Below are positions 1 through 64,000 of a stretch of 64,000 nt of DNA, in pieces. The notes under the pieces were generated by a model that did no database searches, was not told the origin of the DNA, and saw only the letters and a list, made by a program, of their open reading frames with translations. Location of the stretch: assembly GCA_020446815.1 (NCBI GenBank), contig JAGRDY010000029.1:186001-250000 (forward strand), read 5' to 3'. The position numbers were made by a program, and so were the translations under genes. Numbering within the stretch: position 1 is the stretch's first letter; each line of letters starts with the position of its first letter. Source of the stretch: Paracoccaceae bacterium (lineage in GTDB: Bacteria; Pseudomonadota; Alphaproteobacteria; Rhodobacterales; Rhodobacteraceae).

Positions 1-199
1 CCTTGCCGATGGCCCGCTGGCGGTCAAGGTCCGGGGTGGCACACCGCCATTCACCTGGCTTGCCAACGGTGCACCGGTCATTCTGGCCAGCCGCGCCCGC
101 GAATCCAGCCTGCCTGAACCGGAGCCGGGATATTTGAACCTGTCGGTCATTGACGCCAAGGGGCAGAGCGCCACCGCGACAGTCATGCTCAGCCGTTGA
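1..199 (+). CDS. pbpC: C-terminal end of a probable penicillin-binding protein 1C (partial)
   Basis: Only the last 65 codons are in the window, read from base 2 to the TGA at 197-199. The peptide contains a short beta-rich stretch (GGTPPFTWLANG, then GYLNLSVIDAKGQSATATV) that resembles the C-terminal BiPBP_C domain found at the end of periplasmic penicillin-binding protein 1C, a bifunctional peptidoglycan glycosyltransferase/transpeptidase. The catalytic domains lie upstream of the window, so the assignment rests on this tail alone. It is convergent with the thiolase gene on the other strand, with a 63-bp gap between them. Another protein ending in an Ig-like domain is possible. Confidence 0.55.
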   Translation, partial: LADGPLAVKVRGGTPPFTWLANGAPVILASRARESSLPEPEPGYLNLSVIDAKGQSATATVMLSR

Positions 200-262
200 G
201 CGCACCTCGGCAAGGATACCTCTGCCAAAGGTCCATCATCCGAGCCGGCTTTGCAGAAAGGA

Positions 263-1441
263 TCAGAGGCTTTCGATGGCCAGTGCGATCCCCTGTCCGC
301 CGCCGATGCACATGGTGATCAGTGCCCGCCTGCCGCCAATGCGCTCCAATTCGTAAAGTGCCTTGACGGTAATGATCGCCCCTGTCGCGCCGACCGGATG
401 GCCAAGCGCGATGGCGCCGCCATTGGGGTTCACCCTGGCAGCATCGAAGCCGAGAACCTTCGACACCGCGAGCGCCTGTGCGGCGAAGGCCTCGTTCGAT
501 TCAATGACATCGAAATCCCCGACCGACAGCCCCGTGCGCGCCAGCAGCGCTTCGACCGCCGGAACCGGACCGATACCCATTACCTCGGGGCGCACCCCGG
601 CATGCGCATAGCCGATCACCTTTGCACGCGGTGTCAGGCCCGCCTTGGCCGCCGCATCGGCGCGTGCCAGCACCAGCGCGCCGGCCCCGTCATTGATACC
701 GCTGGCATTGCCCGCCGTGACCGTGCCATCCTTCTGAAACACGGCTTTCAAACCGCTCAGAGCTTCGAGGCTCGTGGCTTTGGGATGTTCGTCCGTATCG
801 AACACCACCGTTCCCTTGCGCGTCGTTATGTCAACCGGCGCGATCTGTTCGCGGAAACGGCCTTCCGCAATGGCATGGGCCGCCCGTTTCTGGCTTTCCA
901 GCGCGAAGGCATCCTGTTCGGCGCGGCCGATCTCGTGTTCGCAGGCCACGTTTTCCGCCGTAACGCCCATATGGCCGGTGCCGAACGGGCAGGTCAGCGC
1001 ACCGGTCATCATGTCGAGCGCCCTGGTGTCGCCCATCTTCTGACCCCAGCGCGCCGCCTGCAGCACATAGGGCGATCTGCTCATGTTTTCCGCCCCCCCG
1101 GCAAGGGCGAAGTCCGCGTCTTGCAACAGCAGGGACTGAACACAGGACACGATCGCCTGCACCCCTGATCCGCACAAGCGGTTCACGTTCATTGCGGGGG
1201 TTGTCTCGGGGATGCCGGCCTGCATCGCCGCTACCCGGCTCAGGTACATGTCGCGCGGTTCGGTATTGATCACATGGCCGAAGGCTACATGGCCGATCCG
1301 CTCGGGCGCAACACCGGCGCGCGTCAGTGCCGCTTTGGCCGCCACGGTCGCGATGTCGATCGGCGCCATGGCGGCAAGACTGCCGCCAAAGGTACCGATG
1401 GCGGTGCGCGCACCGGACAGAATTACGATATCGTCGGGCAT
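263..1441 (-). CDS. Acetyl-CoA acetyltransferase / beta-ketothiolase
   Basis: A 392-residue thiolase, the usual length for the biosynthetic or degradative family. It condenses two acyl-CoA units or cleaves a 3-ketoacyl-CoA. The nucleophilic Cys90 lies in NRLCGSGVQ, the GHP motif gives His348 (ALGHPVGATGA), and the acid/base Cys378 lies in MCIGGGQG, so all three signature regions are intact. The start is supported by a GGGAGG Shine-Dalgarno sequence just upstream of the ATG. It stands alone: no phaB, hydratase or CoA-transferase is adjacent, so chain-length preference and pathway (ketone bodies, polyhydroxyalkanoate, isoleucine or fatty-acid breakdown) cannot be fixed. BktB/AtoB-type function is the safest reading. 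Confidence 0.9.
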   Translation of the reverse strand: MPDDIVILSGARTAIGTFGGSLAAMAPIDIATVAAKAALTRAGVAPERIGHVAFGHVINTEPRDMYLSRVAAMQAGIPETTPAMNVNRLCGSGVQAIVSCVQSLLLQDADFALAGGAENMSRSPYVLQAARWGQKMGDTRALDMMTGALTCPFGTGHMGVTAENVACEHEIGRAEQDAFALESQKRAAHAIAEGRFREQIAPVDITTRKGTVVFDTDEHPKATSLEALSGLKAVFQKDGTVTAGNASGINDGAGALVLARADAAAKAGLTPRAKVIGYAHAGVRPEVMGIGPVPAVEALLARTGLSVGDFDVIESNEAFAAQALAVSKVLGFDAARVNPNGGAIALGHPVGATGAIITVKALYELERIGGRRALITMCIGGGQGIALAIESL

Positions 1442-1471
1442 GTCGATCCTCCCTGCACGGCTTGCCCGAGC

Positions 1472-2305
1472 TTAAGAGCCGCGCTCCAGCTTGACCAGCG
1501 TGATTTCCGGCGGCTGCATGAAACGTAACGGCAGCCCCGAATAGCCGATCCCGCCCGACACGATCAGATGTCGGCCGCCTTCGCGGACATGCCCCCAGGC
1601 ATAGCGCCCGCCATGGGCCGAGGGCGTCATCGGCCGCCAGCCCGCCAGATTGGCCTGGCCGCCATGGGTATGCCCGCTGATTTGCAGGAAGGCCCGCGCG
1701 TCGGCGCAGGCAAAGTAATCCGGCTCATGCGCGAGCAGGATCGCGGGCGCCCCGTCGGGTACTTCGGCAAAGGCCGCGTCAGCATCGTGAAAGCCGGGCT
1801 GGCGGATGCGCTTGCGGGCCTGCTGGCTGTCGATTCCGGCCAGCCAGAATTCCTGCCCGCCATGGCCGATCCTTACCGCCGCGTTGGTCAGCAGCGTTAT
1901 CGCGCTATTGCCCAAAGCTTCGGCAACGGAATTTCGCGCGAAGGCCGTTGACCGGGACAGGCGGCAATCCCACCAGTCATGATTGCCCAGCACCGCCGCG
2001 ACCCCCAATGGCGCCGCCAGGGCCCGCAATTCTGCCACGATGGCGGCGGCCGGCACCGGACGCGCCGGCAATTTGCCGTCGGCGATGAAATCGCCCGGCA
2101 AAAGGATCAGATCGGCCTTTTGCGCATTGGTCAGCGCAACGATCCGGCGCAAGGCCGCAAGCGATGTCCATGGGTCACATATATGCAGATCCGCCAGGAT
2201 GGCGATGCGCAGATCGGGCAGGTTCCACGCCTTGTGGGACACCTGGTGATGCACCAGGCGCGGGCGGCTGAAGGCCGTTACCGGCGCGAAAAATCGCCGC
2301 GACAT
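1472..2305 (-). CDS. Calcineurin-like metallophosphoesterase
   Basis: A 277-residue protein with the full metallophosphoesterase block order: ADLH near residue 38, GDF, GNHDWWD and GHTHGGQ near the C-terminus. These bind two divalent metals. The nearest type is the YkuE/YaeI group of phosphodiesterases acting at the membrane or on lipid-linked substrates, but no clear signal peptide or transmembrane helix is seen. The open frame extends to 2374 and would overlap the next gene; the ATG at 2305 is chosen because an AGGGGGG ribosome site precedes it by a few bases and it leaves a 20-bp gap. It follows another phosphoesterase on the same strand, so the two are probably co-transcribed. Confidence 0.85.
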   Translation of the reverse strand: MSRRFFAPVTAFSRPRLVHHQVSHKAWNLPDLRIAILADLHICDPWTSLAALRRIVALTNAQKADLILLPGDFIADGKLPARPVPAAAIVAELRALAAPLGVAAVLGNHDWWDCRLSRSTAFARNSVAEALGNSAITLLTNAAVRIGHGGQEFWLAGIDSQQARKRIRQPGFHDADAAFAEVPDGAPAILLAHEPDYFACADARAFLQISGHTHGGQANLAGWRPMTPSAHGGRYAWGHVREGGRHLIVSGGIGYSGLPLRFMQPPEITLVKLERGS

Positions 2306-2325
2306 GGCGCCCCCCTGCCCGGCCG

Positions 2326-3066
2326 TCACGCCGGCGGCAGGATTTCCACCCGCCCGCCTTGCGTCAACTGCCACACCCGCCGCCCTTCGATCACGACAGT
2401 ACTCAGGGCTCTGTCATAGCCTGCGCCGGTGTCGATGTTGAGCCGGTTGCCGCGATGCTCGATCCTGTCAACCGGCGTATGTCCGTGGACGACCAAAGCG
2501 CCGTGATCGCGGGTATCTTCAAGAAAATCCTTGCGGATCCACAACAGATCATTCTCGGCCTGATCGTGCAGGTTGATGCCCGGGCGAACACCGGCATGGA
2601 CGAACAATATTTCACCGCGCAAATAATGGGTCATCAGGCCATCCAGATAGGCCAGGTGCGCGCGCGGCACCTTCACCGACGCCTCTTCGTGCAGATCAAG
2701 CAACAACCGCTCCCCGGCCTCCATGACACCATAAGATGCCAGCGTCGCCCCCCCTCCAAGCCGCGCGTCGACCCAGTGCAGTTCCGCCCGCAGACCGGGA
2801 TCATGGCTGTCTGGGTCGCGCATGAAGCCGCTGAACATCCGGTCGTGATTGCCCTTCAGCACAACCCAATTCGCCCCGGCTTCCTGACCAGCCATCAGGA
2901 AATCGATCACGCCCCGCGCGTCCGGCCCCCGGTCGACAAGATCCCCCACATGCACGACAGGCGCCGCGGCATCGCCGCATTCACGCCGATCGCGTGCGAC
3001 AAGCTCATGCGCGGCTTCAAGCTTGTCCAGATGCCCATGAATGTCGCCGATGGCATAGCTGCGCAT
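2326..3066 (-). CDS. Serine/threonine-protein-phosphatase-like metallophosphoesterase
   Basis: A 246-residue PPP-type metallophosphoesterase. The motifs GDIHGH (residues 7-12), GDLVDRG, KGNHDRM and a late VHGHTP are the metal-binding and catalytic blocks of bacterial PrpA/PphA-like phosphatases and of symmetrical diadenosine tetraphosphatases. The start ATG has an AGGAA site 5-6 bases upstream. It lies just upstream of the second metallophosphoesterase on the same strand. The protein is probably cytoplasmic. Whether the substrate is a phosphoprotein or a dinucleotide cannot be told from the sequence. Confidence 0.85.
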   Translation of the reverse strand: MRSYAIGDIHGHLDKLEAAHELVARDRRECGDAAAPVVHVGDLVDRGPDARGVIDFLMAGQEAGANWVVLKGNHDRMFSGFMRDPDSHDPGLRAELHWVDARLGGGATLASYGVMEAGERLLLDLHEEASVKVPRAHLAYLDGLMTHYLRGEILFVHAGVRPGINLHDQAENDLLWIRKDFLEDTRDHGALVVHGHTPVDRIEHRGNRLNIDTGAGYDRALSTVVIEGRRVWQLTQGGRVEILPPA

Positions 3067-3199
3067 GGTGTTCCTGTCTGAAAATTCGCGCGGAACTTAT
3101 CCCGGCGGTCCTGCATAATGCAATCTACAGGTTTCGACGCCAAGGCCACGAAAGCACTCTCCCCCCAGGGGGCAACGGGAACAAGCGCCGTTTTCCCGC

Positions 3200-3622
3200 T
3201 CAGCTCAGAAAGTTTGCCGACAATTGATTGGTACAGGGGCTTTCATAGGGGTCAAACAAACCCGCATAATAAAAATCCCTGGCATCCGGAAAGACCCGCG
3301 CAACGTTTGTCGATGTTACGAACATGTGGATCAGAAGGATTTCCAGGCTTTCAGCCCTGCGCATCCGGAACGCCGTTTCTTCCGGCCATTGCCCGTATAC
3401 GCCGGTCGAAGTCAACGCGAACACCGGGTATTTGGCGTTGAAATCGGCGACGAAATCTTCGGCGAACTGACGGGCGTCGTCTGTTTGGGCGATATCGGGC
3501 CCGAATTGCCGTGCAATGATGCTGTCGACCGTGTCGCGCAGCCCGGAGCCGAGCCGATATGCACCGCCCAGGGCGAGCACCCCGCCAAGGCCAACAAGCA
3601 CATTCCGCCGCGCCACCTTCAT
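3200..3622 (-). CDS. Tat-exported small subunit of a GMC dehydrogenase (putative)
   Basis: A 140-residue protein whose N-terminus (ARRNVLVGLGGVLALGGAY) has the twin-arginine plus hydrophobic layout of a Tat signal. Its ATG overlaps the stop of the GMC flavoprotein gene by the four bases ATGA, so the two are translationally coupled. Membrane-bound gluconate, fructose and FAD-glucose dehydrogenases use a small Tat-targeted chaperone/escort subunit beside a GMC large subunit. Position, size and signal make this the likely role here. The mature sequence itself does not match a family I can name with certainty. No cytochrome c subunit follows: 3067-3199 is non-coding. Confidence 0.6.
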   Translation of the reverse strand: MKVARRNVLVGLGGVLALGGAYRLGSGLRDTVDSIIARQFGPDIAQTDDARQFAEDFVADFNAKYPVFALTSTGVYGQWPEETAFRMRRAESLEILLIHMFVTSTNVARVFPDARDFYYAGLFDPYESPCTNQLSANFLS

Positions 3623-5037
3623 TTCAGCGTTCCTCCGGCAAGCAACGATAGCGCCGCGAGCGTGAGCGTCGGATTGGCGGGCGAACAGGACGGGAAGGCC
3701 CCGGCGCCGAGCACGAAAAGGTTCGGCGCCGCGTGGCTTCGCAGCCGCGTGTCGACGACCGAGGTGGCAGGATCGGTGCCCATGCGGTGGGTGCCCTGAA
3801 TATGCGCTTCCGTTTCGCCCTGCCGGTAATGATACAGAGCCTCGATTTCGACGGGCAGGATGGTGGCGAGGTTCCGAAGGGCGAAGTCAAGCCCCTTGCG
3901 TCCATATTCGGAATGCCCCGTCCATAATATGCGCGGCTCGCCGGCCCCGGTCAGGATGACCCGGTTTTCGGCCAGCGGCAGATCTTCGGCGATGCACTTC
4001 AGGTGAAGTCGGTGGGTCCATTTCCCCGGCTCTGGTCGTAACTTGGGTGGCGAATTGTAGCTTTCAACCAGCACCGCGCCATTGTCGCGACGGTGCACGC
4101 CATCATATAGGCCGTAGCAATGCGCGGTGACCGAGGTTCCACCGTAGTAATTTTCAATCGGGATGTCGACAAAGAACTCCCGCGCCGTCTGTTCGTTGAT
4201 ATATCGGCCAAGAGCAGCGTTGCCCAAATCGGACCGTAGCAGAATCGCCGCGTTGAAAAGCGCGTTGGTTGCCAATGCAATGACCTCTGCGCGCAGCTCG
4301 GTTGTGCGCCCAAAGCCCGTTCGAACCGCAACGCCCCTGGCGCGATTGCCTTCGATGCGCACGGAACGAACTTCGGCCTTGGTCAGCAGCCGCGCACCTG
4401 GCCGCTCGAATGCCGACAAACCGTTGAGAATGGTAAATTTCGCGTCGATCGGGCAGAGATCGCAGACACCGTTGGCACAACAGGTGTTTCTGGAACCGCC
4501 GTTCGCCCGCGCCGCGGGGGCCGGAAACCAGATATCGGGCCGCGCGCGGGCAAACTCGGTTTCTGCGAGCGTGAGCGCATGTGGCGGGTATGGGAACGGG
4601 GCAGAGCGCGGCAGGACATGTTCGTTGCCACCGCCGGCTATTTCCATCACCTGTTCGGCCTCAAGGTAATGGGGTTCCAGATCATCGTAGCTCAGCGGCC
4701 AATCCTCGCCAATGCCGTAAAGGCTGCGAAGCCTGAAGTCATTGGGATGTAAGCGCGGTGTCTGACCCCACCAGCAGTTCGAATTGCCGCCAAACAGCGT
4801 ATGGGCCACCCAACCTTTCTTGTGCCCCGAAGTATTTTCCTGATCTATCTCCTCAATGTACCGGGTGCCGCGGGCCAGTTGATCCTGGTGGGGCTGGATA
4901 GCCCCCTTTTCGATAAAAAGCACATCGAGACCGGCAGGCAGCGCCTTTGAAAAGAACATTGCGGCAAAGCTGGTTCCCGCGACGATCACGTCCCATTTCC
5001 GGCCTGCTGCCTCGTCCAGGTCAACTTGTTCGAACAT
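3619..5037 (-). CDS. GMC-family FAD-dependent dehydrogenase, large subunit, with Cys cluster
   Basis: A 472-residue glucose-methanol-choline family flavoprotein. An N-terminal FAD segment (WDVIVAGTSFAAMFF, residues 15-29) departs from the classical GxGxxG. The C-terminal catalytic block carries GTHRMGTDP (His417) and NPTLT (Asn455). In the middle, CCANGVCDLCP places Cys186, Cys187, Cys192 and Cys195. Similar cysteines in FAD-glucose dehydrogenase hold a [3Fe-4S] cluster that passes electrons to a cytochrome. A putative Tat-signal small subunit overlaps the 3' end. A periplasmic, respiratory-chain-linked sugar or alcohol dehydrogenase is inferred; the substrate is unknown. The enzyme has no signal of its own, so co-export with the small subunit is likely. 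Confidence 0.8.
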   Translation of the reverse strand: MFEQVDLDEAAGRKWDVIVAGTSFAAMFFSKALPAGLDVLFIEKGAIQPHQDQLARGTRYIEEIDQENTSGHKKGWVAHTLFGGNSNCWWGQTPRLHPNDFRLRSLYGIGEDWPLSYDDLEPHYLEAEQVMEIAGGGNEHVLPRSAPFPYPPHALTLAETEFARARPDIWFPAPAARANGGSRNTCCANGVCDLCPIDAKFTILNGLSAFERPGARLLTKAEVRSVRIEGNRARGVAVRTGFGRTTELRAEVIALATNALFNAAILLRSDLGNAALGRYINEQTAREFFVDIPIENYYGGTSVTAHCYGLYDGVHRRDNGAVLVESYNSPPKLRPEPGKWTHRLHLKCIAEDLPLAENRVILTGAGEPRILWTGHSEYGRKGLDFALRNLATILPVEIEALYHYRQGETEAHIQGTHRMGTDPATSVVDTRLRSHAAPNLFVLGAGAFPSCSPANPTLTLAALSLLAGGTLK

Positions 5038-5118
5038 TTATTCCGGTGTTTCCGTGCTGGCGTTCCGGCTTTCGGATAACTCGGGGTGGCGCAAGTGCAT
5101 GTCAAGGGTTTTGCGCGG

Positions 5119-5916
5119 TCAGGGCGCACCGTCGGGGCTCGTATCGACCGCGCCGCCCGGTGGCAGCCGTATCGCTGTCTGCCATTCCTCGCATTTGCGG
5201 GCCAGATCGTCGGGCAAGGCCGTATCGGTATAGATCGCGCTCACCTCGCTCAGTGACGCAATACGCACCGGGGCGCTGCGGCCGAGTTTCGCGCCATCGG
5301 CAACGACGAAGCTTTGCCGTGACTGGCACAGGATGGCGCGGCTGACACGGACCTCTTGCGGGTCGAAATCCAGAAGATCGCCCTCGGCATCGAGCGCCGA
5401 AGTGCCGATGATCGCGTAGTCGACCTTGAAATGGCTGATCGCCTCGGTCGTCAGGTCGCCCACAAGCCCGCCGTCGGAGCGGCGCAAAACCCCACCCGCG
5501 ACGATCACGTCGCAGGTTTCGTTGGCCACGAGGATATTGGCCACGTTCATGTTGTTGCTCACCACCGTCAGGTTGCGATGGCCGATCAGGGCGCGGGCCA
5601 CCGCCTCGGTCGTGGTGCCGATATTGAGAAAAAGCGATGAATTTTCCGGGATGTCAGCAGCACAGGACCGGGCGATGGCGGCCTTGGCCTCGGCGTTCAT
5701 CAGGCGGCGTTCCTCATAGCCGATATTGGCCACGCCGGTACGCAACATCGCCCCGCCATGCACGCGGTCGAGCTTGCCGGTTTCGGCCAGTTCGCTCAGA
5801 TCGCGGCGGATCGTCTGAAGTGTGACACCAAAGCGCCGGGCCAGTTCCTCGACCGCAACGCGGCCTTCGGCGCGCGCCAGCCCAAGAATTTCGCTTTGAC
5901 GGAAACTGAGCGCCAT
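5119..5916 (-). CDS. glpR: DeoR-family repressor of glycerol-3-phosphate genes
   Basis: A 265-residue DeoR-type regulator with an N-terminal winged helix (FRQSEILGLARAEGRVAVEE, then the RRFGVTLQTIRRDLSEL recognition segment). A C-terminal sugar-phosphate-sensing domain of the ribose-5-phosphate isomerase fold follows. The long frame reaches 6051, into glpD, but the ATG at 5916 has a perfect AGGAGG site and gives the normal family length. It is divergent from glpD-glpK, so it most likely represses them and is released by glycerol-3-phosphate. A tandem 10-bp repeat in the shared intergenic region is the likely operator. Confidence 0.85.
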   Translation of the reverse strand: MALSFRQSEILGLARAEGRVAVEELARRFGVTLQTIRRDLSELAETGKLDRVHGGAMLRTGVANIGYEERRLMNAEAKAAIARSCAADIPENSSLFLNIGTTTEAVARALIGHRNLTVVSNNMNVANILVANETCDVIVAGGVLRRSDGGLVGDLTTEAISHFKVDYAIIGTSALDAEGDLLDFDPQEVRVSRAILCQSRQSFVVADGAKLGRSAPVRIASLSEVSAIYTDTALPDDLARKCEEWQTAIRLPPGGAVDTSPDGAP

Positions 5917-5965
5917 GAAGCCTCCTGACGGGTGGCATCCTAGCAGGGTCGCGCCTGGTTGCCAC

Positions 5966-5985
5966 CAAAAACGAACAAAATCGAA
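5966..5985. promoter_or_regulatory. Candidate GlpR operator: two tandem CAAAAWCGAA 10-mers
   Basis: Two head-to-tail copies, CAAAAACGAA (5966-5975) and CAAAATCGAA (5976-5985), lie between divergent glpR and glpD. On the other strand they read as TTCG-plus-T-rich repeats, the form known for DeoR/GlpR-type sites. The spacing is one helical turn. The repeats sit just upstream of the glpD -35 box, so bound repressor could also cover the glpR promoter. Confidence 0.6.
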
Positions 5986-5993
5986 GATAAAAA

Positions 5994-6023
5994 TTGACAA
6001 TTCGCGCATCGCTTGATCATAAA
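5994..6023 (+). promoter_or_regulatory. Probable sigma-70 promoter of glpD-glpK
   Basis: A perfect -35 hexamer TTGACA (5994-5999) is followed at 18 bp by CATAAA (6018-6023), which matches four of six positions of TATAAT. Transcription would start about 15 bases before the glpD ATG. The element abuts the candidate GlpR operator. Confidence 0.5.
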
Positions 6024-6044
6024 GACGGGTAATCTGCAAGGAAA

Positions 6045-7628
6045 ATGCCATTGGTTTCCGAAAATATTTCCCCCCCGGATTTCGATCTTTTCATCGTCGG
6101 CGGCGGGATCAATGGCTGTGGCATTGCTCGCGATGCCGCGGGCCGCGGGCTGATGGTGGCGCTGGCCGAAATGGGCGATCTGGCGCAGGCCACATCGTCG
6201 TCGTCGACCAAGCTTTTTCATGGCGGGCTGCGGTATCTCGAATATTTCGAGATCGGTCTGGTCAGAAAGGCGCTGGCCGAACGCGAAGTGCTGTTGGGTG
6301 CGATGCCGCATATCAGCCGGCCGATGCGCTTCGTGCTGCCGTACCATGAGGACATGCGCTTCGATGGCGATACGCCGACGTCAAGGTTGCTGTCGCTGAT
6401 CATGCCGTGGATGCGCGGCCGCAGGCCCGCCTGGCTGATCCGGTTGGGGCTTTTGCTCTACGATCACCTGGGCGGGCGAAAGATATTGCCCGCGACAAGC
6501 ACACTCGATCTGGCAAGCGATGCGGCCGGGTTGCCGCTCAAGGACAAGTTCCGCCACGCCTACGAATATTCCGATTGTCAGGTGGACGACGCGCGACTGG
6601 TGGTTCTGAATGCCCGCGACGCAGCACAGCGCGGCGCGCGGATCATGACCCGGACCAAAGTCACCGGCGCCGAGCGTGAAGCCGATCATTGGCGTATCAC
6701 CGTCGAAAAGGCAGGCCGCGCCCGCGTGATCCGTGCCCGCGCCATCGTCAATGCCGGCGGCCCCTGGGTCGAGGCGCTGGTGCGCGATGTCGCCCACTTG
6801 CGCCCAAAGGCGCATATCCGCCTGGTGCGCGGCTCGCATATCGTCACCCGGCGGCTCTTTGATCATGACCGCGCCTATTTCTTTCAGGGCACCGATGGAA
6901 GGATCATCTTTGCGATCCCATACGAAGAGGATTTCACCCTGATCGGAACCACCGATCAGGACCATCAGGGAAGCCCCTCCGAGGCCATCTGTAGCGACGC
7001 AGAAAGGGATTATCTTTGCGCCTTTGCCTCGCAGTATTTCAAGCGTCCGGTCACGGCCGCCGATGTGGTGTGGAGCTACGCCGGGGTGCGCCCGCTTTAC
7101 GACGACGGGGCAAGCTCGGCCAGCGCGGCGACACGCGATTATGTGCTGACGCTGAACACCGAAGGCGCGCCGATTCTCAATGTCTTTGGCGGCAAGATCA
7201 CCACCTATCGTCGGCTGGCCGAGGCGGCGCTGGCCAGGATCGGCCCCCTGGTGGGCGGCACAAAAGGCAACTGGACAGCGGGCGTACCCCTGCCCGGTGG
7301 CGATTTCCCGGTCGACGGGGTTGCCGCGCTTGGCCATGAATTGGCCGCGCGCTATCCGTTTCTCGACGGCTTTACCCTGCGCCGCCTGATCCGCAGCTAT
7401 GGCACCGAAGCATGGGAGGTTCTGGGTGACGCCGGCACCGCCGGCGATCTGGGCCGGTCCTTTGGTGCCGGCCTGACCGAGGCGGAAACGCGCTGGTTGA
7501 TGCGAAAGGAATACGCCAAGGTCGCCGATGACGTGATCTGGCGCCGCACCAAGCTGGGGCTGCGCATGACCGAGGCCGAAATTGCGGCGCTGGACACCTG
7601 GATGGCCGCGCAAAGGGGGGACTCATGA
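6045..7628 (+). CDS. glpD: Aerobic glycerol-3-phosphate dehydrogenase
   Basis: A 527-residue FAD enzyme that oxidises sn-glycerol-3-phosphate to dihydroxyacetone phosphate at the inner face of the cytoplasmic membrane and passes electrons to ubiquinone. The N-terminal dinucleotide fold reads [20 protein letters not shown] (about residues 13-32), followed by the family block [16 protein letters not shown]. The C-terminal GlpD-specific domain is present. The ATG at 6045 has an AAGGAA site. It overlaps glpK by ATGA, forming a glpD-glpK-alcohol dehydrogenase operon divergent from glpR. No glpF or glycerol ABC transporter is in this operon. Confidence 0.95.
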
Positions 7629-9109
7629 GCTGTATTCTGGCGCTGGATCAGGGCACGACATCCAGCCGCGCAATCGTTTTCGATCCGGCGATGCGGGTCA
7701 AGGCGGTGGCCCAACAGGAATTCACCCAGCATTTCCCGAAATCGGGCTGGGTGGAACATGATCCGGAAGAGATTTGGGCAACGGTGGTGGCCACGGCGCG
7801 GGGCGCAATCGAAAAGGCAGCAATTGCGGCAACCGATATCGCCGGGATCGGCATTACCAATCAACGCGAAACCACGATTGTCTGGGACAGGGTGACGGGC
7901 CAGCCGATTCACCGGGCCATCGTCTGGCAGGATCGCCGCACATCGGTTATCTGCCAACGGCTGAAATCCGCGGGGCATGAGCCGCAAATCACCCGCGCGA
8001 CGGGGCTGCTGCTCGATCCCTACTTCTCGGGCACCAAGATCGCCTGGCTTCTGGACAATGTCGAAGGCGCACGCGCGCGGGCGCAACGGGATGAGCTGCT
8101 GTTCGGCACCGTCGACAGTTTCCTGATCTGGAAGCTGACCGGCGGGCGGGTGCATGCGACCGACGCCACCAATGCGGCACGAACATTGATCTACAATATC
8201 CGTAAAGGGTGCTGGGACGCGGATATTTGCGCGATCCTCGGAATTCCCATGTCAATGCTGCCCGAAGTCCGCGATTGTGCTGCGGATTTCGGGCTGACGG
8301 ACAGGGAAATACTCGGCCAGGCCATCCCGATCCTCGGGGTGGCGGGCGACCAGCAAGCGGCGACCATCGGGCAGGCCTGCTTTGCCCCCGGCATGATGAA
8401 ATCCACCTATGGCACCGGCTGTTTCGCGCTGCTGAACACCGGAACGACGCTGGTCGCAAGCGGGAACCGGCTTTTGGGCACCATTGCCTATCAGTTCGAC
8501 GGCAAACCGATCTATGCGCTGGAAGGGTCGATTTTTGTTGCCGGCGCCGTAGTGCAATGGCTGCGCGACGGGTTGAAAATCATCAGGTCGGCCAGCGAAA
8601 CCCAGACTTTGGCCGAGGCCGCCGATGGCGGTCAGAACGTGATCCTTGTACCCGCCTTCACCGGGCTTGGCGCGCCTTACTGGAACGCCGAATGCCGGGG
8701 CGCGGTATTCGGGCTGACCCGCAATTCGGGGCCCGCCGAACTGGCCAGGGCGGCGCTGGAAAGCGTGGGGTTTCAGACCCGCGATCTACTGGAGGCAATG
8801 CGTGCCGATTGGAGCGGGGCGGCGGAAGGCATCCTGCGCGTTGACGGCGGCATGACAGCCAGCAACTGGGCGATGCAGTTCTTGTCCGACATCATCGGCG
8901 CGCCGGTGGACCGGCCCGAAATTACCGAAACAACCGCGCTGGGTGCGGCATGGCTGGCCGGAACGCGGGCCGGGCTGTACCCCGACCGGCACGGTTTCGC
9001 CAAGGCCTGGGCGCTGGAAACGCGATTTGCGCCGGGCATGGACGCACAAGTGCGAGATGCCAGATATGCCGCCTGGAAGCGGGCGGTGGCGGCAACCCTG
9101 GCGGTATGA
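7625..9109 (+). CDS. glpK: Glycerol kinase
   Basis: A 494-residue FGGY-family kinase that phosphorylates glycerol with ATP to glycerol-3-phosphate, the substrate of the preceding GlpD. The phosphate-binding start ([16 protein letters not shown], residues 5-20), the substrate segment [11 protein letters not shown] and the late block [17 protein letters not shown] are all intact, and the length matches the family. The start codon overlaps the glpD stop (ATGA), and its own stop overlaps the start of the next gene in the same way, so the three genes are translationally coupled. Confidence 0.95.
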
Positions 9110-10233
9110 CGGCGCCCTTCGCCATTCTCGCACCGGCGCGCATCCTGTTCGGGCGGGGGCAGGCCCGCGCCGCAGCCCCGTCGATCGCCGCATTGGGGCG
9201 CCGCAGCTTTCTGGTGCATGGCCGCGACGGGCAGCGTGCTGAATGGCTGATATCGGCGCTGACGCGGGCCGGGGTGGAGGTAATGGCTCATGCCTGCGCG
9301 GCAGAACCGGATCTGGCGATGCTCGGCGAAGCGGTGGCCGCCGCGCGAACCGCCGAATTCGTGGTGGCGCTGGGCGGTGGGGCGGTGATTGATCTTGGCA
9401 AGGCGGTCGCGGCGATGGCCACGGCACCGGGGCCGGTACTGGAACACCTGGAAATCGTGGGGCGGGGATTGCCGCTGACGGCAGCGCCACTTCCTTTTGC
9501 CGCGCTGCCGACCACGGCGGGAACCGGCGCCGAAGTGACCAAAAATGCGGTTATCGGCGTGCCGGAACATCGCCGCAAGGTCAGCCTGCGCGATGACCGG
9601 ATGATCGCCGACATCGCCATCGTCGATCCGGCCTTGACCGACGGTTGCCCCCGGACGGTGACGCTGGCCTCAGGGCTGGATGCGATTGTTCAGGTGATCG
9701 AACCTTACCTTTGCACCCGCGCCAACGCCTATACCGACGCGCTTTGCCAAGGCGCGATTCCGGCGGGCCTGGCGGCAATCAAGACGCTGATGACGCAAGA
9801 AAGCACCGCGGCACGCGATCAGATGGCCTGGGTCAGCCTTTGCGGCGGGCTGGCGCTTGCCAATTCGGGGCTTGGCGCGGTGCACGCATTGGCCGGCACG
9901 ATAGGCGGCAGGACCGGAGCCGCACATGGGGCGATTTGCGGTGCGTTGCTGGTGCATGTATTGCGGCACAATCGAGATCGCCTGGCAGCGAATACGCGGG
10001 CTGCCCGCCGCTTCGATGCGGTTTTTGGCTGGATAGGCGAGGTTTTCGGCAATCTCGATGCGATGGAAAGCTGGATGCACGCGGCGGGCCTGCCGCGATT
10101 GTCGGCCCTGGGTGTGATGCCTGGCGATCATGCCGCAATCGCCGAGGCTTCATTGGCGGCGTCGTCAATGAAGGCCAATCCGGCACATCTGGATCAGGCC
10201 GCTCTGCAAGCCGTTCTGGCGGCGGCGGGCTAG
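9106..10233 (+). CDS. Iron-containing alcohol dehydrogenase family protein
   Basis: A 375-residue type III (Fe-dependent) alcohol dehydrogenase. The NAD-binding [11 protein letters not shown] is at residues 90-100 and the substrate-side [12 protein letters not shown] at 135-146. Metal-ligand positions are Asp192, His260 and His274, while the fourth ligand, usually His, is Gln196 ([12 protein letters not shown]). Several family members carry Gln here. The upstream frame is open to 8950, but the ATG at 9106 overlaps the glpK stop and gives a normal length. Its place behind glpD-glpK suggests work on glycerol, dihydroxyacetone or a related short polyol or aldehyde. Maleylacetate-reductase-like activity cannot be excluded. 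Confidence 0.8.
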
Positions 10234-10468
10234 GCGTGACAAGCCTGGATCGCGGTCCGGAGTTGCCGCTGCACGTCTTCCTTGTCACGACGCGAGAACG
10301 AAAGTGCATTCAAGGCGGGCGCCGGCTGGCGGCCATAAGACCCGCCGCGGGCATTTGGGGTCGTTCTCTCAAGCATTTCGGATTAGCGTTGAATCGCAAT
10401 GCCAACCGGGCGGCAGCGTCTCACACGGCCATCCAACATTGCCCTTGCCTGCCCGGCGACGACCCGGT
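10234..10468. other. Convergent intergenic region
   Basis: The 235 bp between the alcohol dehydrogenase and the LysR gene, which point at each other. I see no open frame with coding character, no strong hairpin with a T-run and no repeat. Confidence 0.5.
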
Positions 10469-11347
10469 TCAGATCTCGGCCACCCGCCGCGCTTGTTCCA
10501 GCAAGGCGCCGACGACCGGGGTGTGGGGCGCGCGAAAGGCGGTGATCAGGCCGACAAGGTGGCTCGCGGCGGGGGCGGTGATCGGGATCGCCACCAGACC
10601 GGATGAATACATTTCCACCAGCGTCATCGGCACGATGGAGGCCCAGCATCCGGTGACGACATGGGCCACGAGCGCGATGATCGAATTGGATTCGACGGTC
10701 GTACGCACAACGGCCCGGGCTTCGGCCAGATGTTGGTTGACGATACGCCGGTTCTGCATGTCGCCGGTCAGCAGGCACAGCGGCAAATCTGCGGTTTCGG
10801 CCCAGGTCACGCTCGACCGCCCGGCCAACGGGTGTTTTGCGGAAACCAGCAGCCGATAGGTTTCCTCATATAGCGGCATCTGGGTAACGCGCCCCAGCGG
10901 TTCATTGTCGAGATAGGTAATGCCGGCTTCAAGCTCGAGCCGCTCAATGCCGTCGAGGATTTCGATCGATGTCCGCGACAGGATGGTCAGGTCGACATTC
11001 GGGTTGCGTTCCAGGAAAGGCACCGTCAGCCGCGCAACGACCGGAATCGCGGTCGGGATCACACCGATGCGCAGATTACCCGATACCCCGCGCTTCAGGG
11101 CGCGCATCTCTTCGCGCATGGTGCGGGCGTCACCGACAATGCGCAGCGCCCAGTCAAGCACCCTTTGCCCTTCCGGCGTCAGCCCCTGAAACCGCGACCC
11201 TCGAAACACCAGCTTCACGCCCAGTTGGTCCTCGAGCTGCCGGATCGCACTGGACAGCGAAGGTTGCGTGACCCCCACGGATTCGGCGGCTCGGCCAAAG
11301 TGCCGTTCATTGGCCAGGGCGATGAACATTTCCAGCTTGTCGATCAT
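10469..11347 (-). CDS. LysR-family transcriptional regulator
   Basis: A 292-residue LysR regulator. The N-terminal helix-turn-helix spans about residues 1-60 (FIALANERHFGRAAESVGVT, then QPSLSSAIRQLEDQLG), followed by a linker helix and a two-lobed co-inducer domain. The frame is open to 11659, but the ATG at 11347 begins exactly at the conserved LysR start (MIDKLEMF) and gives family length. Its N-terminal sequence resembles regulators found beside NAD-dependent formate dehydrogenase (fds) genes in related bacteria, but no fds genes are adjacent here. The divergent neighbour is an S49 peptidase, so its target is uncertain. Confidence 0.85.
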   Translation of the reverse strand: MIDKLEMFIALANERHFGRAAESVGVTQPSLSSAIRQLEDQLGVKLVFRGSRFQGLTPEGQRVLDWALRIVGDARTMREEMRALKRGVSGNLRIGVIPTAIPVVARLTVPFLERNPNVDLTILSRTSIEILDGIERLELEAGITYLDNEPLGRVTQMPLYEETYRLLVSAKHPLAGRSSVTWAETADLPLCLLTGDMQNRRIVNQHLAEARAVVRTTVESNSIIALVAHVVTGCWASIVPMTLVEMYSSGLVAIPITAPAASHLVGLITAFRAPHTPVVGALLEQARRVAEI

Positions 11348-11435
11348 GGTGACAACACATACCCCGGTGGCCCGGTGGCGGAAAGGCCGGCGGGGGCTAT
11401 TGTTCCCCGCCCCTGGCCGGATTACATCGGTACCC

Positions 11436-12239
11436 ATGAAAAGATTTATCCCCTTCGTGAAATCGCCGCCGCGCGTCGCCGTCATTCGCCTGCAAGGCGT
11501 GATTGCCGCCGCAGGTCGCGCCAGCGCGGGGCTGAACGATGCCAATCTTGGGCCGGTGATTGAAAAGGCCTTTGCCAAGGGCAAGCCGGCGGCGGTGGCG
11601 CTGGCGATCAATTCGCCCGGCGGATCGCCGGTGCAATCGGCGCTGATCGCCGCGCGCATCCGGCGGCTGGCGGTTGAAAAGAAAATTCCGGTTCATGCCT
11701 TTGTCGAGGATATTGCCGCTTCGGGCGGCTACTGGCTGGCGACTGCGGGCGATGACATCTGGGTCGATCCAAGCTCCGTCACGGGTTCGATCGGGGTCAT
11801 TTCTGCCGGTTTCGGTTTCCCCGAGCTGCTGGCGCGGCACGGGGTTGAACGGCGGGTCCATACCGCGGGCGAATCCAAGAGCTTTCTCGATCCGTTCCGC
11901 GCAGAAAAGCCCGAGGACGTGAAACGGCTGAAGGATATTCTCGAACCGATCCACGAAGCGTTCAAGGCGCAGGTCTCTGCGCGTCGCCGCGCAAAACTGC
12001 CTGCGGACCGCGATCTTTTCACCGGCGAGGTCTGGGTGGGGCAGGCGGCCGTCGATATCGGCCTTGCCGACGGTGTGGCGCATCTGGTGCCGAAACTGAT
12101 AGAGCTTTACGGCGCCAAGGTGCGCATGGTTCCCTATGGTGTCAAACGCTCGCTGTTTCAGCGGTTCGGCGGACGGATTCTGGGGGATATGATGGACGAG
12201 ATCGAGGAACGCGCGCTTTGGTCGCGTTTCGGGCTCTGA
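11436..12239 (+). CDS. S49-family (SppA/SohB-like) serine peptidase
   Basis: A 267-residue single-domain S49 peptidase. VALAINSPGGSP and DIAASGGYWLAT give the oxyanion loop and the nucleophilic Ser of the SppA family, and DPSSVTGSIGVI and the later KSFLDPFRAEKPED segment (with the general-base Lys region) are conserved. Such proteins cut membrane-buried signal peptide remnants or fragments. This version lacks a clear N-terminal membrane helix. The ATG at 11436 was chosen because conserved sequence starts there; the frame is open to 11268 but overlaps the divergent LysR gene. A small Cys-rich ORF starts 3 bp after its stop. Confidence 0.85.
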   Translation: MKRFIPFVKSPPRVAVIRLQGVIAAAGRASAGLNDANLGPVIEKAFAKGKPAAVALAINSPGGSPVQSALIAARIRRLAVEKKIPVHAFVEDIAASGGYWLATAGDDIWVDPSSVTGSIGVISAGFGFPELLARHGVERRVHTAGESKSFLDPFRAEKPEDVKRLKDILEPIHEAFKAQVSARRRAKLPADRDLFTGEVWVGQAAVDIGLADGVAHLVPKLIELYGAKVRMVPYGVKRSLFQRFGGRILGDMMDEIEERALWSRFGL

Positions 12240-12242
12240 GCG

Positions 12243-12404
12243 ATGATCAAGGTCATCACGCTTCTTTTGGTTTTCATGGCGGTGCTGGCGATGTTCGGGC
12301 GTCTGCGTTTTCCGCGCCTATCCCGGCGCCACGGCAAAAAATGCAGCACTTGCGGTCGGCCGTGCATTGGCAAGGGCCCCTGCGACTGCGGGGCAAAATC
12401 GTGA
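12243..12404 (+). CDS. Small membrane protein with Cys-rich tail (53 residues)
   Basis: A 53-residue ORF that starts 3 bp after the S49 peptidase stop and whose TGA overlaps the GTG start of the FolM-like gene (GTGA). It has one N-terminal hydrophobic helix (VITLLLVFMAVLAMFG), a basic stretch (RLSRRHGKK), then CSTCGRPCIGKGPCDCG, with five cysteines in a compact zinc-ribbon-like spacing. The tight packing on both sides, the helix and the cysteine pattern argue for a real gene rather than chance. I recognise no named family. A membrane-anchored metal-binding or redox peptide is an inference. Confidence 0.65.
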   Translation: MIKVITLLLVFMAVLAMFGRLRFPRLSRRHGKKCSTCGRPCIGKGPCDCGAKS

Positions 12405-13189
12405 CGGGCCGCGCGCTGGTTACCGGGGGCGCCAAACGGCTGGGCCGGGCGATGGTTCTGTATCTGGCACAGCGCGGCTATGAGGTTGCGGTGCATTTCG
12501 CGGCGTCGCGCGATGCCGCCGAGGCGACAGCGGCCGAGGCCCGCGCACTGGGCGTCAACGCCGCGACGCTGCGGGCCGATCTCTTGGTCGAGGCGCAAAC
12601 CCGCGAGCTTGTCGCCAATGCCGCCAAGGCATTGGGCGGGCCCTTGACCTTGCTGGTCAACAATGCCTCGATCTTCGAATATGACAATATCCGCAGCGCC
12701 ACGCGCCAAAGCTGGGACCGCGCCATCGAATCGAACCTCAGGGCCCCGGTGGCCTTGACCCAGGATTTCGCGGCCCAGGCACCCAGGGCGACCGGCACCG
12801 GTGGCGGCATGTCGGCCCATGCGCTGGTGGTGAACATGCTGGATCAAAGGGTGCGCAAGCTTACACCGGAGTTCATGTCCTATACCGTCGCCAAGATGGG
12901 ACTATGGGCATTTACCCAGACGGCGGCCCGTGCGCTTGGCCCCGATATCCGCGTCAATGCAATCGGGCCGGGCAGCACGTTGCAAGGCGCCAGCCAGAGC
13001 GAAGAACAGTTCAGGGCCCAGCGCGCGGCAACGGTTTTGCGGCGCGGCGCCAATCCGGGCGATATCACGGCTGCGCTGGGTTATTTCATTGATGCACAAA
13101 CAGTTACCGGGCAGCTTCTGTGTGTCGATGGCGGGCAGCATCTTGGCTGGAAAACACCGGATATTCTTGGTGGTCAAAATGCCCGATAG
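12401..13189 (+). CDS. FolM/PTR1-like pteridine reductase (short-chain dehydrogenase family)
   Basis: A 262-residue SDR with the nucleotide motif TGGAKRLG (residues 8-15), which is the pteridine-reductase form (TGxxxRxG) and not the common TGxxxGxG. The usual catalytic Ser is replaced by Asp148 (NMLDQR), followed by Tyr161 and Lys165 (SYTVAK), the same 13- and 4-residue spacing as the Asp-Tyr-Lys triad of trypanosomatid PTR1 and bacterial FolM. These enzymes reduce dihydromonapterin, dihydrobiopterin or dihydrofolate with NADPH. The GTG start at 12401 is coupled to the small upstream ORF; the longer frame to 12218 has no conserved residues. A function in folate or pterin salvage is inferred. 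Confidence 0.8.
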   Translation: MTGRALVTGGAKRLGRAMVLYLAQRGYEVAVHFAASRDAAEATAAEARALGVNAATLRADLLVEAQTRELVANAAKALGGPLTLLVNNASIFEYDNIRSATRQSWDRAIESNLRAPVALTQDFAAQAPRATGTGGGMSAHALVVNMLDQRVRKLTPEFMSYTVAKMGLWAFTQTAARALGPDIRVNAIGPGSTLQGASQSEEQFRAQRAATVLRRGANPGDITAALGYFIDAQTVTGQLLCVDGGQHLGWKTPDILGGQNAR

Positions 13190-13490
13190 GGCAATAAAAC
13201 GGCCTGCAGGGGTTGACTTGTCCACCCTTTCACGAACCCGTAACAAACCCGTTACGATTCTCTCAATGGTTTCAGGGATTTGCCTGGGTCACAAATAAAT
13301 TCGTTTGATTTCAGTGGGTTGTCGCTGTGCCTAAAAAATAGGCAAATCAGCGAAGCCTGCCGAAAACAACGGAAAATTTCCAAGGGCCAAAACTTCTCAC
13401 CAGAGTTATCCACAAAATCCGTGGAAAGGTTTTTGCTTGCCTTGGCGGCCGGAAGGTTGCAGCCAGAGGCTAGAATCAAAGGTTAACGCC
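13190..13490. other. Intergenic region before uvrC with two inverted repeats and one DnaA-box 9-mer
   Basis: About 300 bp with visibly lower GC than its surroundings and no convincing gene. It holds a perfect palindrome CGTAAC-N6-GTTACG (13239-13256), a short inverted repeat GCCTA-A5-TAGGC (13329-13343), and a perfect DnaA-box consensus TTATCCACA (13406-13414). These may control uvrC or the upstream reductase. A single DnaA box does not make an origin. Confidence 0.5.
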
Positions 13491-15380
13491 ATGGCCGCAG
13501 ACAACCGGCATCCGGAAGCGAAAAAGACAGCCGCACGACCGGCGGGGCACGAGATCATCCAGACCTATTTGCGGTCTTTGGACACGTCGCCAGGGGTTTA
13601 CCGGATGCTCGATGCCGAAGGCCGTGTCCTTTACGTCGGCAAGGCGCGCAACCTCAGGGCACGGGTATCCAATTACGCACGCGCCTCGGGGCATTCGGCG
13701 CGCATAGCAAGGATGATTTCGCAAACGGCATCGATGATGTTTCTGACCACGCGCACCGAAACCGAGGCGCTGCTTCTGGAACAGAACCTGATCAAGCAGC
13801 TCAAGCCTCATTTCAACGTGCTTTTGCGCGATGACAAGAGCTTTCCCAACATCCTCGTCAGCCACGAACATGCCTTTCCCCAAATCAAGAAACATCGGGG
13901 AGCGAAAAAGGAAAAGGGCGCGTATTACGGCCCCTTCGCCAGCGCCGGCGCGGTCAACCGCACATTGAACCAGTTGCAGCGGGTATTCTTGCTGCGCAAC
14001 TGTACGGATGCGATGTTCGCCAGCCGGACGCGGCCCTGTCTTCTCTATCAGATCAAGCGCTGCGCGGCGCCTTGTGTCGGCTATGTGAGCGAGACAGACT
14101 ACAGATCGCTGGTCGTCGATGCCGAAAGATTTCTGCAAGGCAAGTCGACGCAGGTACAGGCCAAGCTGGCCAAGGAAATGGCCGCGGCATCCGAGGCATT
14201 GGAGTTCGAGCGTGCCGCCGCCCTGCGCGACCGGATCAAGGCGCTGACGCAGGTGCAACAGGTGCAGGGTGTCAACCCGCGCGGCGTGGCCGACGCGGAT
14301 GTCGTGGCGTTGCACATGGAGGGCGGACAGGCCTGTGTGCAGGTATTTTTCATCCGCGCCAATCAAAGCTGGGGCAATCGCGATTTCTATCCCAGAACCG
14401 GTTCAGGCGCGGAAGCCCCCGAAGTTCTGGAAGCTTTCCTCGCCCAGTTCTATAGCGACAAGGAACCGCCGCGGCTGGTCTTGCTAGGCAACCCGATCGA
14501 GAATGCCGATCTGATGGTCCAGCTTCTGTCGGATCGCGCCGGGCGCAAGGTTGAACTGGCTGTCCCGCTACGCGGCGAAAAGGCCGAGCTGGTTGAAAAC
14601 GCCGCCCGCAACGCCCGTGAAAGCCTGGCCCGGCGAATGAGCGAAAGCGCGGCCCAGGCAAAGCTGTTGGAAGGGGTTGCCGAAACATTCGATCTCGACG
14701 CGCCCCCGCAACGGATCGAGATCTATGACAATTCGCATATTCAGGGCAGCGACGCCGTTGGCGGGATGGTCGTCGCAGGCCCGGAGGGTTTTCTCAGGAG
14801 CCAGTACCGCAAGTTCAATATCAGAGGCGCCGATCTGACCCCCGGCGATGATTTCGGCATGATGAAAGAAGTGCTGACCCGGCGCTTCGAAAGGTTGCTG
14901 AAAGAAGACCCCGACCGCGAGTCCGGTACCTGGCCGGACCTTCTGCTGATCGACGGCGGCGCGGGGCAGGTGTCAGCGGTTGACGGGATCATGAAGGAAC
15001 TGGGCGTCGAGGATATCGCGATGATCGGGGTCGCCAAGGGGATCGACCGCGATGCGGGCAAGGAGGAATTCCACCGCCCCGGCAGGCGCCCCTTCGCGCT
15101 GCGCCACAACGATCCGGTCTTGTACTTTGTCCAGCGGCTGCGCGATGAAGCGCACCGCTGGGCGATCGGGGCGCACCGGGCAAAGCGGGCAAAGGCGGTC
15201 GGGGCAACCCCGCTGGACGAAGTCTCGGGCATCGGCGCGGCCCGCAAACGGGCGCTCCTGGCGCATTTCGGCTCGGCCAAGGCGGTCAGCCGGGCCGGGC
15301 TGGCGGATCTGAAGGCGGTGGAGGGGATTTCAGCGGGGATGGCGCAGAAAATCTATGATTTCTTCCACGCCAAAAGCTAG
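13491..15380 (+). CDS. uvrC: Excinuclease ABC subunit C
   Basis: A 629-residue UvrC that makes the dual incisions in nucleotide excision repair after UvrA/UvrB damage recognition. Domain order: GIY-YIG nuclease ([20 protein letters not shown], about residues 32-51), UVR motif region that binds UvrB ([18 protein letters not shown]), a Cys-containing segment, the RNase H-like 5' endonuclease domain ([30 protein letters not shown]) and C-terminal helix-hairpin-helix repeats. The ATG at 13491 is preferred over the upstream in-frame start at 13437, which adds low-quality residues. uvrB is also in this window, 20 kb downstream on the other strand. Confidence 0.95.
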
Positions 15381-15381
15381 A

Positions 15382-15402
15382 GTTTCGACTTTATGTCGAA
15401 AC
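15382..15402. terminator. Perfect hairpin just after uvrC
   Basis: GTTTCGAC-TTTAT-GTCGAAAC, an 8-bp perfect stem with a 5-base loop, begins 2 bases after the uvrC stop. It lacks a following T-run on either strand, so it may be an mRNA-stabilising 3' hairpin or a protein site rather than an intrinsic terminator. Confidence 0.45.
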
Positions 15403-15580
15403 AACAGGCATCGCCTTTCGCGCTTGGCCGTCTGGAAGCGCAGCGAACAAGCGATCAAGGTCAAGTCGAAACGTCATGGGGTTGCAGGGCGGTTTCTTTC
15501 GCTCTGACCGGGGGCAACTTCAATGCGGGCGCTGAACATCGAACCGGCCGCATGTTTCCCGGCGCCGGTGTTTGGGCGGC

Positions 15581-15889
15581 TTATTCGCCCACATTCTCGC
15601 TGAACGCCTTTTTGAACTCGGCCTGCTTTTCCGCATTCGCCTCGGTATGGTGCTTTGCCCGCCAGTCCTCATAGGGCATGCCATAGAAAATAGCGCGCGC
15701 CTCGTCCTTGCTCATCTCGATGCCGCGGGCATTGGCAGCCTCTTGATACCAGCGCGACAGGCAGTTGCGGCAAAAGCCGCCAAGGTTCATCAGGTCGATA
15801 TTCTGCACATCTGCGCGCTTTTCCATCAGGTGATGGCGCAGCGCGCGGAACGCCGCGGCTTCCAGTTCGGTGCGGGTGGCGTCATCCAT
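15581..15889 (-). CDS. DUF1244 family protein
   Basis: A 102-residue protein of the DUF1244 (COG3492) family, a small conserved protein of alpha- and gammaproteobacteria without an assigned reaction. The recognisable core is FRALRHHLMEKRADVQNIDL followed by NLGGFCRNCLSRWY, in which the two cysteines (FCRNC) and nearby His may bind metal, then GMPYEDWRAKHH. The ATG at 15889 has a GGGAG site; the longer frame to 15952 overlaps the neighbouring amidohydrolase. It lies 19 bp downstream of that gene and is probably co-transcribed with it. Confidence 0.85.
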   Translation of the reverse strand: MDDATRTELEAAAFRALRHHLMEKRADVQNIDLMNLGGFCRNCLSRWYQEAANARGIEMSKDEARAIFYGMPYEDWRAKHHTEANAEKQAEFKKAFSENVGE

Positions 15890-15908
15890 GTCGGGTCTCC
15901 CTTGGGAT

Positions 15909-16646
15909 TCAAAGTTGGGAGCTGGCCAGCACTTCGTCAAGGATCGGGGCAAGCCGGTCTGCCCAGGCGATCTGGCCGTCTTCCTGCCCGATCAGGTCAT
16001 TTCGAAGCTCGATCAGCACATTGGGCCGGCCGGTCCGCAATGCGTGCCGGTCAATGGAGTCACCATCAAGGTGGCCCAGATAGGGTTCATTGTCGCCGGT
16101 CCGCAACCCTTCCGCCACAAGCCGTGCGATCAGCGGTCTGGCCAGCCGCTCGTCAAGATGCGAGTAAAGCACACCGATCGGCCAGGGCCGGGGCGCACGG
16201 CCATTGAGGCGCGGGGTGAAGCTGTGGACGGCACAGATCACGCTATCGTCGCGCCGGGCAGCCAGTTCGGCAAGGGCAGCGTGATAGGGCCGGTAAAAGG
16301 CATCGAGGCGCCGTTGCGTTTCGGTTTCACCAACGTGGCGGTTTGCGGGGATGATGGTGCCATCGTAAAGCTTCATGATCAGTGTCGGGTCATCTTCGCC
16401 CCGGTTGGGGTCGATGACGAGGCGCGAAAAATCCGACAGGATCGCCCGTGCGTTCAGGCGTTCCGCCAGGCGCCGTGCCACCCCCGCCGCACCCACGTCA
16501 TAGGCGATATGGCGGGCCATGTCGGCGGGCGCAATCCCCAGGTCGCCGCCCAGGCAATCCGGCACCCGATTGCTGGCATGATCGCATGTCACGATCCAGC
16601 GCGAGGGGCGGTCGGCGCCGACGACGGTAAAGGGTTGATCTGTCAT
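15909..16646 (-). CDS. N-formylglutamate amidohydrolase family protein
   Basis: A 245-residue FGase-family hydrolase. CDHASNRVPD near residue 21, the DPNRGEDDPTLI block and VHSFTPRLNGR, followed by a late ELRNDLI, carry the His/Asp/Glu residues expected to bind zinc. Family members release formate or another acid from N-acyl amino acids; HutG is the histidine-pathway example, but there are no hut genes here, so the substrate is open. The frame runs to 17249 only as a shadow of pyk; the ATG at 16646 is the natural start, 135 bp from the divergent pyk start. Confidence 0.8.
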   Translation of the reverse strand: MTDQPFTVVGADRPSRWIVTCDHASNRVPDCLGGDLGIAPADMARHIAYDVGAAGVARRLAERLNARAILSDFSRLVIDPNRGEDDPTLIMKLYDGTIIPANRHVGETETQRRLDAFYRPYHAALAELAARRDDSVICAVHSFTPRLNGRAPRPWPIGVLYSHLDERLARPLIARLVAEGLRTGDNEPYLGHLDGDSIDRHALRTGRPNVLIELRNDLIGQEDGQIAWADRLAPILDEVLASSQL

Positions 16647-16781
16647 GGCCTCGCCAGGTTTGAACGGACGGCTTTCTTTATACGAGCACTGGAGCAAGCG
16701 CCAGTTGCTGTGGCACCGGATTTCGGCCATAGAAGGGAAAGCAGCGAATGATAGCGCAAACAAGACAAGGATGACGCCCCG

Positions 16782-18227
16782 ATGAGACGCAACCGCAATG
16801 TCAAGATCGTCGCCACCCTGGGGCCGGCCTCCAGCGATTACGACACGATCCGGGCGCTTTTCGAGGCCGGCGCGGATGTGTTCCGGCTCAACATGAGCCA
16901 CGGCACCCAGGAAGACCAGGCCGCGCGCCATGCCGCCATCCGCCAGATCGAGAAGGATATGGGCCGCCCGATCGCCATTCTGGCCGATCTTCAAGGGCCG
17001 AAACTGCGGGTGGGCAATTTCGAGGGCGGTTCCGCCGAACTGGAAGCCGGGGCGGCGTTCCGCTTTGATCTCGACCCGGCCCTTGGAAACGCCGCGCGCG
17101 TCTGCCTGCCGCATCCGGAGATCTTCGCGGCGCTGACCGAGGGCGCCTCGCTCTTGGTCAATGACGGCAAGATCCGGGTCAGGGTACGCGACTGCGGCAA
17201 GGATTTTGCCAATTGCACCGTCACCCATGGCGGCACGATTTCGAACCACAAGGGGGTCAATGTGCCGGATGTCGTGCTGCCCCTGGCGGCGCTATCCGAA
17301 AAGGACCGCGCCGATCTGGAATTTGCCTGCGAACTGGGGGTCGACTGGCTGGCCTTGTCGTTCGTGCAGCGGGCCGAGGATGTCTTTGAGGCGCGCGAGC
17401 TTACCAAGGGCCGCGCGGCCATCATGTGCAAGATCGAAAAGCCGGCCGCCGTGACAGCATTCGGCGAAATACTCGCCGCCACCGACGGGATCATGGTGGC
17501 GCGCGGCGATCTGGGGGTGGAACTGCCGATCCATTCGGTACCACCGATCCAGAAACGGCTGGTGCGCGCCTGCCGGGCCGCCGCCAAGCCGGTGATCGTG
17601 GCCACCCAGATGCTCGAATCGATGATTGAATCGCCGATGCCGACACGGGCCGAGGTTTCCGATGTCGCCACCGCGATCTACGAAGGCGCCGATGCGGTCA
17701 TGCTGTCGGCGGAATCGGCGGCAGGGCAGTTTCCGGTCGAGGCGGTCGCCACCATGGACAATGTCGCCAAGTCCGTCGAAAGCGATCCGGTCTACCGCGA
17801 AGTCATCGACGCCAGCCGCAAGGCCAAGCGTGAAACCGTCGCCGATGCCATCGTTGCCGCCGCCCGCGAGATTGCCGAAACGACGGACATCAAGGCGATC
17901 TGCTGCTTCACCCATTCCGGCACGACGGCGAGCCTGGTGGCCCGCGAACGCCCGCATGTGCCCATCATCGCGCTGACACCGATTGTCACGACCTTGCGCC
18001 GGCTTTGTCTGACCTGGGGGGTGCACTGTGTGCTGACGGGCACGGTCGATCGCTTCAAGATGGCCGTGGTCAACGCCGCGCAGGCCGCGCGTGAACACGG
18101 CTTTGCCACCAAGACCGAACAGATTGTCGTGACCGCGGGTGTCCCTTTCAACGTACCGGGCACGACCAACATCGTGCGCGTCGCCCCTTGTGACGAAAGA
18201 TTGATCTTCCGCACTGATCCAGAGTAA
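16782..18227 (+). CDS. pyk: Pyruvate kinase
   Basis: A 481-residue pyruvate kinase that transfers phosphate from phosphoenolpyruvate to ADP in lower glycolysis. The N-terminus (NVKIVATLGPASSDYDTIRA, then FRLNMSHGT) holds the substrate-binding Arg and Asn residues; IMCKIEKPAAV contains the catalytic Lys, and IMVARGDLGVELP binds Mg/K. The C-terminal domain (CFTHSGTTASLVA, VTAGVPFNVPGTTNIVRV) is complete. The start follows a GACAAGG stretch. It is divergent from the N-formylglutamate amidohydrolase gene and followed by a small membrane-protein gene. Confidence 0.95.
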   Translation: MRRNRNVKIVATLGPASSDYDTIRALFEAGADVFRLNMSHGTQEDQAARHAAIRQIEKDMGRPIAILADLQGPKLRVGNFEGGSAELEAGAAFRFDLDPALGNAARVCLPHPEIFAALTEGASLLVNDGKIRVRVRDCGKDFANCTVTHGGTISNHKGVNVPDVVLPLAALSEKDRADLEFACELGVDWLALSFVQRAEDVFEARELTKGRAAIMCKIEKPAAVTAFGEILAATDGIMVARGDLGVELPIHSVPPIQKRLVRACRAAAKPVIVATQMLESMIESPMPTRAEVSDVATAIYEGADAVMLSAESAAGQFPVEAVATMDNVAKSVESDPVYREVIDASRKAKRETVADAIVAAAREIAETTDIKAICCFTHSGTTASLVARERPHVPIIALTPIVTTLRRLCLTWGVHCVLTGTVDRFKMAVVNAAQAAREHGFATKTEQIVVTAGVPFNVPGTTNIVRVAPCDERLIFRTDPE

Positions 18228-18264
18228 TCTGGCCCCCTTTATACGGGTTCCCGGAAAGGCAGGC

Positions 18265-18489
18265 ATGGATAGCGATCTGATCCTTGTTTCCGGCTTTCTG
18301 ATCGTGATCTTGTCGTTTCTGGCGATGATTTCCGCCTTTGCGGCGGAACGCTCGATGTTGCGTGCCATCATCTTTGCTGCCGTCGGTGGAGCGATGATCG
18401 TTGCGGCCGTTGTCTCGAGCCCGGAAGGCTATCGGCCCGGCGAAATTCCCGATGTATTCCTGAGGGTACTGGCTCGGCTCATTCGATAA
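18265..18489 (+). CDS. Small two-helix membrane protein
   Basis: A 74-residue hypothetical protein with two hydrophobic helices (ILVSGFLIVILSFLAMISAF and MLRAIIFAAVGGAMIVAAVV) and a short amphipathic tail. A GGAAAGGCAGG site lies before the ATG, and it starts 37 bp after pyk on the same strand, so co-transcription is likely. The topology (both helices separated by a short charged loop, RS) suggests an inner-membrane hairpin. No family name is assigned. Confidence 0.65.
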   Translation: MDSDLILVSGFLIVILSFLAMISAFAAERSMLRAIIFAAVGGAMIVAAVVSSPEGYRPGEIPDVFLRVLARLIR

Positions 18490-18675
18490 CGAGCGGTGAT
18501 GACCCGCAATCACTGGGCGGTTTGTCAGGCCTGGGCAGCAATGTGGGCTTGTCTGGGATCATTACCGCCCTGAGCAGGGACACTCTCCAGCGTTTCGAGC
18601 TTTCCGCGAATCTGAACCTGAACTTTTCTTGTTTGGATTCAGATGACCAACATTTCAGACAAGACTCGAAGCGCT

Positions 18676-19101
18676 TCAAGAACGATAATCACCCAAAGCC
18701 GCACGGATTTCTGGGGGGACTCTCGAACATTGGTCCAGATTGTCATGATCCCCCCGCCACCGTTTGCGGAAGCTGGCGTTCATGTGTGCGAGGGTATAGG
18801 GCGTGTTGGTTGCCGTCTTGGCCTGATATCCCCTTGCCGGGCTTACCTTTCCGTCGACAACGACAGCTTTGCCTTTCGATTTCAAGTGTGCCTGAAAAGC
18901 ACGAATCCATGTTTCTGTCTGGTTGCCGAACTTGCCGTCGACAGTAATATCCGCTCCGGTTGGCCGGCTGGGCTTGAAATCCATGTGGTTCATCAACTCC
19001 TTCAAGAAGAACTGGACCAGCATGACATCGGGCCGGGCGTTGGGCATTCCAGCCCCGACACCCGAATCAAGATAGTAAAATGTGGTAGATTTGAAAGCCA
19101 T
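18676..19101 (-). CDS. Peptidoglycan-binding-like domain protein
   Basis: A 141-residue protein with a segment resembling a PG_binding_1 fold: VMLVQFFLKELM, then DITVDGKFGNQTETWIRAFQ, where the DGKFGNQT and FQ pattern is typical of the family. A second similar motif (VVVDGKVSPARG) follows. There is no signal peptide, which is odd for a cell-wall binder. The ATG at 19101 has a GGGG-type site; the longer frame to 19320 covers the rpmI promoter region. Local GC content is lower than that of the neighbours and the gene stands alone, which hints at a recent arrival, perhaps from an effector or phage-lysin context. Confidence 0.55.
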   Translation of the reverse strand: MAFKSTTFYYLDSGVGAGMPNARPDVMLVQFFLKELMNHMDFKPSRPTGADITVDGKFGNQTETWIRAFQAHLKSKGKAVVVDGKVSPARGYQAKTATNTPYTLAHMNASFRKRWRGDHDNLDQCSRVPPEIRAALGDYRS

Positions 19102-19225
19102 GGCGATCCCCCACAGCACCTTGAAGAGTACGTCCAGAATGCCATGATGCCAAACTTGGGTCAACGACGCCGAGGGTGCCTGTCCATATTCCGCCCCATG
19201 TCGCCCCGTATCCGCCCCCAATCTC

Positions 19226-19254
19226 TTGCCAATAGTCCCGCACCCGGCTATATG
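19226..19254 (+). promoter_or_regulatory. Probable sigma-70 promoter of rpmI-rplT
   Basis: TTGCCA (19226-19231), a 17-bp spacer and TATATG (19249-19254). The predicted transcript starts about 70 bases before the rpmI ATG, leaving a leader in which no obvious L20-binding structure could be confirmed by eye. Confidence 0.5.
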
Positions 19255-19331
19255 GCGCTTCTCGATAGCCGCGCGTCCGGCCAGGTGGCATTGCCGAGTC
19301 GCGCGTTCACTGCCTGTCAAAGGAGATGGAA

Positions 19332-19532
19332 ATGCCCAAGATGAAAACCAAGTCTGCCGCCAAGAAGCGGTTCACGATGACGGCCTCCGGCAAGGTCAAG
19401 GCCGGCCCCGCCGGCAAGCGCCACGGCATGATCAAACGCTCGACGAAATTCATCCGCGAAGTGACCGGGACCATGATCCTGTCACCGGCCGATACGAAGA
19501 TCGTCAAGAAATACATGCCCTACGACCGCTGA
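19332..19532 (+). CDS. rpmI: 50S ribosomal protein L35
   Basis: A 66-residue L35 with the family start [13 protein letters not shown] and the internal [12 protein letters not shown]. The frame also has an ATG at 19326, but the one at 19332 sits 6 bases after AGGAG and gives the normal N-terminus. It is the first gene of a two-gene operon with rplT. infC is not upstream; the promoter region is flanked instead by a divergent hypothetical gene. Confidence 0.95.
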
Positions 19533-19544
19533 GGAGCCAGTCAC

Positions 19545-19907
19545 ATGTCACGCGTAAAATCCGGGGTTGTCACCCATGCCCGTCACCGCAAGGTGATCAA
19601 GAAGGCCAAAGGCTACTACGCTGCGCGCAGCACCAATTTCCGCACCGCGACGCAGGCCGTCGACAAGGCGATGCAATATGCAACGCGCGACCGCAAGGCG
19701 CGCAAGCGCAATTTCCGCGCGCTGTGGATTCAGCGGATCAACGCGGCGGTGCGCGCGATTGATGCCGACATGACCTATTCGCGTTTCATCAACGCTCTGG
19801 GTCTGGCGGGGATCGAGGTGGACCGCAAGGTTCTGGCCGATCTCGCCGTCCATGAACCCGAAGCGTTCGGCGCCATCGTCGAAAAGGCCAGAGCCGCCAT
19901 CGCCTGA
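19545..19907 (+). CDS. rplT: 50S ribosomal protein L20
   Basis: A 120-residue L20, the assembly-initiating 23S rRNA-binding protein. The N-terminal extension ([20 protein letters not shown]) and the [12 protein letters not shown] block are diagnostic. It is 12 bp after rpmI and followed by a strong intrinsic terminator. In many bacteria pheS follows directly; here an opposite-strand nnrS lies in between. Confidence 0.95.
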
Positions 19908-19939
19908 GCCCGAAAGCGCTGGACAATTAACCCATCCGA

Positions 19940-19970
19940 GGGCCGCCCGAATGGCGGCCCTTGTTCGTTT
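19940..19970 (+). terminator. Intrinsic terminator of rpmI-rplT
   Basis: A GC-rich 8-bp stem GGGCCGCC-CGAAT-GGCGGCCC (19940-19960) followed by TTGTTCGTTT. It is placed 32 bp after the rplT stop and just before the 3' end of the convergent nnrS gene. Confidence 0.8.
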
Positions 19971-19985
19971 CAGGCGGTGTTCGTT

Positions 19986-21203
19986 TCAGGCAGTTCTGGC
20001 GGCGGGATTCGCGCGCCGCGGCGCCAGTCTTGGCCGGGTCAGGATCGGCGCATAGGCAATCACGAAAATCGCAAAGCCCGCAACCCAGCCGGTCGCTGCA
20101 AGGTCGCGCCACATGTCCGCTGCGCCCAGCCCGGCGGCAATACGCGCCAGAGCGGCCAGCCCCACTGTCAGATAGATTGCCGTTTCCGCCCAACGGGCGT
20201 GCAATTCGCGGCCGGTATGGCCAAGGCTGGCACGGGTCATCACCGCCAGCGTCATCAGCCCGACACCGCCGGCAAGCCAGGCATGCAGCCCCGCTGCCAC
20301 CGAGATATCGGCAGGCCAGAGCGCGGCCGCACCCGTCAGCAGGAACCCCATGGGCAGAAAGGCATAGGCCACATGCAAGACCATTACCAACGGCTCTCCG
20401 AGACAGCGCCATCCGGCCCAGCGCGCGAAACGCACGGCATGGGCTGCGCCGCTGGCAGCCAAGGCAACCCCGGCCAGCCGCGCCTCTGGCGCCGCAACCC
20501 ACAGCCCGAGTGACACGATCGTCAGCCCCAGCGTCGCCGCGTCAAATCGGTTGAATGGTGTGGGCAAGGTGCCCGGCCCGCGCTTGGCCAGCCAGTTGCG
20601 GGTAAAGCTGGGCACGATCCGCCCGCCGATCAGCGAAATCATCGTGATCAGTACCGCAATCCCGATTCGCGCGCCGGGGCTGTCATAGGCGGCCCCGCCC
20701 GACGCCGCCGCCAGGTGAAACCAGCCATTGCCAAGCAGAAACGTCGTGCAAAGTGCCAGCACCGGCAGGTTGCGCCGGTTCTTCGCCGACAGGATTTCGC
20801 GCCCGAGGATAGCCGTCAGGGCCGCAAGAAAGGCAAGGTCGACCAGCGCGACAATTAACCAGGGCCAGCCGCCACCGAACAGCACGACGACGCGGCCCGC
20901 AACCCACAACAGCAGCAGCAGCAGCAAGGGCTTGCCCGCCACCGGCAACCGCCCCGTCCAGTTCGGCACCGCCGTCAGAAGAAAGCCGCACAACACCGCG
21001 GTGCCGTAGCCGAAGACCATTTCATGAACGTGCCAGTCGACCGGGTCGAAAGCGGTATCGAGCGGCACCATCCCCGTCACCGCGACGATCCACAATAACA
21101 TGGCCAGCGCCGACCATATCCCGCCGGCCAGAAAAAAAGGCCGGAACCCGCCGCTCAGAAAGGCCGGGCCCTGATAGCCGCGCAGATCGGTTGCGGTTCC
21201 CAT
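19986..21203 (-). CDS. nnrS: NnrS family haem/copper membrane protein
   Basis: A 405-residue polytopic membrane protein with about twelve hydrophobic helices and the family start [37 protein letters not shown] and [10 protein letters not shown]. NnrS proteins relieve nitric-oxide stress and are usually controlled by an FNR/CRP-type NO regulator (NnrR). The conserved His and Arg residues ([15 protein letters not shown]) are intact. The ATG at 21203 has an AAGGGA site. TTGAT-N4-ATTTA lies about 28 bp upstream (21231-21244), at best a degenerate FNR-type box. No nir, nor or nos genes are nearby, and the gene interrupts the usual rplT-pheS order. Confidence 0.85.
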
Positions 21204-21379
21204 ATGTTCGATCCCTTGTATCCGACATAATTGATCGGGATTTATCTGCGCCGATCCGCACGCCAATGCAAGCCCTCATCCTGCGACAGAAGCGCCCGCC
21301 ACCCGGGGCGCGGGGGCTGCTCTTGCAATCGACCCTTCCTGTGGGTAGCAGGGGCGGGAACAATTCAGAGGGTCTGGCG

Positions 21380-22453
21380 ATGGACGATCTCAGACAGAAA
21401 TACCTCGCGCTCGTCTCGGGTGCGGGGGACGAAGCGACGCTGGAAGATGTACGCTTGGCGGCCTTGGGGAAAAAGGGCGAAATCAGCCTGAAAATGCGTG
21501 AACTGGGCCGGATGGACCCGGAGATGCGGCAGGCGACTGGGGCAGCGCTCAACCGGCTGAAGGATGAAATCGACCTGGCCTTGCGGGCGAAGAAAGCCGC
21601 GCTTGGCGATGCCGCGCTCGACGCGCGGCTGAAGGACGAATGGCTGGACGTGACGCTGCCGGGGCGGCCACGCGCCCAGGGCACCATTCATCCGGTCAGC
21701 CAGGTGGGCGAGGAAGTCACGGCGATCTTTGCCGACATGGGTTTTGCCGTCGCCGAAGGGCCGCAGATCGAGAGCGACTGGTACAATTTCGATGCGCTGA
21801 ACATCGCGCCCGAACATCCCGCGCGGCAGGAGCATGACACATTCTTCATGGCGCGCGAGGCGGGCGACGACCGCCCGCCTCATGTGCTGCGCACCCATAC
21901 CTCGCCGGTGCAGATCCGGGCGATGCAGGCCCAGGGCGCGCCGATCCGGGTGATCGCGCCGGGCCGGGTCTACCGGATGGACATGGACCAGACCCATGCG
22001 CCGATGTTTCATCAGCTTGAGGGGCTGGCGATCGACCGCGACATCTCGATGGCCAACCTTAAATGGGTGCTGGAGGAGTTCTGCCGGGCGTTCTTTGAGG
22101 TGGAGGGCGTGGAGCTGCGCTTTCGCGCCTCGCATTTCCCGTTCACCGAACCTTCGGCCGAAGTCGATATCCGCTGTTCGTGGGACAAGGGCCAGCTGAA
22201 GATCGGCGAGGGCGACGGCTGGATGGAAATCCTCGGCTCGGGCATGGTGCATCCAAAGGTTCTGGAGGCGGCCGGGGTCGACCCCGACGCATGGCAGGGC
22301 TTTGCCTTCGGTATGGGGATCGACCGGCTGGCGATGCTGAAATACGGCATCCCGGATTTGCGCGCGTTCTTTGACAGCGATCTGCGGTGGCTGAGGCACT
22401 ACGGGTTCGCCGCGCTCGACATGCCGACGGTGAGCGGGGGGTTGAGCAGGTGA
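21380..22453 (+). CDS. pheS: Phenylalanine-tRNA ligase alpha subunit
   Basis: A 357-residue PheRS alpha chain. An N-terminal coiled-coil for tRNA binding ([20 protein letters not shown]) is followed by the class II core: motif 1 ([19 protein letters not shown]), motif 2 ([20 protein letters not shown]) and motif 3 ([17 protein letters not shown]). The frame is open to 21191, but the ATG at 21380 follows an AGAGGG site and gives the normal start. The 176 bp upstream contain no phenylalanine-rich leader peptide or attenuator that I can see. The stop overlaps the GTG start of a small membrane-protein gene. Confidence 0.95.
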
Positions 22454-22713
22454 AGACATTCATTCTTGTTACTCGTGTGGTGGCTTGGCTCATGCTGGCG
22501 TTTGTAGGCATCAAGTTGGCCGCGGCGTCATATCTAAACTATGATGCAGGCATGCCGATTGGCAGTGCCATTGGATCGGTTTTCAAAGGATTCTTGGTGT
22601 CGTCCGAGCCCCGGGATCGCGTCTACTTCTACGCAATCGTCCTCGGGTTGGCATTTTTGTACAAGGCAAGGTTCCTTTCAAAACTCAACAAGAGCGCGGA
22701 AGACGACCAATGA
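22450..22713 (+). CDS. Small membrane protein inserted between pheS and pheT
   Basis: An 87-residue ORF that starts with GTG overlapping the pheS TGA (GTGA) and whose own TGA overlaps the pheT ATG (ATGA). It has two hydrophobic helices ([20 protein letters not shown] and [19 protein letters not shown]) and a charged C-terminal tail. Its base composition is more AT-rich than either pheS or pheT. Coupling on both sides makes expression with the synthetase near certain if the operon is transcribed through. The product matches no family I recognise, and a role in PheRS function is unproven. Confidence 0.75.
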
Positions 22714-25127
22714 AATTCACCCTCTCCTGGCTGAAAGACCATCTCGAAACCGAGGCCACGCTCGCCGAAATCACCTATGCGCTGACCGATCTCGGGCTCG
22801 AGGTCGAGGAGGTCGTGGACCCGGCCGAACGGCTCGGGGCGTTCCGCATCTGCAAGGTGATCGAGGCGGTGCAGCACCCGAACGCCGACAAGCTCCGGCT
22901 CTGCCGTGTCGCCACCTACCCCGACGGGCCGAAGGGCCGGATGGAGGAGGTGCAGGTGGTCTGCGGCGCGCCGAATGCGCGCACGGGCCTTGTGGGGGTC
23001 TTCGCGCCGGTGGGCACGCATGTTCCGGGCACCGGGGTTGACCTCAAACCCGGCGTGATCCGGGGGGTCGAGAGCAACGGCATGCTGTGCTCGGAACGCG
23101 AATTGATGATCTCGGACGACCATGACGGGATCATCGACCTGCCTGACGATGCGCCGGTGGGGGTACGCTTTATCGACTATCGCGGCATCAATGACCCGAT
23201 GATCTATATCAAGGTCACGCCCAACCGCCCGGATGCGCTGGGCGTGCGCGGCATTGCCCGCGACCTGGCGGCGCGGGGGCTGGGCCGGCTGAAACCGCTG
23301 GAGGTGGCGCCGGTGAAGGGTGCCTTCGAAAGCCCGATCAGGGTGGCGATCGACCCGGCCCTGAAGGAAAAGGGCTGCCCGCTTTTTGCCGGGCGTCTCA
23401 TTCGCGGCGTGACGAACGGGCCGAGCCCCGCCTGGTTGCAGGCGCGGCTGAAGGCCATCGGCCTGCGGCCGATATCGGCGCTGGTCGATATCACCAATTT
23501 TTTCACCGTCGATCAGAACCGGCCGCTGCATGTGTTCGATGCCGACAAGGTGGCGGGCGGGCTGCGCATTCACCCGGCGCAGGGCGGCGAAGAGCTGATG
23601 GCGCTGGACGACAAGAGCTATGCGTTCGGCCCCGGCATGATGGTGATTTCCGACGACAAGGGCCCGCAAAGCATCGCGGGTGTCATGGGCGGTGCCGCGT
23701 CGGGCTGTTCGGCCGATACGGTGAATGTGTTCATTGAATCGGCCTATTGGGACCCGATCACGGTGGCCGCGACGGGCCGGGCGCTGAAGATCAATTCCGA
23801 CGCGCGCTACCGGTTCGAGCGCGGCGTGGACCCGGATTTCACCCTGCCGGGGCTGGAAGCGGCGACGCGGATGGTGCTTGAGCTGTGCGGCGGCGAAGCC
23901 TCGGAGGTGGTCAGCGACGGGGCGGTGCCGGTGACCGACCGCGCCTATCGGCTGGACCCCGCGCGCGTCGTGTCGCTGGTGGGCATGGAGATCCCCGAGG
24001 CCGAACAGCGCGCCACGCTCGAGGCGCTGGGATTTGTCCTGAAGGGCGATATGGCGCATCCGCCGAGCTGGCGCCCAGATGTGCTGGGCGAGGCCGATCT
24101 GGTCGAGGAAGTGGCGCGGATCGCATCGCTGACCAGGCTCGAAGGCCAGCCGATGCGGCGCGCGAAACCGGGGGTGCCAAAGCCGATCCTGACGCCGATG
24201 CAGATGCGTGAAAAGACGGTGCGGCGGATGCTGGCGGCGCTTGGCTACAATGAATGCGTGACCTACAGTTTCATCGACGCAGCCAGCGCGGCGCTGTTCG
24301 GGGGCGGCGCCGAGGCAACGCGGCTGGAAAACCCGATTTCGTCCGAGATGACCCACATGCGCCCCGATCTGTTGCCAGGGCTGTTGCAGGCCGCCGCCCG
24401 AAATCAGGCGCGCGGCTTTGCGGATATGGCGCTTTTTGAGGTGGGCCCCGCCTTTCACGGCGGCGAACCCGGAGAGCAGCAGGTGCAGGCAGCGGGGCTG
24501 ATGGTCGGGGCGACCGCATCGCGCAACCCTCACCGACCGCGCCGGATGGCCGACATTTATGACGCCAAGGCCGATGCCGAGGCGGTATTGGCGTCGATCG
24601 GCGCGCCGGCACGGGCCCAGATCAACCGCGATGCGGCGGGCTGGTTTCATCCGGGCCGGTCGGGCAGGATGGCGCTGGGCAGGAACGTGCTGGCGGCCTT
24701 TGGCGAGCTGCATCCGCGGGTGCTGAAATCGCTGGATGTGAAAGGGCCCGCGGTCGGATTCACCATCTTTGTCGAGGCGGTCCCGTTCGCGAAAGCCAGG
24801 GGCTCGACCCGTGCCGCCCTGAACCTGTCGGATTTGCAGGCCGTGGAGCGGGATTTCGCCTTTGTGGTCGACAAGCGGGTGGAGGCGCTGAGCCTGGCCA
24901 ATGCCGCGCAGGGGGCGGACAAGGCGCTGATCGAGCGGGTGACGGTCTTTGACGAGTTCATGGGCGCCAAGGCCGAGGCGCAGATGGGGCCCGGCAAGAA
25001 GTCGCTGGCGATTTCGGTGCGTTTGCAGCCCACCGGCAAGACCCTGACCGAGGCCGAGATCGAGGCGGTCAGCGCCAGGATCATCGAAAAGGTCGGCAAG
25101 GCCACCGGCGGGGTCTTGCGCGGTTGA
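22710..25127 (+). CDS. pheT: Phenylalanine-tRNA ligase beta subunit
   Basis: An 805-residue PheRS beta chain. Domain order: N-terminal B1 region ([20 protein letters not shown]), EMAP-like tRNA-binding domain (about residues 45-150, CGAPNARTG...VFAPVGTHVPG), B3/B4 editing domain, B5 domain, the inactive catalytic-like domain, and a C-terminal ferredoxin-fold anticodon-binding domain (LQAVERDFAFVVD ... SVRLQPTGKTLTE). The length is normal. It is coupled to the small membrane ORF by ATGA rather than directly to pheS. Confidence 0.95.
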   Translation: MKFTLSWLKDHLETEATLAEITYALTDLGLEVEEVVDPAERLGAFRICKVIEAVQHPNADKLRLCRVATYPDGPKGRMEEVQVVCGAPNARTGLVGVFAPVGTHVPGTGVDLKPGVIRGVESNGMLCSERELMISDDHDGIIDLPDDAPVGVRFIDYRGINDPMIYIKVTPNRPDALGVRGIARDLAARGLGRLKPLEVAPVKGAFESPIRVAIDPALKEKGCPLFAGRLIRGVTNGPSPAWLQARLKAIGLRPISALVDITNFFTVDQNRPLHVFDADKVAGGLRIHPAQGGEELMALDDKSYAFGPGMMVISDDKGPQSIAGVMGGAASGCSADTVNVFIESAYWDPITVAATGRALKINSDARYRFERGVDPDFTLPGLEAATRMVLELCGGEASEVVSDGAVPVTDRAYRLDPARVVSLVGMEIPEAEQRATLEALGFVLKGDMAHPPSWRPDVLGEADLVEEVARIASLTRLEGQPMRRAKPGVPKPILTPMQMREKTVRRMLAALGYNECVTYSFIDAASAALFGGGAEATRLENPISSEMTHMRPDLLPGLLQAAARNQARGFADMALFEVGPAFHGGEPGEQQVQAAGLMVGATASRNPHRPRRMADIYDAKADAEAVLASIGAPARAQINRDAAGWFHPGRSGRMALGRNVLAAFGELHPRVLKSLDVKGPAVGFTIFVEAVPFAKARGSTRAALNLSDLQAVERDFAFVVDKRVEALSLANAAQGADKALIERVTVFDEFMGAKAEAQMGPGKKSLAISVRLQPTGKTLTEAEIEAVSARIIEKVGKATGGVLRG

Positions 25128-25133
25128 CGCGCA

Positions 25134-25201
25134 ACGGGGGGCTGCCTGCCCCCCCACGGGCCTTGCGGCCCGCCCCCCGGAGGTATTTGGAAACAGAAGA
25201 A
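25134..25201. repeat. GC-rich intergenic element (candidate family repeat)
   Basis: Just after pheT comes a C/G-rich near-palindrome (GGGGGGCTGCCTGCCCCCCC), a second arm pair (GGGCCTTGCGGCCC) and then CCCCCCGGAGGTATTTGGAA with an A/G-rich tail leading to the next start. From memory, closely similar CCCCGGAGTATTT-type elements recur between genes in Rhodobacteraceae. Only one clear copy was found in this window, so its status as a repeat is an inference. It also supplies a Shine-Dalgarno-like GGAGG. Confidence 0.35.
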
Positions 25202-25211
25202 GGGATACCGG

Positions 25212-25658
25212 ATGCTGAAAGTCTATCTCTCGGGCGAGATCCACACCGACTGGCGCGAGGAGATCATCGCCGGTGCCGAAGGGCTCGATGTGGTCTTTTC
25301 GGCGCCGGTGACGGATCACGCAGCCTCGGACGACTGTGGGGTGGCGATTCTGGGCGGCGAGCCGGCCAAGTTCTGGCACGACCGCAAGGGAGCCATGGTC
25401 AACGCCATTCGCACCCGCAAGGGCATTGCCGATGCCGATGTCGTCGTGGTGCGATTTGGCGAGAAGTACAGGCAATGGAACGCGGCCTTCGATGCCGGAT
25501 ATGCGGCGGCGCTGGGCAAATCCCTAATCGTGCTGCACGGCGCCGATCACGCCCATGCGCTGAAAGAGGTGGATGCGGCGGCATTGGCGGTGGCCGAAGC
25601 GCCGCGTCAGGTCGTGGAGATATTGCGCTATGTGCTGAGGGGCGATCTGCCGGGCTGA
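25212..25658 (+). CDS. YtoQ family protein
   Basis: A 148-residue protein of the YtoQ family (related to nucleoside 2-deoxyribosyltransferase folds). Characteristic segments are KVYLSGEIHTDWREEI at the start, SAPVTDHAASDDCG, FWHDRKGAMVNAIRTRKGI and VVRFGEKYRQWNAAFDAGYA. The biochemical role is unknown. It follows the GC-rich element after pheT on the same strand. Confidence 0.85.
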   Translation: MLKVYLSGEIHTDWREEIIAGAEGLDVVFSAPVTDHAASDDCGVAILGGEPAKFWHDRKGAMVNAIRTRKGIADADVVVVRFGEKYRQWNAAFDAGYAAALGKSLIVLHGADHAHALKEVDAAALAVAEAPRQVVEILRYVLRGDLPG

Positions 25659-25904
25659 AATCGCGACGCGGGCGGCGATACGCGGATTTTCGGTCTTGGG
25701 GCACCGTTATCGTCCTGCTATTGGCAACATTTCACGGGGTCTGCTTCATCGTTTTCCTTGCAAACCGGGGGGTATCCGCCGACAAGCGCATGGGAAAAGG
25801 GGTAAATTTCTCCCCTTGAACCGATCTCGTGCTACTGTTCGATTGCGCGAGCCGAAACAATCGCAAGCGCGTGACGTCGGCGTGAAACACTCGGGGGTAA
25901 GGAC

Positions 25905-26285
25905 ATGTTGCAGGAATTCAAGGAATTCATCGCCAAGGGCAATGTCATGGACATGGCTGTGGGGATCATCATCGGGGCGGCGTTCACGGCGATTGTCGGG
26001 TCGCTTGTCGACGACCTGATCAATCCGGTCATCAGCCTGTTCTTGGGCGGGATCGATTTCTCGGGCCTTGGCGTTGCCCTGGGTGACGGCCCGGACGGCG
26101 CTGTCTTCGCCTATGGCAAATTCATCATGGCGGTGATCAATTTCCTGATTGTCGCATTTGTCGTGTTCATGCTTGTGAAGGCAGTCAACAGCGTAACGAG
26201 AAAGGAAGAACCCGCACCCGAGGCCCCGAGTGGCCCGACAGCCGAAGAGCTTCTGGCTGAGATCCGGGACGCTCTGAAAAAATAG
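25905..26285 (+). CDS. mscL: Large-conductance mechanosensitive channel
   Basis: A 126-residue MscL. The N-terminal amphipathic helix and TM1 ([20 protein letters not shown]) contain the pore-lining glycines, a periplasmic loop follows, then TM2 ([20 protein letters not shown]) and a charged C-terminal helical bundle ([13 protein letters not shown]). The channel opens under membrane tension to release solutes during hypo-osmotic shock. A GTAAGGAC site precedes the ATG. A hairpin follows the stop. Confidence 0.95.
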
Positions 26286-26307
26286 CACTTTCGCCGAGGC
26301 CCACAGT

Positions 26308-26328
26308 GGCCCGCCAGAGTGGCGGGCC
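26308..26328 (+). terminator. Hairpin after mscL
   Basis: GGCCCGCC-AGAGT-GGCGGGCC, an 8-bp perfect GC-rich stem 22 bp after the mscL stop. The downstream sequence (CTGCTTGG) is only weakly T-rich, so termination strength is uncertain. It lies in the convergent gap with ald. Confidence 0.6.
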
Positions 26329-26459
26329 CTGCTTGGATGGTTTCGGCAAACATCCGGCCCATGAAGCTTGGCCACGCGCCTGGGGGCGCCAAGGGCGCGG
26401 CAGGGTCTTGGAAATAGGGTCTTGGCGATTTGGGGATTGCCCGAAACGCCAAAATCCCA

Positions 26460-27572
26460 TCAGACGAGCGAACTGGGGTCGGTGACCGGCAGCCCCAGTG
26501 CCTCGCCCACGGCAGCGTAGGTCAGTTGACCGGCATGGACGTTCAGGCCGCGCAACAGGTGTTCATCATCCGCACAGGCCTTTTTCCAGCCCTTGTTGGC
26601 CAGGGCCAGCATGAAGGGCATGGTGGCATTGCCAAGCGCCAGCGTCGAGGTGCGCGCGACGGCGCCGGGCATGTTGGCAACACAGTAATGCATGATGCCG
26701 TCCACCTCATAAACCGGATCCTGATGGGTGGTCGCCTTCGATGTCTCGAAACAGCCGCCCTGATCAATGGCGACATCCACCAGCGCGGCGCCCGGCTTCA
26801 ATTCCTTGAGTTGCGCGCGGGAGATCAGTTTGGGGGCCGCGGCACCGGGGACCAGCACCGCGCCGATGATCATGTCGGCCTGGCGGGCGTAGTCGATGGT
26901 ATTGCCAGCCGAGGCGTAGGAATTCTTGAACGTGCCGCCAAAAACATCGTCGAGGTAGCGCAGGCGCGGGATCGAACGGTCAAGGACGGTGACATCCGCG
27001 CCCATGCCGGCGGCGACTTTCGCCGCGTGGGTGCCGACAACACCGCCGCCGATGACCAGAACCCGTGCGGGGCCGACACCGGGAACGCCGCCCATGAGCA
27101 CACCGCGCCCGCCATTGGCCTTTTGCAGCGTCCAGGCGCCGACCTGCGGGGCAAGACGCCCGGCCACTTCGGACATCGGCGCCAGCAGCGGCAGACCGCC
27201 ATTGCGGTCGGTGACGGTTTCGTAGGCGATGCAGGTCGCCCCGGATGCCAGTAGATCCGTGGTCTGATCCGGGTCGGGTGCCAGGTGAAGATAGGTAAAG
27301 AGGATCTGCCCTTCGCGCAGCATCTTGCGTTCGACCGCCTGCGGTTCCTTGACCTTGACGATCATTTCGGCGGCGGCGAACACCTCTTTCGCGGTGCCAA
27401 GAATTTTCGCGCCCGCCGCGACGTAATCGGCATCGGCAAAGCCGGCACCATTGCCCGCATTGGTTTCGATCACGACTTCATGACCGTTCGCGACCGCCTC
27501 ATGCGCCGCATTCGGCGTCATCCCGACGCGGAATTCCTGCGGCTTGATTTCCTTGGGGCATCCGATTTTCAT
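26460..27572 (-). CDS. ald: Alanine dehydrogenase
   Basis: A 370-residue NAD-dependent L-alanine dehydrogenase (alanine to pyruvate plus ammonia). The N-terminal family signature KIGCPKEIKPQEFRVGMTP, the active-site Lys/His regions (VKVKEPQ, YLHLAPD) and the NAD fold ARVLVIGGGVVGTHAAKVA (mid-protein) are intact, as is the length. A strong AGAGGAA site precedes the ATG. It is divergent from an Lrp/AsnC-family gene, the usual arrangement for regulation by alanine. Confidence 0.95.
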   Translation of the reverse strand: MKIGCPKEIKPQEFRVGMTPNAAHEAVANGHEVVIETNAGNGAGFADADYVAAGAKILGTAKEVFAAAEMIVKVKEPQAVERKMLREGQILFTYLHLAPDPDQTTDLLASGATCIAYETVTDRNGGLPLLAPMSEVAGRLAPQVGAWTLQKANGGRGVLMGGVPGVGPARVLVIGGGVVGTHAAKVAAGMGADVTVLDRSIPRLRYLDDVFGGTFKNSYASAGNTIDYARQADMIIGAVLVPGAAAPKLISRAQLKELKPGAALVDVAIDQGGCFETSKATTHQDPVYEVDGIMHYCVANMPGAVARTSTLALGNATMPFMLALANKGWKKACADDEHLLRGLNVHAGQLTYAAVGEALGLPVTDPSSLV

Positions 27573-27664
27573 TGCGCGTTCCTCTGGTGTGTTTCGCCGG
27601 GATCATGCACCAGGTCGCATGCAAATGCTTTGAAAAGATCGGTGCGTATGGCATGGCTTGATGG

Positions 27665-27674
27665 GAATTTATTC
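27665..27674. promoter_or_regulatory. Candidate Lrp/AldR half-palindrome in the ald-aldR gap
   Basis: GAATTTATTC, an AT-rich sequence with 4-base inverted arms, lies in the 140-bp region between divergent ald and the Lrp-family regulator gene. Lrp-type sites are AT-rich and degenerate, so this is only a plausible candidate. Confidence 0.3.
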
Positions 27675-27712
27675 TATCATTTGGAAAGGACGTCGAATAT
27701 ATTTGCGCTACA

Positions 27713-28171
27713 ATGGAGATTGACGCGATAGACCGCCGCCTTCTGGCGGCTTTGCAGAAGCGGGGCCGGATCACCAATTCCGAGCTGTCCGAGCAGGTCA
27801 ACCTGTCGCCCTCGGCCTGCCACAGGCGCGTGCAGCGGCTGGAAGAAGAGGGTTTCATCGATACTTTCGTGGCGCTGTTGAATGCCCGCAAACTGGGGCG
27901 GCCGACGACCGTTTTCGTGGAGATCACCCTTTCGGGCCAGGCCGATGAGCTTTTGGAGGCGTTTGAACGCGCCGTCAGGCGTGTGCCCGATATTCTCGAA
28001 TGCCACCTGATGGCCGGCACCGCGGACTACCTGCTGAAGGTCGTGGCGCAGGATACCGAAGATTTCGCCCGGATCCACCGGCAGTTTCTGGCGCGCTTGC
28101 CGGGGGTGGCACAGATGCATTCCAGTTTCGCGCTCAGGACAGTTCGCCAGACCACGGCAATTCCGGTATGA
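27713..28171 (+). CDS. aldR: Lrp/AsnC-family regulator (AldR-like)
   Basis: A 152-residue Lrp/AsnC regulator. The N-terminal helix-turn-helix (AIDRRLLAALQKRGRITNSE, SEQVNLSPSACHRRVQRLEE) is followed by an RAM ligand-binding domain (ECHLMAGTADYLLKVVAQD). The divergent ald gene makes an alanine-responsive activator or repressor of ald the best reading. PutR-like proline control is less likely because no putA is present. Confidence 0.85.
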   Translation: MEIDAIDRRLLAALQKRGRITNSELSEQVNLSPSACHRRVQRLEEEGFIDTFVALLNARKLGRPTTVFVEITLSGQADELLEAFERAVRRVPDILECHLMAGTADYLLKVVAQDTEDFARIHRQFLARLPGVAQMHSSFALRTVRQTTAIPV

Positions 28172-28266
28172 GGCAAGCTCTTGCGGTTTGCCTTGCCGGG
28201 GGCCGAGTCGGTGCGGCAAGGGTAGCCGGACGATTCACGCCGCTCGTGTATCAACCTTTCCGGGTA

Positions 28267-28719
28267 TCACCTTCGTAGTCCGGTTTTTTCCAGCAATCCC
28301 ATGCGCTTGGCCTCATAATAATAGCCCCGAGCATACCACATCACCGCCTTGTCGCGATCACCGCGAGAGACAAGCCAGGCCCCGCGCAGATATTTGACCG
28401 CGTAGCGCAGGTTGGTATCGGGATCAAGAAGCCCCTCGGGCTCCCCGTGATAGCCCATGCCCTTCGCGGTCTGGGGGTGGATTTGCATCAATCCGTAATA
28501 GGGGCCGTTGCGGGCGCCGGGATTGTAACGGCTTTCGCGCTGAACGATCCGGTGCACCAGATCTTCGGGCACATCGTAGATGCGGGCGTATTTGCCGATC
28601 AGGCGGTTGATGTCTCGCGGGCCCCTGGCATGGATATCGGCGCCATCGCTTCGCCCGGCACACGCGGAAAGGCCGCCGCAGATGAGTGCCAGGGCGGTGC
28701 GGCGCGACAGCAGGGGCAT
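28267..28719 (-). CDS. Lipoprotein lytic transglycosylase (SLT domain)
   Basis: A 150-residue small soluble-lytic-transglycosylase-domain protein. The N-terminus (LSRRTALALICGGLSACAG) is a lipoprotein signal with a lipobox LSAC, Cys20 being the predicted lipidation site; an RR precedes it, so Tat export is possible. The catalytic Glu62 lies in RESRYNP, followed by YYGLMQIHPQTAKGMGY and NLRYAVKYL. It cleaves peptidoglycan glycan strands with anhydro-muramic acid formation. It is monocistronic, in the gap between aldR and rpsU. Confidence 0.9.
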   Translation of the reverse strand: MPLLSRRTALALICGGLSACAGRSDGADIHARGPRDINRLIGKYARIYDVPEDLVHRIVQRESRYNPGARNGPYYGLMQIHPQTAKGMGYHGEPEGLLDPDTNLRYAVKYLRGAWLVSRGDRDKAVMWYARGYYYEAKRMGLLEKTGLRR

Positions 28720-28838
28720 GATCGATCTCCGGAGATGTTCCGCTTTCTACCGGATTGAGGCCATTGGCGAAAGCTGTCATGTTGCCGGGTTCCCGGTTTC
28801 GGCAAGGATCTGCCGGACAGGCAGCGGACCCCGCGCGC

Positions 28839-28886
28839 GCGGCAGCGCAACGAAGCGGCAGCACAACGAAGCGGCAGCGCAACGAA
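28839..28886. repeat. Three tandem 16-bp repeats
   Basis: GCGGCAGCGCAACGAA, GCGGCAGCACAACGAA and GCGGCAGCGCAACGAA follow each other without a gap (28839-28854, 28855-28870, 28871-28886), differing at one base. They lie downstream of the rpsU terminator on its far side, in a 250-bp non-coding stretch. They end exactly at the T-run of that terminator (A-run on the + strand). Confidence 0.8.
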
Positions 28887-28914
28887 AAACCCCCGAAGCC
28901 GGGCTGCGGGGGTT
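28882..28914 (-). terminator. Intrinsic terminator of rpsU
   Basis: Read on the minus strand, AACCCCCG, an 11-base GC-rich loop region, CGGGGGTT and then TTTTCGTT. The stem occupies 28888-28914 and the U-tract 28887-28882. It is 59 bp after the rpsU stop. Confidence 0.8.
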
Positions 28915-28972
28915 CAACGGTGCGGGTTGCCCCGCCAGCGAATTCAGTGGCTTCGGCAAAGCCCCGGCCGCA

Positions 28973-29179
28973 TCAGAGCCCGTTTTCGCGTTGGGCCTTT
29001 TTGCGCGCCAGTTTGCGTGCGCGCCGAATGGCTTCGGCTTGCTCGCGCGCTTTCTTCACGGAAGGTTTCTCGAAATGTTGCTTGAGCTTCATTTCACGAA
29101 ACACCCCTTCGCGCTGAAGTTTCTTCTTCAGAGCCCGAAGCGCCTGTTCGACGTTGTTGTCGCGAACGCTGACCTGCAT
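28973..29179 (-). CDS. rpsU: 30S ribosomal protein S21
   Basis: A 68-residue S21 with the family pattern [20 protein letters not shown] followed by a [18 protein letters not shown] block and a basic tail. AAGGTGG lies upstream of the ATG. It is transcribed alone, between a well-formed promoter and an intrinsic terminator, divergent from coq9. Confidence 0.95.
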
Positions 29180-29232
29180 GTGGTTGTCACCACCTTCCTA
29201 GGTTAGAGTTGCAAGTAATTGCAGGAAGCGCC

Positions 29233-29261
29233 GCTATAGCAAAGCGGAATGGCTTTGTCTA
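29233..29261 (-). promoter_or_regulatory. Strong promoter of rpsU
   Basis: On the minus strand: TAGACA (29261-29256), an exact 17-bp spacer, and TATAGC (29238-29233). Only one mismatch at -35 and two at -10. An inverted repeat TGCAA-N4-TTGCA (29210-29223) lies just downstream near the predicted start site. Confidence 0.6.
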
Positions 29262-29286
29262 CCATGTTGAAACCGGGGGTTAGATC

Positions 29287-29991
29287 ATGAAAAACAACGG
29301 GATGGATATCGCGGGCCAGAAAGACGCACTGCTGGATGCCGCGTTGGATCACGTCGCCTTCGATGGGTGGAGCGACCGCTGTTTCGCGGCCGCCGCGGCA
29401 GATGCGGGGATCGAACCGGCCATGGCGCGGCTGATCTGCCCGCGCGGGGCGCTGGATCTGGCGGTGGCCTACCACCGGCGCGGCGATGCGCAGATGGCCG
29501 AAAGGCTGGCGGCGGCCGATATCGGAGGGCGGCGTTACCGCGACCGGGTGGCGCTGGCGGTGAGGTCGCGGCTGGAAACGGCCGATACCGAAGCGGTGCG
29601 CAGGGCGGCGGCCCTGTTCGCGTTGCCGATGAATGCGCCGACCGGGGCGCGGCTGATCTGGGGCACCGCCGACACGATCTGGCGGGCGCTCGGTGATACC
29701 TCGGACGATATCAACTGGTATTCCAAGCGTGCCACCCTGGCGGGCGTCTATTCCGCGACGGTGCTTTTCTGGCTGGGTGACACTTCCGATGGCCATGCCG
29801 ATAGCTGGAACTTCCTCGACCGTCGCATCGACGACGTGATGCGCATCGAAAAGACCAAGGCCAAACTCCGCGACAACCCGTTGTCGAGCCGTCTGCTTGC
29901 AGGGCCGATGAAGATGTTGGAAAAGGTTCACGCGCCTGCCGCCCCGCGGAATGACCTGCCGGGACGCATCCGCCCGAAGGAGAAGACATGA
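29287..29991 (+). CDS. COQ9 family ubiquinone biosynthesis accessory protein
   Basis: A 234-residue COQ9-type protein. An N-terminal TetR-like helical region (DALLDAALDHVAFDGWSDRC) is followed by the COQ9 domain with DTSDDINWYSKRATLAGVYS, the signature stretch, then DTSDGHADSWNFLDRRIDDV. In eukaryotes COQ9 presents lipid intermediates to COQ7; the alphaproteobacterial homologue is thought to act in the same pathway. It overlaps the downstream quinone oxidoreductase gene by ATGA. Confidence 0.9.
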   Translation: MKNNGMDIAGQKDALLDAALDHVAFDGWSDRCFAAAAADAGIEPAMARLICPRGALDLAVAYHRRGDAQMAERLAAADIGGRRYRDRVALAVRSRLETADTEAVRRAAALFALPMNAPTGARLIWGTADTIWRALGDTSDDINWYSKRATLAGVYSATVLFWLGDTSDGHADSWNFLDRRIDDVMRIEKTKAKLRDNPLSSRLLAGPMKMLEKVHAPAAPRNDLPGRIRPKEKT

Positions 29992-30977
29992 CCCTGCCAA
30001 AGACGATGCGCGCCATGGAAATTTCGCAACCCGGCGGCCCCGAAGTGCTCAGGTCCGCTGATATTCCGGTGCCGGTGCCGGGGCATGGCCAGATTCTGAT
30101 CAAGGTCGCCTATGCCGGGGTGAATCGGCCCGACGCCTTGCAGCGCGCCGGAGCCTACGCACCGCCGCCGGGGGCCTCGCCCCTGCCGGGGCTGGAGGCA
30201 TCGGGAACCATCGCGGCGGTCGGAGAAGGTGTGACGGAATGGTCGGCGGGCGATGCCGTCTGCGCGCTCTTGCCCGGCGGCGGCTATGCCGAATATGTGA
30301 CAACGCCCGCAGCCCATGCCTTGCCGGTGCCGAAGGGGCTGGATCTGCGCGCCGCCGCCTGCCTGCCGGAAACCTGCTTCACGGTCTGGTCGAACGTGTT
30401 CATGCGCGGCGGCTTGCGGGCCGGTGAAAGGTTTCTGGTGCATGGCGGATCATCGGGTATCGGAACCACGGCGATCCAGATCGCCAATGCCATCGGCGCG
30501 CGGGTGTTCACCACGGCCGGAAGCGCCGAAAAATGCGCGGCCTGCATGGATCTGGGCGCGCAAAGGGCGATCAATTACCGCGACGAGGATTTTGTGGAGA
30601 TATTGCGCGCCGAAGGTGGCGCGAACCTGATCCTCGACATGGTCGGCGGCGACTATATCGCGCGCAATATCAAGGCATTGGCGGATGAAGGGCGACTGGT
30701 GCAGATCGCCTTCCTTTCCGGCCCGAAGGTCGAATTGAATTTTGCCCCGATCATGATGCGCCGGCTGACCATAACCGGTTCGACGCTGCGCCCGCAAAGT
30801 GACCTGGCCAAGGCGCGGATCGCCGACGAGTTGCGCAGGAACGTCTGGCCGCTGATCGAGGCGGGCAGGGTCGCCCCGGTGATCGATTCGGAATTTCCGC
30901 TTTTCGACGCGGCGGCGGCGCATGCGCGGATGGAAAGTTCGGGCCACATCGGCAAGATCGTGCTAAGAACCGTCTGA
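29988..30977 (+). CDS. NAD(P)H:quinone oxidoreductase, zeta-crystallin/PIG3 type
   Basis: A 329-residue medium-chain dehydrogenase/reductase of the PIG3-like quinone reductase group. The N-terminal GroES-like domain starts at MRAMEISQPGGPEVLR with YAGVNRPDALQRAG; the Rossmann domain carries VHGGSSGIGTTAIQIANAIG. Zinc ligands of classical alcohol dehydrogenases are absent. Its start overlaps the coq9 stop, which fits a role linked to quinone redox state, though the substrate is not determinable. Confidence 0.9.
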   Translation: MTLPKTMRAMEISQPGGPEVLRSADIPVPVPGHGQILIKVAYAGVNRPDALQRAGAYAPPPGASPLPGLEASGTIAAVGEGVTEWSAGDAVCALLPGGGYAEYVTTPAAHALPVPKGLDLRAAACLPETCFTVWSNVFMRGGLRAGERFLVHGGSSGIGTTAIQIANAIGARVFTTAGSAEKCAACMDLGAQRAINYRDEDFVEILRAEGGANLILDMVGGDYIARNIKALADEGRLVQIAFLSGPKVELNFAPIMMRRLTITGSTLRPQSDLAKARIADELRRNVWPLIEAGRVAPVIDSEFPLFDAAAAHARMESSGHIGKIVLRTV

Positions 30978-31115
30978 GCCGGCGCGATGGTGTTTGTCGG
31001 CGGCTGCGACATATCGACGTGACCCTGTTGGCCAGCGGAAAGAACCGCCCATCTTTGTCACATTGGGACGTGATGCTGCGCCTTTCCGGGGCGCACCAAC
31101 GTGAAGGAACGAGAC

Positions 31116-31583
31116 ATGAGTGCGACGCAAGAAGGCGAGTTCGTTTTTCTGAAGGGTTTTCCGAAGGATGTCGTGGCAGTATCGGCCAGGGGCCATATTT
31201 CCAGGGCCAACTACGAGAACCAGTTGATCCCGCACATTCGCGAAACCGTAAAAAGCCAGGGCAAGGCCCATCTGTTTTATGAAATGGGCCCGGATTTCAA
31301 GGGCTTCTCTGCCGGAGCGGCCTGGGAGGATGCAACTTTCGGCCTCTTGCATCTGAGCGACTTCGGGCATATCGCCGTCGTCACGGATATCGAGTGGATC
31401 CGCCTGGGGGCAAAGATGTTCGCGCCGCTCATTTCCTCGCCGGTCCATGTCTTTCACGTCGCCGAACGGGATGCGGCGCTGCGCTGGATAGAAGAGGCCG
31501 CCAATAAGCCAGAGGCCAAACCCGGTGTCGAAGCGACGCACAAGATTGCGCTGCTGGAAGACCGCCTGCCCCCCGATCCGTAA
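31116..31583 (+). CDS. SpoIIAA-like (STAS-fold) domain protein
   Basis: A 155-residue protein of the SpoIIAA-like/DUF3478 family, an alpha/beta STAS-type fold. Typical features are AVSARGHISRANYENQLIP, HLFYEMGPDFKGFSAGAAWED and the late VFHVAERDAALRWIEE. The frame allows a GTG at 31101, but the ATG at 31116 lies 7 bases after AAGGAA. Family members bind lipids or partner proteins, with no defined reaction. It stands alone between qor and the ParA-like gene. Confidence 0.8.
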   Translation: MSATQEGEFVFLKGFPKDVVAVSARGHISRANYENQLIPHIRETVKSQGKAHLFYEMGPDFKGFSAGAAWEDATFGLLHLSDFGHIAVVTDIEWIRLGAKMFAPLISSPVHVFHVAERDAALRWIEEAANKPEAKPGVEATHKIALLEDRLPPDP

Positions 31584-31681
31584 AGGCACCTCTTCCTCTG
31601 CGATCGGATTGCCATGTGCAAACGCTGTGAAACAATGTATGCTGCGGTGCAGCGTCAACATTGCAAGACCGAGGATATGGC

Positions 31682-32308
31682 ATGGCGGGCAAGGTGATCG
31701 CGCTGGCGCAACAAAAGGGCGGATCGGGCAAGACCACGATCGCGGCCAATCTGGCCGTCGCGTTCCTGCAACGCGGCGCGTCGGTCGCGCTGCTCGACAC
31801 CGATCCGCAAGGCTCGCTTGGCCGCTGGTTCATGGCGCGGCGCGCCACGGCCGGCACCGAGCGCCTGGAATTTTCCACCTCTTCCGCCTGGGGCGTGTCT
31901 TATGAATGCGAGAAATTGAAACGCGACGCCGATTTCGTCATCATCGACACTCCGCCAAAGGTCGACGCCGATCTGCGCCCCGCCCTGCGCGAGGCCGATC
32001 TGATCCTCGTGCCGGTCGCGTCATCCCATGTCGACCTGTGGGCGACGGAGGGTGTGCTGGACCTTGCCCAGCGCGAAAAGAAGCAGGCATGGCTGGTGAT
32101 GAACCGCACCCGTGCCGGCACGCGGCTGGGCACGGATGTAGCCCGCGCCGCGGGCGGAATGAGCGCCGGCGTGATGGTCGCCGAACTGGCCAACCGGGTG
32201 GTCTACGCGGAAAGCCTCGGGCAGGGTCGCGGGGCACTCGAAGCGCCGCGCGGGCTGGCAGGCGCCGAGGTATCCGCCCTTGCCGATGAAATCCTGAGGC
32301 TGCTTTGA
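31682..32308 (+). CDS. ParA/MinD-family ATPase
   Basis: A 208-residue deviant-Walker ATPase. The P-loop QQKGGSGKTTIAANLA (about residues 11-26) has the signature Lys; Walker A' LLDTDPQGS and Walker B FVIIDTPP follow. No ParB gene or parS-like cluster is adjacent, so this is an orphan ParA-type protein of the kind that positions chromosomal loci, chemoreceptor or other cargo. The ATG at 31682 gives the normal start; the frame from 31661 only adds a short tail. Confidence 0.85.
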   Translation: MAGKVIALAQQKGGSGKTTIAANLAVAFLQRGASVALLDTDPQGSLGRWFMARRATAGTERLEFSTSSAWGVSYECEKLKRDADFVIIDTPPKVDADLRPALREADLILVPVASSHVDLWATEGVLDLAQREKKQAWLVMNRTRAGTRLGTDVARAAGGMSAGVMVAELANRVVYAESLGQGRGALEAPRGLAGAEVSALADEILRLL

Positions 32309-32411
32309 ACCTTCGGCACAGACGGCCGCGATGCGCGGATCGGCGTCAGGGCTGTTTACAGAACCGGGTGATTGGGCAGATAATGAACCCAACCCAAGAA
32401 CGGAGGATCCC

Positions 32412-32729
32412 ATGCCGACCATTTCGCGCGATTTTACCGGCCAGACCGTGATCACCACATTCGAGATGACCCCCGGCACTGCCCATGATCTGATGGATGA
32501 ACTGCTTGACGCATATGAGAAATTCATCCGCCACCAGCCGGGTTTTGTCGGAGCCGGTCTGCATATGAACGACGCCCAGACCCGCATCGCCAACTACAGC
32601 CAGTGGCGCGACCGCAAGGATTTTCAGGCGATGCTCCGCAGCCCGGAAATGCGCGAGCGCAATCGGCGCATCTTGGCCCTGTGTTCGCGGTTCGAGCCGG
32701 TGATGTACGAGGTCGGCGAGGTCTTTTAA
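32412..32729 (+). CDS. Antibiotic-biosynthesis-monooxygenase-fold protein
   Basis: A 105-residue dimeric alpha/beta-barrel (ABM) domain protein. The core TFEMTPGTAHDLMDELLDAY, PGFVGAGLHMNDAQTRIANY and QWRDRKDFQAMLRSPEM pattern matches the fold; a CGGAGG site precedes the ATG. Members range from quinol monooxygenases to haem-degrading enzymes. No ligand residues identify the reaction. It is convergent with the dehydrogenase gene that follows. Confidence 0.75.
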   Translation: MPTISRDFTGQTVITTFEMTPGTAHDLMDELLDAYEKFIRHQPGFVGAGLHMNDAQTRIANYSQWRDRKDFQAMLRSPEMRERNRRILALCSRFEPVMYEVGEVF

Positions 32730-32743
32730 GCCTCTGCCGCCGG

Positions 32744-33703
32744 TCAGCCACGGCCGCGCGGAATCACTTCATGGCCAGGCTCTTCGGGTTCGTCATCGAC
32801 CATTTCGGCGGGAAATCCATCGGCCAGGATCGCCAGGCCAGTGGCATCCTCGAGCCGCCGGATGATATCGTCCGACTGGGCGCGGGCCCCGTAACGCTGC
32901 TGGCCGTCGGTGAAGATGTCGATCAACATCGGGCTGATTTCCAGAGGAATATCATGCTGTTCGGCCAGCTTGTGGAAAAGCCCGATGTCCTTGAGCACCA
33001 GATCCATGGTAAAGGAGATGTCGCGGCTGCCGTTCAGGATCACCTGGCCCTCGGTCTCGGCCACGAAAGATGTGCCGGACGAGATAGCGATCGCCTCATA
33101 GGTCGTGGCCAAATCGAGACCGGCCGCCTTCATTGTCACCAGCGCTTCGCAGAGTGTCACAAGATTGGCGGTGGCGAGGTAGTTGGTCATGACTTTCAGC
33201 TTGGAGGCGGTGCCGATGGGGCCGGTATGCAGGATGCGGCGGCCGAGGGTGGCCAGAAGCGGCAGCATCCGTTCGAAAGTATCGCGACTGCCCCCGGCAA
33301 AGATCGAGATATTGCCGGTGGCCGCGCGGTGACAGCCGCCCGAGACCGGGCATTCGATGGCAGCCGCGCCCCTGGCGGAGACCCGTTCGGCGATGCGTTT
33401 GACCTCGGCCTCGTCCGTGGTGGACATTTCGGCCCAGATCTTGCCCGCCGACAGCCCTGCGATGATGCCGTCCGGCGCTTCCATCACCAGGGAGCAGGCC
33501 GCCGGAGAAGGAAGGCAGGTGATCACGATATCACAGGTTTCGGCCATCTTCCGGGGGCTGTCGGCCCACCGCGCGCCCTGATCGAGGAACGGCCGCGCCA
33601 GATCGCGGTCAAGATCGCGCACCGTCAGATCGAAGCCATTGCGCAGGATCGATCCGGCGAGTTTGGCACCGACATTGCCCAGACCGATGAAGCCGATTTT
33701 CAT
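32744..33703 (-). CDS. 3-hydroxyisobutyrate-dehydrogenase-like NAD(P) oxidoreductase
   Basis: A 319-residue beta-hydroxyacid dehydrogenase. KIGFIGLGNVGAKLAGSIL gives the Rossmann motif (residues 2-20), ECPVSGGCHRAATGNISIFA the substrate-binding region, and KVMTNYLATANLVTLCEAL the catalytic Lys (the Lys-x4-Asn pattern). The frame extends to 34045, but the ATG at 33703 follows AGGGGG and starts at the fold. Candidate substrates include 3-hydroxyisobutyrate, tartronate semialdehyde or a related beta-hydroxyacid. No valine-degradation genes are adjacent. Confidence 0.85.
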   Translation of the reverse strand: MKIGFIGLGNVGAKLAGSILRNGFDLTVRDLDRDLARPFLDQGARWADSPRKMAETCDIVITCLPSPAACSLVMEAPDGIIAGLSAGKIWAEMSTTDEAEVKRIAERVSARGAAAIECPVSGGCHRAATGNISIFAGGSRDTFERMLPLLATLGRRILHTGPIGTASKLKVMTNYLATANLVTLCEALVTMKAAGLDLATTYEAIAISSGTSFVAETEGQVILNGSRDISFTMDLVLKDIGLFHKLAEQHDIPLEISPMLIDIFTDGQQRYGARAQSDDIIRRLEDATGLAILADGFPAEMVDDEPEEPGHEVIPRGRG

Positions 33704-34007
33704 GTGGTAGTCCCCCTGACCTGATGATGGGTGCCCGCGCCTCTCCCACGGCGGCCGGCCTGATTCCACATGCCACAGACCTTGCGGTAAAGGAAGTCTC
33801 CATGCCTCGTGGTCCCGGTCGAAAACGACCGTCCCGCCCGCGTCGGGTTTGCGTCCCGCATCCGTCGGGCATCCGTCCCGACATCGGTAGGGACAGGCGG
33901 CGCAAGGGCGGCCCTCCCCGCCCGCCAAGCCCGCCCGCCAAGCCCGGCGTCTGCCAAGCCCGGCCGGCCGCCATGATACGGCCGTTTTCTTCGCGTAACC
34001 GGAACCC
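33704..34007. other. GC-rich non-coding stretch with imperfect repeats
   Basis: About 300 bp of very GC-rich DNA. It contains a perfect hairpin CGGTCG-AAAA-CGACCG (33816-33831) without a T-run, and three near-copies of GCCAAGCCCG around 33922-33962. Frames through it encode only Pro/Arg-rich low-complexity sequence, so I do not call a gene. Confidence 0.5.
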
Positions 34008-34436
34008 ATGACAAACGCGCAGCATATCGCCGGGGGCCACAGCAACAGATCCGGCGACAGACCCGGCTACAGACCGGCCGCGCGCCGGCGCGGGGTGGCC
34101 TACTATCTGGCCTTCGTGATCCTGAAACTGGCGGCGATTCCGGTGGTCGCGCTGGCTGTGGGCCTGTCGCTCTTTCTGCGCACCAGCCCCTATGCGCCGG
34201 CCGAGGCGCTGCTGGATCTGGTGGCGCGCGGCGGCTGCCCGGCGGCGGCGGCGGTGGGGCTGGCCCCGGCGCGCCGGGGCGCGCTGGGCTATCATGCGCG
34301 CAACGACACCGACGGCGACGGCATCGCCTGCGAACGGGAACCGGCGGCCAGGGTGCGGGCCATTCCCCTGGCGGGCGGTGCCCGACGCGCCGGCGGGGCG
34401 AAATTCGTGCGTCCGGCGCGCACCGGCGGCGGATAG
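34008..34436 (+). CDS. Membrane-anchored excalibur-domain protein
   Basis: A 142-residue protein with a basic N-terminus, one transmembrane helix (YYLAFVILKLAAIPVVALAV, about residues 32-51) and a C-terminal excalibur motif: CPAAAAVGLAPARRG, then YHARNDTDGDGIACE, with the DxDxDGxxCE calcium-binding signature and the paired cysteines. The remainder is Ala/Arg-rich. The excalibur domain is extracellular and Ca-binding. It lies just upstream of the REP-associated transposase. Confidence 0.7.
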   Translation: MTNAQHIAGGHSNRSGDRPGYRPAARRRGVAYYLAFVILKLAAIPVVALAVGLSLFLRTSPYAPAEALLDLVARGGCPAAAAVGLAPARRGALGYHARNDTDGDGIACEREPAARVRAIPLAGGARRAGGAKFVRPARTGGG

Positions 34437-34523
34437 CAGGCGCGGCGGTGGCGCTCGGCGATGAATATTGTCATGCCGACGCGCAAAACGCCTTGTTAAC
34501 CGCAAAAGCGCATTCTCGCGGTC

Positions 34524-35087
34524 ATGCCGAACTATCGCCGCTTCCGGGTTGCCGGGGCTTCGTATTTCTTCACCGTCAACCTCGCGCAGCGGGGTCGGTC
34601 GACATTGACCGACAATATCGAGGTCTTGCGCGCGGCGTACCGGGCGACGGTGGCCGATCATCCGGTGCGTTGCGACGCGATGGTGGTGTTGCCGGACCAC
34701 ATCCATGCGGTGTGGACCATGCCCGAGGGCGACGCAGATTATTCGCTGCGGTGGGGGGCGATCAAGGCACGCTTCACGAGAGGTTTGCGTAGGGTGGGGT
34801 TCCACCCCACCAATGACATCTGGCCCATTCCCCGGTCCCCAAGCAAGATTGCCAAGGGCGATGCGGGGATATGGCAGCGGCGGTTCTGGGAGCATATGAT
34901 CCGTGACGACCAGGATTACGCCGCGCATGTCCGATATTGCTGGCTCAACCCCGTGGAGCACGGATTGGTCGAGAACCCCGAGGATTGGCCCTATTCGTCG
35001 GCACGCGGGGCCATCCGGGCAGGAAGGCGCCGTAGGGTGGGGTTCCACCCCACCATTTGCGCGGATCGACCGAGAGGCATGATTTGA
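34524..35087 (+). CDS. REP-associated tyrosine transposase (RAYT)
   Basis: A 187-residue Y1 transposase of the IS200/IS605-like RAYT clan. The family start is MPNYRRFRVAGASYFFTVNL; the HUH motif is His59-Ile-His61 (LPDHIHAVW), and the nucleophilic Tyr is probably Tyr138 (YCWLNPVEHGL). It is a single-copy domesticated enzyme thought to mobilise REP hairpins. Two REP hairpins lie inside its own frame and each encodes the octapeptide RRVGFHPT (residues 89-96 and 170-177); two more follow downstream. The second encodes most of a C-terminal extension. The first sits in what should be a loop before the Y motif. Confidence 0.85.
   Translation: MPNYRRFRVAGASYFFTVNLAQRGRSTLTDNIEVLRAAYRATVADHPVRCDAMVVLPDHIHAVWTMPEGDADYSLRWGAIKARFTRGLRRVGFHPTNDIWPIPRSPSKIAKGDAGIWQRRFWEHMIRDDQDYAAHVRYCWLNPVEHGLVENPEDWPYSSARGAIRAGRRRRVGFHPTICADRPRGMI
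34788..34813 (+). repeat. REP hairpin 1, inside the RAYT gene
   Basis: CGTAGGGTGGGGTTCCACCC continuing to CACCAA; the stem GGTGGGGT/ACCCCACC (34793-34811) has 8 pairs and a 3-base loop. It is preceded by GTAG, the usual conserved tetranucleotide of REP elements. It lies in frame within the transposase coding region. Confidence 0.85.
35031..35060 (+). repeat. REP hairpin 2, at the 3' end of the RAYT gene
   Basis: Same core as hairpin 1 with the flank CGTAG on the left and ATTTGC on the right; stem 35036-35054. It overlaps the last codons of the transposase frame. Confidence 0.85.
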
Positions 35088-35097
35088 CGGATGGATC

Positions 35098-35127
35098 GTA
35101 GGGTGGGGTTTTACCCCACCATTTGCA
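35098..35127 (+). repeat. REP hairpin 3, downstream of RAYT
   Basis: CGTAGGGTGGGGTTTTACCC continuing to CACCATTTGC; stem 35102-35120 with a TTT loop instead of TCC. Same orientation as the first two copies. Confidence 0.85.
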
Positions 35128-35186
35128 CGGGTTGGCGGCGCATATGGTGGAGGATTGCGTTGCCGCAGGGCCGGGCGGCGAAGAAG

Positions 35187-35216
35187 GATGGTGGGGTGGA
35201 ACCCCACCCTACTACG
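35187..35216 (-). repeat. REP hairpin 4, inverted copy
   Basis: The same 19-base stem-loop (35190-35208) in the opposite orientation, ending CCTACTACG. Together with hairpin 3 it forms an inverted pair (a BIME-like arrangement) about 70 bp apart. Confidence 0.85.
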
Positions 35217-35236
35217 CCTTACGTTTAGGGAAGAAT

Positions 35237-35523
35237 CTACTTAGGATTGACCTTTCCACCCTGCAGCAGCTTTCCTCTCTTGGCCGTTAGGCGCGTTAAT
35301 CTGGGAAAAATTCCAGCCCCAAGAACGCGCTTACCGTTGTGCCCTCGCTCTCTTTCGATCTCTCGGATAGCCCGTTGCTCCTCGATCTTGCTCTGTTCAC
35401 GATCCGAAATGAACTGGCGAATGGCCTCTGCGTGGCTTGGCTCGAGTGATGTGGATCTTAGTAGGCGCAGGAGTTGGCGGTCAGGCATGGTAGAGCAGTA
35501 CCTTGTCGGATCAAATCTTTTCA

Positions 35524-35524
<1 letters not shown>
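35237..35524 (-). CDS. Uncharacterised 95-residue basic protein coupled to uvrB
   Basis: A 95-residue ORF whose ATG shares one base with the uvrB TGA (TGATG), so it is translationally coupled to uvrB. It has a charged helical middle (ISDREQSKIEEQRAIREIER) and a Lys/Arg-rich tail (RLTRLTAKRGKLLQGGK). Codon use is more AT-rich than uvrB. No family is recognised. Its 3' end lies about 20 bp from an inverted REP hairpin. It could be a small nucleic-acid-binding protein or a young ORF at the edge of the REP region. Confidence 0.5.
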
Positions 35525-37701
<2,177 letters not shown>

Positions 37702-37785
37702 GGCTGATTCCCTCGGGTTGCCTCCAATTTGATCGCTTCGCGTGCCGGTTCAAGGGCAAGGGCGCGACCGGCGCGTCACAGGGCC

Positions 37786-37814
37786 TTGCACAACTGCCTG
37801 TGTTTCACGATAAG
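37786..37814 (+). promoter_or_regulatory. Probable promoter of the NDUFS4-like gene
   Basis: TTGCAC (37786-37791), a 17-bp spacer and GATAAG (37809-37814), about 27 bp before the ATG. It is in the gap divergent from uvrB. Confidence 0.4.
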
Positions 37815-37840
37815 AGGTTGACCGAAACCGGAGTTTGCCG

Positions 37841-38152
37841 ATGCGTGCCCGTATCTACCAGCCTGCCCGAAACGCCATGCAGTCGGGAACCGCCAGGACC
37901 CATAAATGGATCCTGGAATTCGCCCCCGCCGAGGCGCGCGAACTGGATCCGCTGATGGGCTGGACCGGGTCGGGCGACACCCAGTCGCAGGTGCGGTTGC
38001 AATTCGACACATGCGCGGCCGCAGAGGACTATGCGCGCGGCAAGGGGCTCGACTATATCGTGACGCAGCCCCATGTCCGCAAGGCCAATATCCGCCCCGG
38101 CGGCTATGGCGAGAATTTCGCCACCGGCCGCAAGGGCGCCTGGACGCATTGA
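37841..38152 (+). CDS. NADH dehydrogenase accessory subunit, NDUFS4 type
   Basis: A 103-residue ETC_C1_NDUFS4 (PF04800) protein. [20 protein letters not shown], then [15 protein letters not shown] and VRLQFDT are characteristic of the 18-kDa complex I accessory subunit shared by mitochondria and alphaproteobacteria. It stabilises the NADH-binding arm of complex I. The ATG at 37841 follows GGAG by 8 bases. The nuo operon is not in the window, which is usual for this gene. Confidence 0.9.
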
Positions 38153-38464
38153 AGCGGGGCGCAGGGCGGGGCGAAAAACACCCGGCCCGGCAGCCAGCGC
38201 CAGATGCCCGAGCGCGCCAGACGCCCGCGAACGCCAGATGCCCGGGCGCGGCGAAGGCGTGGCGGGGTTTCGCCGGCTCAGGGTCTTTCCAAAACGCCGT
38301 GAACCGGGCGACGGGCGATGACCTAGCCCGGCGGGACCGGACGCTTTGGCCGATCACCCCTGCGGCGGGATGCCCCGCGATTCGCGGCGCGGAACGCGGG
38401 GCGGCCACTGCGCATGGCGCGGGGGCCGGCCTTGGCCGGGGCCGCGCCCGGCGCGGCGGCCGCG
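38153..38464. other. GC-rich intergenic region
   Basis: The 312 bp between the NDUFS4-like gene and the aminotransferase gene, which converge. Extremely GC-rich with imperfect GCCAGATGCCCG-type repeats (38197-38240) and several GC hairpins, none followed by a T-run. No gene is called. Confidence 0.5.
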
Positions 38465-39844
38465 TCAGTCGCCGGTTGCCGTCTGAACCTCATCGAGCGC
38501 GTCCTCGAAAATGTCGAACATCTCGTCGATCTGCGCTTTGGTGATGATCAGCGGCGGCGAGACCACCGCCATGTTGATCAGCGGGCGCACGATCAGGCCG
38601 CGGGCCTCGCAGGCGTCGTCGACTTTCGATCCGAGCAGGCGCTGGGCCTCCAGATTACGGGCCTTGCATTCGACGCACCCCAACAGCCCCATGCCGCGCG
38701 CATCACCGACGATGTCGAATTTCGCCAGATCGCGCAGCCGCTTCTGGAAATGCGGGGTGATCTGGCGCACATGTTCGAGGATGCGTTCGTCTTCGAGGAT
38801 CTCGATATTCTTCAGCGCGGCGGCGCAGCAGACCGGATGGCCCGAATAGGTATAGCCGTTGCTGAAGCTCGACGGCTCGCCCAGATGGCTCATCGACTCC
38901 ATCACCCTGTCGGAGATGATGCAGGCGCCGAGCGGCAGGTAGCCCGAGGTCAGCCCCTTGGCACAGGTGATCATGTCGGGCTGGATGCCAAAGAGGTCTT
39001 CGGAAGCGAACCAGTGGCCGAGCCGCCCAAAACCGGTCACCACCTCGTCGGAGATGTAGAGGATGTCATTGGCGCGGCATATATCGAAGGTGCGCTTGTG
39101 GTATCCCGGCGGCGGCACGATGACCCCGCCCGAGGCGAGGATCGGTTCGGCGATGAACGCCCCGATCCGGTCGGCGCCGATCGTGGCGATGGCGTTTTCG
39201 AGGTCAGCCACCTTGGCGTCGCACCATGCCGCGACGCTCATGCCTTCGGGGCGGCAATAGGGATTGACGTCGGGCAGGAAATGCACCAGCCGGGTCTCGA
39301 AATCGAAATGGCTCTTTTCGCGTTCCTTGCCGGTCACCGAATGGGCCAGATAGGTCGATCCGTGGTACCCCTTTTCGCGGGCCAGGATGAGTTTCTTGCC
39401 GGGCCGCCCGCGGCGGTTGTTCATGTATTGCATGGTGCGCAGGGCGGTGTCGACGGCGGTCGAGCCGCCGGTGGTGAAGAAGACGTTGTTGAGATCGCCC
39501 GGCGCCAGATCGGCGATCTTCTTGGCCAGAACCGCCGAGGGTTCGGTGAGGTTGGTGAAGGGCGAGGTGTAGGGCATCCTGACCACCTGCGCGGCGATCG
39601 CGTCGGCCATGTCCTGCCGGCCATAGCCGATCTGGGTGCACCACATCCCGGCCGGCCCGTCGATATATCGCTTGCCGTCGCCGTCCCATATGTAGATGCC
39701 CTGGGCGGAATCGACCAGCATGTTGTCATAGCCGCGCCAGTCGTCCATGGCGGCCCAGGGGTGGATCTGGTTCATTCGGTCCCATTCGTGCAGCGTTTTG
39801 ACGCCGGGTTCGTTCAAACGGGTTGCAGCCATCATCTTGCTCAT
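38465..39844 (-). CDS. Class III (omega) aminotransferase
   Basis: A 459-residue PLP-dependent class III aminotransferase. FFTTGGSTAVDTALRTMQY binds phosphate, Asp266 (ISDEVVTGFGR) contacts the PLP ring nitrogen, and Lys296 (CAKGLTSGYLPLG) forms the Schiff base. The family includes taurine, beta-alanine, putrescine and other omega-amine:pyruvate aminotransferases. The ATG at 39844 has AAGGAG; an upstream frame to 39898 is not conserved. It is the last gene of a four-gene minus-strand operon (two FAD proteins, GcvT-like protein, aminotransferase), 16 bp after the GcvT-like gene, so it likely processes an amine product of the island. Confidence 0.9.
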   Translation of the reverse strand: MSKMMAATRLNEPGVKTLHEWDRMNQIHPWAAMDDWRGYDNMLVDSAQGIYIWDGDGKRYIDGPAGMWCTQIGYGRQDMADAIAAQVVRMPYTSPFTNLTEPSAVLAKKIADLAPGDLNNVFFTTGGSTAVDTALRTMQYMNNRRGRPGKKLILAREKGYHGSTYLAHSVTGKEREKSHFDFETRLVHFLPDVNPYCRPEGMSVAAWCDAKVADLENAIATIGADRIGAFIAEPILASGGVIVPPPGYHKRTFDICRANDILYISDEVVTGFGRLGHWFASEDLFGIQPDMITCAKGLTSGYLPLGACIISDRVMESMSHLGEPSSFSNGYTYSGHPVCCAAALKNIEILEDERILEHVRQITPHFQKRLRDLAKFDIVGDARGMGLLGCVECKARNLEAQRLLGSKVDDACEARGLIVRPLINMAVVSPPLIITKAQIDEMFDIFEDALDEVQTATGD

Positions 39845-39860
39845 CTCTTGCTCCTTGTCA

Positions 39861-41054
39861 TCAAAACGGCCCGGGCGGAGTCGCCCTTGACCGTGCATTG
39901 CGAAAAAACGGCTCGCTCACGACGGTGAGCGGCACGATGCGGCGGTCCCACTGACCTTCCTGGTTCACATAGATTTCGACCCAGAGATTGTCGGTGACGG
40001 TCCTGCCATAGGGGGCCCTGAATTCGGCCAGGGCGATGTTGCGCTTGGTGGTGGGCGACCAGACGCCCGAGGTCACATGGCCGACTTCCTTTTTCTTGCG
40101 GTGATAGATCAGCGCGCCCCCGGCCGGTTTGAAACCGGCGATGTCGATGCGGGCCAGATGATGCCTGCCCCCGGTCCCGCGCTGCGGGAGGAGTGCGCGG
40201 CGGCCGTTGAAATGGCCCTTGCCGAAATCCACGAGCTTTTCGAAGCCAAGCTCGATCGGGCTGCGGCCGCGATGCAGCCGGACGGCGGCATGGGCGGGCT
40301 GGAAATCGACGCCGGCGGCGATGAACCCGGCTTCGATGCGGCAGATGTCGAGCGCCTGTGAGCCGATGGCGCGAAGGCCGCAATGCGCGCCGGCGGCCCA
40401 GAGCCTGTCCCACAGATCCGCCACGCTATCCCAGGCGGTCCACAGCTCGTATCCCAGATCGCCGGTAAAACCGGTGCGCGAAATCACCAGGCCCGGCTCG
40501 ATCTCGGCCATGTCGAACGGCCCGAGAGCGGCGGCGGCGGCCAGCCCGGCATCGGACAGGAGCGAATAGCTGGTCGGCCCCTGAAGCGCGAGACCGGCGA
40601 TTTCGTGGGATTCGTCGCGAATATCGGCATCGAAGCCCCAGGCGGTCTCTTGCAGCCAGCCCAGCATCGGTTCCTGGCAGCAAAGGCGAAAATCGGTGTC
40701 GGAGAACCGGAACAGGGTGCCGTCGTCGATCACCATCCCCTCTTCGTCGCACCACAGCGCATAGCCCACGCGGCCGTCGCGCATCCGCCCCGCATCGCGC
40801 GTGACCAGCCGGTTGACCACCGCCAGGGCATCGGGCCCGGTGATGCGATATTTGTGCATCGGCGAGATGTCGAACAGCGTCGACTGGTTGCGGATCGCGA
40901 AATACTCGAACTCTGCGGTATCGAGCACGAGCGGCGAGACGAACCCCGCCCAGTTGGTCCAGCGCCTGGCGGTGCTCAGCGCCTCGAGCCGGGCGTGAAG
41001 CGGTGTCGGGATCGCCCCCACGGGCACGTGGCTTTTCCGGGTCGCTTGGGGCAT
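39861..41054 (-). CDS. GcvT/DmdA-superfamily folate-dependent aminomethyltransferase-like protein
   Basis: A 397-residue stand-alone T-protein fold. The GCV_T core begins near RWTNWAGFVSPLVL; Asp87 (TRDAGRM) aligns with the catalytic Asp of glycine-cleavage T-protein, and GMVIDDGTLFRFSD is the folate-binding-domain strand. The C-terminal GCV_T_C barrel contains KEVGHVTSGVWSPTTKRNIALA. Members move a C1 unit (methylene or methyl) to tetrahydrofolate; DMSP demethylase DmdA is one relative. It lies between a FAD oxidoreductase (TGATG overlap) and an aminotransferase. There are no gcvH or gcvP genes, so it is probably a demethylase component for an N-methyl compound and not part of glycine cleavage. 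Confidence 0.85.
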   Translation of the reverse strand: MPQATRKSHVPVGAIPTPLHARLEALSTARRWTNWAGFVSPLVLDTAEFEYFAIRNQSTLFDISPMHKYRITGPDALAVVNRLVTRDAGRMRDGRVGYALWCDEEGMVIDDGTLFRFSDTDFRLCCQEPMLGWLQETAWGFDADIRDESHEIAGLALQGPTSYSLLSDAGLAAAAALGPFDMAEIEPGLVISRTGFTGDLGYELWTAWDSVADLWDRLWAAGAHCGLRAIGSQALDICRIEAGFIAAGVDFQPAHAAVRLHRGRSPIELGFEKLVDFGKGHFNGRRALLPQRGTGGRHHLARIDIAGFKPAGGALIYHRKKKEVGHVTSGVWSPTTKRNIALAEFRAPYGRTVTDNLWVEIYVNQEGQWDRRIVPLTVVSEPFFRNARSRATPPGPF

Positions 41055-42637
41055 CAGAGGATCCTGTCCTTGAGCAGTTGACGGGCGCTGTTACGGCCCG
41101 GCAGGCCGGTCACGTCGCCGCCGGGATGGGCAGAGGCGCCGCACAGGTAGAGGCCGTGAACCGCGAGCCGGTAATGCGCCAGCCCGTTTGCCGGGCGCAG
41201 CGTGAGAATCTGGTCGATGCCCATTTCCGCATGGTGCCAATGGCCGCCAGGCGCGCCGAACCGCGCCTCGATGTCGGCGGGCGTGAGAAGTTCGGCCGCC
41301 TCGACCAGCCCTTTCAGCCCCGGCATATGTCTTTCGAGCTGCGACAGAACCGTCGCGGTGATCCGGTTGCGGGCCGCATCGCCCCAGCCGCCCCGTGGCG
41401 TGTGTGCGATGTGCTGGACATTGGCCGACAGGATGTGCCGGCCGTTTGTGGCAAGCGACGGTTCGGTCAGCGTCGGGATCACCGCCTCGATCACCGGCTC
41501 GGCGGGCAGTTCGCCATATTTCACGGGGTTGAAGGCACGTTCGACCGCCACCGCCGAGGGCGCGACCAGAAGCCGCCCGGCGGCAAGATCGCCGCGCAGC
41601 CCGGTGATTTCGGGCGCCGCCCCGAGAACCAGGTTGAGCTTGGCCACCGTTCCCTTGCAGCGCAGGTTGCGCGCCCGGCGCACCGCTTCGACATCGAAAT
41701 GGCCGATCCCGGCAAGGGTCATGGTCTGGAGCGGCCCGGCCGAGGAAAGCACCGCCCCGGCCCTGATCGTCGTGCCGTCGCGCAGCGCGACCCCCTTGGC
41801 CGCGTCATTCTCGACCAGGATGCGCACGACATCGCAGCCGGTGCGGATTTCCGCCCCTGCGGCGCGCGCGGCCTGCTCGAACGCGCCGCAGACAGCGCCC
41901 ATGCCGCCTTCGGGCAGGCGCACCGCGCCGCCGCTGCCCAGCCGGTACATCAGGTTGAATACCGTCCCCGGAGAGCGCGGGCCGACATGGTTGCCGCGCA
42001 CCGCGTCGGCGCAGATGGCGCCGGCAAGCGGCCCGTCCGCCATTTCGTCGAGCACCAGATCATGAGCGTTGCCGAGCAGAATGCGCAGGAATTCGCGCAT
42101 CTCGTGCTTGCCGAGCCGCTTCAGGTCGAGCCCCAGCCGGGCCAGCGCGGCCATCTCGCCCATCGTGGCGAGGCTCGCCAGCCCGCCATCGAACCTTGGC
42201 GGCGATTTCAGCGACAACCGCCCCAGCAGGCCCGCGAAGCGGCGCAGCCGCGCGTTCAGTTCACCAAAGGCCGGGGCATCGGGATGGGGCGTGCCATCGG
42301 CGAACCGCGCGGCATCGCCCGCGATGACCACGTGCCGGCCATCGGGCGCCAGCGAGACCGCCGGAATGGGCGGCGATTTCAGAAGAAGCCCGAGCCCCAG
42401 TTCCCGTGCCACCCTGGCATCGAGGTTGTAGAGAAGATGTGCGATCTCGGGCACATGCGCGCCCGCGGCCGGTTCGCTGCTGCGGGCCATGCCGCCCGGG
42501 CGGTCGGCGCGTTCCAGCACGCAGACCGATCTGCCCTTGCGCGCCAGCGTGATCGCCGCGGCAAGCCCGTTGTGCCCGCCGCCGATGAGCACAACGTCGA
42601 AGGCCCCCTTCCCGGCTCCTGTCGCGTCAGGCGGCAT
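41054..42637 (-). CDS. PYROXD2-like FAD-dependent oxidoreductase B
   Basis: A 527-residue flavoprotein of the phytoene-desaturase/PYROXD2 clan. The FAD fold FDVVLIGGGHNGLAAAITLA is at about residues 13-32, followed by the GGMARSSE segment; the C-terminal FAD loop is GLYLCGASAHPGGDVTGLPG. It starts inside the end of the preceding flavoprotein gene (11-bp overlap) and overlaps the GcvT-like gene downstream. The substrate is not known; the context suggests oxidation of an amine or its product. The frame extends to 42781 only within the upstream gene. Confidence 0.8.
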   Translation of the reverse strand: MPPDATGAGKGAFDVVLIGGGHNGLAAAITLARKGRSVCVLERADRPGGMARSSEPAAGAHVPEIAHLLYNLDARVARELGLGLLLKSPPIPAVSLAPDGRHVVIAGDAARFADGTPHPDAPAFGELNARLRRFAGLLGRLSLKSPPRFDGGLASLATMGEMAALARLGLDLKRLGKHEMREFLRILLGNAHDLVLDEMADGPLAGAICADAVRGNHVGPRSPGTVFNLMYRLGSGGAVRLPEGGMGAVCGAFEQAARAAGAEIRTGCDVVRILVENDAAKGVALRDGTTIRAGAVLSSAGPLQTMTLAGIGHFDVEAVRRARNLRCKGTVAKLNLVLGAAPEITGLRGDLAAGRLLVAPSAVAVERAFNPVKYGELPAEPVIEAVIPTLTEPSLATNGRHILSANVQHIAHTPRGGWGDAARNRITATVLSQLERHMPGLKGLVEAAELLTPADIEARFGAPGGHWHHAEMGIDQILTLRPANGLAHYRLAVHGLYLCGASAHPGGDVTGLPGRNSARQLLKDRIL

Positions 42638-44264
42638 GATCGGGCATCCTCCCTGCCTTGCCGAGGCCGCGCAGGATTTCGCGCGCCGCATTCGCCCCGG
42701 GCGCGGCCATGACGCCGCCGCCGGGATGGGCGGACGAGCCGGCCAGATAAAGGCCCGCGATCGGCGTGCGGTACTGCGCATAGCCCGGAACCGGGCGGTT
42801 GAAGAGCAACTGGTCGAAGGTCAGTTCGCCCTGAAAGATATTGCCTTCGGTGAGGCCGACCTCGTTCTCGATATCCCACGGCGAGCGGATTTCGGCATGA
42901 ACGACCCTGTCGCGGATGTCGGGCATCGCCTGGGCGATCTTGTCAAAGACGCTGTCGGCGAAGGCCTTGCGGGTGTCATCGTTCCAGTTGTCGGCCGAGC
43001 GCACCCCGTTCATTTCCAGATCATAGGGCGCATATTGCACGAAAACCGTCATCATGTGTTTGCCCTTGGGGGCCATCGTCGGGTCGATCTGGCTGGGGAT
43101 CAGCATGTCGAAATAGGGCTCGGCCGACCAGCGCCCTTCTTTCCAGTCGTCATAGGCGCGTTCGAGTTCGGCAAGCGAGGTCGAGCAATGCATGTCACCG
43201 CGCAGGAACGGCGCGCCCCTGGGCGCGGCCGGAATGTCGGGCAGCGCATCAAGCGCGATGTTGAGCTTGCCCGAAGAGCCGCGGATCTTGAACCGTTCGA
43301 CCGCGCGGATGAAATCTTCGGGCAGGTGCTTGCGATCCGTATGCTTGAGGAAGGTGCGTTTGACATCCATGTTCGACGCCACGACCGGCGCCGCATAGCT
43401 GTCGCCGTTTTCCAGCGCGACTCCGGTCACGCGGCCGTCGCTTACCAGAAAACGGTCGATGCCCGATCCGGTGACGATGGTGCCGCCCGCCTCTTGGAAA
43501 CTTGCCGCCAGCGCGTTGGAGATGGCGCCCATGCCGCCGCGCGCGAAGCCCCAGGCGCCGATCGTGCCGTCGACATCGCCCATGTAGTGATGCAACAGCA
43601 CATAGGCCGTTCCGGGCGAATAGACGCCAAGACCCGTGCCGATGATGCCCGAGCCGGCGAGATGCGCCTTGATCAGGTCACTTTGGAAATGTTCATCGAG
43701 GAAATCGCCGATGGACAGGGTCCAGAAGCGCAGGGTTTCGGCCAGTTCGCGCCGTCCCAGGCCATGCGCCTTGCGGATCAGGAACAGAAGTTCGCCCATA
43801 TCGCGCGGCCTCAGCGACGCCGGATCGGGCGCGTTGCGCAACAGGAACGGCCGGATGAACCGGCACTGGCGCATCACGGTCTGGCTGAAACGCGCATAGG
43901 CATCGGCATCCGCCGGGCTGTGGCGCGCCATTTCGCGGCGCAGCGCGTCGTGATCCGAAAAATAGGCGAAATAATCCCCGTCGCGCGTGAAGCTGGCCCC
44001 GCCTTCGTAGGGGATCACCTGAAGGCCGAAGCGCGGCAGTTCGAGATCGCGGACGATTTCGCGGCGCAGGAGCGAGCAGACATAGGAACAGTTGGAATAG
44101 GTCCAGCCTTCGTGCAGCGACCGGCTGACCGCGGCGCCGCCGACCCAGTCGTTCTTTTCGACGACCAGAACCCTGAGCCCCGCGCGCGCGAGGTAGCACG
44201 CGGCGGTCAGCCCGTTATGCCCCGCCCCGGCGATGATCGCGTCATATCTGTCGTGCCGGCTCAT
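42627..44264 (-). CDS. PYROXD2-like FAD-dependent oxidoreductase A
   Basis: A 545-residue flavoprotein related to the next gene but divergent from it. YDAIIAGAGHNGLTAACYLA is at residues 7-26, GGAAVSRSLHEGW follows, and GLYLAGSSAHPGGGVMAAPG closes the FAD site. It is the first gene of the operon, preceded by GGAG and by the palindrome at 44323-44336. The pair may form a heterodimer or act in sequence. Relatives are annotated only as pyridine nucleotide-disulfide oxidoreductase domain proteins, so the reaction is unassigned. Confidence 0.8.
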   Translation of the reverse strand: MSRHDRYDAIIAGAGHNGLTAACYLARAGLRVLVVEKNDWVGGAAVSRSLHEGWTYSNCSYVCSLLRREIVRDLELPRFGLQVIPYEGGASFTRDGDYFAYFSDHDALRREMARHSPADADAYARFSQTVMRQCRFIRPFLLRNAPDPASLRPRDMGELLFLIRKAHGLGRRELAETLRFWTLSIGDFLDEHFQSDLIKAHLAGSGIIGTGLGVYSPGTAYVLLHHYMGDVDGTIGAWGFARGGMGAISNALAASFQEAGGTIVTGSGIDRFLVSDGRVTGVALENGDSYAAPVVASNMDVKRTFLKHTDRKHLPEDFIRAVERFKIRGSSGKLNIALDALPDIPAAPRGAPFLRGDMHCSTSLAELERAYDDWKEGRWSAEPYFDMLIPSQIDPTMAPKGKHMMTVFVQYAPYDLEMNGVRSADNWNDDTRKAFADSVFDKIAQAMPDIRDRVVHAEIRSPWDIENEVGLTEGNIFQGELTFDQLLFNRPVPGYAQYRTPIAGLYLAGSSAHPGGGVMAAPGANAAREILRGLGKAGRMPDHAA

Positions 44265-44322
44265 CGCCCATTCTCCGTTTCAGGCAAACTCTAGGAGAAC
44301 CGGGCGGCACAGTAAATCATTT

Positions 44323-44336
44323 TTTGAGCGCTCAAA
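44323..44336. promoter_or_regulatory. Operator palindrome 1 (TTTGAGCGCTCAAA)
   Basis: A perfect 14-base palindrome between the divergent flavoprotein operon (44264) and the TetR gene (44428). The same element recurs at three other gene starts of the island. It resembles BetI-type sites in having TTGA/TCAA arms. A likely target of the adjacent TetR protein, controlling both directions. Confidence 0.7.
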
Positions 44337-44427
44337 TAAACTTTCCGGGGCTGACAGTATTCGCGATTTGTGAAACAACGGTGCCAAACGCGGCGGCAGG
44401 ATCGGGCGGGTAGCGGATGATGATCGG

Positions 44428-45078
44428 ATGACGGAGCAGAACGTTCAGGCCACAAGGCCCAGAAGGGAACGCAAGGAAAACGCCGACATGCGGCGGCGCC
44501 AGCTTCTCGATGCGGCCCAGCGCTCGATCGTTCGCAACGGCCTGGCGAAAACCACATTGGCGACCGTGGCGCACGAGGCGGGGCTTTCGCAAGGGGTGGC
44601 GGTGTTCTACTACAAGTCCAAGAACGGGCTGCTGGTGGCGGCGCTCGAAGATCTCTACCAGAAATACGAGGCCAACTGGCGCAAGGCGGTCGACGAGGCC
44701 GGGGACGATCCGAAAGACCGGCTCTGGGCGCTGATCGAGGCCGATTTCAATGAGGACATCTGCAACGCGGAATCGCTGTCGATCTGGTTCGCGTTCTGGG
44801 GCGAGCAGAATTTCACGCCCCAGTATGCCAGCATAACCCAACAGTTCGACCTGAACCGGGGGGGCGCCATCCGCGAGATATGCCGCGCCTTTTTCCCCGA
44901 CGACCAGGCGGCGGCTGCCGAAGCTGTCGCGGATTGGATCGACACGCTCACCGATGGCTACTGGCAGCGCATGCATCTATTTCCCGAGGCATCCCCAAAG
45001 GAAACCGCGCTTGCGGGAACCCGGGCTTTTCTGGCCCGGATACTGCCGGATCATTTCCGTACCGAACGCGCCGGATAG
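44428..45078 (+). CDS. TetR-family regulator, BetI-like
   Basis: A 216-residue TetR-family repressor. The DNA-binding domain (MRRRQLLDAAQRSIVRNGLA, then TTLATVAHEAGLSQGVAVFY) and the YKSKNGLL turn are BetI-like, as is the following helical ligand domain (SIWFAFWGEQNFTPQYASI). BetI responds to choline in the betaine synthesis pathway, so a quaternary-amine ligand fits the island. Its own upstream region has one of four matching palindromes, so autoregulation is likely. The ligand is inferred, not shown. Confidence 0.85.
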   Translation: MTEQNVQATRPRRERKENADMRRRQLLDAAQRSIVRNGLAKTTLATVAHEAGLSQGVAVFYYKSKNGLLVAALEDLYQKYEANWRKAVDEAGDDPKDRLWALIEADFNEDICNAESLSIWFAFWGEQNFTPQYASITQQFDLNRGGAIREICRAFFPDDQAAAAEAVADWIDTLTDGYWQRMHLFPEASPKETALAGTRAFLARILPDHFRTERAG

Positions 45079-45131
45079 CCGCCATCCGGCCTGCCGCGCG
45101 CACCCCGGTTTGCCGGGGCGCGGCCATGCGG

Positions 45132-46019
45132 TCAGTAAAGTTTCAGCGCCTCGATCAGCGGCGGCCATTCCTTGATGCGGCGGCGTGTGTTTTCCGGGCA
45201 TTTGCTGGATACGGCATGAATGATCACATTGACCATTGTGGTCATCGGCCCGGTGCTTTCCAGGAAGGTGTTCATCTTGGTCGTGACATGGAAGACAAAG
45301 GGCGTTTCCTCGGTGGCCCAGGTATTGAGAATGTCGGTCACGACGACGACGTCGATCCCCGCCTCTCGGGCGATGCGGACGATCGGGCGTGCCTCGCGCG
45401 CGTAGGGGACTATGTCTATCATCACAAGACAGCGCGCCCGGTCCTTGTGGCGGCCCGCCGATATCCATTCCACAAGGCCGTCGTCATGCGGAGACAGGAA
45501 CCGGACCGAATCGCGCACGATTCCCAGCCGGCGCGCGAAATCTTCGGCCAGGCCGCGAACCGTCTGAAAGCCGGTGACATAGACATCTTCGGCGTCGGCG
45601 ATGGTTGTGATCGCCTCTTGCCAGCAAGGTTTTTCGACTTCCTTGGAGATCGCCAGAATTGCCTCGGCATCGCGTTTGAGAAATGCGGAAATCCCTCCGT
45701 CGATCAACCGCAGATAGAAATCGGGCGTGGTGGCGAGATGGCTTATCCGGGTCAGTTTCAATTCTTCCTTGAGACCCGCAAGACCCTTGAATCCCGCGCG
45801 TTTGAGAAAACGGCTGACGGTAATTTCGCTGACGCCGGTCTTGGCGGCGATCGAGGCGCCGGACTCCAGCGCCACGGTGGCTTCGTTCGCGATCAGCCAT
45901 TGGGCGATGATCGCCTCGGATTTGGTCAACGCACCCCCAATGGCGCGCAGCCGCGCGGCAAGGTGCGATTCATCGGATTCGGGGCCAGCTTGATTCATGA
46001 CAGGATTTACAGCAATCAT
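45132..46019 (-). CDS. RpiR/MurR-family regulator
   Basis: A 295-residue RpiR-type regulator. An N-terminal HTH_6 domain (LTKSEAIIAQWLIANEATVA, SIAAKTGVSEITVSRFLKRA) and a C-terminal SIS domain (VYVTGFQTVRGLAEDFARRL, VVVTDILNTWATE) are both complete. It is divergent from the first ABC operon and probably controls it. The start is uncertain: the ATG at 46019 gives the longest protein, and the ATG at 45998 is equally possible because neither has a clear ribosome site. The sugar-phosphate-type SIS ligand here is unknown. Confidence 0.8.
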   Translation of the reverse strand: MIAVNPVMNQAGPESDESHLAARLRAIGGALTKSEAIIAQWLIANEATVALESGASIAAKTGVSEITVSRFLKRAGFKGLAGLKEELKLTRISHLATTPDFYLRLIDGGISAFLKRDAEAILAISKEVEKPCWQEAITTIADAEDVYVTGFQTVRGLAEDFARRLGIVRDSVRFLSPHDDGLVEWISAGRHKDRARCLVMIDIVPYAREARPIVRIAREAGIDVVVVTDILNTWATEETPFVFHVTTKMNTFLESTGPMTTMVNVIIHAVSSKCPENTRRRIKEWPPLIEALKLY

Positions 46020-46024
46020 TATTA

Positions 46025-46054
46025 ATGTTAGAGATATATCACCAAAAGTAACAT
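46025..46054. promoter_or_regulatory. Inverted repeat between rpiR and the first ABC operon
   Basis: ATGTTA (46025-46030) and TAACAT (46049-46054) form a perfect inverted pair separated by 18 AT-rich bases, in the 87-bp gap between the divergent regulator and binding-protein genes. Its position is suitable for an RpiR operator. Confidence 0.4.
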
Positions 46055-46106
46055 AGCCGCAGCATTGGGGCCAGAGGTTCCGCGAGCGGCGAAAAGGGAG
46101 AGGATC

Positions 46107-47129
46107 ATGAGAAAAGCTATCGGTCTCGCGCTAGGGCTGGCGCTTCTGGGAACCGCTGCCGACGCCGAAGGCAAGCTGGCGCTCTATAATTGGGGCGACT
46201 ATATCAACCCGCTCATCTTGAAGAAATTCAGCGACGAGACCGGCATCGAAGTCAGTCTCGACACCTATTCCTCGAACGAGGAGATGCTGGCCAAGATCCA
46301 GGCCGGCGCCACGGGTTATGACATCATCTTTCCGTCCGTCCACATGCACGACATCATGATGAAGCTCGGCCTGCTGGAAAAGACCGACATCAATCAATCC
46401 CCCGGTTTCGAGAACATCGACCCCGCGACCTTCCGTTCGCAAGAAGACCCCAAGTCGGAATACTGTCTGCCCTATGCTTTCGGGACCGTGGGCATATTCT
46501 ACAACGAGGACATCACCGGCCCGATCACCGGCTGGGCGGATTTTTTCAATATTCCCGAAAAGACAGGGGCCAAGATCACTCTCCTGGATGACATGCGCGA
46601 GGTCATGGCCATCGGTCTTTTCATGACCGGACATTCGATCAACTCGACCGACCCGGAAGAGATACAGGAGGCGACGGACTACATCCTGTCGAAAAAACCG
46701 GCCGTGTCCGCATTCACCTACGAATCGCCGACCCTGCTGCTTTCGAATGATATTGCCGCCGCGCATTTCTTCGTCGGCGGGCATGTGTATTACGTCGACA
46801 AGCCGAACATCAAATATGTCATCCCCAAGGAAGGTGCGACGCTTTACCAGGAAGACATGTGCATGTTGAAGACAGCGCCAGACAAGGCAGAGGCCAAGCG
46901 TTTCATGGAGTTCTACCTGCGCCCCGAAATCGCCGCGCTGAACGTGGACCAGCAGTTCAACGGATCGGCCAACGTGCCGGCGCGCGAACTGGTTGCCGAT
47001 TACATCAGGAACGATCCCACCATCACCCTGCCCCCCGAAACGTTGAAGCGGGTGCAGACCTTCGTCGATCTTGGCAAGGCGCTGAAGCTTTACGACCGGG
47101 CCTGGAACACGATCCGCACCGCGCAATAG
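46107..47129 (+). CDS. Spermidine/putrescine-type ABC importer, binding protein (set 1)
   Basis: A 340-residue PotD/PotF-type periplasmic protein. The signal peptide is MRKAIGLALGLALLGTAADA with likely cleavage before EGK; the mature start KLALYNWGDYINPLIL is the classic PotD opening. It heads the four-gene importer operon and has a strong GGGAGAGG site. PotD-like proteins bind polyamines, but close relatives carry betaines, opines or other amines. The ligand-pocket Asp/Trp set cannot be fully checked by eye. Confidence 0.9.
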   Translation: MRKAIGLALGLALLGTAADAEGKLALYNWGDYINPLILKKFSDETGIEVSLDTYSSNEEMLAKIQAGATGYDIIFPSVHMHDIMMKLGLLEKTDINQSPGFENIDPATFRSQEDPKSEYCLPYAFGTVGIFYNEDITGPITGWADFFNIPEKTGAKITLLDDMREVMAIGLFMTGHSINSTDPEEIQEATDYILSKKPAVSAFTYESPTLLLSNDIAAAHFFVGGHVYYVDKPNIKYVIPKEGATLYQEDMCMLKTAPDKAEAKRFMEFYLRPEIAALNVDQQFNGSANVPARELVADYIRNDPTITLPPETLKRVQTFVDLGKALKLYDRAWNTIRTAQ

Positions 47130-47170
47130 CGCATCGCGGGCTCTGGCGGGCGGCAACTTCGGGGCAGGAA

Positions 47171-48238
47171 ATGGCATTGTTGGAAATCCGCGGCGCGCGG
47201 CGCATCTTCACTACACCCGAGGGCGGCAAGGTCACCGCCCTGGACAGGGTCGACCTGAACGTTGACGAGAATGAATTCGTCACGCTTCTTGGCCCTTCGG
47301 GTTGCGGCAAGACCACGCTCTTGCGCGCGATTTCGGGATTCGAGATGCTCGATGGCGGCACGGTGCGACTGGAAGGCGCCGATCTGTCGAAGCTCGCTCC
47401 GTTCCGCCGGCCGATCAACACGGTGTTCCAGAGCTATGCGCTTTTCGGGCATATGAGCGTGGCCCGAAATGTGGGCTACGCACTTGAGGTGCGCGGCGTT
47501 GACCGCGCCGCGCGCGAGCGCAAGGTAAGCGATGCGCTGGAAACCGTCGGGCTGTCGGACATGGGCAGCCGCCGCCCGTCGCAGCTTTCCGGCGGGCAGC
47601 GCCAGCGGGTCGCGCTTGCCCGGGCGATCATCGCCGAACCCCGGCTGCTGTTGCTGGACGAGCCACTATCGGCCCTGGACCGCAACCTGCGCCAGCAGAT
47701 GCAGCTTGAACTGAAAGCGCTTCAGGCCCGGCTGGGCATCGCCTTCATCTTTGTCACCCATGACCAGGAGGAGGCCCTGACCATGTCCGACCGGGTGGTT
47801 GTGATGCGTGAGGGCCGGATCGAGCAGATCGGCACCCCGCGCGAAATATACCGCCATCCGCGCAACCGCTTCGTTACCGAATTCATCGGCGAGACCAATA
47901 TCTTCGCGCTTACCGTCGACCGGATCGAAGGCGATCTGGCGCGGGCCAGGACCGCCGAGGGCACCTGCCTGAGCTTGCCCGCGGCGGGGCGCAGCCGCGG
48001 CGAGGCGGTGACGGCGGTGCTGCGCCCCGAGAGCTTGCACCCCGGCGCCGAAGGCATCGCCGGTACAGTGATGCGGTCGGTCTATCTGGGCTCCGATCTC
48101 GTGATCTTTGTACGCCCCGAAGCGGGAGGCGCCGAAATTCGCGTCACCACGCGCGACGGCGCCGATGCACCAATGACCGGTGATGCGATCAATCTGGCCT
48201 ACGATCCGGCGGTGATCCACATTCTGGAGGATCGGTGA
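47171..48238 (+). CDS. ABC importer ATPase (set 1)
   Basis: A 355-residue PotA-type ATPase. Walker A GPSGCGKTT is at residues 41-49, the Q-loop is FQSYALF, the signature LSGGQRQ at 139-145, Walker B at LLLLDE (159-164) and the switch His197. A C-terminal TOBE domain (IGETNIFALTVDRI, AVTAVLRPESL) follows. The ATG at 47171 follows GCAGGAA closely. It is 41 bp after the binding-protein gene and directly followed by two permease genes. Confidence 0.9.
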   Translation: MALLEIRGARRIFTTPEGGKVTALDRVDLNVDENEFVTLLGPSGCGKTTLLRAISGFEMLDGGTVRLEGADLSKLAPFRRPINTVFQSYALFGHMSVARNVGYALEVRGVDRAARERKVSDALETVGLSDMGSRRPSQLSGGQRQRVALARAIIAEPRLLLLDEPLSALDRNLRQQMQLELKALQARLGIAFIFVTHDQEEALTMSDRVVVMREGRIEQIGTPREIYRHPRNRFVTEFIGETNIFALTVDRIEGDLARARTAEGTCLSLPAAGRSRGEAVTAVLRPESLHPGAEGIAGTVMRSVYLGSDLVIFVRPEAGGAEIRVTTRDGADAPMTGDAINLAYDPAVIHILEDR

Positions 48239-49122
48239 TGGCCCTTCGCCGCGACTCGGTGGTTCTTGGCGTGTTGCTGGCGCCGGTGACGATCTTTCTT
48301 GGCGTTTTCTTTCTGGTCCCGCTTCTGATAATCGCGGTCTTTTCGTTTCTCACGCCCGGCCTTTATGGTGGCGTCGAATGGTCGTTTTACCACTGGAACT
48401 ACGGCCGCATCTTCGGCTGGGCCGACGGTATCGAGGAAATATACGAGCCGGTCTATCTGCAGATCCTTTTCCGGTCGCTGGCGTTCGGAGTGCTGACGGT
48501 GGCGCTGTGCCTGGTGCTGTGCTATCCGGTGGCGTTCTGGGTCGCGCGTCTGCCGGAACGCGCGCGGCTCTTTTTCCTGTTCCTGGTGGCATTGCCGTTC
48601 TTTTCCAGCCTGATCGTGCGGCTTTATGCCTGGCTTCTGATCCTGAAGCCTTCCGGGGTCCTGAACGAGACCCTGATTGCGCTGCACATCATCCGCGAAC
48701 CGATCGAGCTTCTTTATACCCCTGCCGCCGTGGTGCTGGGCATGGTTTATGTGATGGTGCCGTTCATGTTTCTTCCGCTTTATGCCGCGATCGACAATCT
48801 CGACCGGTCGCTGGTCGAAGCCTCGATGGATCTTGGCGCGAACCGGCGGCAGACCTTTCTGAAGGTGATCCTGCCGCAGACCATTCCCGGCATCATCGGC
48901 GGCTCCGTGATCGTCTTCATCCCTTCGGTCGGCAACTTCGTGGTGCCTGATGTCCTTGGGGGCGCGAAGGGGCTGATGGTCGGAAACCTGGTCGAGCAGC
49001 AGTTTCTTTCGGCGCGCAACTGGCCCTTTGGTTCGGCGCTGTCGATGCTGATCATGTCGGTGGTGCTGGCGGTTCTCCTGCTGGCCACGGCACGGGCCCG
49101 CAAGGCGGGAGGCCAGGCATGA
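48238..49122 (+). CDS. ABC importer permease 1 (PotB type, set 1)
   Basis: A 294-residue inner-membrane permease with six transmembrane segments and the EAA loop (VEASMDLGANRRQTFLKVIL) that docks on the ATPase. The ATG at 48238 overlaps the ATPase stop (TGATG) and follows GGAGG; a GTG one codon earlier is possible. PotB-type proteins typically form a heterodimer with PotC. Confidence 0.85.
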   Translation: MALRRDSVVLGVLLAPVTIFLGVFFLVPLLIIAVFSFLTPGLYGGVEWSFYHWNYGRIFGWADGIEEIYEPVYLQILFRSLAFGVLTVALCLVLCYPVAFWVARLPERARLFFLFLVALPFFSSLIVRLYAWLLILKPSGVLNETLIALHIIREPIELLYTPAAVVLGMVYVMVPFMFLPLYAAIDNLDRSLVEASMDLGANRRQTFLKVILPQTIPGIIGGSVIVFIPSVGNFVVPDVLGGAKGLMVGNLVEQQFLSARNWPFGSALSMLIMSVVLAVLLLATARARKAGGQA

Positions 49123-49961
49123 CCCCGCGTGTCGCACAGATGGGGCTTGGGGCCTTTTCGCTGCTTTTCTTCGCCTTCATCTATGCCCCGCTGCTGATCA
49201 TCATCGTTTATTCGTTCAACTCGAACCCGGTGAACATGATGTTATGGGATCACTTCACGCTGGAGTGGTATACCGGGCTTTTCGGGCTGAGCGAGCGCGG
49301 CCCCGAGATCGGCGACCAGAACCGGTCGCTCTATCTGGAAAGCACCGACCAGATGCTTCACGCGCTGCGAACCTCGCTGACCGTCGCGGCCTTTACCACC
49401 ACCATTGCCACTGTCGTCGGTACCGCGACCGCGATTGCGCTGAACCGTTTTCGCTTTCGCGCACGGCGCTTCTACAATGGTTTCATGCTGCTGCCGATGA
49501 TGATGCCCGATATCGTGCTCGGCATCGGCCTGCTGATCTTCTTCGTCACCATCGGCCTGAACCTTTCGATTGTGACCATCATCATCGGCCATTGCACGTT
49601 TCTGATTTCCTATGTCTTCATCGTCGTGCAGGCGCGCATCGCCGGGATCGACCCGGCGCTGGAGGAGGCCTCGGCCGATCTCGGCGCCAGCGAGTGGGTG
49701 ACGTTGCGCAAGGTTCTGTTGCCGCAACTGGCGCCCGGTATCCTGGGCGGCGCGCTGCTGGCCTTCGTGATCTCGATGGACGATCTGGTGATCACCTATT
49801 TCATTGCCGGAACCGAAAGCACCACGCTGCCCGTGTTCATCTTCGGGATGATCCGCCGCGGCGTGAAGCCCGAAATCAACGCCATAGCCACGCTGATGAT
49901 CCTCGCCTCGGTGATCATTGCCGGGTTTGGCCTTTGGCTGCGCGCCAGAAAGACTGACTGA
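49119..49961 (+). CDS. ABC importer permease 2 (PotC type, set 1)
   Basis: A 280-residue permease with six membrane helices. The EAA motif (EEASADLGASEWVTLRKVLL) and a start such as GLGAFSLLFFAFIYAPLLII are PotC-like. It overlaps the preceding gene by ATGA. The next gene, an S58 peptidase, starts one base after its stop. Confidence 0.85.
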   Translation: MTPRVAQMGLGAFSLLFFAFIYAPLLIIIVYSFNSNPVNMMLWDHFTLEWYTGLFGLSERGPEIGDQNRSLYLESTDQMLHALRTSLTVAAFTTTIATVVGTATAIALNRFRFRARRFYNGFMLLPMMMPDIVLGIGLLIFFVTIGLNLSIVTIIIGHCTFLISYVFIVVQARIAGIDPALEEASADLGASEWVTLRKVLLPQLAPGILGGALLAFVISMDDLVITYFIAGTESTTLPVFIFGMIRRGVKPEINAIATLMILASVIIAGFGLWLRARKTD

Positions 49962-49962
49962 G

Positions 49963-51072
49963 ATGCCCACCCGCCCACGCGCCCGCGGCCTTGGCCTGCC
50001 GTTTCCCGGAACCACCGGACCGCAAAATGCGATCACCGACATTGCGGGGTTGAGCGTGGGTTTCTGCACGCTCACCGATACCGCGCAAAAGATGCGGACC
50101 GGGGTGACAGCCATCCTGCCGCGCCCGGAGCGCGAGGCCCGCCCGGTCTGGGCGGGGCAGTACACGTTGAACGGCAACGGCGAAATGACCGGGACTCACT
50201 GGGTCAATGACGCGGGCTACTTTCTTGGCCCCGTGATGATCACCAATACCCATGGCGTCGGCGCGGTGCACAGTGGCGCGACGCGCTGGATGCTTGACCA
50301 TTACGCCGACCATTTCAGGGGCGAGCACCACGCATGGGCCATGCCGGTCGTCGCGGAGACCTATGACGGCGTGCTCAATGACATCAACGCCATGTTCGTT
50401 CGCCCCGAACACGCGATCGCGGCGCTTGAGGCGCGTTCGACGGGGCCCGTCGCCGAAGGCTCGGTCGGAGGCGGCAACGGCATGATCTCCTACGAATTCA
50501 AGGCCGGCACCGGCACATCGTCGCGTATCGTGACGCTTGGCGGGCACTGCTGGACGATGGGCGCACTTGTCCAGGCCAATCACGGTCTGCGGCCCTGGCT
50601 GTCGGTTCTTGGCCGGCCGGTGGGGCGGACGATGACCGAAGGCCGGCTGCTTGAACAGGAACTCGGCTCCATCATCGTGATCCTCGCGACGGATGCGCCG
50701 CTATCGGGACTGGCGCTGCGCCAGCTGGCCAAGCGCGCGGCAATCGGTATCGGGCGCGGCGGGACCCCCGGGGGCAACAACTCGGGCGATATCTTCCTGG
50801 CGCTGTCCACCGCCGACCCCAGGCCGATGCCCTGTGCCGCCCCGGCCCTGGCCACCCGGCAGGAGCTCAACATGGAAATGATCGACCCGCTTTATCTGGC
50901 GGCCGTCGAGGCGATCGAGGAAGCGGTAATCAACGCCATCGTGGCCGGCGAGGACACGGTCACGGTAAAGCCCGAAGGCCGGGTTTGCCGGGCAATCGAT
51001 ACCGGGCGGCTTGTCGAAGCCTTCCGGCAGGACAGGGCCGACAGCGGCAGCGGCACGCCGATCGGGCGATGA
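49963..51072 (+). CDS. P1-family (S58, DmpA-type) aminopeptidase
   Basis: A 369-residue autoprocessing N-terminal-nucleophile peptidase. EGSVGGGNGMISYEFKAGTG and GGNNSGDIFLALST are the DmpA/BapA signatures; Ser274 after Asn273 should become the new N-terminus. These enzymes cleave D- or beta-amino-acid peptides and amides. It starts one base after the permease stop and ends the first importer operon, so it may hydrolyse an imported amide or peptide. The ATG at 49963 gives the normal length. No secretion signal is visible. Confidence 0.85.
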   Translation: MPTRPRARGLGLPFPGTTGPQNAITDIAGLSVGFCTLTDTAQKMRTGVTAILPRPEREARPVWAGQYTLNGNGEMTGTHWVNDAGYFLGPVMITNTHGVGAVHSGATRWMLDHYADHFRGEHHAWAMPVVAETYDGVLNDINAMFVRPEHAIAALEARSTGPVAEGSVGGGNGMISYEFKAGTGTSSRIVTLGGHCWTMGALVQANHGLRPWLSVLGRPVGRTMTEGRLLEQELGSIIVILATDAPLSGLALRQLAKRAAIGIGRGGTPGGNNSGDIFLALSTADPRPMPCAAPALATRQELNMEMIDPLYLAAVEAIEEAVINAIVAGEDTVTVKPEGRVCRAIDTGRLVEAFRQDRADSGSGTPIGR

Positions 51073-51245
51073 CCGGCGCTTGCCCGCGCACGCACGGCAT
51101 GTCCGGCGGTTTCGCCGCCGGGCAGGCCCCCCCCCCGCGCAGGTGCGTGAATTCTACCTTTTTGTTGAAGCGCTCAGATAAATTAATTGCCGGGGCGCTG
51201 GTGGCGGTGTTAGGCTCGGCGCGAAGATTGCAGATCGGATGAACC
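51073..51245. other. Intergenic region with poly-C tract and operator palindrome 2
   Basis: The 173 bp between the S58 peptidase and the first MttB-family gene. A run of ten C (51127-51136) precedes the operator at 51165-51178. No terminator was seen. Confidence 0.5.
51165..51178. promoter_or_regulatory. Operator palindrome 2 (TTGAAGCGCTCAGA)
   Basis: A weaker version of the four-copy palindrome: central AGCGCT and the right arm are kept, with three mismatches to TTTGAGCGCTCAAA. It is 67 bp before the ATG of the first MttB-family gene and is followed by an AT-rich stretch (TAAATTAATT). Confidence 0.55.
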
Positions 51246-52811
51246 ATGCAGGCCAGACCACGCAAACCCCGCCGCGCGGGCGGCCGCGCCGCGCGCGTGG
51301 CGGTGCGCGAGGCGCCCGTATCCACCGCCCGCGCCGCCGTTCGCGCCGGGCTTGAAGGGGGTACCTACAACCCCCTGGCGGGCCCGGATCTGGAGGCGAT
51401 CCACCGCGCCGCGCTGACGATCCTCGAAGATGTGGGGATTGCCGATGCGACCCAAGAGGTGACCCAACTGGCCGTGGCCAAGGGATGTTTCGTCAATGCC
51501 CATGGCAGGCTGAGCTTTCCGCGCGCCCTGGTCGAGGACACGCTCACCCTCGCGGCGCGGCAATACACGATCTTCAGCCGCGATCCGGCGCATGCCGATA
51601 TCGAGGTGGGCGGCAGCAAGGTGAATTACTGCACCAGCGGCGAAGCGGTCTCGATCCTCGATTACGAGCGCCGCAGCTATCGCCCCTCGACCCTGGCCGA
51701 TCTTTACGACACGGCCCGCGTCGTCGATGCGCTGCCCAATATTCACCAGTTCGGGCAGACGGTCGTGCCGACCGAAATCACCGATCTGATCGAGCATGAC
51801 CTCAACGTGGTCTATGCAGTTCTCGCCGGTACCGCGAAGCCGGTCGAACATACCTTCAACACCGTCCGCTCGCTGCCCGCCGCGCTGGAAATCTATGCCA
51901 TGGTCGCGGGTGGTGAAGCGCGTTTCCGCGAGCGGCCGTTCGTCAGCTTCGGCGGCTGCCCGATCGTGTCGCCGCTGCGGTTCGCACAGGAAAACCTCGA
52001 TGTGCTGGTGGCGACAAGCCGCCTGGGGCTGGTCAACGACATCGCCATCGCGCCGCAATCGGGGGCAACGGCGCCGTCTTATCTTGCCGGATCGCTGGTT
52101 CAGGTGACCGCCGAGGCGCTGGCCTGCCTGTGCGTCGTCAACATGGTGCGCCCCGGTTGCCCGATGTCCTTCGCCGCCTGGCCGTTCTCGGTTGATCTGC
52201 GCACCGGCGCCTTTGCCGGGGGATCGGCCGAAGTGGCGGTGTCGATGGCGGCGATCGCCCAGATCGGGCGCTTTTACGATCTGCCGACCACCGTCGCGGC
52301 CTCGATGTCGGACGCCAAGATGCCCGATGCGCAGATGGGCTATGAAAAAGGCATCACTTCGGTCGTCGCGGGCCTTGCCGGGGCGAATCGCGTGCTCGAA
52401 TCGGCGGGGATGATGGCCAGCCTGATGGGCTGTTCGTTCGAGGCGCTGGTGATCGACAACGACATGCTGGGAATGGCGCAGCGGGTGGTGCGCGGCATCG
52501 AGGTGAACGACGAGACGCTCAGCGTCGCGGCGATCAGGAACGCCGTGCTTGGCGAGGGGCACTATCTGGGTGCCGCCGATACGCTGAAATCCATGGAAAC
52601 CGAATATGTCTACCCCCAGACCGCCGACCGCACGTCGCGGCAGGTGTGGATGGACGCGGGCGCGAAAACCATGGACGAACGCGCCCACGAGACCGCCGGC
52701 CGGCTGCTGGCCGAACATTTCCCGCAGGCGATCCCGGCAAAGGTTGACGCGGCCATCCGCGATCGGTTCCCGATCAGGCTGCCAAGGTCGCGGATGGGCC
52801 TGGCGGATTAG
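51246..52811 (+). CDS. MttB-family trimethylamine-methyltransferase-like protein (copy 1)
   Basis: A 521-residue MttB-superfamily TIM-barrel protein. The N-terminal 30 residues are Arg/Ala-rich; the core shows AIHRAALTILEDVGI, then FSVDLRTGAFAGGSAEVAVS, SDAKMPDAQMGYEKGITSVV and AGLAGANRVLESAG, typical of the family. The frame has no in-frame amber codon, so it lacks pyrrolysine, like glycine-betaine methyltransferase MtgB and related betaine demethylases. Those anaerobic enzymes transfer methyl groups to a corrinoid protein, and none is encoded here. Operator palindrome 2 precedes it. Confidence 0.85.
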   Translation: MQARPRKPRRAGGRAARVAVREAPVSTARAAVRAGLEGGTYNPLAGPDLEAIHRAALTILEDVGIADATQEVTQLAVAKGCFVNAHGRLSFPRALVEDTLTLAARQYTIFSRDPAHADIEVGGSKVNYCTSGEAVSILDYERRSYRPSTLADLYDTARVVDALPNIHQFGQTVVPTEITDLIEHDLNVVYAVLAGTAKPVEHTFNTVRSLPAALEIYAMVAGGEARFRERPFVSFGGCPIVSPLRFAQENLDVLVATSRLGLVNDIAIAPQSGATAPSYLAGSLVQVTAEALACLCVVNMVRPGCPMSFAAWPFSVDLRTGAFAGGSAEVAVSMAAIAQIGRFYDLPTTVAASMSDAKMPDAQMGYEKGITSVVAGLAGANRVLESAGMMASLMGCSFEALVIDNDMLGMAQRVVRGIEVNDETLSVAAIRNAVLGEGHYLGAADTLKSMETEYVYPQTADRTSRQVWMDAGAKTMDERAHETAGRLLAEHFPQAIPAKVDAAIRDRFPIRLPRSRMGLAD

Positions 52812-52958
52812 GGTGCGGCGCGTTCAAATGGAAATGTTCGGGCGCCAGGCGCGCGGATAGAAACACGGACCGAGACGCGGACAGGCACGCGGCCGCCCGC
52901 AAAGGCGCGTGCCCGTCACTTACGCGACAGGCTGGTGCTTCGGATCGAACGCGACATG

Positions 52959-54452
52959 CTAACCCTCGGCGAAGCGCGACAGGACATCGCGCGCGACCCG
53001 CATCACCGCATCGGAGGGCGCCGGCGGCGGGGGCGCGGCGCGGCGTTCGGCAAGGTCGGTCTCGATCCGTTCCATCAGGTCGAGATCCGGCAGGCCACCG
53101 TTGCTCAGCGGGATGTTCGGCCCGAGATAGCGGGAGTTCCAGACCTGCTTGCGGCAATTGTCGACGGTATGCTGCTCGGCAAGAAACTGCCCGGTCGGCC
53201 CGAGCGCGCGAATCAGTTCGGTTCCGATCATCTCGTCGGAGACGGTCACTCCTTCCCACATCTTGCGCAAAAGCCCCGCCATGTCGTCGCACAAGAGCAG
53301 GGCGTGATCGGAATAGGTCAGGCCCTGATCCAGCGAGCCCAGATAATCGCAAGTCGCCGGCCGGCTGTAGAACATCTGCATCATGTTGGCCGAAATTTCC
53401 CAGACCGCGTCTTGATTGAAACGCCGCGCCACCGAACAGCCCCCCGACCCGGTAAGCGACGGCAGGCCGAGCCGCCGACGCACCTGGCAGGCGGCCATGT
53501 CGGCCATCGCCGTCTGCGAGAAACTGCCGATCGCACCGGTGGCGGGTTCCATGAAGAAGACATCCGAGCCGCCAACGCAGAAACATCCCTCGGCGGCGAG
53601 CTGGCCCAGAACCATGGCCGCGAAATCGGTCATCAGCGAATGGACCAGACACCCGGCCAGGGTGATCGGCGACGACGCGCCGCCGATCGGCAATGTACCG
53701 ACCCCGACCGGCACACCGGCGGCGATCCCCGCGAGGATCTGGTCGATATGGATTCGCGCGAAATGCACCGGCAGGGGCGTGACGAGATGCAGGAAATAGG
53801 GCCGCGCCGCAAGCTTGCCCGCGCTGCCGCGCAGCGCTGTCGCGATCTCGAGCACCGCGTCGAGCGATTCGGGATGCTCGCACAGGTATTCCAGCGGCTT
53901 GGTCGAATTCTCCATCATGCAGACGAATTCGTCGATCTCGCCATGCATGGTCGAATCGGCCACGTTCTTCACGGCCACGCAGATCGCGTCGATGTTGGGC
54001 AGACCGTCGGCCAGCCGGGTGACGGCGGCCAGATCCTCGCGGTTGGACGCCCGCGGTTTGCCGGTCGTGGAGTCATAGACGGCGATACAGGTCATGCCGG
54101 GCATGAAAACCGTGTGATCGGGGCCGATGGTGATCGGATTTCGCCCGTTGCGATCGAATAGCACTGTCTTTTTCGCGACGGTTTCGAGCGCGCGCCGGGT
54201 CACCGATTGCGGAATCTTCACGATTCCCTTGCCATCCAGATCGCAGCCCGCATCGCACAACAGGCTATCGGCCGCGGTTCCGGGCTCGAACACGACGCCC
54301 GATTCGGCCAGCAGCATGACGGCGGTGTCGATGACCTTGTCCACCTCCGCTTCGCTCAGCGGCGCATAGGCCGATGTGGGGCCCAGATGGCACCCGTTGT
54401 GACGCTGCGGCGTCGAGCCGGTGCGTGATTGTCTTGTGCGTCCGCGGCGCAT
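52959..54452 (-). CDS. MttB-family trimethylamine-methyltransferase-like protein (copy 2)
   Basis: A 497-residue member of the MttB superfamily, much diverged from copy 1. The N-terminal motif LSEAEVDKVIDTAVMLLAES matches the family start, and the barrel is recognised by THVGTGT-like substitutes such as VGVGTLPIGGASSPITLAG and MADMAACQVRRRLGLPSLTG. No in-frame amber codon. The frame is open to 54503; the ATG at 54452 follows AAGGGGG. It is divergent from the second ABC importer, sharing operator palindrome 3. The two copies may act on different methyl groups or different substrates. Confidence 0.8.
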   Translation of the reverse strand: MRRGRTRQSRTGSTPQRHNGCHLGPTSAYAPLSEAEVDKVIDTAVMLLAESGVVFEPGTAADSLLCDAGCDLDGKGIVKIPQSVTRRALETVAKKTVLFDRNGRNPITIGPDHTVFMPGMTCIAVYDSTTGKPRASNREDLAAVTRLADGLPNIDAICVAVKNVADSTMHGEIDEFVCMMENSTKPLEYLCEHPESLDAVLEIATALRGSAGKLAARPYFLHLVTPLPVHFARIHIDQILAGIAAGVPVGVGTLPIGGASSPITLAGCLVHSLMTDFAAMVLGQLAAEGCFCVGGSDVFFMEPATGAIGSFSQTAMADMAACQVRRRLGLPSLTGSGGCSVARRFNQDAVWEISANMMQMFYSRPATCDYLGSLDQGLTYSDHALLLCDDMAGLLRKMWEGVTVSDEMIGTELIRALGPTGQFLAEQHTVDNCRKQVWNSRYLGPNIPLSNGGLPDLDLMERIETDLAERRAAPPPPAPSDAVMRVARDVLSRFAEG

Positions 54453-54528
54453 GATAGCCCCCTTTTCCGGCATGACGGGCCGGGCAGCGTGAGCATGGCG
54501 CAAAAATCGCGCGCAGGCAAATTGTTTG

Positions 54529-54542
54529 ATTGAGCGCTTAAA
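54529..54542. promoter_or_regulatory. Operator palindrome 3 (ATTGAGCGCTTAAA)
   Basis: Matches the four-copy element with one mismatch in each arm. It lies in the gap between MttB copy 2 (start 54452, minus) and the rightward second importer genes, so one site could serve both directions. An A-rich run follows it. Confidence 0.65.
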
Positions 54543-54587
54543 AAAATTTTGATAACAGATGGCAGCGCATTGCTGGCGAGATAGACG

Positions 54588-54902
54588 ATGAACGCATTAT
54601 CCGCACCAAGGATCCAGCCGCCTGACGCCCGTCCGGGCCTGCCCGCCCGGGGCCATGAAATGCCGGGGCCGGAGAAAGGGCTGCCCTGTCAACGTCACTG
54701 GCAGTTCATCGAAAAAGGCCGGCAGGCCGCGTTTTCAAATGGTTATGACGGCGCCTGTCTCGCAAGCCCGGAAAAGGGCATGCGCGGTCTTCGCGATGCA
54801 TTGCGCGGGCATTTTCACCTTTTCGAAGAACCCGAAACGCAGCCCGGCGAACTGACTGGATGCAATGCGAGATTGCTGCGCCGGGCGGGCGGCAGGGCAT
54901 GA
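54588..54902 (+). CDS. Uncertain small ORF upstream of the second ABC importer
   Basis: A 104-residue frame beginning 46 bp after operator 3 and ending 70 bp before the first permease ATG. The ribosome site is weak (GGCGAGA). The middle (RHWQFIEKGRQAAFSNGYDG, then GLRDALRGHFHLFEE) has protein-like composition, but nothing recognisable and no membrane segment. It could be a real leader gene of the operon or a chance frame in a 520-bp promoter region. Confidence 0.35.
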   Translation: MNALSAPRIQPPDARPGLPARGHEMPGPEKGLPCQRHWQFIEKGRQAAFSNGYDGACLASPEKGMRGLRDALRGHFHLFEEPETQPGELTGCNARLLRRAGGRA

Positions 54903-54972
54903 ACCTGTTGTCATGCCGCCTGAAATATGCGTCGATTGGCGGCGGGGCATCGGCACAGCGGGGAGTGGCGGT

Positions 54973-55845
54973 ATGCGGATGAGGCTGGGGCTTGACAGGG
55001 AAGCCAGGCGCGGGCTCTTGCTGCTCAGCCCGACGGCGGGATATGCGCTCCTGATGCTGGCCGCGCCGCTGGTCATGGTGGTCACCTTCAGCTTCTGGAC
55101 CCAGGATTATCTGGATATCGACACGACCCTGACGCTGAACAATTACCGTGAGGCCTGGTCCGAGCCGATCTACCGGGTCTTGATGTTCCGGTCACTCAGG
55201 ATATCGCTGATCGTGACGCTGGCGACCGTCCTGCTGGCCTTTCCGGTCGCCTATTTCCTGTCTTTCCACGTTACGCAGCGCAAGGCGCTGTGGCTGTTTC
55301 TGATCACGGTTCCGTTCTGGACTAGCTATCTGATCCGGGTGTTCCTGTGGAAGGTGATTCTCGGCTTCAACGGGGTGCTGAACACGGCGCTGCTGGAGGT
55401 CGGGTTCATCGAGAAACCGCTGACTTTCATCCTCTACAATGCCAATGCGGTGGTCCTGACGCTTGCCCACGCCTGGGCACCCTTCGCCATTCTGCCGATT
55501 TTCGTCGCGCTGGAAAAGATCGACCGGTCATTGCTGGAGGCCGCCGAGGATCTGGGCGACGGGCCGCTGCGCCGCTTCGTCCGCGTTACCCTGCCGCTGG
55601 CGATGCCCGGCGTGATCGCGGCGACGCTGATTGTCCTGATCCCGACGGTGGGTGATTTCATCACGCCCCGCCTGGTGGGCGGCACCGAGGGCCTGATGAT
55701 CGCCAACATGATCCAGGTACAGTTCGGCAAAGCCAACAACGCCCCGCTTGGCGCCGCGCTTGCGGTATCCTCGATGGTCATCGTGGCGGCGGTCAGCCTG
55801 GTGATCTACCTGGCCGGCAAGAAGCTCGGGGGGAAGGTCGAGTGA
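54973..55845 (+). CDS. ABC importer permease 1 (PotB type, set 2)
   Basis: A 290-residue inner-membrane permease with six helices and an EAA loop (LEAAEDLGDGPLRRFVRVTL). The frame is open to 54865, but the ATG at 54973 follows GGGAG and starts at the first basic residues before TM1. It is the first gene of the second importer (permease, permease, ATPase), followed by a convergent binding-protein gene. Its overlap with the next gene is GTGA. Confidence 0.85.
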   Translation: MRMRLGLDREARRGLLLLSPTAGYALLMLAAPLVMVVTFSFWTQDYLDIDTTLTLNNYREAWSEPIYRVLMFRSLRISLIVTLATVLLAFPVAYFLSFHVTQRKALWLFLITVPFWTSYLIRVFLWKVILGFNGVLNTALLEVGFIEKPLTFILYNANAVVLTLAHAWAPFAILPIFVALEKIDRSLLEAAEDLGDGPLRRFVRVTLPLAMPGVIAATLIVLIPTVGDFITPRLVGGTEGLMIANMIQVQFGKANNAPLGAALAVSSMVIVAAVSLVIYLAGKKLGGKVE

Positions 55846-56675
55846 GGGGATCGGGCCGCAGAGGAGCCGCGAAATGGCTCAGCGTCTACGCCGTCACCTA
55901 CATGGTTTTCCTTTATGCACCGGTGATACTCTTGCCGCTGTTTGCGTTCAACGACGCGACGGTGGTGGCGTTTCCGCTGAGCCACTTCACGACCAAATGG
56001 TTTGTCGTGCTGTGGCAGACCGAGGCGCTTCACGGCGCGGTTCGCAACAGCCTGATGGTGGCGCTTTCCACCGCCGTGTTCAGCACCGTTCTGGGCGCCA
56101 GCGCCGCACGCGCCGCGGCGCGCTACCGTTTTCCGGGCAAGGCCCCGGTGATGGGGTTCATCATGCTGCCGCTGGTCCTGCCAGAAATCATCGTCGCCGT
56201 CGCGTTGCTCGTGCCGATCATGCAGATGGGGCTGTCGCTGTCGTTGTGGACCGTCATTGCCGGGCACGTCCTGATCTGCACGCCGTTTTCAATCGCGATC
56301 CTCAGTTCGGCGTTTCAGGGGTTCGACACCAGCCTCGAAGAGGCGTCGCTCGATCTCGGTGAAACACGGCTGGGAACCTTCAGGCGGGTGATCCTGCCGC
56401 TGGTGATGCCCGGAATCGTGTCGAGCCTGCTGATCTGCTTCACGATCTCGCTCGACGAATTCATCATCGCCTTTTTCCTGACGGGCACGGATGTCACGCT
56501 GCCCGTATACATCTGGAGCCAGTTGCGCTTTCCGACCAAACTGCCGTCGATCATGGCGCTGGGCACCATCCTGCTTGCCCTGTCGGTGGTGCTGCTGGTC
56601 CTGGCGGAATGGTTCCGGCGGCGCGCCGCGCGCCGGCAGGGCATCGAGGCTTCAGTAACCGGAGGGTTGGTCTAA
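55842..56675 (+). CDS. ABC importer permease 2 (PotC type, set 2)
   Basis: A 277-residue permease, GTG start overlapping the previous TGA. Six helices; the EAA motif is LEEASLDLGETRLGTFRRVI. The TAA stop directly abuts the ATPase ATG. It probably forms the channel with the preceding permease. Confidence 0.85.
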   Translation: MRGSGRRGAAKWLSVYAVTYMVFLYAPVILLPLFAFNDATVVAFPLSHFTTKWFVVLWQTEALHGAVRNSLMVALSTAVFSTVLGASAARAAARYRFPGKAPVMGFIMLPLVLPEIIVAVALLVPIMQMGLSLSLWTVIAGHVLICTPFSIAILSSAFQGFDTSLEEASLDLGETRLGTFRRVILPLVMPGIVSSLLICFTISLDEFIIAFFLTGTDVTLPVYIWSQLRFPTKLPSIMALGTILLALSVVLLVLAEWFRRRAARRQGIEASVTGGLV

Positions 56676-57779
56676 ATGGCGCCGGGCACAAACAAGGGCA
56701 TCATCCAGCTCAGCGATGTCACCCGAACCTTCGGGGCGTTTTACGCGCTCAGGAAGATCAACGCCGAGATCCGCGAAGGCGAGTTCTTTTCACTTCTCGG
56801 CCCTTCGGGGTGCGGCAAGACGACATTGCTGCGTCTGATCGCAGGCTTCGACGAACCGACGTCGGGGGCGATCTCGATCGGTGGCAGGCCGATGGCCGGG
56901 ATCGCGGCAAACAAGCGCCCCACCAACATGGTCTTCCAGAGCTATGCGATATTTCCGCATCTCAATGTCGCCGAAAATGTCGGATATGGGCTCACGACGC
57001 GCAAGCTTTCCAAAGCCGAGATCGCCGCCGAGGTCGAAAAGGCGCTGGCCATGGTCGATCTGCAAGGGTTCGGCGGGCGCGCCGCGCACGAGCTTTCGGG
57101 CGGCCAGCGCCAGCGCGTCGCCCTGGCGCGCGCGCTGGTCATGCGGCCCAAGGTGGTGTTGCTCGACGAACCTCTGTCGGCGCTTGACAAGAAATTGCGC
57201 GATCAGATGCAAGTCGAGCTGCGCGCGTTGCAGCAATCCATCGGCATCACCTTCATTCTGGTGACTCATGACCAGGAAGAAGCGTTGATCATGTCGGACC
57301 GGATCGCGGTCATGTTCGAAGGTGAAATCGCGCAGATGGCGTCGCCCGAACAGCTTTACCGCCGCCCCCGGACGAAGCGCGTGGCATCCTTCATCGGTGT
57401 GATGAACTTTCTGCCGGCGACATTCGTCGCGCAGGGCGATGACGGCGTCACGGTCGACATCACCGCCCTGGGGCGGGTGACGATACGTCCGGGCATGGTT
57501 CCCGAGGTTCTGAACCCGGCCACCATCGACACGATCGGGATCCGCCCCGAGATGCTGACCATCCTGTCGAACGATGCAGAACCGGCGGAACGCTCGGCCC
57601 GGGGCAGCGTTACCGGAACCTCCTATTACGGCGACATGACCTATTACACGGTGCAACTGGCCGGCGGCGGCGATCCCGTCACCATCTCCATGCGCAATAC
57701 CGCAGGGCGCTCGGTCCTGCCGTCCGGCAGCCCGGTGACGGTGGGCTGGGGAGCCGAATCGGTCGTCCTTTTCGAATGA
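56676..57779 (+). CDS. ABC importer ATPase (set 2)
   Basis: A 367-residue PotA-type ATPase. Walker A GPSGCGKTT is at about residues 42-50, the signature LSGGQRQ at 140-146 and Walker B VLLDEP near 161-166; the TOBE domain follows (IGVMNFLPATFVAQ, TIGIRPEMLTIL). GGAGGG lies 10 bases upstream of the ATG. It ends the rightward operon; the partner binding-protein gene is convergent with it. Confidence 0.9.
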   Translation: MAPGTNKGIIQLSDVTRTFGAFYALRKINAEIREGEFFSLLGPSGCGKTTLLRLIAGFDEPTSGAISIGGRPMAGIAANKRPTNMVFQSYAIFPHLNVAENVGYGLTTRKLSKAEIAAEVEKALAMVDLQGFGGRAAHELSGGQRQRVALARALVMRPKVVLLDEPLSALDKKLRDQMQVELRALQQSIGITFILVTHDQEEALIMSDRIAVMFEGEIAQMASPEQLYRRPRTKRVASFIGVMNFLPATFVAQGDDGVTVDITALGRVTIRPGMVPEVLNPATIDTIGIRPEMLTILSNDAEPAERSARGSVTGTSYYGDMTYYTVQLAGGGDPVTISMRNTAGRSVLPSGSPVTVGWGAESVVLFE

Positions 57780-57924
57780 CCAGCCGGGTCTGGCGCGGCC
57801 ATGCTCCAGCGTATCGCAAGACCGCAACCGATACGATGCCCGGCCTTCGCGATCAGACGAAAGCCGGGCGGGTGAATCGCGCCGCCGGACTTTCGGAGAT
57901 CCGGTGGCGCGGCGACAGGCAGTC

Positions 57925-58989
57925 TCAGAAACCGGCCTTGATAAGCTCGAACTCGGCGATCATCTTTTCGCGCAACTCCGCGGGAAGCGGCGATTGCCAC
58001 AGGGTGTTCTTGCGGATGTCGTCGGTCGAATCGAGGCCTGCGGCGACCAGATCCTCCTGCGGCATCGCCGCCATCGCGGCCGCGTTGCTATGGCCATACC
58101 CCCACGCCGTCACCAGGTAGTTCGCCGTTTCCGGTTCCAGCCAGGCGTTGATGAAATCGTAGAACCTGTCCACAGACCCCGGGCCATCGGCAAGTTCGGT
58201 ATAGCCGCACACCCAGCTCGAAATGCCCTCGTCGGTATCCTTTTTGACGGCGATGGGATAGCCTTCGCTGCTCATGGTCCAGTAGGTTTCGTTCCAGGCC
58301 CAGGCCAGATAGACCTCGCCGCTTTGCATCAGCTGCGCCAGCGATGCGCCATCGGCCCAATAGGCCCGGACGTTCGGATGCACCTTGCGCAGGAAATCCG
58401 AGGCGGCGCGGAACTGTTCGTCAGTGGCGTTGGCCCAGTCCTTCACACCGGTAGCCAGGAACGCGAGCGCATAGGCGTCATCGACATTGTCGCCGATCGA
58501 CACCCGGCCCGCATGTTTGGGGTCGGCGAATGCCTGAAGCGACTGCACATCGGCCTCGCTCAGGAGGTCGGTGTTATAGGTGGTCATCGTATAACCCCAG
58601 TCGATCGGAACGAAATAATATTCGCCGTTCTTCTGGTAGGCGGGAATGTCGCGGAACGACGGTTCCAGATCGTCCCAGCGCGCGATCCGGCTGGTATCGA
58701 GCGGCCTGAGCAGCCCTGCCTCGATCCATTTCGGGATCGATTGCGAACAGGGATGCGCGGCATCGGCGCGAAACCCCGCGCGAAGCTTCTGAAACGCTTC
58801 TTCCTCATCCCCGAAGAAGGCGTAGGTCGGGCTGTCGCCGTGCTCGTCTATGTAATCGGTGAAAAAGTTCGGGTCCTCGTATCCGGCCCAGTCGAAAACC
58901 GTCAACTCGGGGTCTGCGGCAAGGGCCGCGCCGGCGGCAAAGGCTGCCGCTGCGATGGCACCTGCCGCTGTTATCGTGAAGTGTCGCAT
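57925..58989 (-). CDS. Spermidine/putrescine-type ABC importer, binding protein (set 2)
   Basis: A 354-residue periplasmic binding protein. The signal peptide MRHFTITAAGAIAAAAFAAG ends near ALAADPE; the mature start PELTVFDWAGYEDPNFFTDY is PotD-like. The frame is open to 59082, but the ATG at 58989 follows AGGGAG and gives a normal signal. It is divergent from the TMADH-like gene, sharing operator palindrome 4, and convergent with its presumed importer genes. Its binding specificity is unknown. Confidence 0.9.
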   Translation of the reverse strand: MRHFTITAAGAIAAAAFAAGAALAADPELTVFDWAGYEDPNFFTDYIDEHGDSPTYAFFGDEEEAFQKLRAGFRADAAHPCSQSIPKWIEAGLLRPLDTSRIARWDDLEPSFRDIPAYQKNGEYYFVPIDWGYTMTTYNTDLLSEADVQSLQAFADPKHAGRVSIGDNVDDAYALAFLATGVKDWANATDEQFRAASDFLRKVHPNVRAYWADGASLAQLMQSGEVYLAWAWNETYWTMSSEGYPIAVKKDTDEGISSWVCGYTELADGPGSVDRFYDFINAWLEPETANYLVTAWGYGHSNAAAMAAMPQEDLVAAGLDSTDDIRKNTLWQSPLPAELREKMIAEFELIKAGF

Positions 58990-59088
58990 GTTTTTCTCCC
59001 TGCTAGCCTGGCGCGGTCCATTCTGCGCGCACGTCCGGACCGGGTCCACGGAAAAGTTAGGCGGGAAGAGTGCTTGACTCAAGACTTA

Positions 59089-59102
59089 ATTGAGCGCTCA
59101 AA
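59089..59102. promoter_or_regulatory. Operator palindrome 4 (ATTGAGCGCTCAAA)
   Basis: Differs from palindrome 1 by one outer base. It lies between the set 2 binding-protein gene (start 58989, minus) and the TMADH-like gene (start 59132, plus), 30 bp before the latter ATG. Confidence 0.7.
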
Positions 59103-59131
59103 TAATTTTCAGGCAATATCGGCAGGTAAAG

Positions 59132-61165
59132 ATGCGTGATCCACGACATGACATATTGTTCGAGCCGTTGAGCATCGGCCCGGTCACCACCGCGAATCGT
59201 TTCTATCAGGTGCCCCACTGCTCCGGTATGGGGTGGCGGCGCCCGCAGATGCTTGCGGCGATGCGGGGCATCAAGGCCGAAGGCGGTTGGGGTGTGGTCA
59301 ACACCGAATACTGTTCGGTGCATCCGACATCGGATAACGACGCCTTCCCCTTTGCCGCCCTGTGGGATGATGGCGACATTCGCGCCCATCGGCTGATGAC
59401 GGATGCCGTCCATGAACACGGCGCCCTGGCGGGGGTCGAGTTGTGGCTTGGCGGGGGCATGGTGATGAACCTTGCCACCCGCCTGCCGCCGCTGGGCCTG
59501 CGCAACCGGCCGCAGACCGACAGCGGCGTCTTCCACCCCGGCCAGACCCGCAAGATCGATCGCGACGACATCCGCGACATCCGCCGCTGGCATCGCGATG
59601 CCGCGCGCCGCGCGGTCGACGCCGGATTCGACATCATTTATGTCTATGCGACGCATGGCTACCTGCTGTCGGAATTCCTCGACGCCGACGTCAACGATCG
59701 CACCGACGAATATGGCGGCAGCCTCGAAAACCGCGTGCGCATCGTGCGCGAATTGATCGAGGACACCCGCGAGGCGACAGGTGGCCGGATCGCCGTGGCG
59801 ACACGCTTCAGCGTCGATCTGGCCGACCCCGAGACCTACGACGCTTTCGGCCTGCTCGCAGACCTGCCCGACCTGTGGGATCTGACGGTGCCAGATTACG
59901 GGATCGAGATGGGCACGAGCCGTTTCGTCAAGGAGGCCGCCCTTGTCGACAGCATCGGGCGCGCCAAATCCCTGACCTCGAAGCCCGTCGTGGCGGTCGG
60001 GCGCTTTACCTCGCCCGACACCATGGCGCAGGCGCTCCGGGCCGGCCATCAGGACCTGATCGGGGCCGCGCGCCCGTCGATCGCGGACCCGTTCTTGCCG
60101 CGCAAGATCGAAGAGGGGCGCTATGACGACATCCGCGAATGTATCGGCTGCAACATCTGCTATGCGCACGATTCGTCGGGGGTGCCGCTGCGCTGTACGC
60201 AAAACCCGACGATGGGCGAGGAATGGCGGCTGGGCTGGCACCCCGAACGGGCCGGACGCACCGAAAAGCCCGCCAGGGTGCTGGTGGTCGGCGCCGGCCC
60301 GGCCGGGCTCGAGGCGGCGCGGGTTCTGGGCGAGCGCGGCCATGCGGTGATGCTGGCCGAGGTCGGGCGCGATCTGGGCGGCCGGGTCCGCCGCGAGGCT
60401 CGCCTGCCGGGCCTTGGCGAATGGCTCCGGGTGCGCGACTGGCGGCTCGGGCAGATCGAAAAGCTCGCCTCGGTTGAGATCTTCCGCGAAAGCCTGATGG
60501 CGGCTTCCGACATTTCCGATCTCGGGGCCGATCACATTCTGATCGCTACCGGCGCAAAATGGGCGACCGATACAATCGGCCGACACTCGGCCACCGGACT
60601 GACCCGTGAAGCGCCGGGGATGGTCGCCAGCGCCGAGACGATCCTGAACCATCAGCATGTGGACGCGGATCATGTCGTGATCTATGACGACGATCACTAT
60701 TACATGGGCACGGTCCTTGCGTTGCATCTGCGCCAGGCAGGACACCGGGTGACATTGGTCACGCCCGCCGGAAGACCCTGTGAATACGGGGTTTTCACCG
60801 GCGAAATTCACAGCTCGAATGCCGCGCTTGTCGAAGCGGGCGTCGATATCATCACCAATCGGATGATCACCGCGGTCGAGCCGGGCCGCGCCGAAATGGA
60901 ATGCGTGTTCGCGGGCCGCCGGTCGTCCCTTGACTGCGATCTGGTCATTCCGGTCTGCCGCCGCCTGCCGGTCACGACACTTTACGACGGGCTGCGCGCG
61001 CTCATGGACGGGCCCGCGGCCGCGGGGATCCGATCGGTTCGCCGGATCGGCGATGCGGAAGCCCCCGGCACGATCGCGGCGGCGGTCTATTCCGGCCACC
61101 GCGCGGCGATGGAACTGGGATGCGAGGTCGATTCGACAAGGATTTACGGGCGCCGCGACCGCTGA
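59132..61165 (+). CDS. Trimethylamine-dehydrogenase-like iron-sulfur flavoprotein
   Basis: A 677-residue Old-Yellow-Enzyme/TMADH-type protein. The start MRDPRHDILFEP aligns without gap to trimethylamine dehydrogenase, so Cys30 (YQVPHC) matches its covalent FMN cysteine and Tyr60 (NTEYCS) its substrate-cage Tyr. Tyr172 and His175 (YVYATHGY) match the catalytic Tyr/His. Cys337, Cys340, Cys343 and Cys355 (CIGCNIC, RCTQNP) should bind [4Fe-4S]; a Rossmann ADP domain follows (VLVVGAGPAGLEAARVL). The cage Trp four residues after the third cluster Cys in TMADH is Asp347 here. It likely oxidatively demethylates an amine other than TMA, releasing formaldehyde; electrons would go to ETF. Confidence 0.85.
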   Translation: MRDPRHDILFEPLSIGPVTTANRFYQVPHCSGMGWRRPQMLAAMRGIKAEGGWGVVNTEYCSVHPTSDNDAFPFAALWDDGDIRAHRLMTDAVHEHGALAGVELWLGGGMVMNLATRLPPLGLRNRPQTDSGVFHPGQTRKIDRDDIRDIRRWHRDAARRAVDAGFDIIYVYATHGYLLSEFLDADVNDRTDEYGGSLENRVRIVRELIEDTREATGGRIAVATRFSVDLADPETYDAFGLLADLPDLWDLTVPDYGIEMGTSRFVKEAALVDSIGRAKSLTSKPVVAVGRFTSPDTMAQALRAGHQDLIGAARPSIADPFLPRKIEEGRYDDIRECIGCNICYAHDSSGVPLRCTQNPTMGEEWRLGWHPERAGRTEKPARVLVVGAGPAGLEAARVLGERGHAVMLAEVGRDLGGRVRREARLPGLGEWLRVRDWRLGQIEKLASVEIFRESLMAASDISDLGADHILIATGAKWATDTIGRHSATGLTREAPGMVASAETILNHQHVDADHVVIYDDDHYYMGTVLALHLRQAGHRVTLVTPAGRPCEYGVFTGEIHSSNAALVEAGVDIITNRMITAVEPGRAEMECVFAGRRSSLDCDLVIPVCRRLPVTTLYDGLRALMDGPAAAGIRSVRRIGDAEAPGTIAAAVYSGHRAAMELGCEVDSTRIYGRRDR

Positions 61166-61508
61166 CGCCGCCTTCGACCTGGCGTTGGAAGCGGCGGCGC
61201 GGATCAAGGGAAAGTGGTGCGGGCATGGCGATATCCTCCTGAACGGGATGAATCACAACGAATCTCGGTCGGGAATTCCAGATCAGACCTTACCGCAGGG
61301 TGCTTTGTGCGTTTCGCAAAATACCTGATCCATCACGCTTCGCCAAATGCCCCCGGTGCGCCACGGGCGTGGCGGGATTTGCCCGAAACGCCATAGGTGA
61401 TCGGCTCGACGGCAATTTGCTGTCAGACCTGTCGGGCTCGATTGACCGCTCTCAGTTAGCGGCGCGCGGGCCAGACAGGTTCAGTTCGACGACGTGCGGC
61501 ATGACTTT
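61166..61508. other. Intergenic region between the TMADH-like gene and folD
   Basis: 343 bp between convergent genes. A short hairpin CGCCAC-GGGC-GTGGCG (61359-61374) lacks a T-run. It is followed by TTGCCCGAAACGCCA (61379-61393), a 15-mer that also occurs at 26437-26451 between mscL and ald. No gene is seen. Confidence 0.5.
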
Positions 61509-62399
61509 TCAGGCCGTGAGCCCTTCCGGTTCGCTCAGCCCGTTGGCACGGCAGCATGAGGTTAGCGTGTTGGCCAGAAGACAGGCGATGGTCATCGGCC
61601 CCACACCGCCGGGCACCGGAGTGATAGCGCCCGCCACTGCGGCGCAGCTGGCAAATTCCGCATCTCCAACAAGCATTTTCTTGCCACCCCGTTCAATGCG
61701 GTTGATACCGACATCGATAACGGTCGCCCCCGGTTTGACATAGTCGCCGGTGATCATTTCCGGGCGGCCGACGGCCGCCACCAGAATATCGGCGCGTTTG
61801 CAGACCTCGGGCAAATCCCTGGTGCGGCTATGGGCGATGGTCACCGTACAGCTATCGCCCAGCAACAGCTGCGCCATCGGCTTGCCAACGATATTGGAAC
61901 GACCGACAACCACGGCATCAAGCCCCGACAATGTGCCGTGGTGATCACGCAGCATCATCAGGCAACCCAGAGGCGTGCAGGGCACCATGGATTTCTGTCC
62001 GGTGCCAAGGAGCCCGACGTTGGAAATATGAAACCCGTCAACATCCTTGGCCGGGTCGATTGAATTGATGACCAGGTCGGAATTGAGGTGCTTGGGCAGC
62101 GGAAGCTGCACCAGAATGCCGTGCACCGCCGGATCGGCGTTGAGCGTGGCCACAAGCGCCAGCAGGTCGGCCTCAGACGTATCGGCGTCAAGCTTGTGTT
62201 CATAGGAATTCATCCCGGCTTCGACCGTCTGCCTGCCCTTGGAGCGGACATAGACTTCGGATGCAGGGTCTTCGCCAACCAGCACCACGGCAAGTCCGGG
62301 GACAATTCCGTGATCGGCCTTGAGGCGCGCAACATGTTCGGCCACCTGGCCACGAATCCTGGCGGCGAATGCCTTGCCGTCGATGATCTTTGCCGTCAT
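61509..62399 (-). CDS. folD: Methylene-tetrahydrofolate dehydrogenase / methenyl-THF cyclohydrolase
   Basis: A 296-residue bifunctional FolD that interconverts 5,10-methylene-, methenyl- and 10-formyl-THF. Tyr50 and Lys54 (VYVRSKGRQ) match the catalytic pair; [18 protein letters not shown] binds NADP. The ATG at 62399 has AAGGAG; the frame to 62447 overlaps the upstream chorismate mutase. It lies in a minus-strand group fhs-chorismate mutase-folD. Confidence 0.95.
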
Positions 62400-62404
62400 T
62401 CCCC

Positions 62405-62710
62405 TCACTCCTTGCCCAGCACCGTTTCTTCGCGCGCGATCGACCAATCGATCAGGATGCGCCAGAGGGTTTCGGCCAGTTCCGGCTCCAGCCCCCTATT
62501 CTTCGCGGTGGCGCGCACCCGCGCAACCACTTCCTCCACCCGCTCATTCACCCGCGCCGGCATCCCGATGGCGGGCTTCAGTTGCGTCGCCCGGTCGATA
62601 TAGCTTGTGCGTTCGGCCAGAAGCGCCACGAGTGCTGCGTCGATCTCGTCTATCGCTGCCCGCACCTCCAGCATGCTGTCGCATTCAGGCGCGGGTTTGG
62701 ACACTGTCAT
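62405..62710 (-). CDS. Chorismate mutase (AroQ-type, short)
   Basis: A 101-residue all-alpha chorismate mutase of the AroQ class. [20 protein letters not shown] and the [13 protein letters not shown] helix carry the Arg/Lys/Glu residues of the active site, and the third helix has the [14 protein letters not shown] pattern. It converts chorismate to prephenate for Phe/Tyr synthesis, or acts as a related pyruvate lyase-type protein. Its place between folD and fhs is unusual. The start ATG at 62710 follows GGAG. Confidence 0.75.
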
Positions 62711-62782
62711 CCACTTGACTCCGTCAGACAGGAATGGGCGCTTCTTATCGCGCCCATTCCCGGTCTGCAACGTGGCGTCGTG

Positions 62783-64000
62783 TCAGAACAGGCCCTCGAC
62801 ATCGCCCTTTTCATTCAACCGGATCACCTCGGCCGAAGGCTTGCGCGGCAGGCCCGGCATGGTCATGATGGAGCCGCAGATGGCAACGATGAACCCCGCG
62901 CCGGCGGAAAGCCGCACTTCGCGTATTGGAACCGAGTGGCCAGTCGGTGCGCCGCGCACGTTCGGGTCGGTGGTAAAACTGTATTGCGTCTTGGCCATGC
63001 AGACCGGCAGATTGCCGTAACCCGCTTCTTCCCAGGCCTTGAGCTGGTCACGCACGGATTTGTCCGCCAGAACCTCGTCAGCATGATAGATCCGCTTGGC
63101 AATGGTTTCGATCTTCTGGAACAGGCCCATTTCGTCCGGGTAGAGGGGCGAGAAATTTGCCGAACCGCTATCTGCAATTTCAACGACCTTGCGCGCCAGG
63201 TCTTCGGCACCCGCGCCGCCGTCGGCCCAATGCTTGCTCAGGATCGCTTCGGCACCCTGTTCGGCGACATAGGCCTTGACGGCCTGCACTTCGGCTTCGG
63301 TGTCGGAATGGAAATGGTTGATCGCGACAACGACCGGCACACCGAAGCTTTTGACATTGGCGATGTGGCGGCCAAGGTTCGGGCATCCCTTTTTCACGGC
63401 GGCAACGTTTTCCGCGCCAAGATCGGCCTTGGCCACACCGCCGTTCATCTTCATTGCCCGCACCGTTGCCACGATGACTGTCGCCGATGGTTTCAGGCCC
63501 GCCTTGCGGCATTTGATATCGAAGAATTTTTCGGCCCCGAGATCGGCCCCAAAACCAGCCTCGGTCACGACGTAGTCACCGAGTTTCAGCGCGGTCTTCG
63601 TAGCGATAACCGAATTGCAGCCATGGGCGATATTGGCGAAGGGGCCGCCATGCACGAAGGCCGGGTTGTTTTCGAGTGTCTGCACCAGGTTCGGTTGCAT
63701 CGCATCCTTCAGCAGAACCGTCATCGCGCCATCGGCCTGGATATCGCGGGCATAGACCGGCGTCTTGGCGCGGGTATAGGCCACAACAATATCGCCAAGG
63801 CGCTTTTGCAGGTCTGCAAGGTCATTGGACAGGCAAAGGATCGCCATGACTTCGGATGCCACCGTAATGTCGAAACCTGTCTGACGCGGGAAACCATTGG
63901 CCACACCACCCAGATTCACCACGATATCGCGCAAGGCCCGGTCATTCATGTCCATAACCCGCCGCCAGCTGATCCGTCGTGCGTCGATATCCAGCTCGTT
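62783..64000 (-). CDS. fhs: Formate-tetrahydrofolate ligase (C-terminal part, runs off window)
   Basis: The frame remains open to the window edge, so the N-terminal part, including the P-loop, is outside. The visible 405 residues match the C-terminal two thirds of [73 protein letters not shown] and [18 protein letters not shown]. It joins formate to THF with ATP, or runs in reverse during methyl oxidation. It precedes chorismate mutase and folD on the same strand. Confidence 0.95.

Follow-up and report, generated by a model that had tools for sequence, protein, structure and literature searches.

An apparent N-methyl amine island with a canonical and a divergent MttB homologue, a candidate TetR operator and a Rieske oxygenase remnant in a Paracoccaceae bacterium

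We consider it fairly probable that the island described here, located in a 64,000-nucleotide stretch of DNA from a Paracoccaceae bacterium (the window), imports and degrades a quaternary N-methyl amine under the control of a TetR-family regulator. Gene content, conservation, a palindrome and the remnant of a Rieske oxygenase gene were observed directly, and the chemistry proposed from them is a prediction.

Gene content of the island and a palindrome shared with a sister island

An earlier note had described a quaternary-amine/betaine demethylation island with two non-pyrrolysine MttB proteins and without a corrinoid gene. The reading as an apparent catabolic island for quaternary or other N-methyl amines is supported, and every gene that the note listed is present. 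The island genes span 38465..61165, between uvrB on the left and folD and the formate-THF ligase gene (FTHFS) on the right. A contiguous sister island, whose proteins are 58-83% identical to those of the window, is found in another genus. The features are listed below with their strand (a dot for sites without strand).

38465..39898, -, PRK07036-type class III omega-aminotransferase (NCBIfam 645.7 bits, cut-off 618)
39861..41054, -, GcvT-like folate-binding protein (PF01571 183.6 bits, PF08669 37.4 bits)
41054..42781, -, PYROXD2/CrtO-like FAD protein a (Pfam Amino_oxidase/DAO)
42627..44264, -, PYROXD2/CrtO-like FAD protein b (Pfam Amino_oxidase/DAO)
44323..44336,., operator-like palindrome TTTGAGCGCTCAAA between PYROXD2-like b and the TetR gene (exact match; sister counterpart promoter at L071:5235)
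44428..45078, +, TetR-family regulator with a BetI-type C-terminal domain (TetR_C_6)
45132..46019, -, RpiR-type regulator (PF01418 HTH_6)
46107..47129, +, binding protein PotD1 (NCBIfam PotD 179.5 bits, below the cut-off of 582; SBP_bac_8)
47171..48238, +, PotA1 ATPase (TIGR01187 360.8 bits, cut-off 355.6)
48235..49122, +, PotB1 permease
49119..49961, +, PotC1 permease
49963..51072, +, S58 (DmpA-type) peptidase (PF03576 337.8 bits)
51165..51178,., degenerate operator-like site 5' of MttB1 (3/14 mismatches, alone no better than chance)
51246..52811, +, MttB1, canonical non-pyrrolysine MttB-family methyltransferase (PF06253 346.8 bits)
52959..54503, -, MttB2, divergent MttB subfamily (PF06253 171.7 bits)
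54529..54542,., operator-like palindrome separating MttB2 from the promoter of importer 2 and the Rieske remnant (2/14 mismatches, 1/12 inner; sister L055:11170)
54588..54902, +, Rieske oxygenase gene remnant, 104 codons (alignment to L055:11189-12430)
54973..55845, +, PotB2 permease (ORF listed from 54865)
55842..56675, +, PotC2 permease
56676..57779, +, PotA2 ATPase (TIGR01187 353.6 bits, slightly below the cut-off of 355.6)
57925..59082, -, PotD/F-like binding protein SBP2 (SBP_bac_8 68.4 bits; putrescine-binding protein 7xjm 89 bits)
59089..59102,., operator-like palindrome between SBP2 and the flavoprotein (1/14 mismatch, inner 12-mer exact; sister L055:16557, 1/12 mismatch)
59090..61165, +, histamine/trimethylamine-dehydrogenase-like flavoprotein (3k30 668 bits)
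61509..62447, -, FolD, flanking C1-folate gene (Pfam 215.2 and 142.2 bits)
62783..64000, -, FTHFS (PF01268), extending past the window and complete in L033:784-2460

The palindrome stands at three divergent island promoters and at the same three promoters of the sister island. Its exact 12-mer TTGAGCGCTCAA occurs twice in the 3.47 Mb genome, both times inside the island, which also holds one of the five genomic sites with a single mismatch; at a tolerance of 3/14 mismatches, the window contains 7 sites against 2.4 expected, three of them outside the island. The best reading of these sequences is that the island would be TetR-controlled, with the palindrome as candidate operator. Importer 1 (PotD/A/B/C, 46107-49961, +), the RpiR-type regulator and the S58 peptidase look like a separate cassette inserted between two island halves, and the RpiR-type regulator probably governs importer 1 rather than the TetR regulon.

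Among the sister orthologues, identity reaches 82.6-82.8% for the aminotransferase, 76% for the GcvT-like protein, 58% for TetR, 64% and 83% for PYROXD2-like a and b, and 82% and 81% for PotB2 and PotC2. The two FAD amine-oxidoreductase-like proteins are here named after PYROXD2, and their top NCBIfam hit, to CrtO, stays under the cut-off of that model; protein a probably starts near 42.6 kb, its first ~58 residues looking spurious. The top NCBIfam match of the GcvT-like protein, also below cut-off, is to the C-terminal part of trimethylamine N-oxide (TMAO) demethylase. Importer 2 consists of PotB/C/A (~54973-57779, +) with its binding protein, SBP2, on the minus strand; a plus-strand ORF (57904-59139) was rejected as second binding protein, being antisense to SBP2 with zero family matches. 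The flavoprotein, which probably starts slightly downstream of 59090, aligns over its full length with its best solved relative, histamine dehydrogenase 3k30, followed by trimethylamine dehydrogenase 1djn (548 bits), and the aligned cysteines are presumably those of the flavin link and the 4Fe-4S ligands.

MttB1, corrinoid proteins encoded elsewhere and the Rieske remnant

The PF06253 score of MttB1 (cut-off 25) places it within the MttB superfamily. It keeps 29/29 columns conserved in canonical members (MttB1 itself being one of the 21 rows), has no internal stop and hence no pyrrolysine codon, carries a Met aligned to Pyl334 and matches MtgB (2qne) with 195 bits. In the tree, the MttB encoded in a conserved importer-flavoprotein-MttB-aminotransferase operon clusters with it (support 100/97). 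Its dN/dS against L074 is low, ~0.10, at a dS of 1.25 that is near saturation, and of the 292 genomes searched in the window's order, 18 carry it, its own counted (E<=1e-140). MttB1 thus appears to be a canonical non-pyrrolysine MttB and a candidate methyl donor to a corrinoid protein, and candidate acceptors are encoded in the genome.

The genome holds 12 MttB genes, and no corrinoid, MtgD, RACo or URO-D match was found in the stretches fetched around them. A corrinoid gene hidden in the island was rejected, since no B12-binding protein was detected on the window's contig; the four PF02310 matches of the genome lie on contigs C32, C33, C10 and C6. An MtgC-like corrinoid protein adjoins a DUF1638 gene on C32 (its 192.6 bits fall short of the 370 bits that the NCBIfam 'exception' MtgC model requires), an MtgD-like protein is encoded on C21 (PRK07535 401 bits, cut-off 259), the single RACo lies on C29, and a second corrinoid protein adjoins a URO-D protein on C33. 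The genome has only two PF02607 proteins, both in frames <300 aa, and hence yielded no full-length MetH. The genome thus has the MtgBCD-type layout in trans, with stand-alone MtgC-type, MtgD, RACo and DUF1638 proteins and no full-length MetH found.

There is precedent for such a layout. According to PMC12478193, two PF06253 proteins of the aerobic Ruegeria pomeroyi rise on N-osmolytes, and its mtgC and mtgD deletion mutants cannot use glycine betaine, which supports a corrinoid protein acting in trans. The suggestion that the corrinoid protein is encoded elsewhere is supported by the genome, and the view of non-pyrrolysine MttBs as known from anaerobes has been overtaken by this aerobic example. 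The in-trans layout largely resolves the puzzle of the missing corrinoid gene, and the corrinoid protein on C33 could be the MttB partner instead of the MtgC-like one.

Where the sister island has an intact Rieske oxygenase gene, the window has a remnant that retains portions of both ends (a 59-aa C-terminal alignment with 46% identity and E=3e-13, and a 34-aa N-terminal one with 41% and E=3e-4) and has lost ~290 internal residues. No intact Rieske oxygenase was found in the window's island; a separate one (30% identity) is encoded elsewhere in the genome on C17. The best solved relative of the sister's Rieske protein is carnitine monooxygenase CntA (129 bits), and it scores 134 bits, below cut-off, with the glycine betaine monooxygenase model. 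An MttB1 orthologue (>=74%) is absent from all 8 genomes that have the Rieske island, their best MttB being 45-50% identical, and none of 4 MttB1 islands has an intact copy of the same Rieske gene in the fetched locus; one of these co-occurrence searches covered 18 genomes. Because this Rieske gene and a close MttB1 orthologue never occur together in the compared islands, MttB1 has probably replaced the Rieske oxygenase for the first demethylation, possibly in one event. They are not alternatives everywhere, since eight relatives (L056-L060, L063, L064, L070) have an MttB in one operon with another Rieske gene. Neither this Rieske gene nor a close MttB1 orthologue is present in L076, and the tree unites it with the window and L074 in a single clade, so that the exclusion reflects few independent events and may be a single loss.

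The divergent MttB2 subfamily

MttB2, which likely starts at 54452, also scores above the PF06253 cut-off and keeps 19/29 of the conserved columns. The loss of conserved residues, which the earlier note had named as a possible objection, thus applies to MttB2 and not to MttB1, and the two proteins are not to be treated as one. MttB2 belongs to a clade of its own (support 100/100), set apart by a long internal branch (2.3 + 0.3 flanking the drawn root), the MttB2 rows of the tree being 12 of 46 plus the window and G285. Among the 292 genomes of that order, it was detected in 2, its own counted (E<=1e-120), and 49 further loci were found across Alpha- and Gammaproteobacteria. These were retrieved by two peptide patterns, FMPGMTC and FNQDAVW, so that residues within these patterns are partly selected.

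The positions of MttB1 H167, E290 and Q363 are occupied by Asp, Thr and Asp in 48/48 full-length MttB2 members (3 of the 49 loci were dropped from this count because of an incomplete frame), whereas His, Glu and Gln each occur in at least 20 of the 21 canonical rows. The G379 position is likewise replaced in all 48, by Arg in one alignment and by Ser/Asn in another. The replacements at H167, E290 and G379 fall outside both search patterns; D365 falls within FNQDAVW, and among the 48 members, the 6 without N363 nevertheless have D365. W468 and G472, replaced in most members, lie in the region matching MttB loop 396-452, which helps to hold MttC (PMC9842639). A special divergence of this whole loop was rejected, its mean identity to canonical MttBs being 17.6% against 20.2% for the barrel. 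A decaying copy was rejected as well, as a 67% identical orthologue carries the same replacements and dN/dS is ~0.18 (against L076).

A histamine/trimethylamine-dehydrogenase-like gene lies <=10 kb from MttB2 in 37 of 49 loci, and no corrinoid, MtgD or RACo match was found near MttB2 in any of the 49 (matches were kept in the synteny tables if they covered >30% of query length for MttB2 loci or >40% for relatives). Together with the separate clade on its long branch, the replaced residues and the changes at W468 and G472, this distribution would fit an MttB2 that is no corrinoid methyl donor and cooperates with the flavoprotein in a step independent of corrinoid, e.g., N-methyl iminium handling or transfer of C1 units to THF with the GcvT-like protein. 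We regard this as possible and somewhat doubtful, as MttB2 keeps 19 conserved columns, its MttC-contact loop is overall hardly more diverged than its barrel, and each of the 47 MttB2-carrying genomes searched (that of L121 was left out) has 4-18 PF06253 matches. Moreover, stand-alone corrinoid proteins are encoded by 42 of these 47 genomes, compared with 8 of 115 genomes sampled across the phylum without matching for lineage; in the 42 genomes the usual acceptor is thus available. Each of the sample's five members of the window's family has a short corrinoid protein, which makes the association uninformative within the family. Stand-alone proteins were counted by hand as PF02607 >=54 bits in an open frame <420 aa, and the misses are G300 and G336 (none), G333 (a 1238-aa frame only), G322 (1249-aa frame, 61.8 bits) and G327 (51.1 bits). 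The corrinoid protein could not be tied to MttB2 alone, given at least 4 PF06253 matches in each of the 47 genomes. No MttB2-flavoprotein pair was found in print in a search of one open-access library. More tentatively still, MttB2 might found a new branch of the MttB superfamily in Alpha- and Gammaproteobacteria, with a different chemistry that, together with a flavin-linked amine dehydrogenase, would act on a tertiary or secondary N-methyl amine or iminium and be corrinoid-free or use a new acceptor.

Substrate class, proposed route and known systems

It is unlikely that the island degrades a polyamine or another non-quaternary amine, with the MttBs in a secondary role. Its PotABCD-type importers would fit such a substrate, as would the aminotransferase, which is related to putrescine and polyamine aminotransferases (6gwi 340 bits, 9j4z 328 bits), although its best solved relative, 3i5t (447 bits), is listed without assigned function. 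The binding proteins are divided on this point: at the positions aligned with what we take to be two acidic PotD contacts, binding protein 1 has acidic residues, but SBP2 has Gly and Cys. The kinship of the sister's Rieske protein with carnitine and glycine betaine monooxygenases, and the many loci with MttB2 and the flavoprotein that lack a match of importer 2 or the aminotransferase, argue against such a substrate. The alternative put forward in the earlier note, direct passage of the MttB methyl to THF through the GcvT-like protein, is very improbable and no positive evidence for it was obtained. The GcvT-like gene does share a gene run with the palindrome-marked PYROXD2-like genes in the window and sister alike, but GcvT was found in only 9 of 49 MttB2 loci (many of the 49 being truncated), MttB1 retains the full set of canonical conserved columns, and the components of a corrinoid route are encoded in the genome. 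Homarine was dropped as a substrate, a gene link having been found neither in the literature search nor in the excerpts of PMC9723723.

In the favored route, a quaternary N-methyl amine would enter through PotBCA2/SBP2, and MttB1 would strip the first methyl group onto the cob(I)alamin of the MtgC-like corrinoid protein, from which the MtgD-like protein would hand it to THF; in sister islands, this first demethylation would probably be carried out by the O2-dependent Rieske oxygenase. The flavoprotein and MttB2 would remove the remaining N-methyl groups, although MttB2 may have an entirely different role. The PYROXD2-like proteins and the omega-aminotransferase would process the demethylated amine, and the GcvT-like protein, FolD and FTHFS would carry C1 units on THF.

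These results extend the recently described vitamin-B12 hub of marine bacteria, in which one corrinoid protein serves both the synthesis of methionine and the breakdown of betaine, to a genome that has 12 MttBs and a gene set marked by a palindrome. They indicate that an oxygen-dependent demethylase, whose remnant persists, has probably been exchanged for one that depends on B12. They also mark out an MttB2 subfamily with a scattered distribution in Alpha- and Gammaproteobacteria, changes at conserved residues and, frequently, a flavoprotein gene nearby, so that the methylated amines consumed by these genes become directly testable.

Among known systems, the Rieske quaternary-amine oxygenases (CntA, GbcA, Stc2) have an intact counterpart in the sister island and an internally deleted remnant in the window. 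The island flavoprotein is a full-length match, with aligned cysteines, to the histamine/trimethylamine dehydrogenase family, to which DgcA and StcD also belong, but its type usually lies near an MttB gene. Compared with the non-pyrrolysine MttBs of anaerobes (MtgB, and MtpB, MtcB and MtyB of Eubacterium limosum), MttB1 matches MtgB with Met at the pyrrolysine position, whereas MttB2 differs at conserved residues; the corrinoid partner is known in those systems and predicted here. Another parallel is the MtgBCD(E) system for glycine betaine demethylation and split methionine synthase of R. pomeroyi and Phaeobacter inhibens (PMC12478193), which shares with the window's genome PF06253 genes unlinked to MtgC-type genes, an MtgD-type pterin protein, RACo, DUF1638 and the lack of a detected full-length MetH. 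That paper gives up to seven MttBs, against 12 here, and unlike the system it describes, the window's genome has a palindrome-marked set with an importer, an amine dehydrogenase and an aminotransferase, as well as the divergent MttB2 and a second corrinoid protein.

Gene content of the island and the Rieske remnant

The island (38465-61165) is real and belongs to a known kind; two features stand out, a probable Rieske/MttB exchange and an MttB2 subfamily. All the genes that the earlier note had listed for it were found in the window by profile searches. The flavoprotein described there as TMADH-like is present, but histamine dehydrogenase is its closer relative (668 bits, versus 548 bits for TMADH), and the genes of the two complete PotABCD-type importers are also present, with the binding protein of the second one (SBP2) now placed at 57925-59082 on the minus strand. 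The genes on which the analysis centers are the following.

51246-52811, plus strand: MttB1
52959-54503, minus strand: MttB2
59090-61165, plus strand: histamine/trimethylamine-dehydrogenase-like flavoprotein

FolD and FTHFS are encoded next to the island, and uvrB is its left neighbor.

A sister island in another genus (L055 in genome G285) has the order MttB2(-), Rieske(+), PotB2-C2-A2(+), SBP2(-), flavoprotein(+), aminotransferase(-), GcvT(-), PYROXDa(-), PYROXDb(-), TetR(+), its proteins being 58-83% identical to those of the window. In the window, RpiR, PotD1ABC, S58, and MttB1 interrupt this shared gene set, and all that is left of the Rieske gene is a stretch of 104 codons with portions of its two ends (E=3e-13 for the C-terminal part, E=3e-4 for the N-terminal part). 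The alignment of this remnant scored 152; 300 shuffled controls averaged 56 (sd 9) and did not exceed 87.

Eight islands carry this Rieske gene (L055, L083-L087, L091, and L114), and no close MttB1 orthologue was found in their genomes, where the best match was 45-50% identical. Besides the window, MttB1 orthologues (74-84%) were found in two Shimia islands (L074 and L088) and one MAG (L089), and no intact copy of this Rieske gene was detected in the fetched loci of these islands or of the window. It is thus probable that the Rieske oxygenase was exchanged for a B12-dependent demethylase in the window's island, an event of which no description was found in the open-access literature searched. 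Locus L076 has neither this Rieske gene nor a close MttB1 orthologue. Since the tree places the window, L074, and L076 in a single clade, the mutual exclusion of Rieske and MttB1 may reflect a single loss of the Rieske gene rather than many independent events. In the wider operon family, MttB lies beside a different Rieske gene in eight loci (L056-L060, L063, L064, and L070), and no Rieske match was found in L061, L062, or L065. Adjoining the sister island, a second TetR-importer-flavoprotein-Rieske set of this wider type (L055, 811-8887) has no MttB1-like match of its own.

MttB1, MttB2, and their distribution

Of 29 columns that are conserved in 20 or more of 21 canonical MttBs, a set that includes MttB1 itself, MttB1 retains all. 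Its residue at the Pyl position is Met, and in the tree it falls together with the conserved importer operon's MttB (100/97). MttB2 keeps 19 of these columns and belongs to a clade with 100/100 support and a long inner branch. MttB1 residues H167, E290, and Q363 are replaced by Asp, Thr, and Asp in 48/48 full-length MttB2 members, and G379 is also replaced (Arg in one alignment, Ser/Asn in another). The sequences of the MttB and MtgB structures show these Glu, Asp, and Gln residues, which are lost in MttB2. A passage of PMC9842639 describes the MttB dimerization loop (396-452) as helping to hold MttC; W468 and G472, in the matching region, are changed in most MttB2 members, but the loop as a whole is barely more diverged than the barrel (mean identity to canonical MttBs, 17.6% vs. 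20.2%). Judging from sequence comparison, MttB2 is under purifying selection (dN/dS ~0.18 against L076).

Forty-nine MttB2 loci were found among named and MAG records; 37 of them have the flavoprotein gene within the locus (≤10 kb); six of the 12 others (L084, L100, L105, L106, L117, and L119) extend less than 5 kb on one side. MttB2 is an MttB subfamily that often has the flavoprotein as a neighbor, and no description of it was found in the open-access literature searched. In one MAG, two tandem MttB2 genes precede the flavoprotein gene (L107:10001-13074). RpiR and S58 had no match in the 49 loci, and PotD1 a single one (30%, L109). In the order sample, own genome included, MttB1 was present in 18/292 genomes and MttB2 in 2/292; the congeners G099 and G106 had neither at the thresholds used.

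A palindrome at divergent promoters

Exact copies of the palindrome TTGAGCGCTCAA are found at just two places in the genome, window positions 44324 and 59090, and a one-mismatch copy lies at 54530. These three sites lie at the divergent promoters PYROXDb/TetR, SBP2/flavoprotein, and MttB2/importer 2, and in the sister island the corresponding three promoters each carry the motif, either exactly or with one mismatch. With at most one mismatch, there are seven genomic sites (both strands each), four of them outside the island, versus three for the reversed control pattern. The 14-mer form (≤3 mismatches) gave seven window matches versus 2.4 expected, a number reached in 2/100 shuffles. The motif (≤1 mismatch) lies within ~220 bp before the MttB2 match in 16/49 loci, which are 16 of the 17 loci at ≥64% identity with the promoter on the contig. 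From its position, TetR would bind this palindrome. The copy upstream of MttB1 differs at 3 of 14 positions and is alone no better than chance, and the RpiR, PotD1ABC, and S58 genes (45132-51072) form a cassette without the palindrome.

Corrinoid proteins in trans and a putative route

The genome (3.47 Mb, 37 contigs, 99.98% complete) encodes 12 PF06253 and four PF02310 proteins. None of the latter is on the window's contig, in agreement with the earlier claim that the island encodes no corrinoid protein, and its alternative that one lies elsewhere is supported by two short corrinoid proteins, on contigs C32 and C33. The C32 protein (233 aa) scored best with MtgC (192.6 bits, below the model's "exception" cut-off of 370), and its gene adjoins a DUF1638 gene. 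The C33 gene (C33:104451; L014, L022) follows a URO-D-type methyltransferase-like gene, and the fetched 18-kb stretch that surrounds it gave no MttB match; the two corrinoid proteins are 42% identical. The remaining PF02310 matches are in open frames of ~700 aa. Full-length MetH was not found in the genome, PF02607 being matched by the two short proteins only. An MtgD-like protein is encoded on C21 (PRK07535, 401 bits; cut-off 259), and the only RACo found is encoded on C29. No tblastn match to corrinoid, MtgD, RACo, or URO-D was found in the stretches around the 12 MttBs (mostly ~8 kb each side), and all 49 MttB2 loci likewise lacked a match to MtgC, the second corrinoid, MtgD, or RACo. Two further MttB loci, on C7 and C10 (L025, L027), have histamine/TMA-dehydrogenase-like genes 46-50% identical to that of the window, plus one at 30%.

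A stand-alone corrinoid protein (PF02607 ≥54 bits in an open frame <420 aa) was present in 42/47 MttB2 genomes versus 8/115 in a phylum sample of genomes outside the window's family, counted by hand. It is not attributable to MttB2 itself, because all 47 genomes have 4-18 PF06253 matches.

In the putative route, substrate uptake would be followed by a first demethylation by MttB1, with the in-trans corrinoid protein as methyl acceptor; the flavoprotein and MttB2 would together remove further methyl groups, the freed amine would be transaminated, and C1 units would flow through THF. We infer all these catalytic steps from the observed gene content, conservation, palindrome, and remnant. The substrate may be a quaternary amine that yields an omega-amine on demethylation; gamma-butyrobetaine, beta-alanine betaine, and delta-valerobetaine are examples, none being singled out.

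According to passages of Mausz et al. (PMC12478193), mtgC and mtgD deletions in Ruegeria pomeroyi showed that glycine betaine use and methionine synthesis each depend on both genes, and PF06253 proteins were tracked by proteomics rather than deletion. These passages report as many as seven PF06253 genes in one genome, with other substrates suggested, whereas the MttB2 genomes (G292-G338) have up to 18 matches. The absence of a corrinoid gene from the island is mostly accounted for by known biology, because the in-trans layout of the window's genome matches the one supported by these R. pomeroyi deletions.
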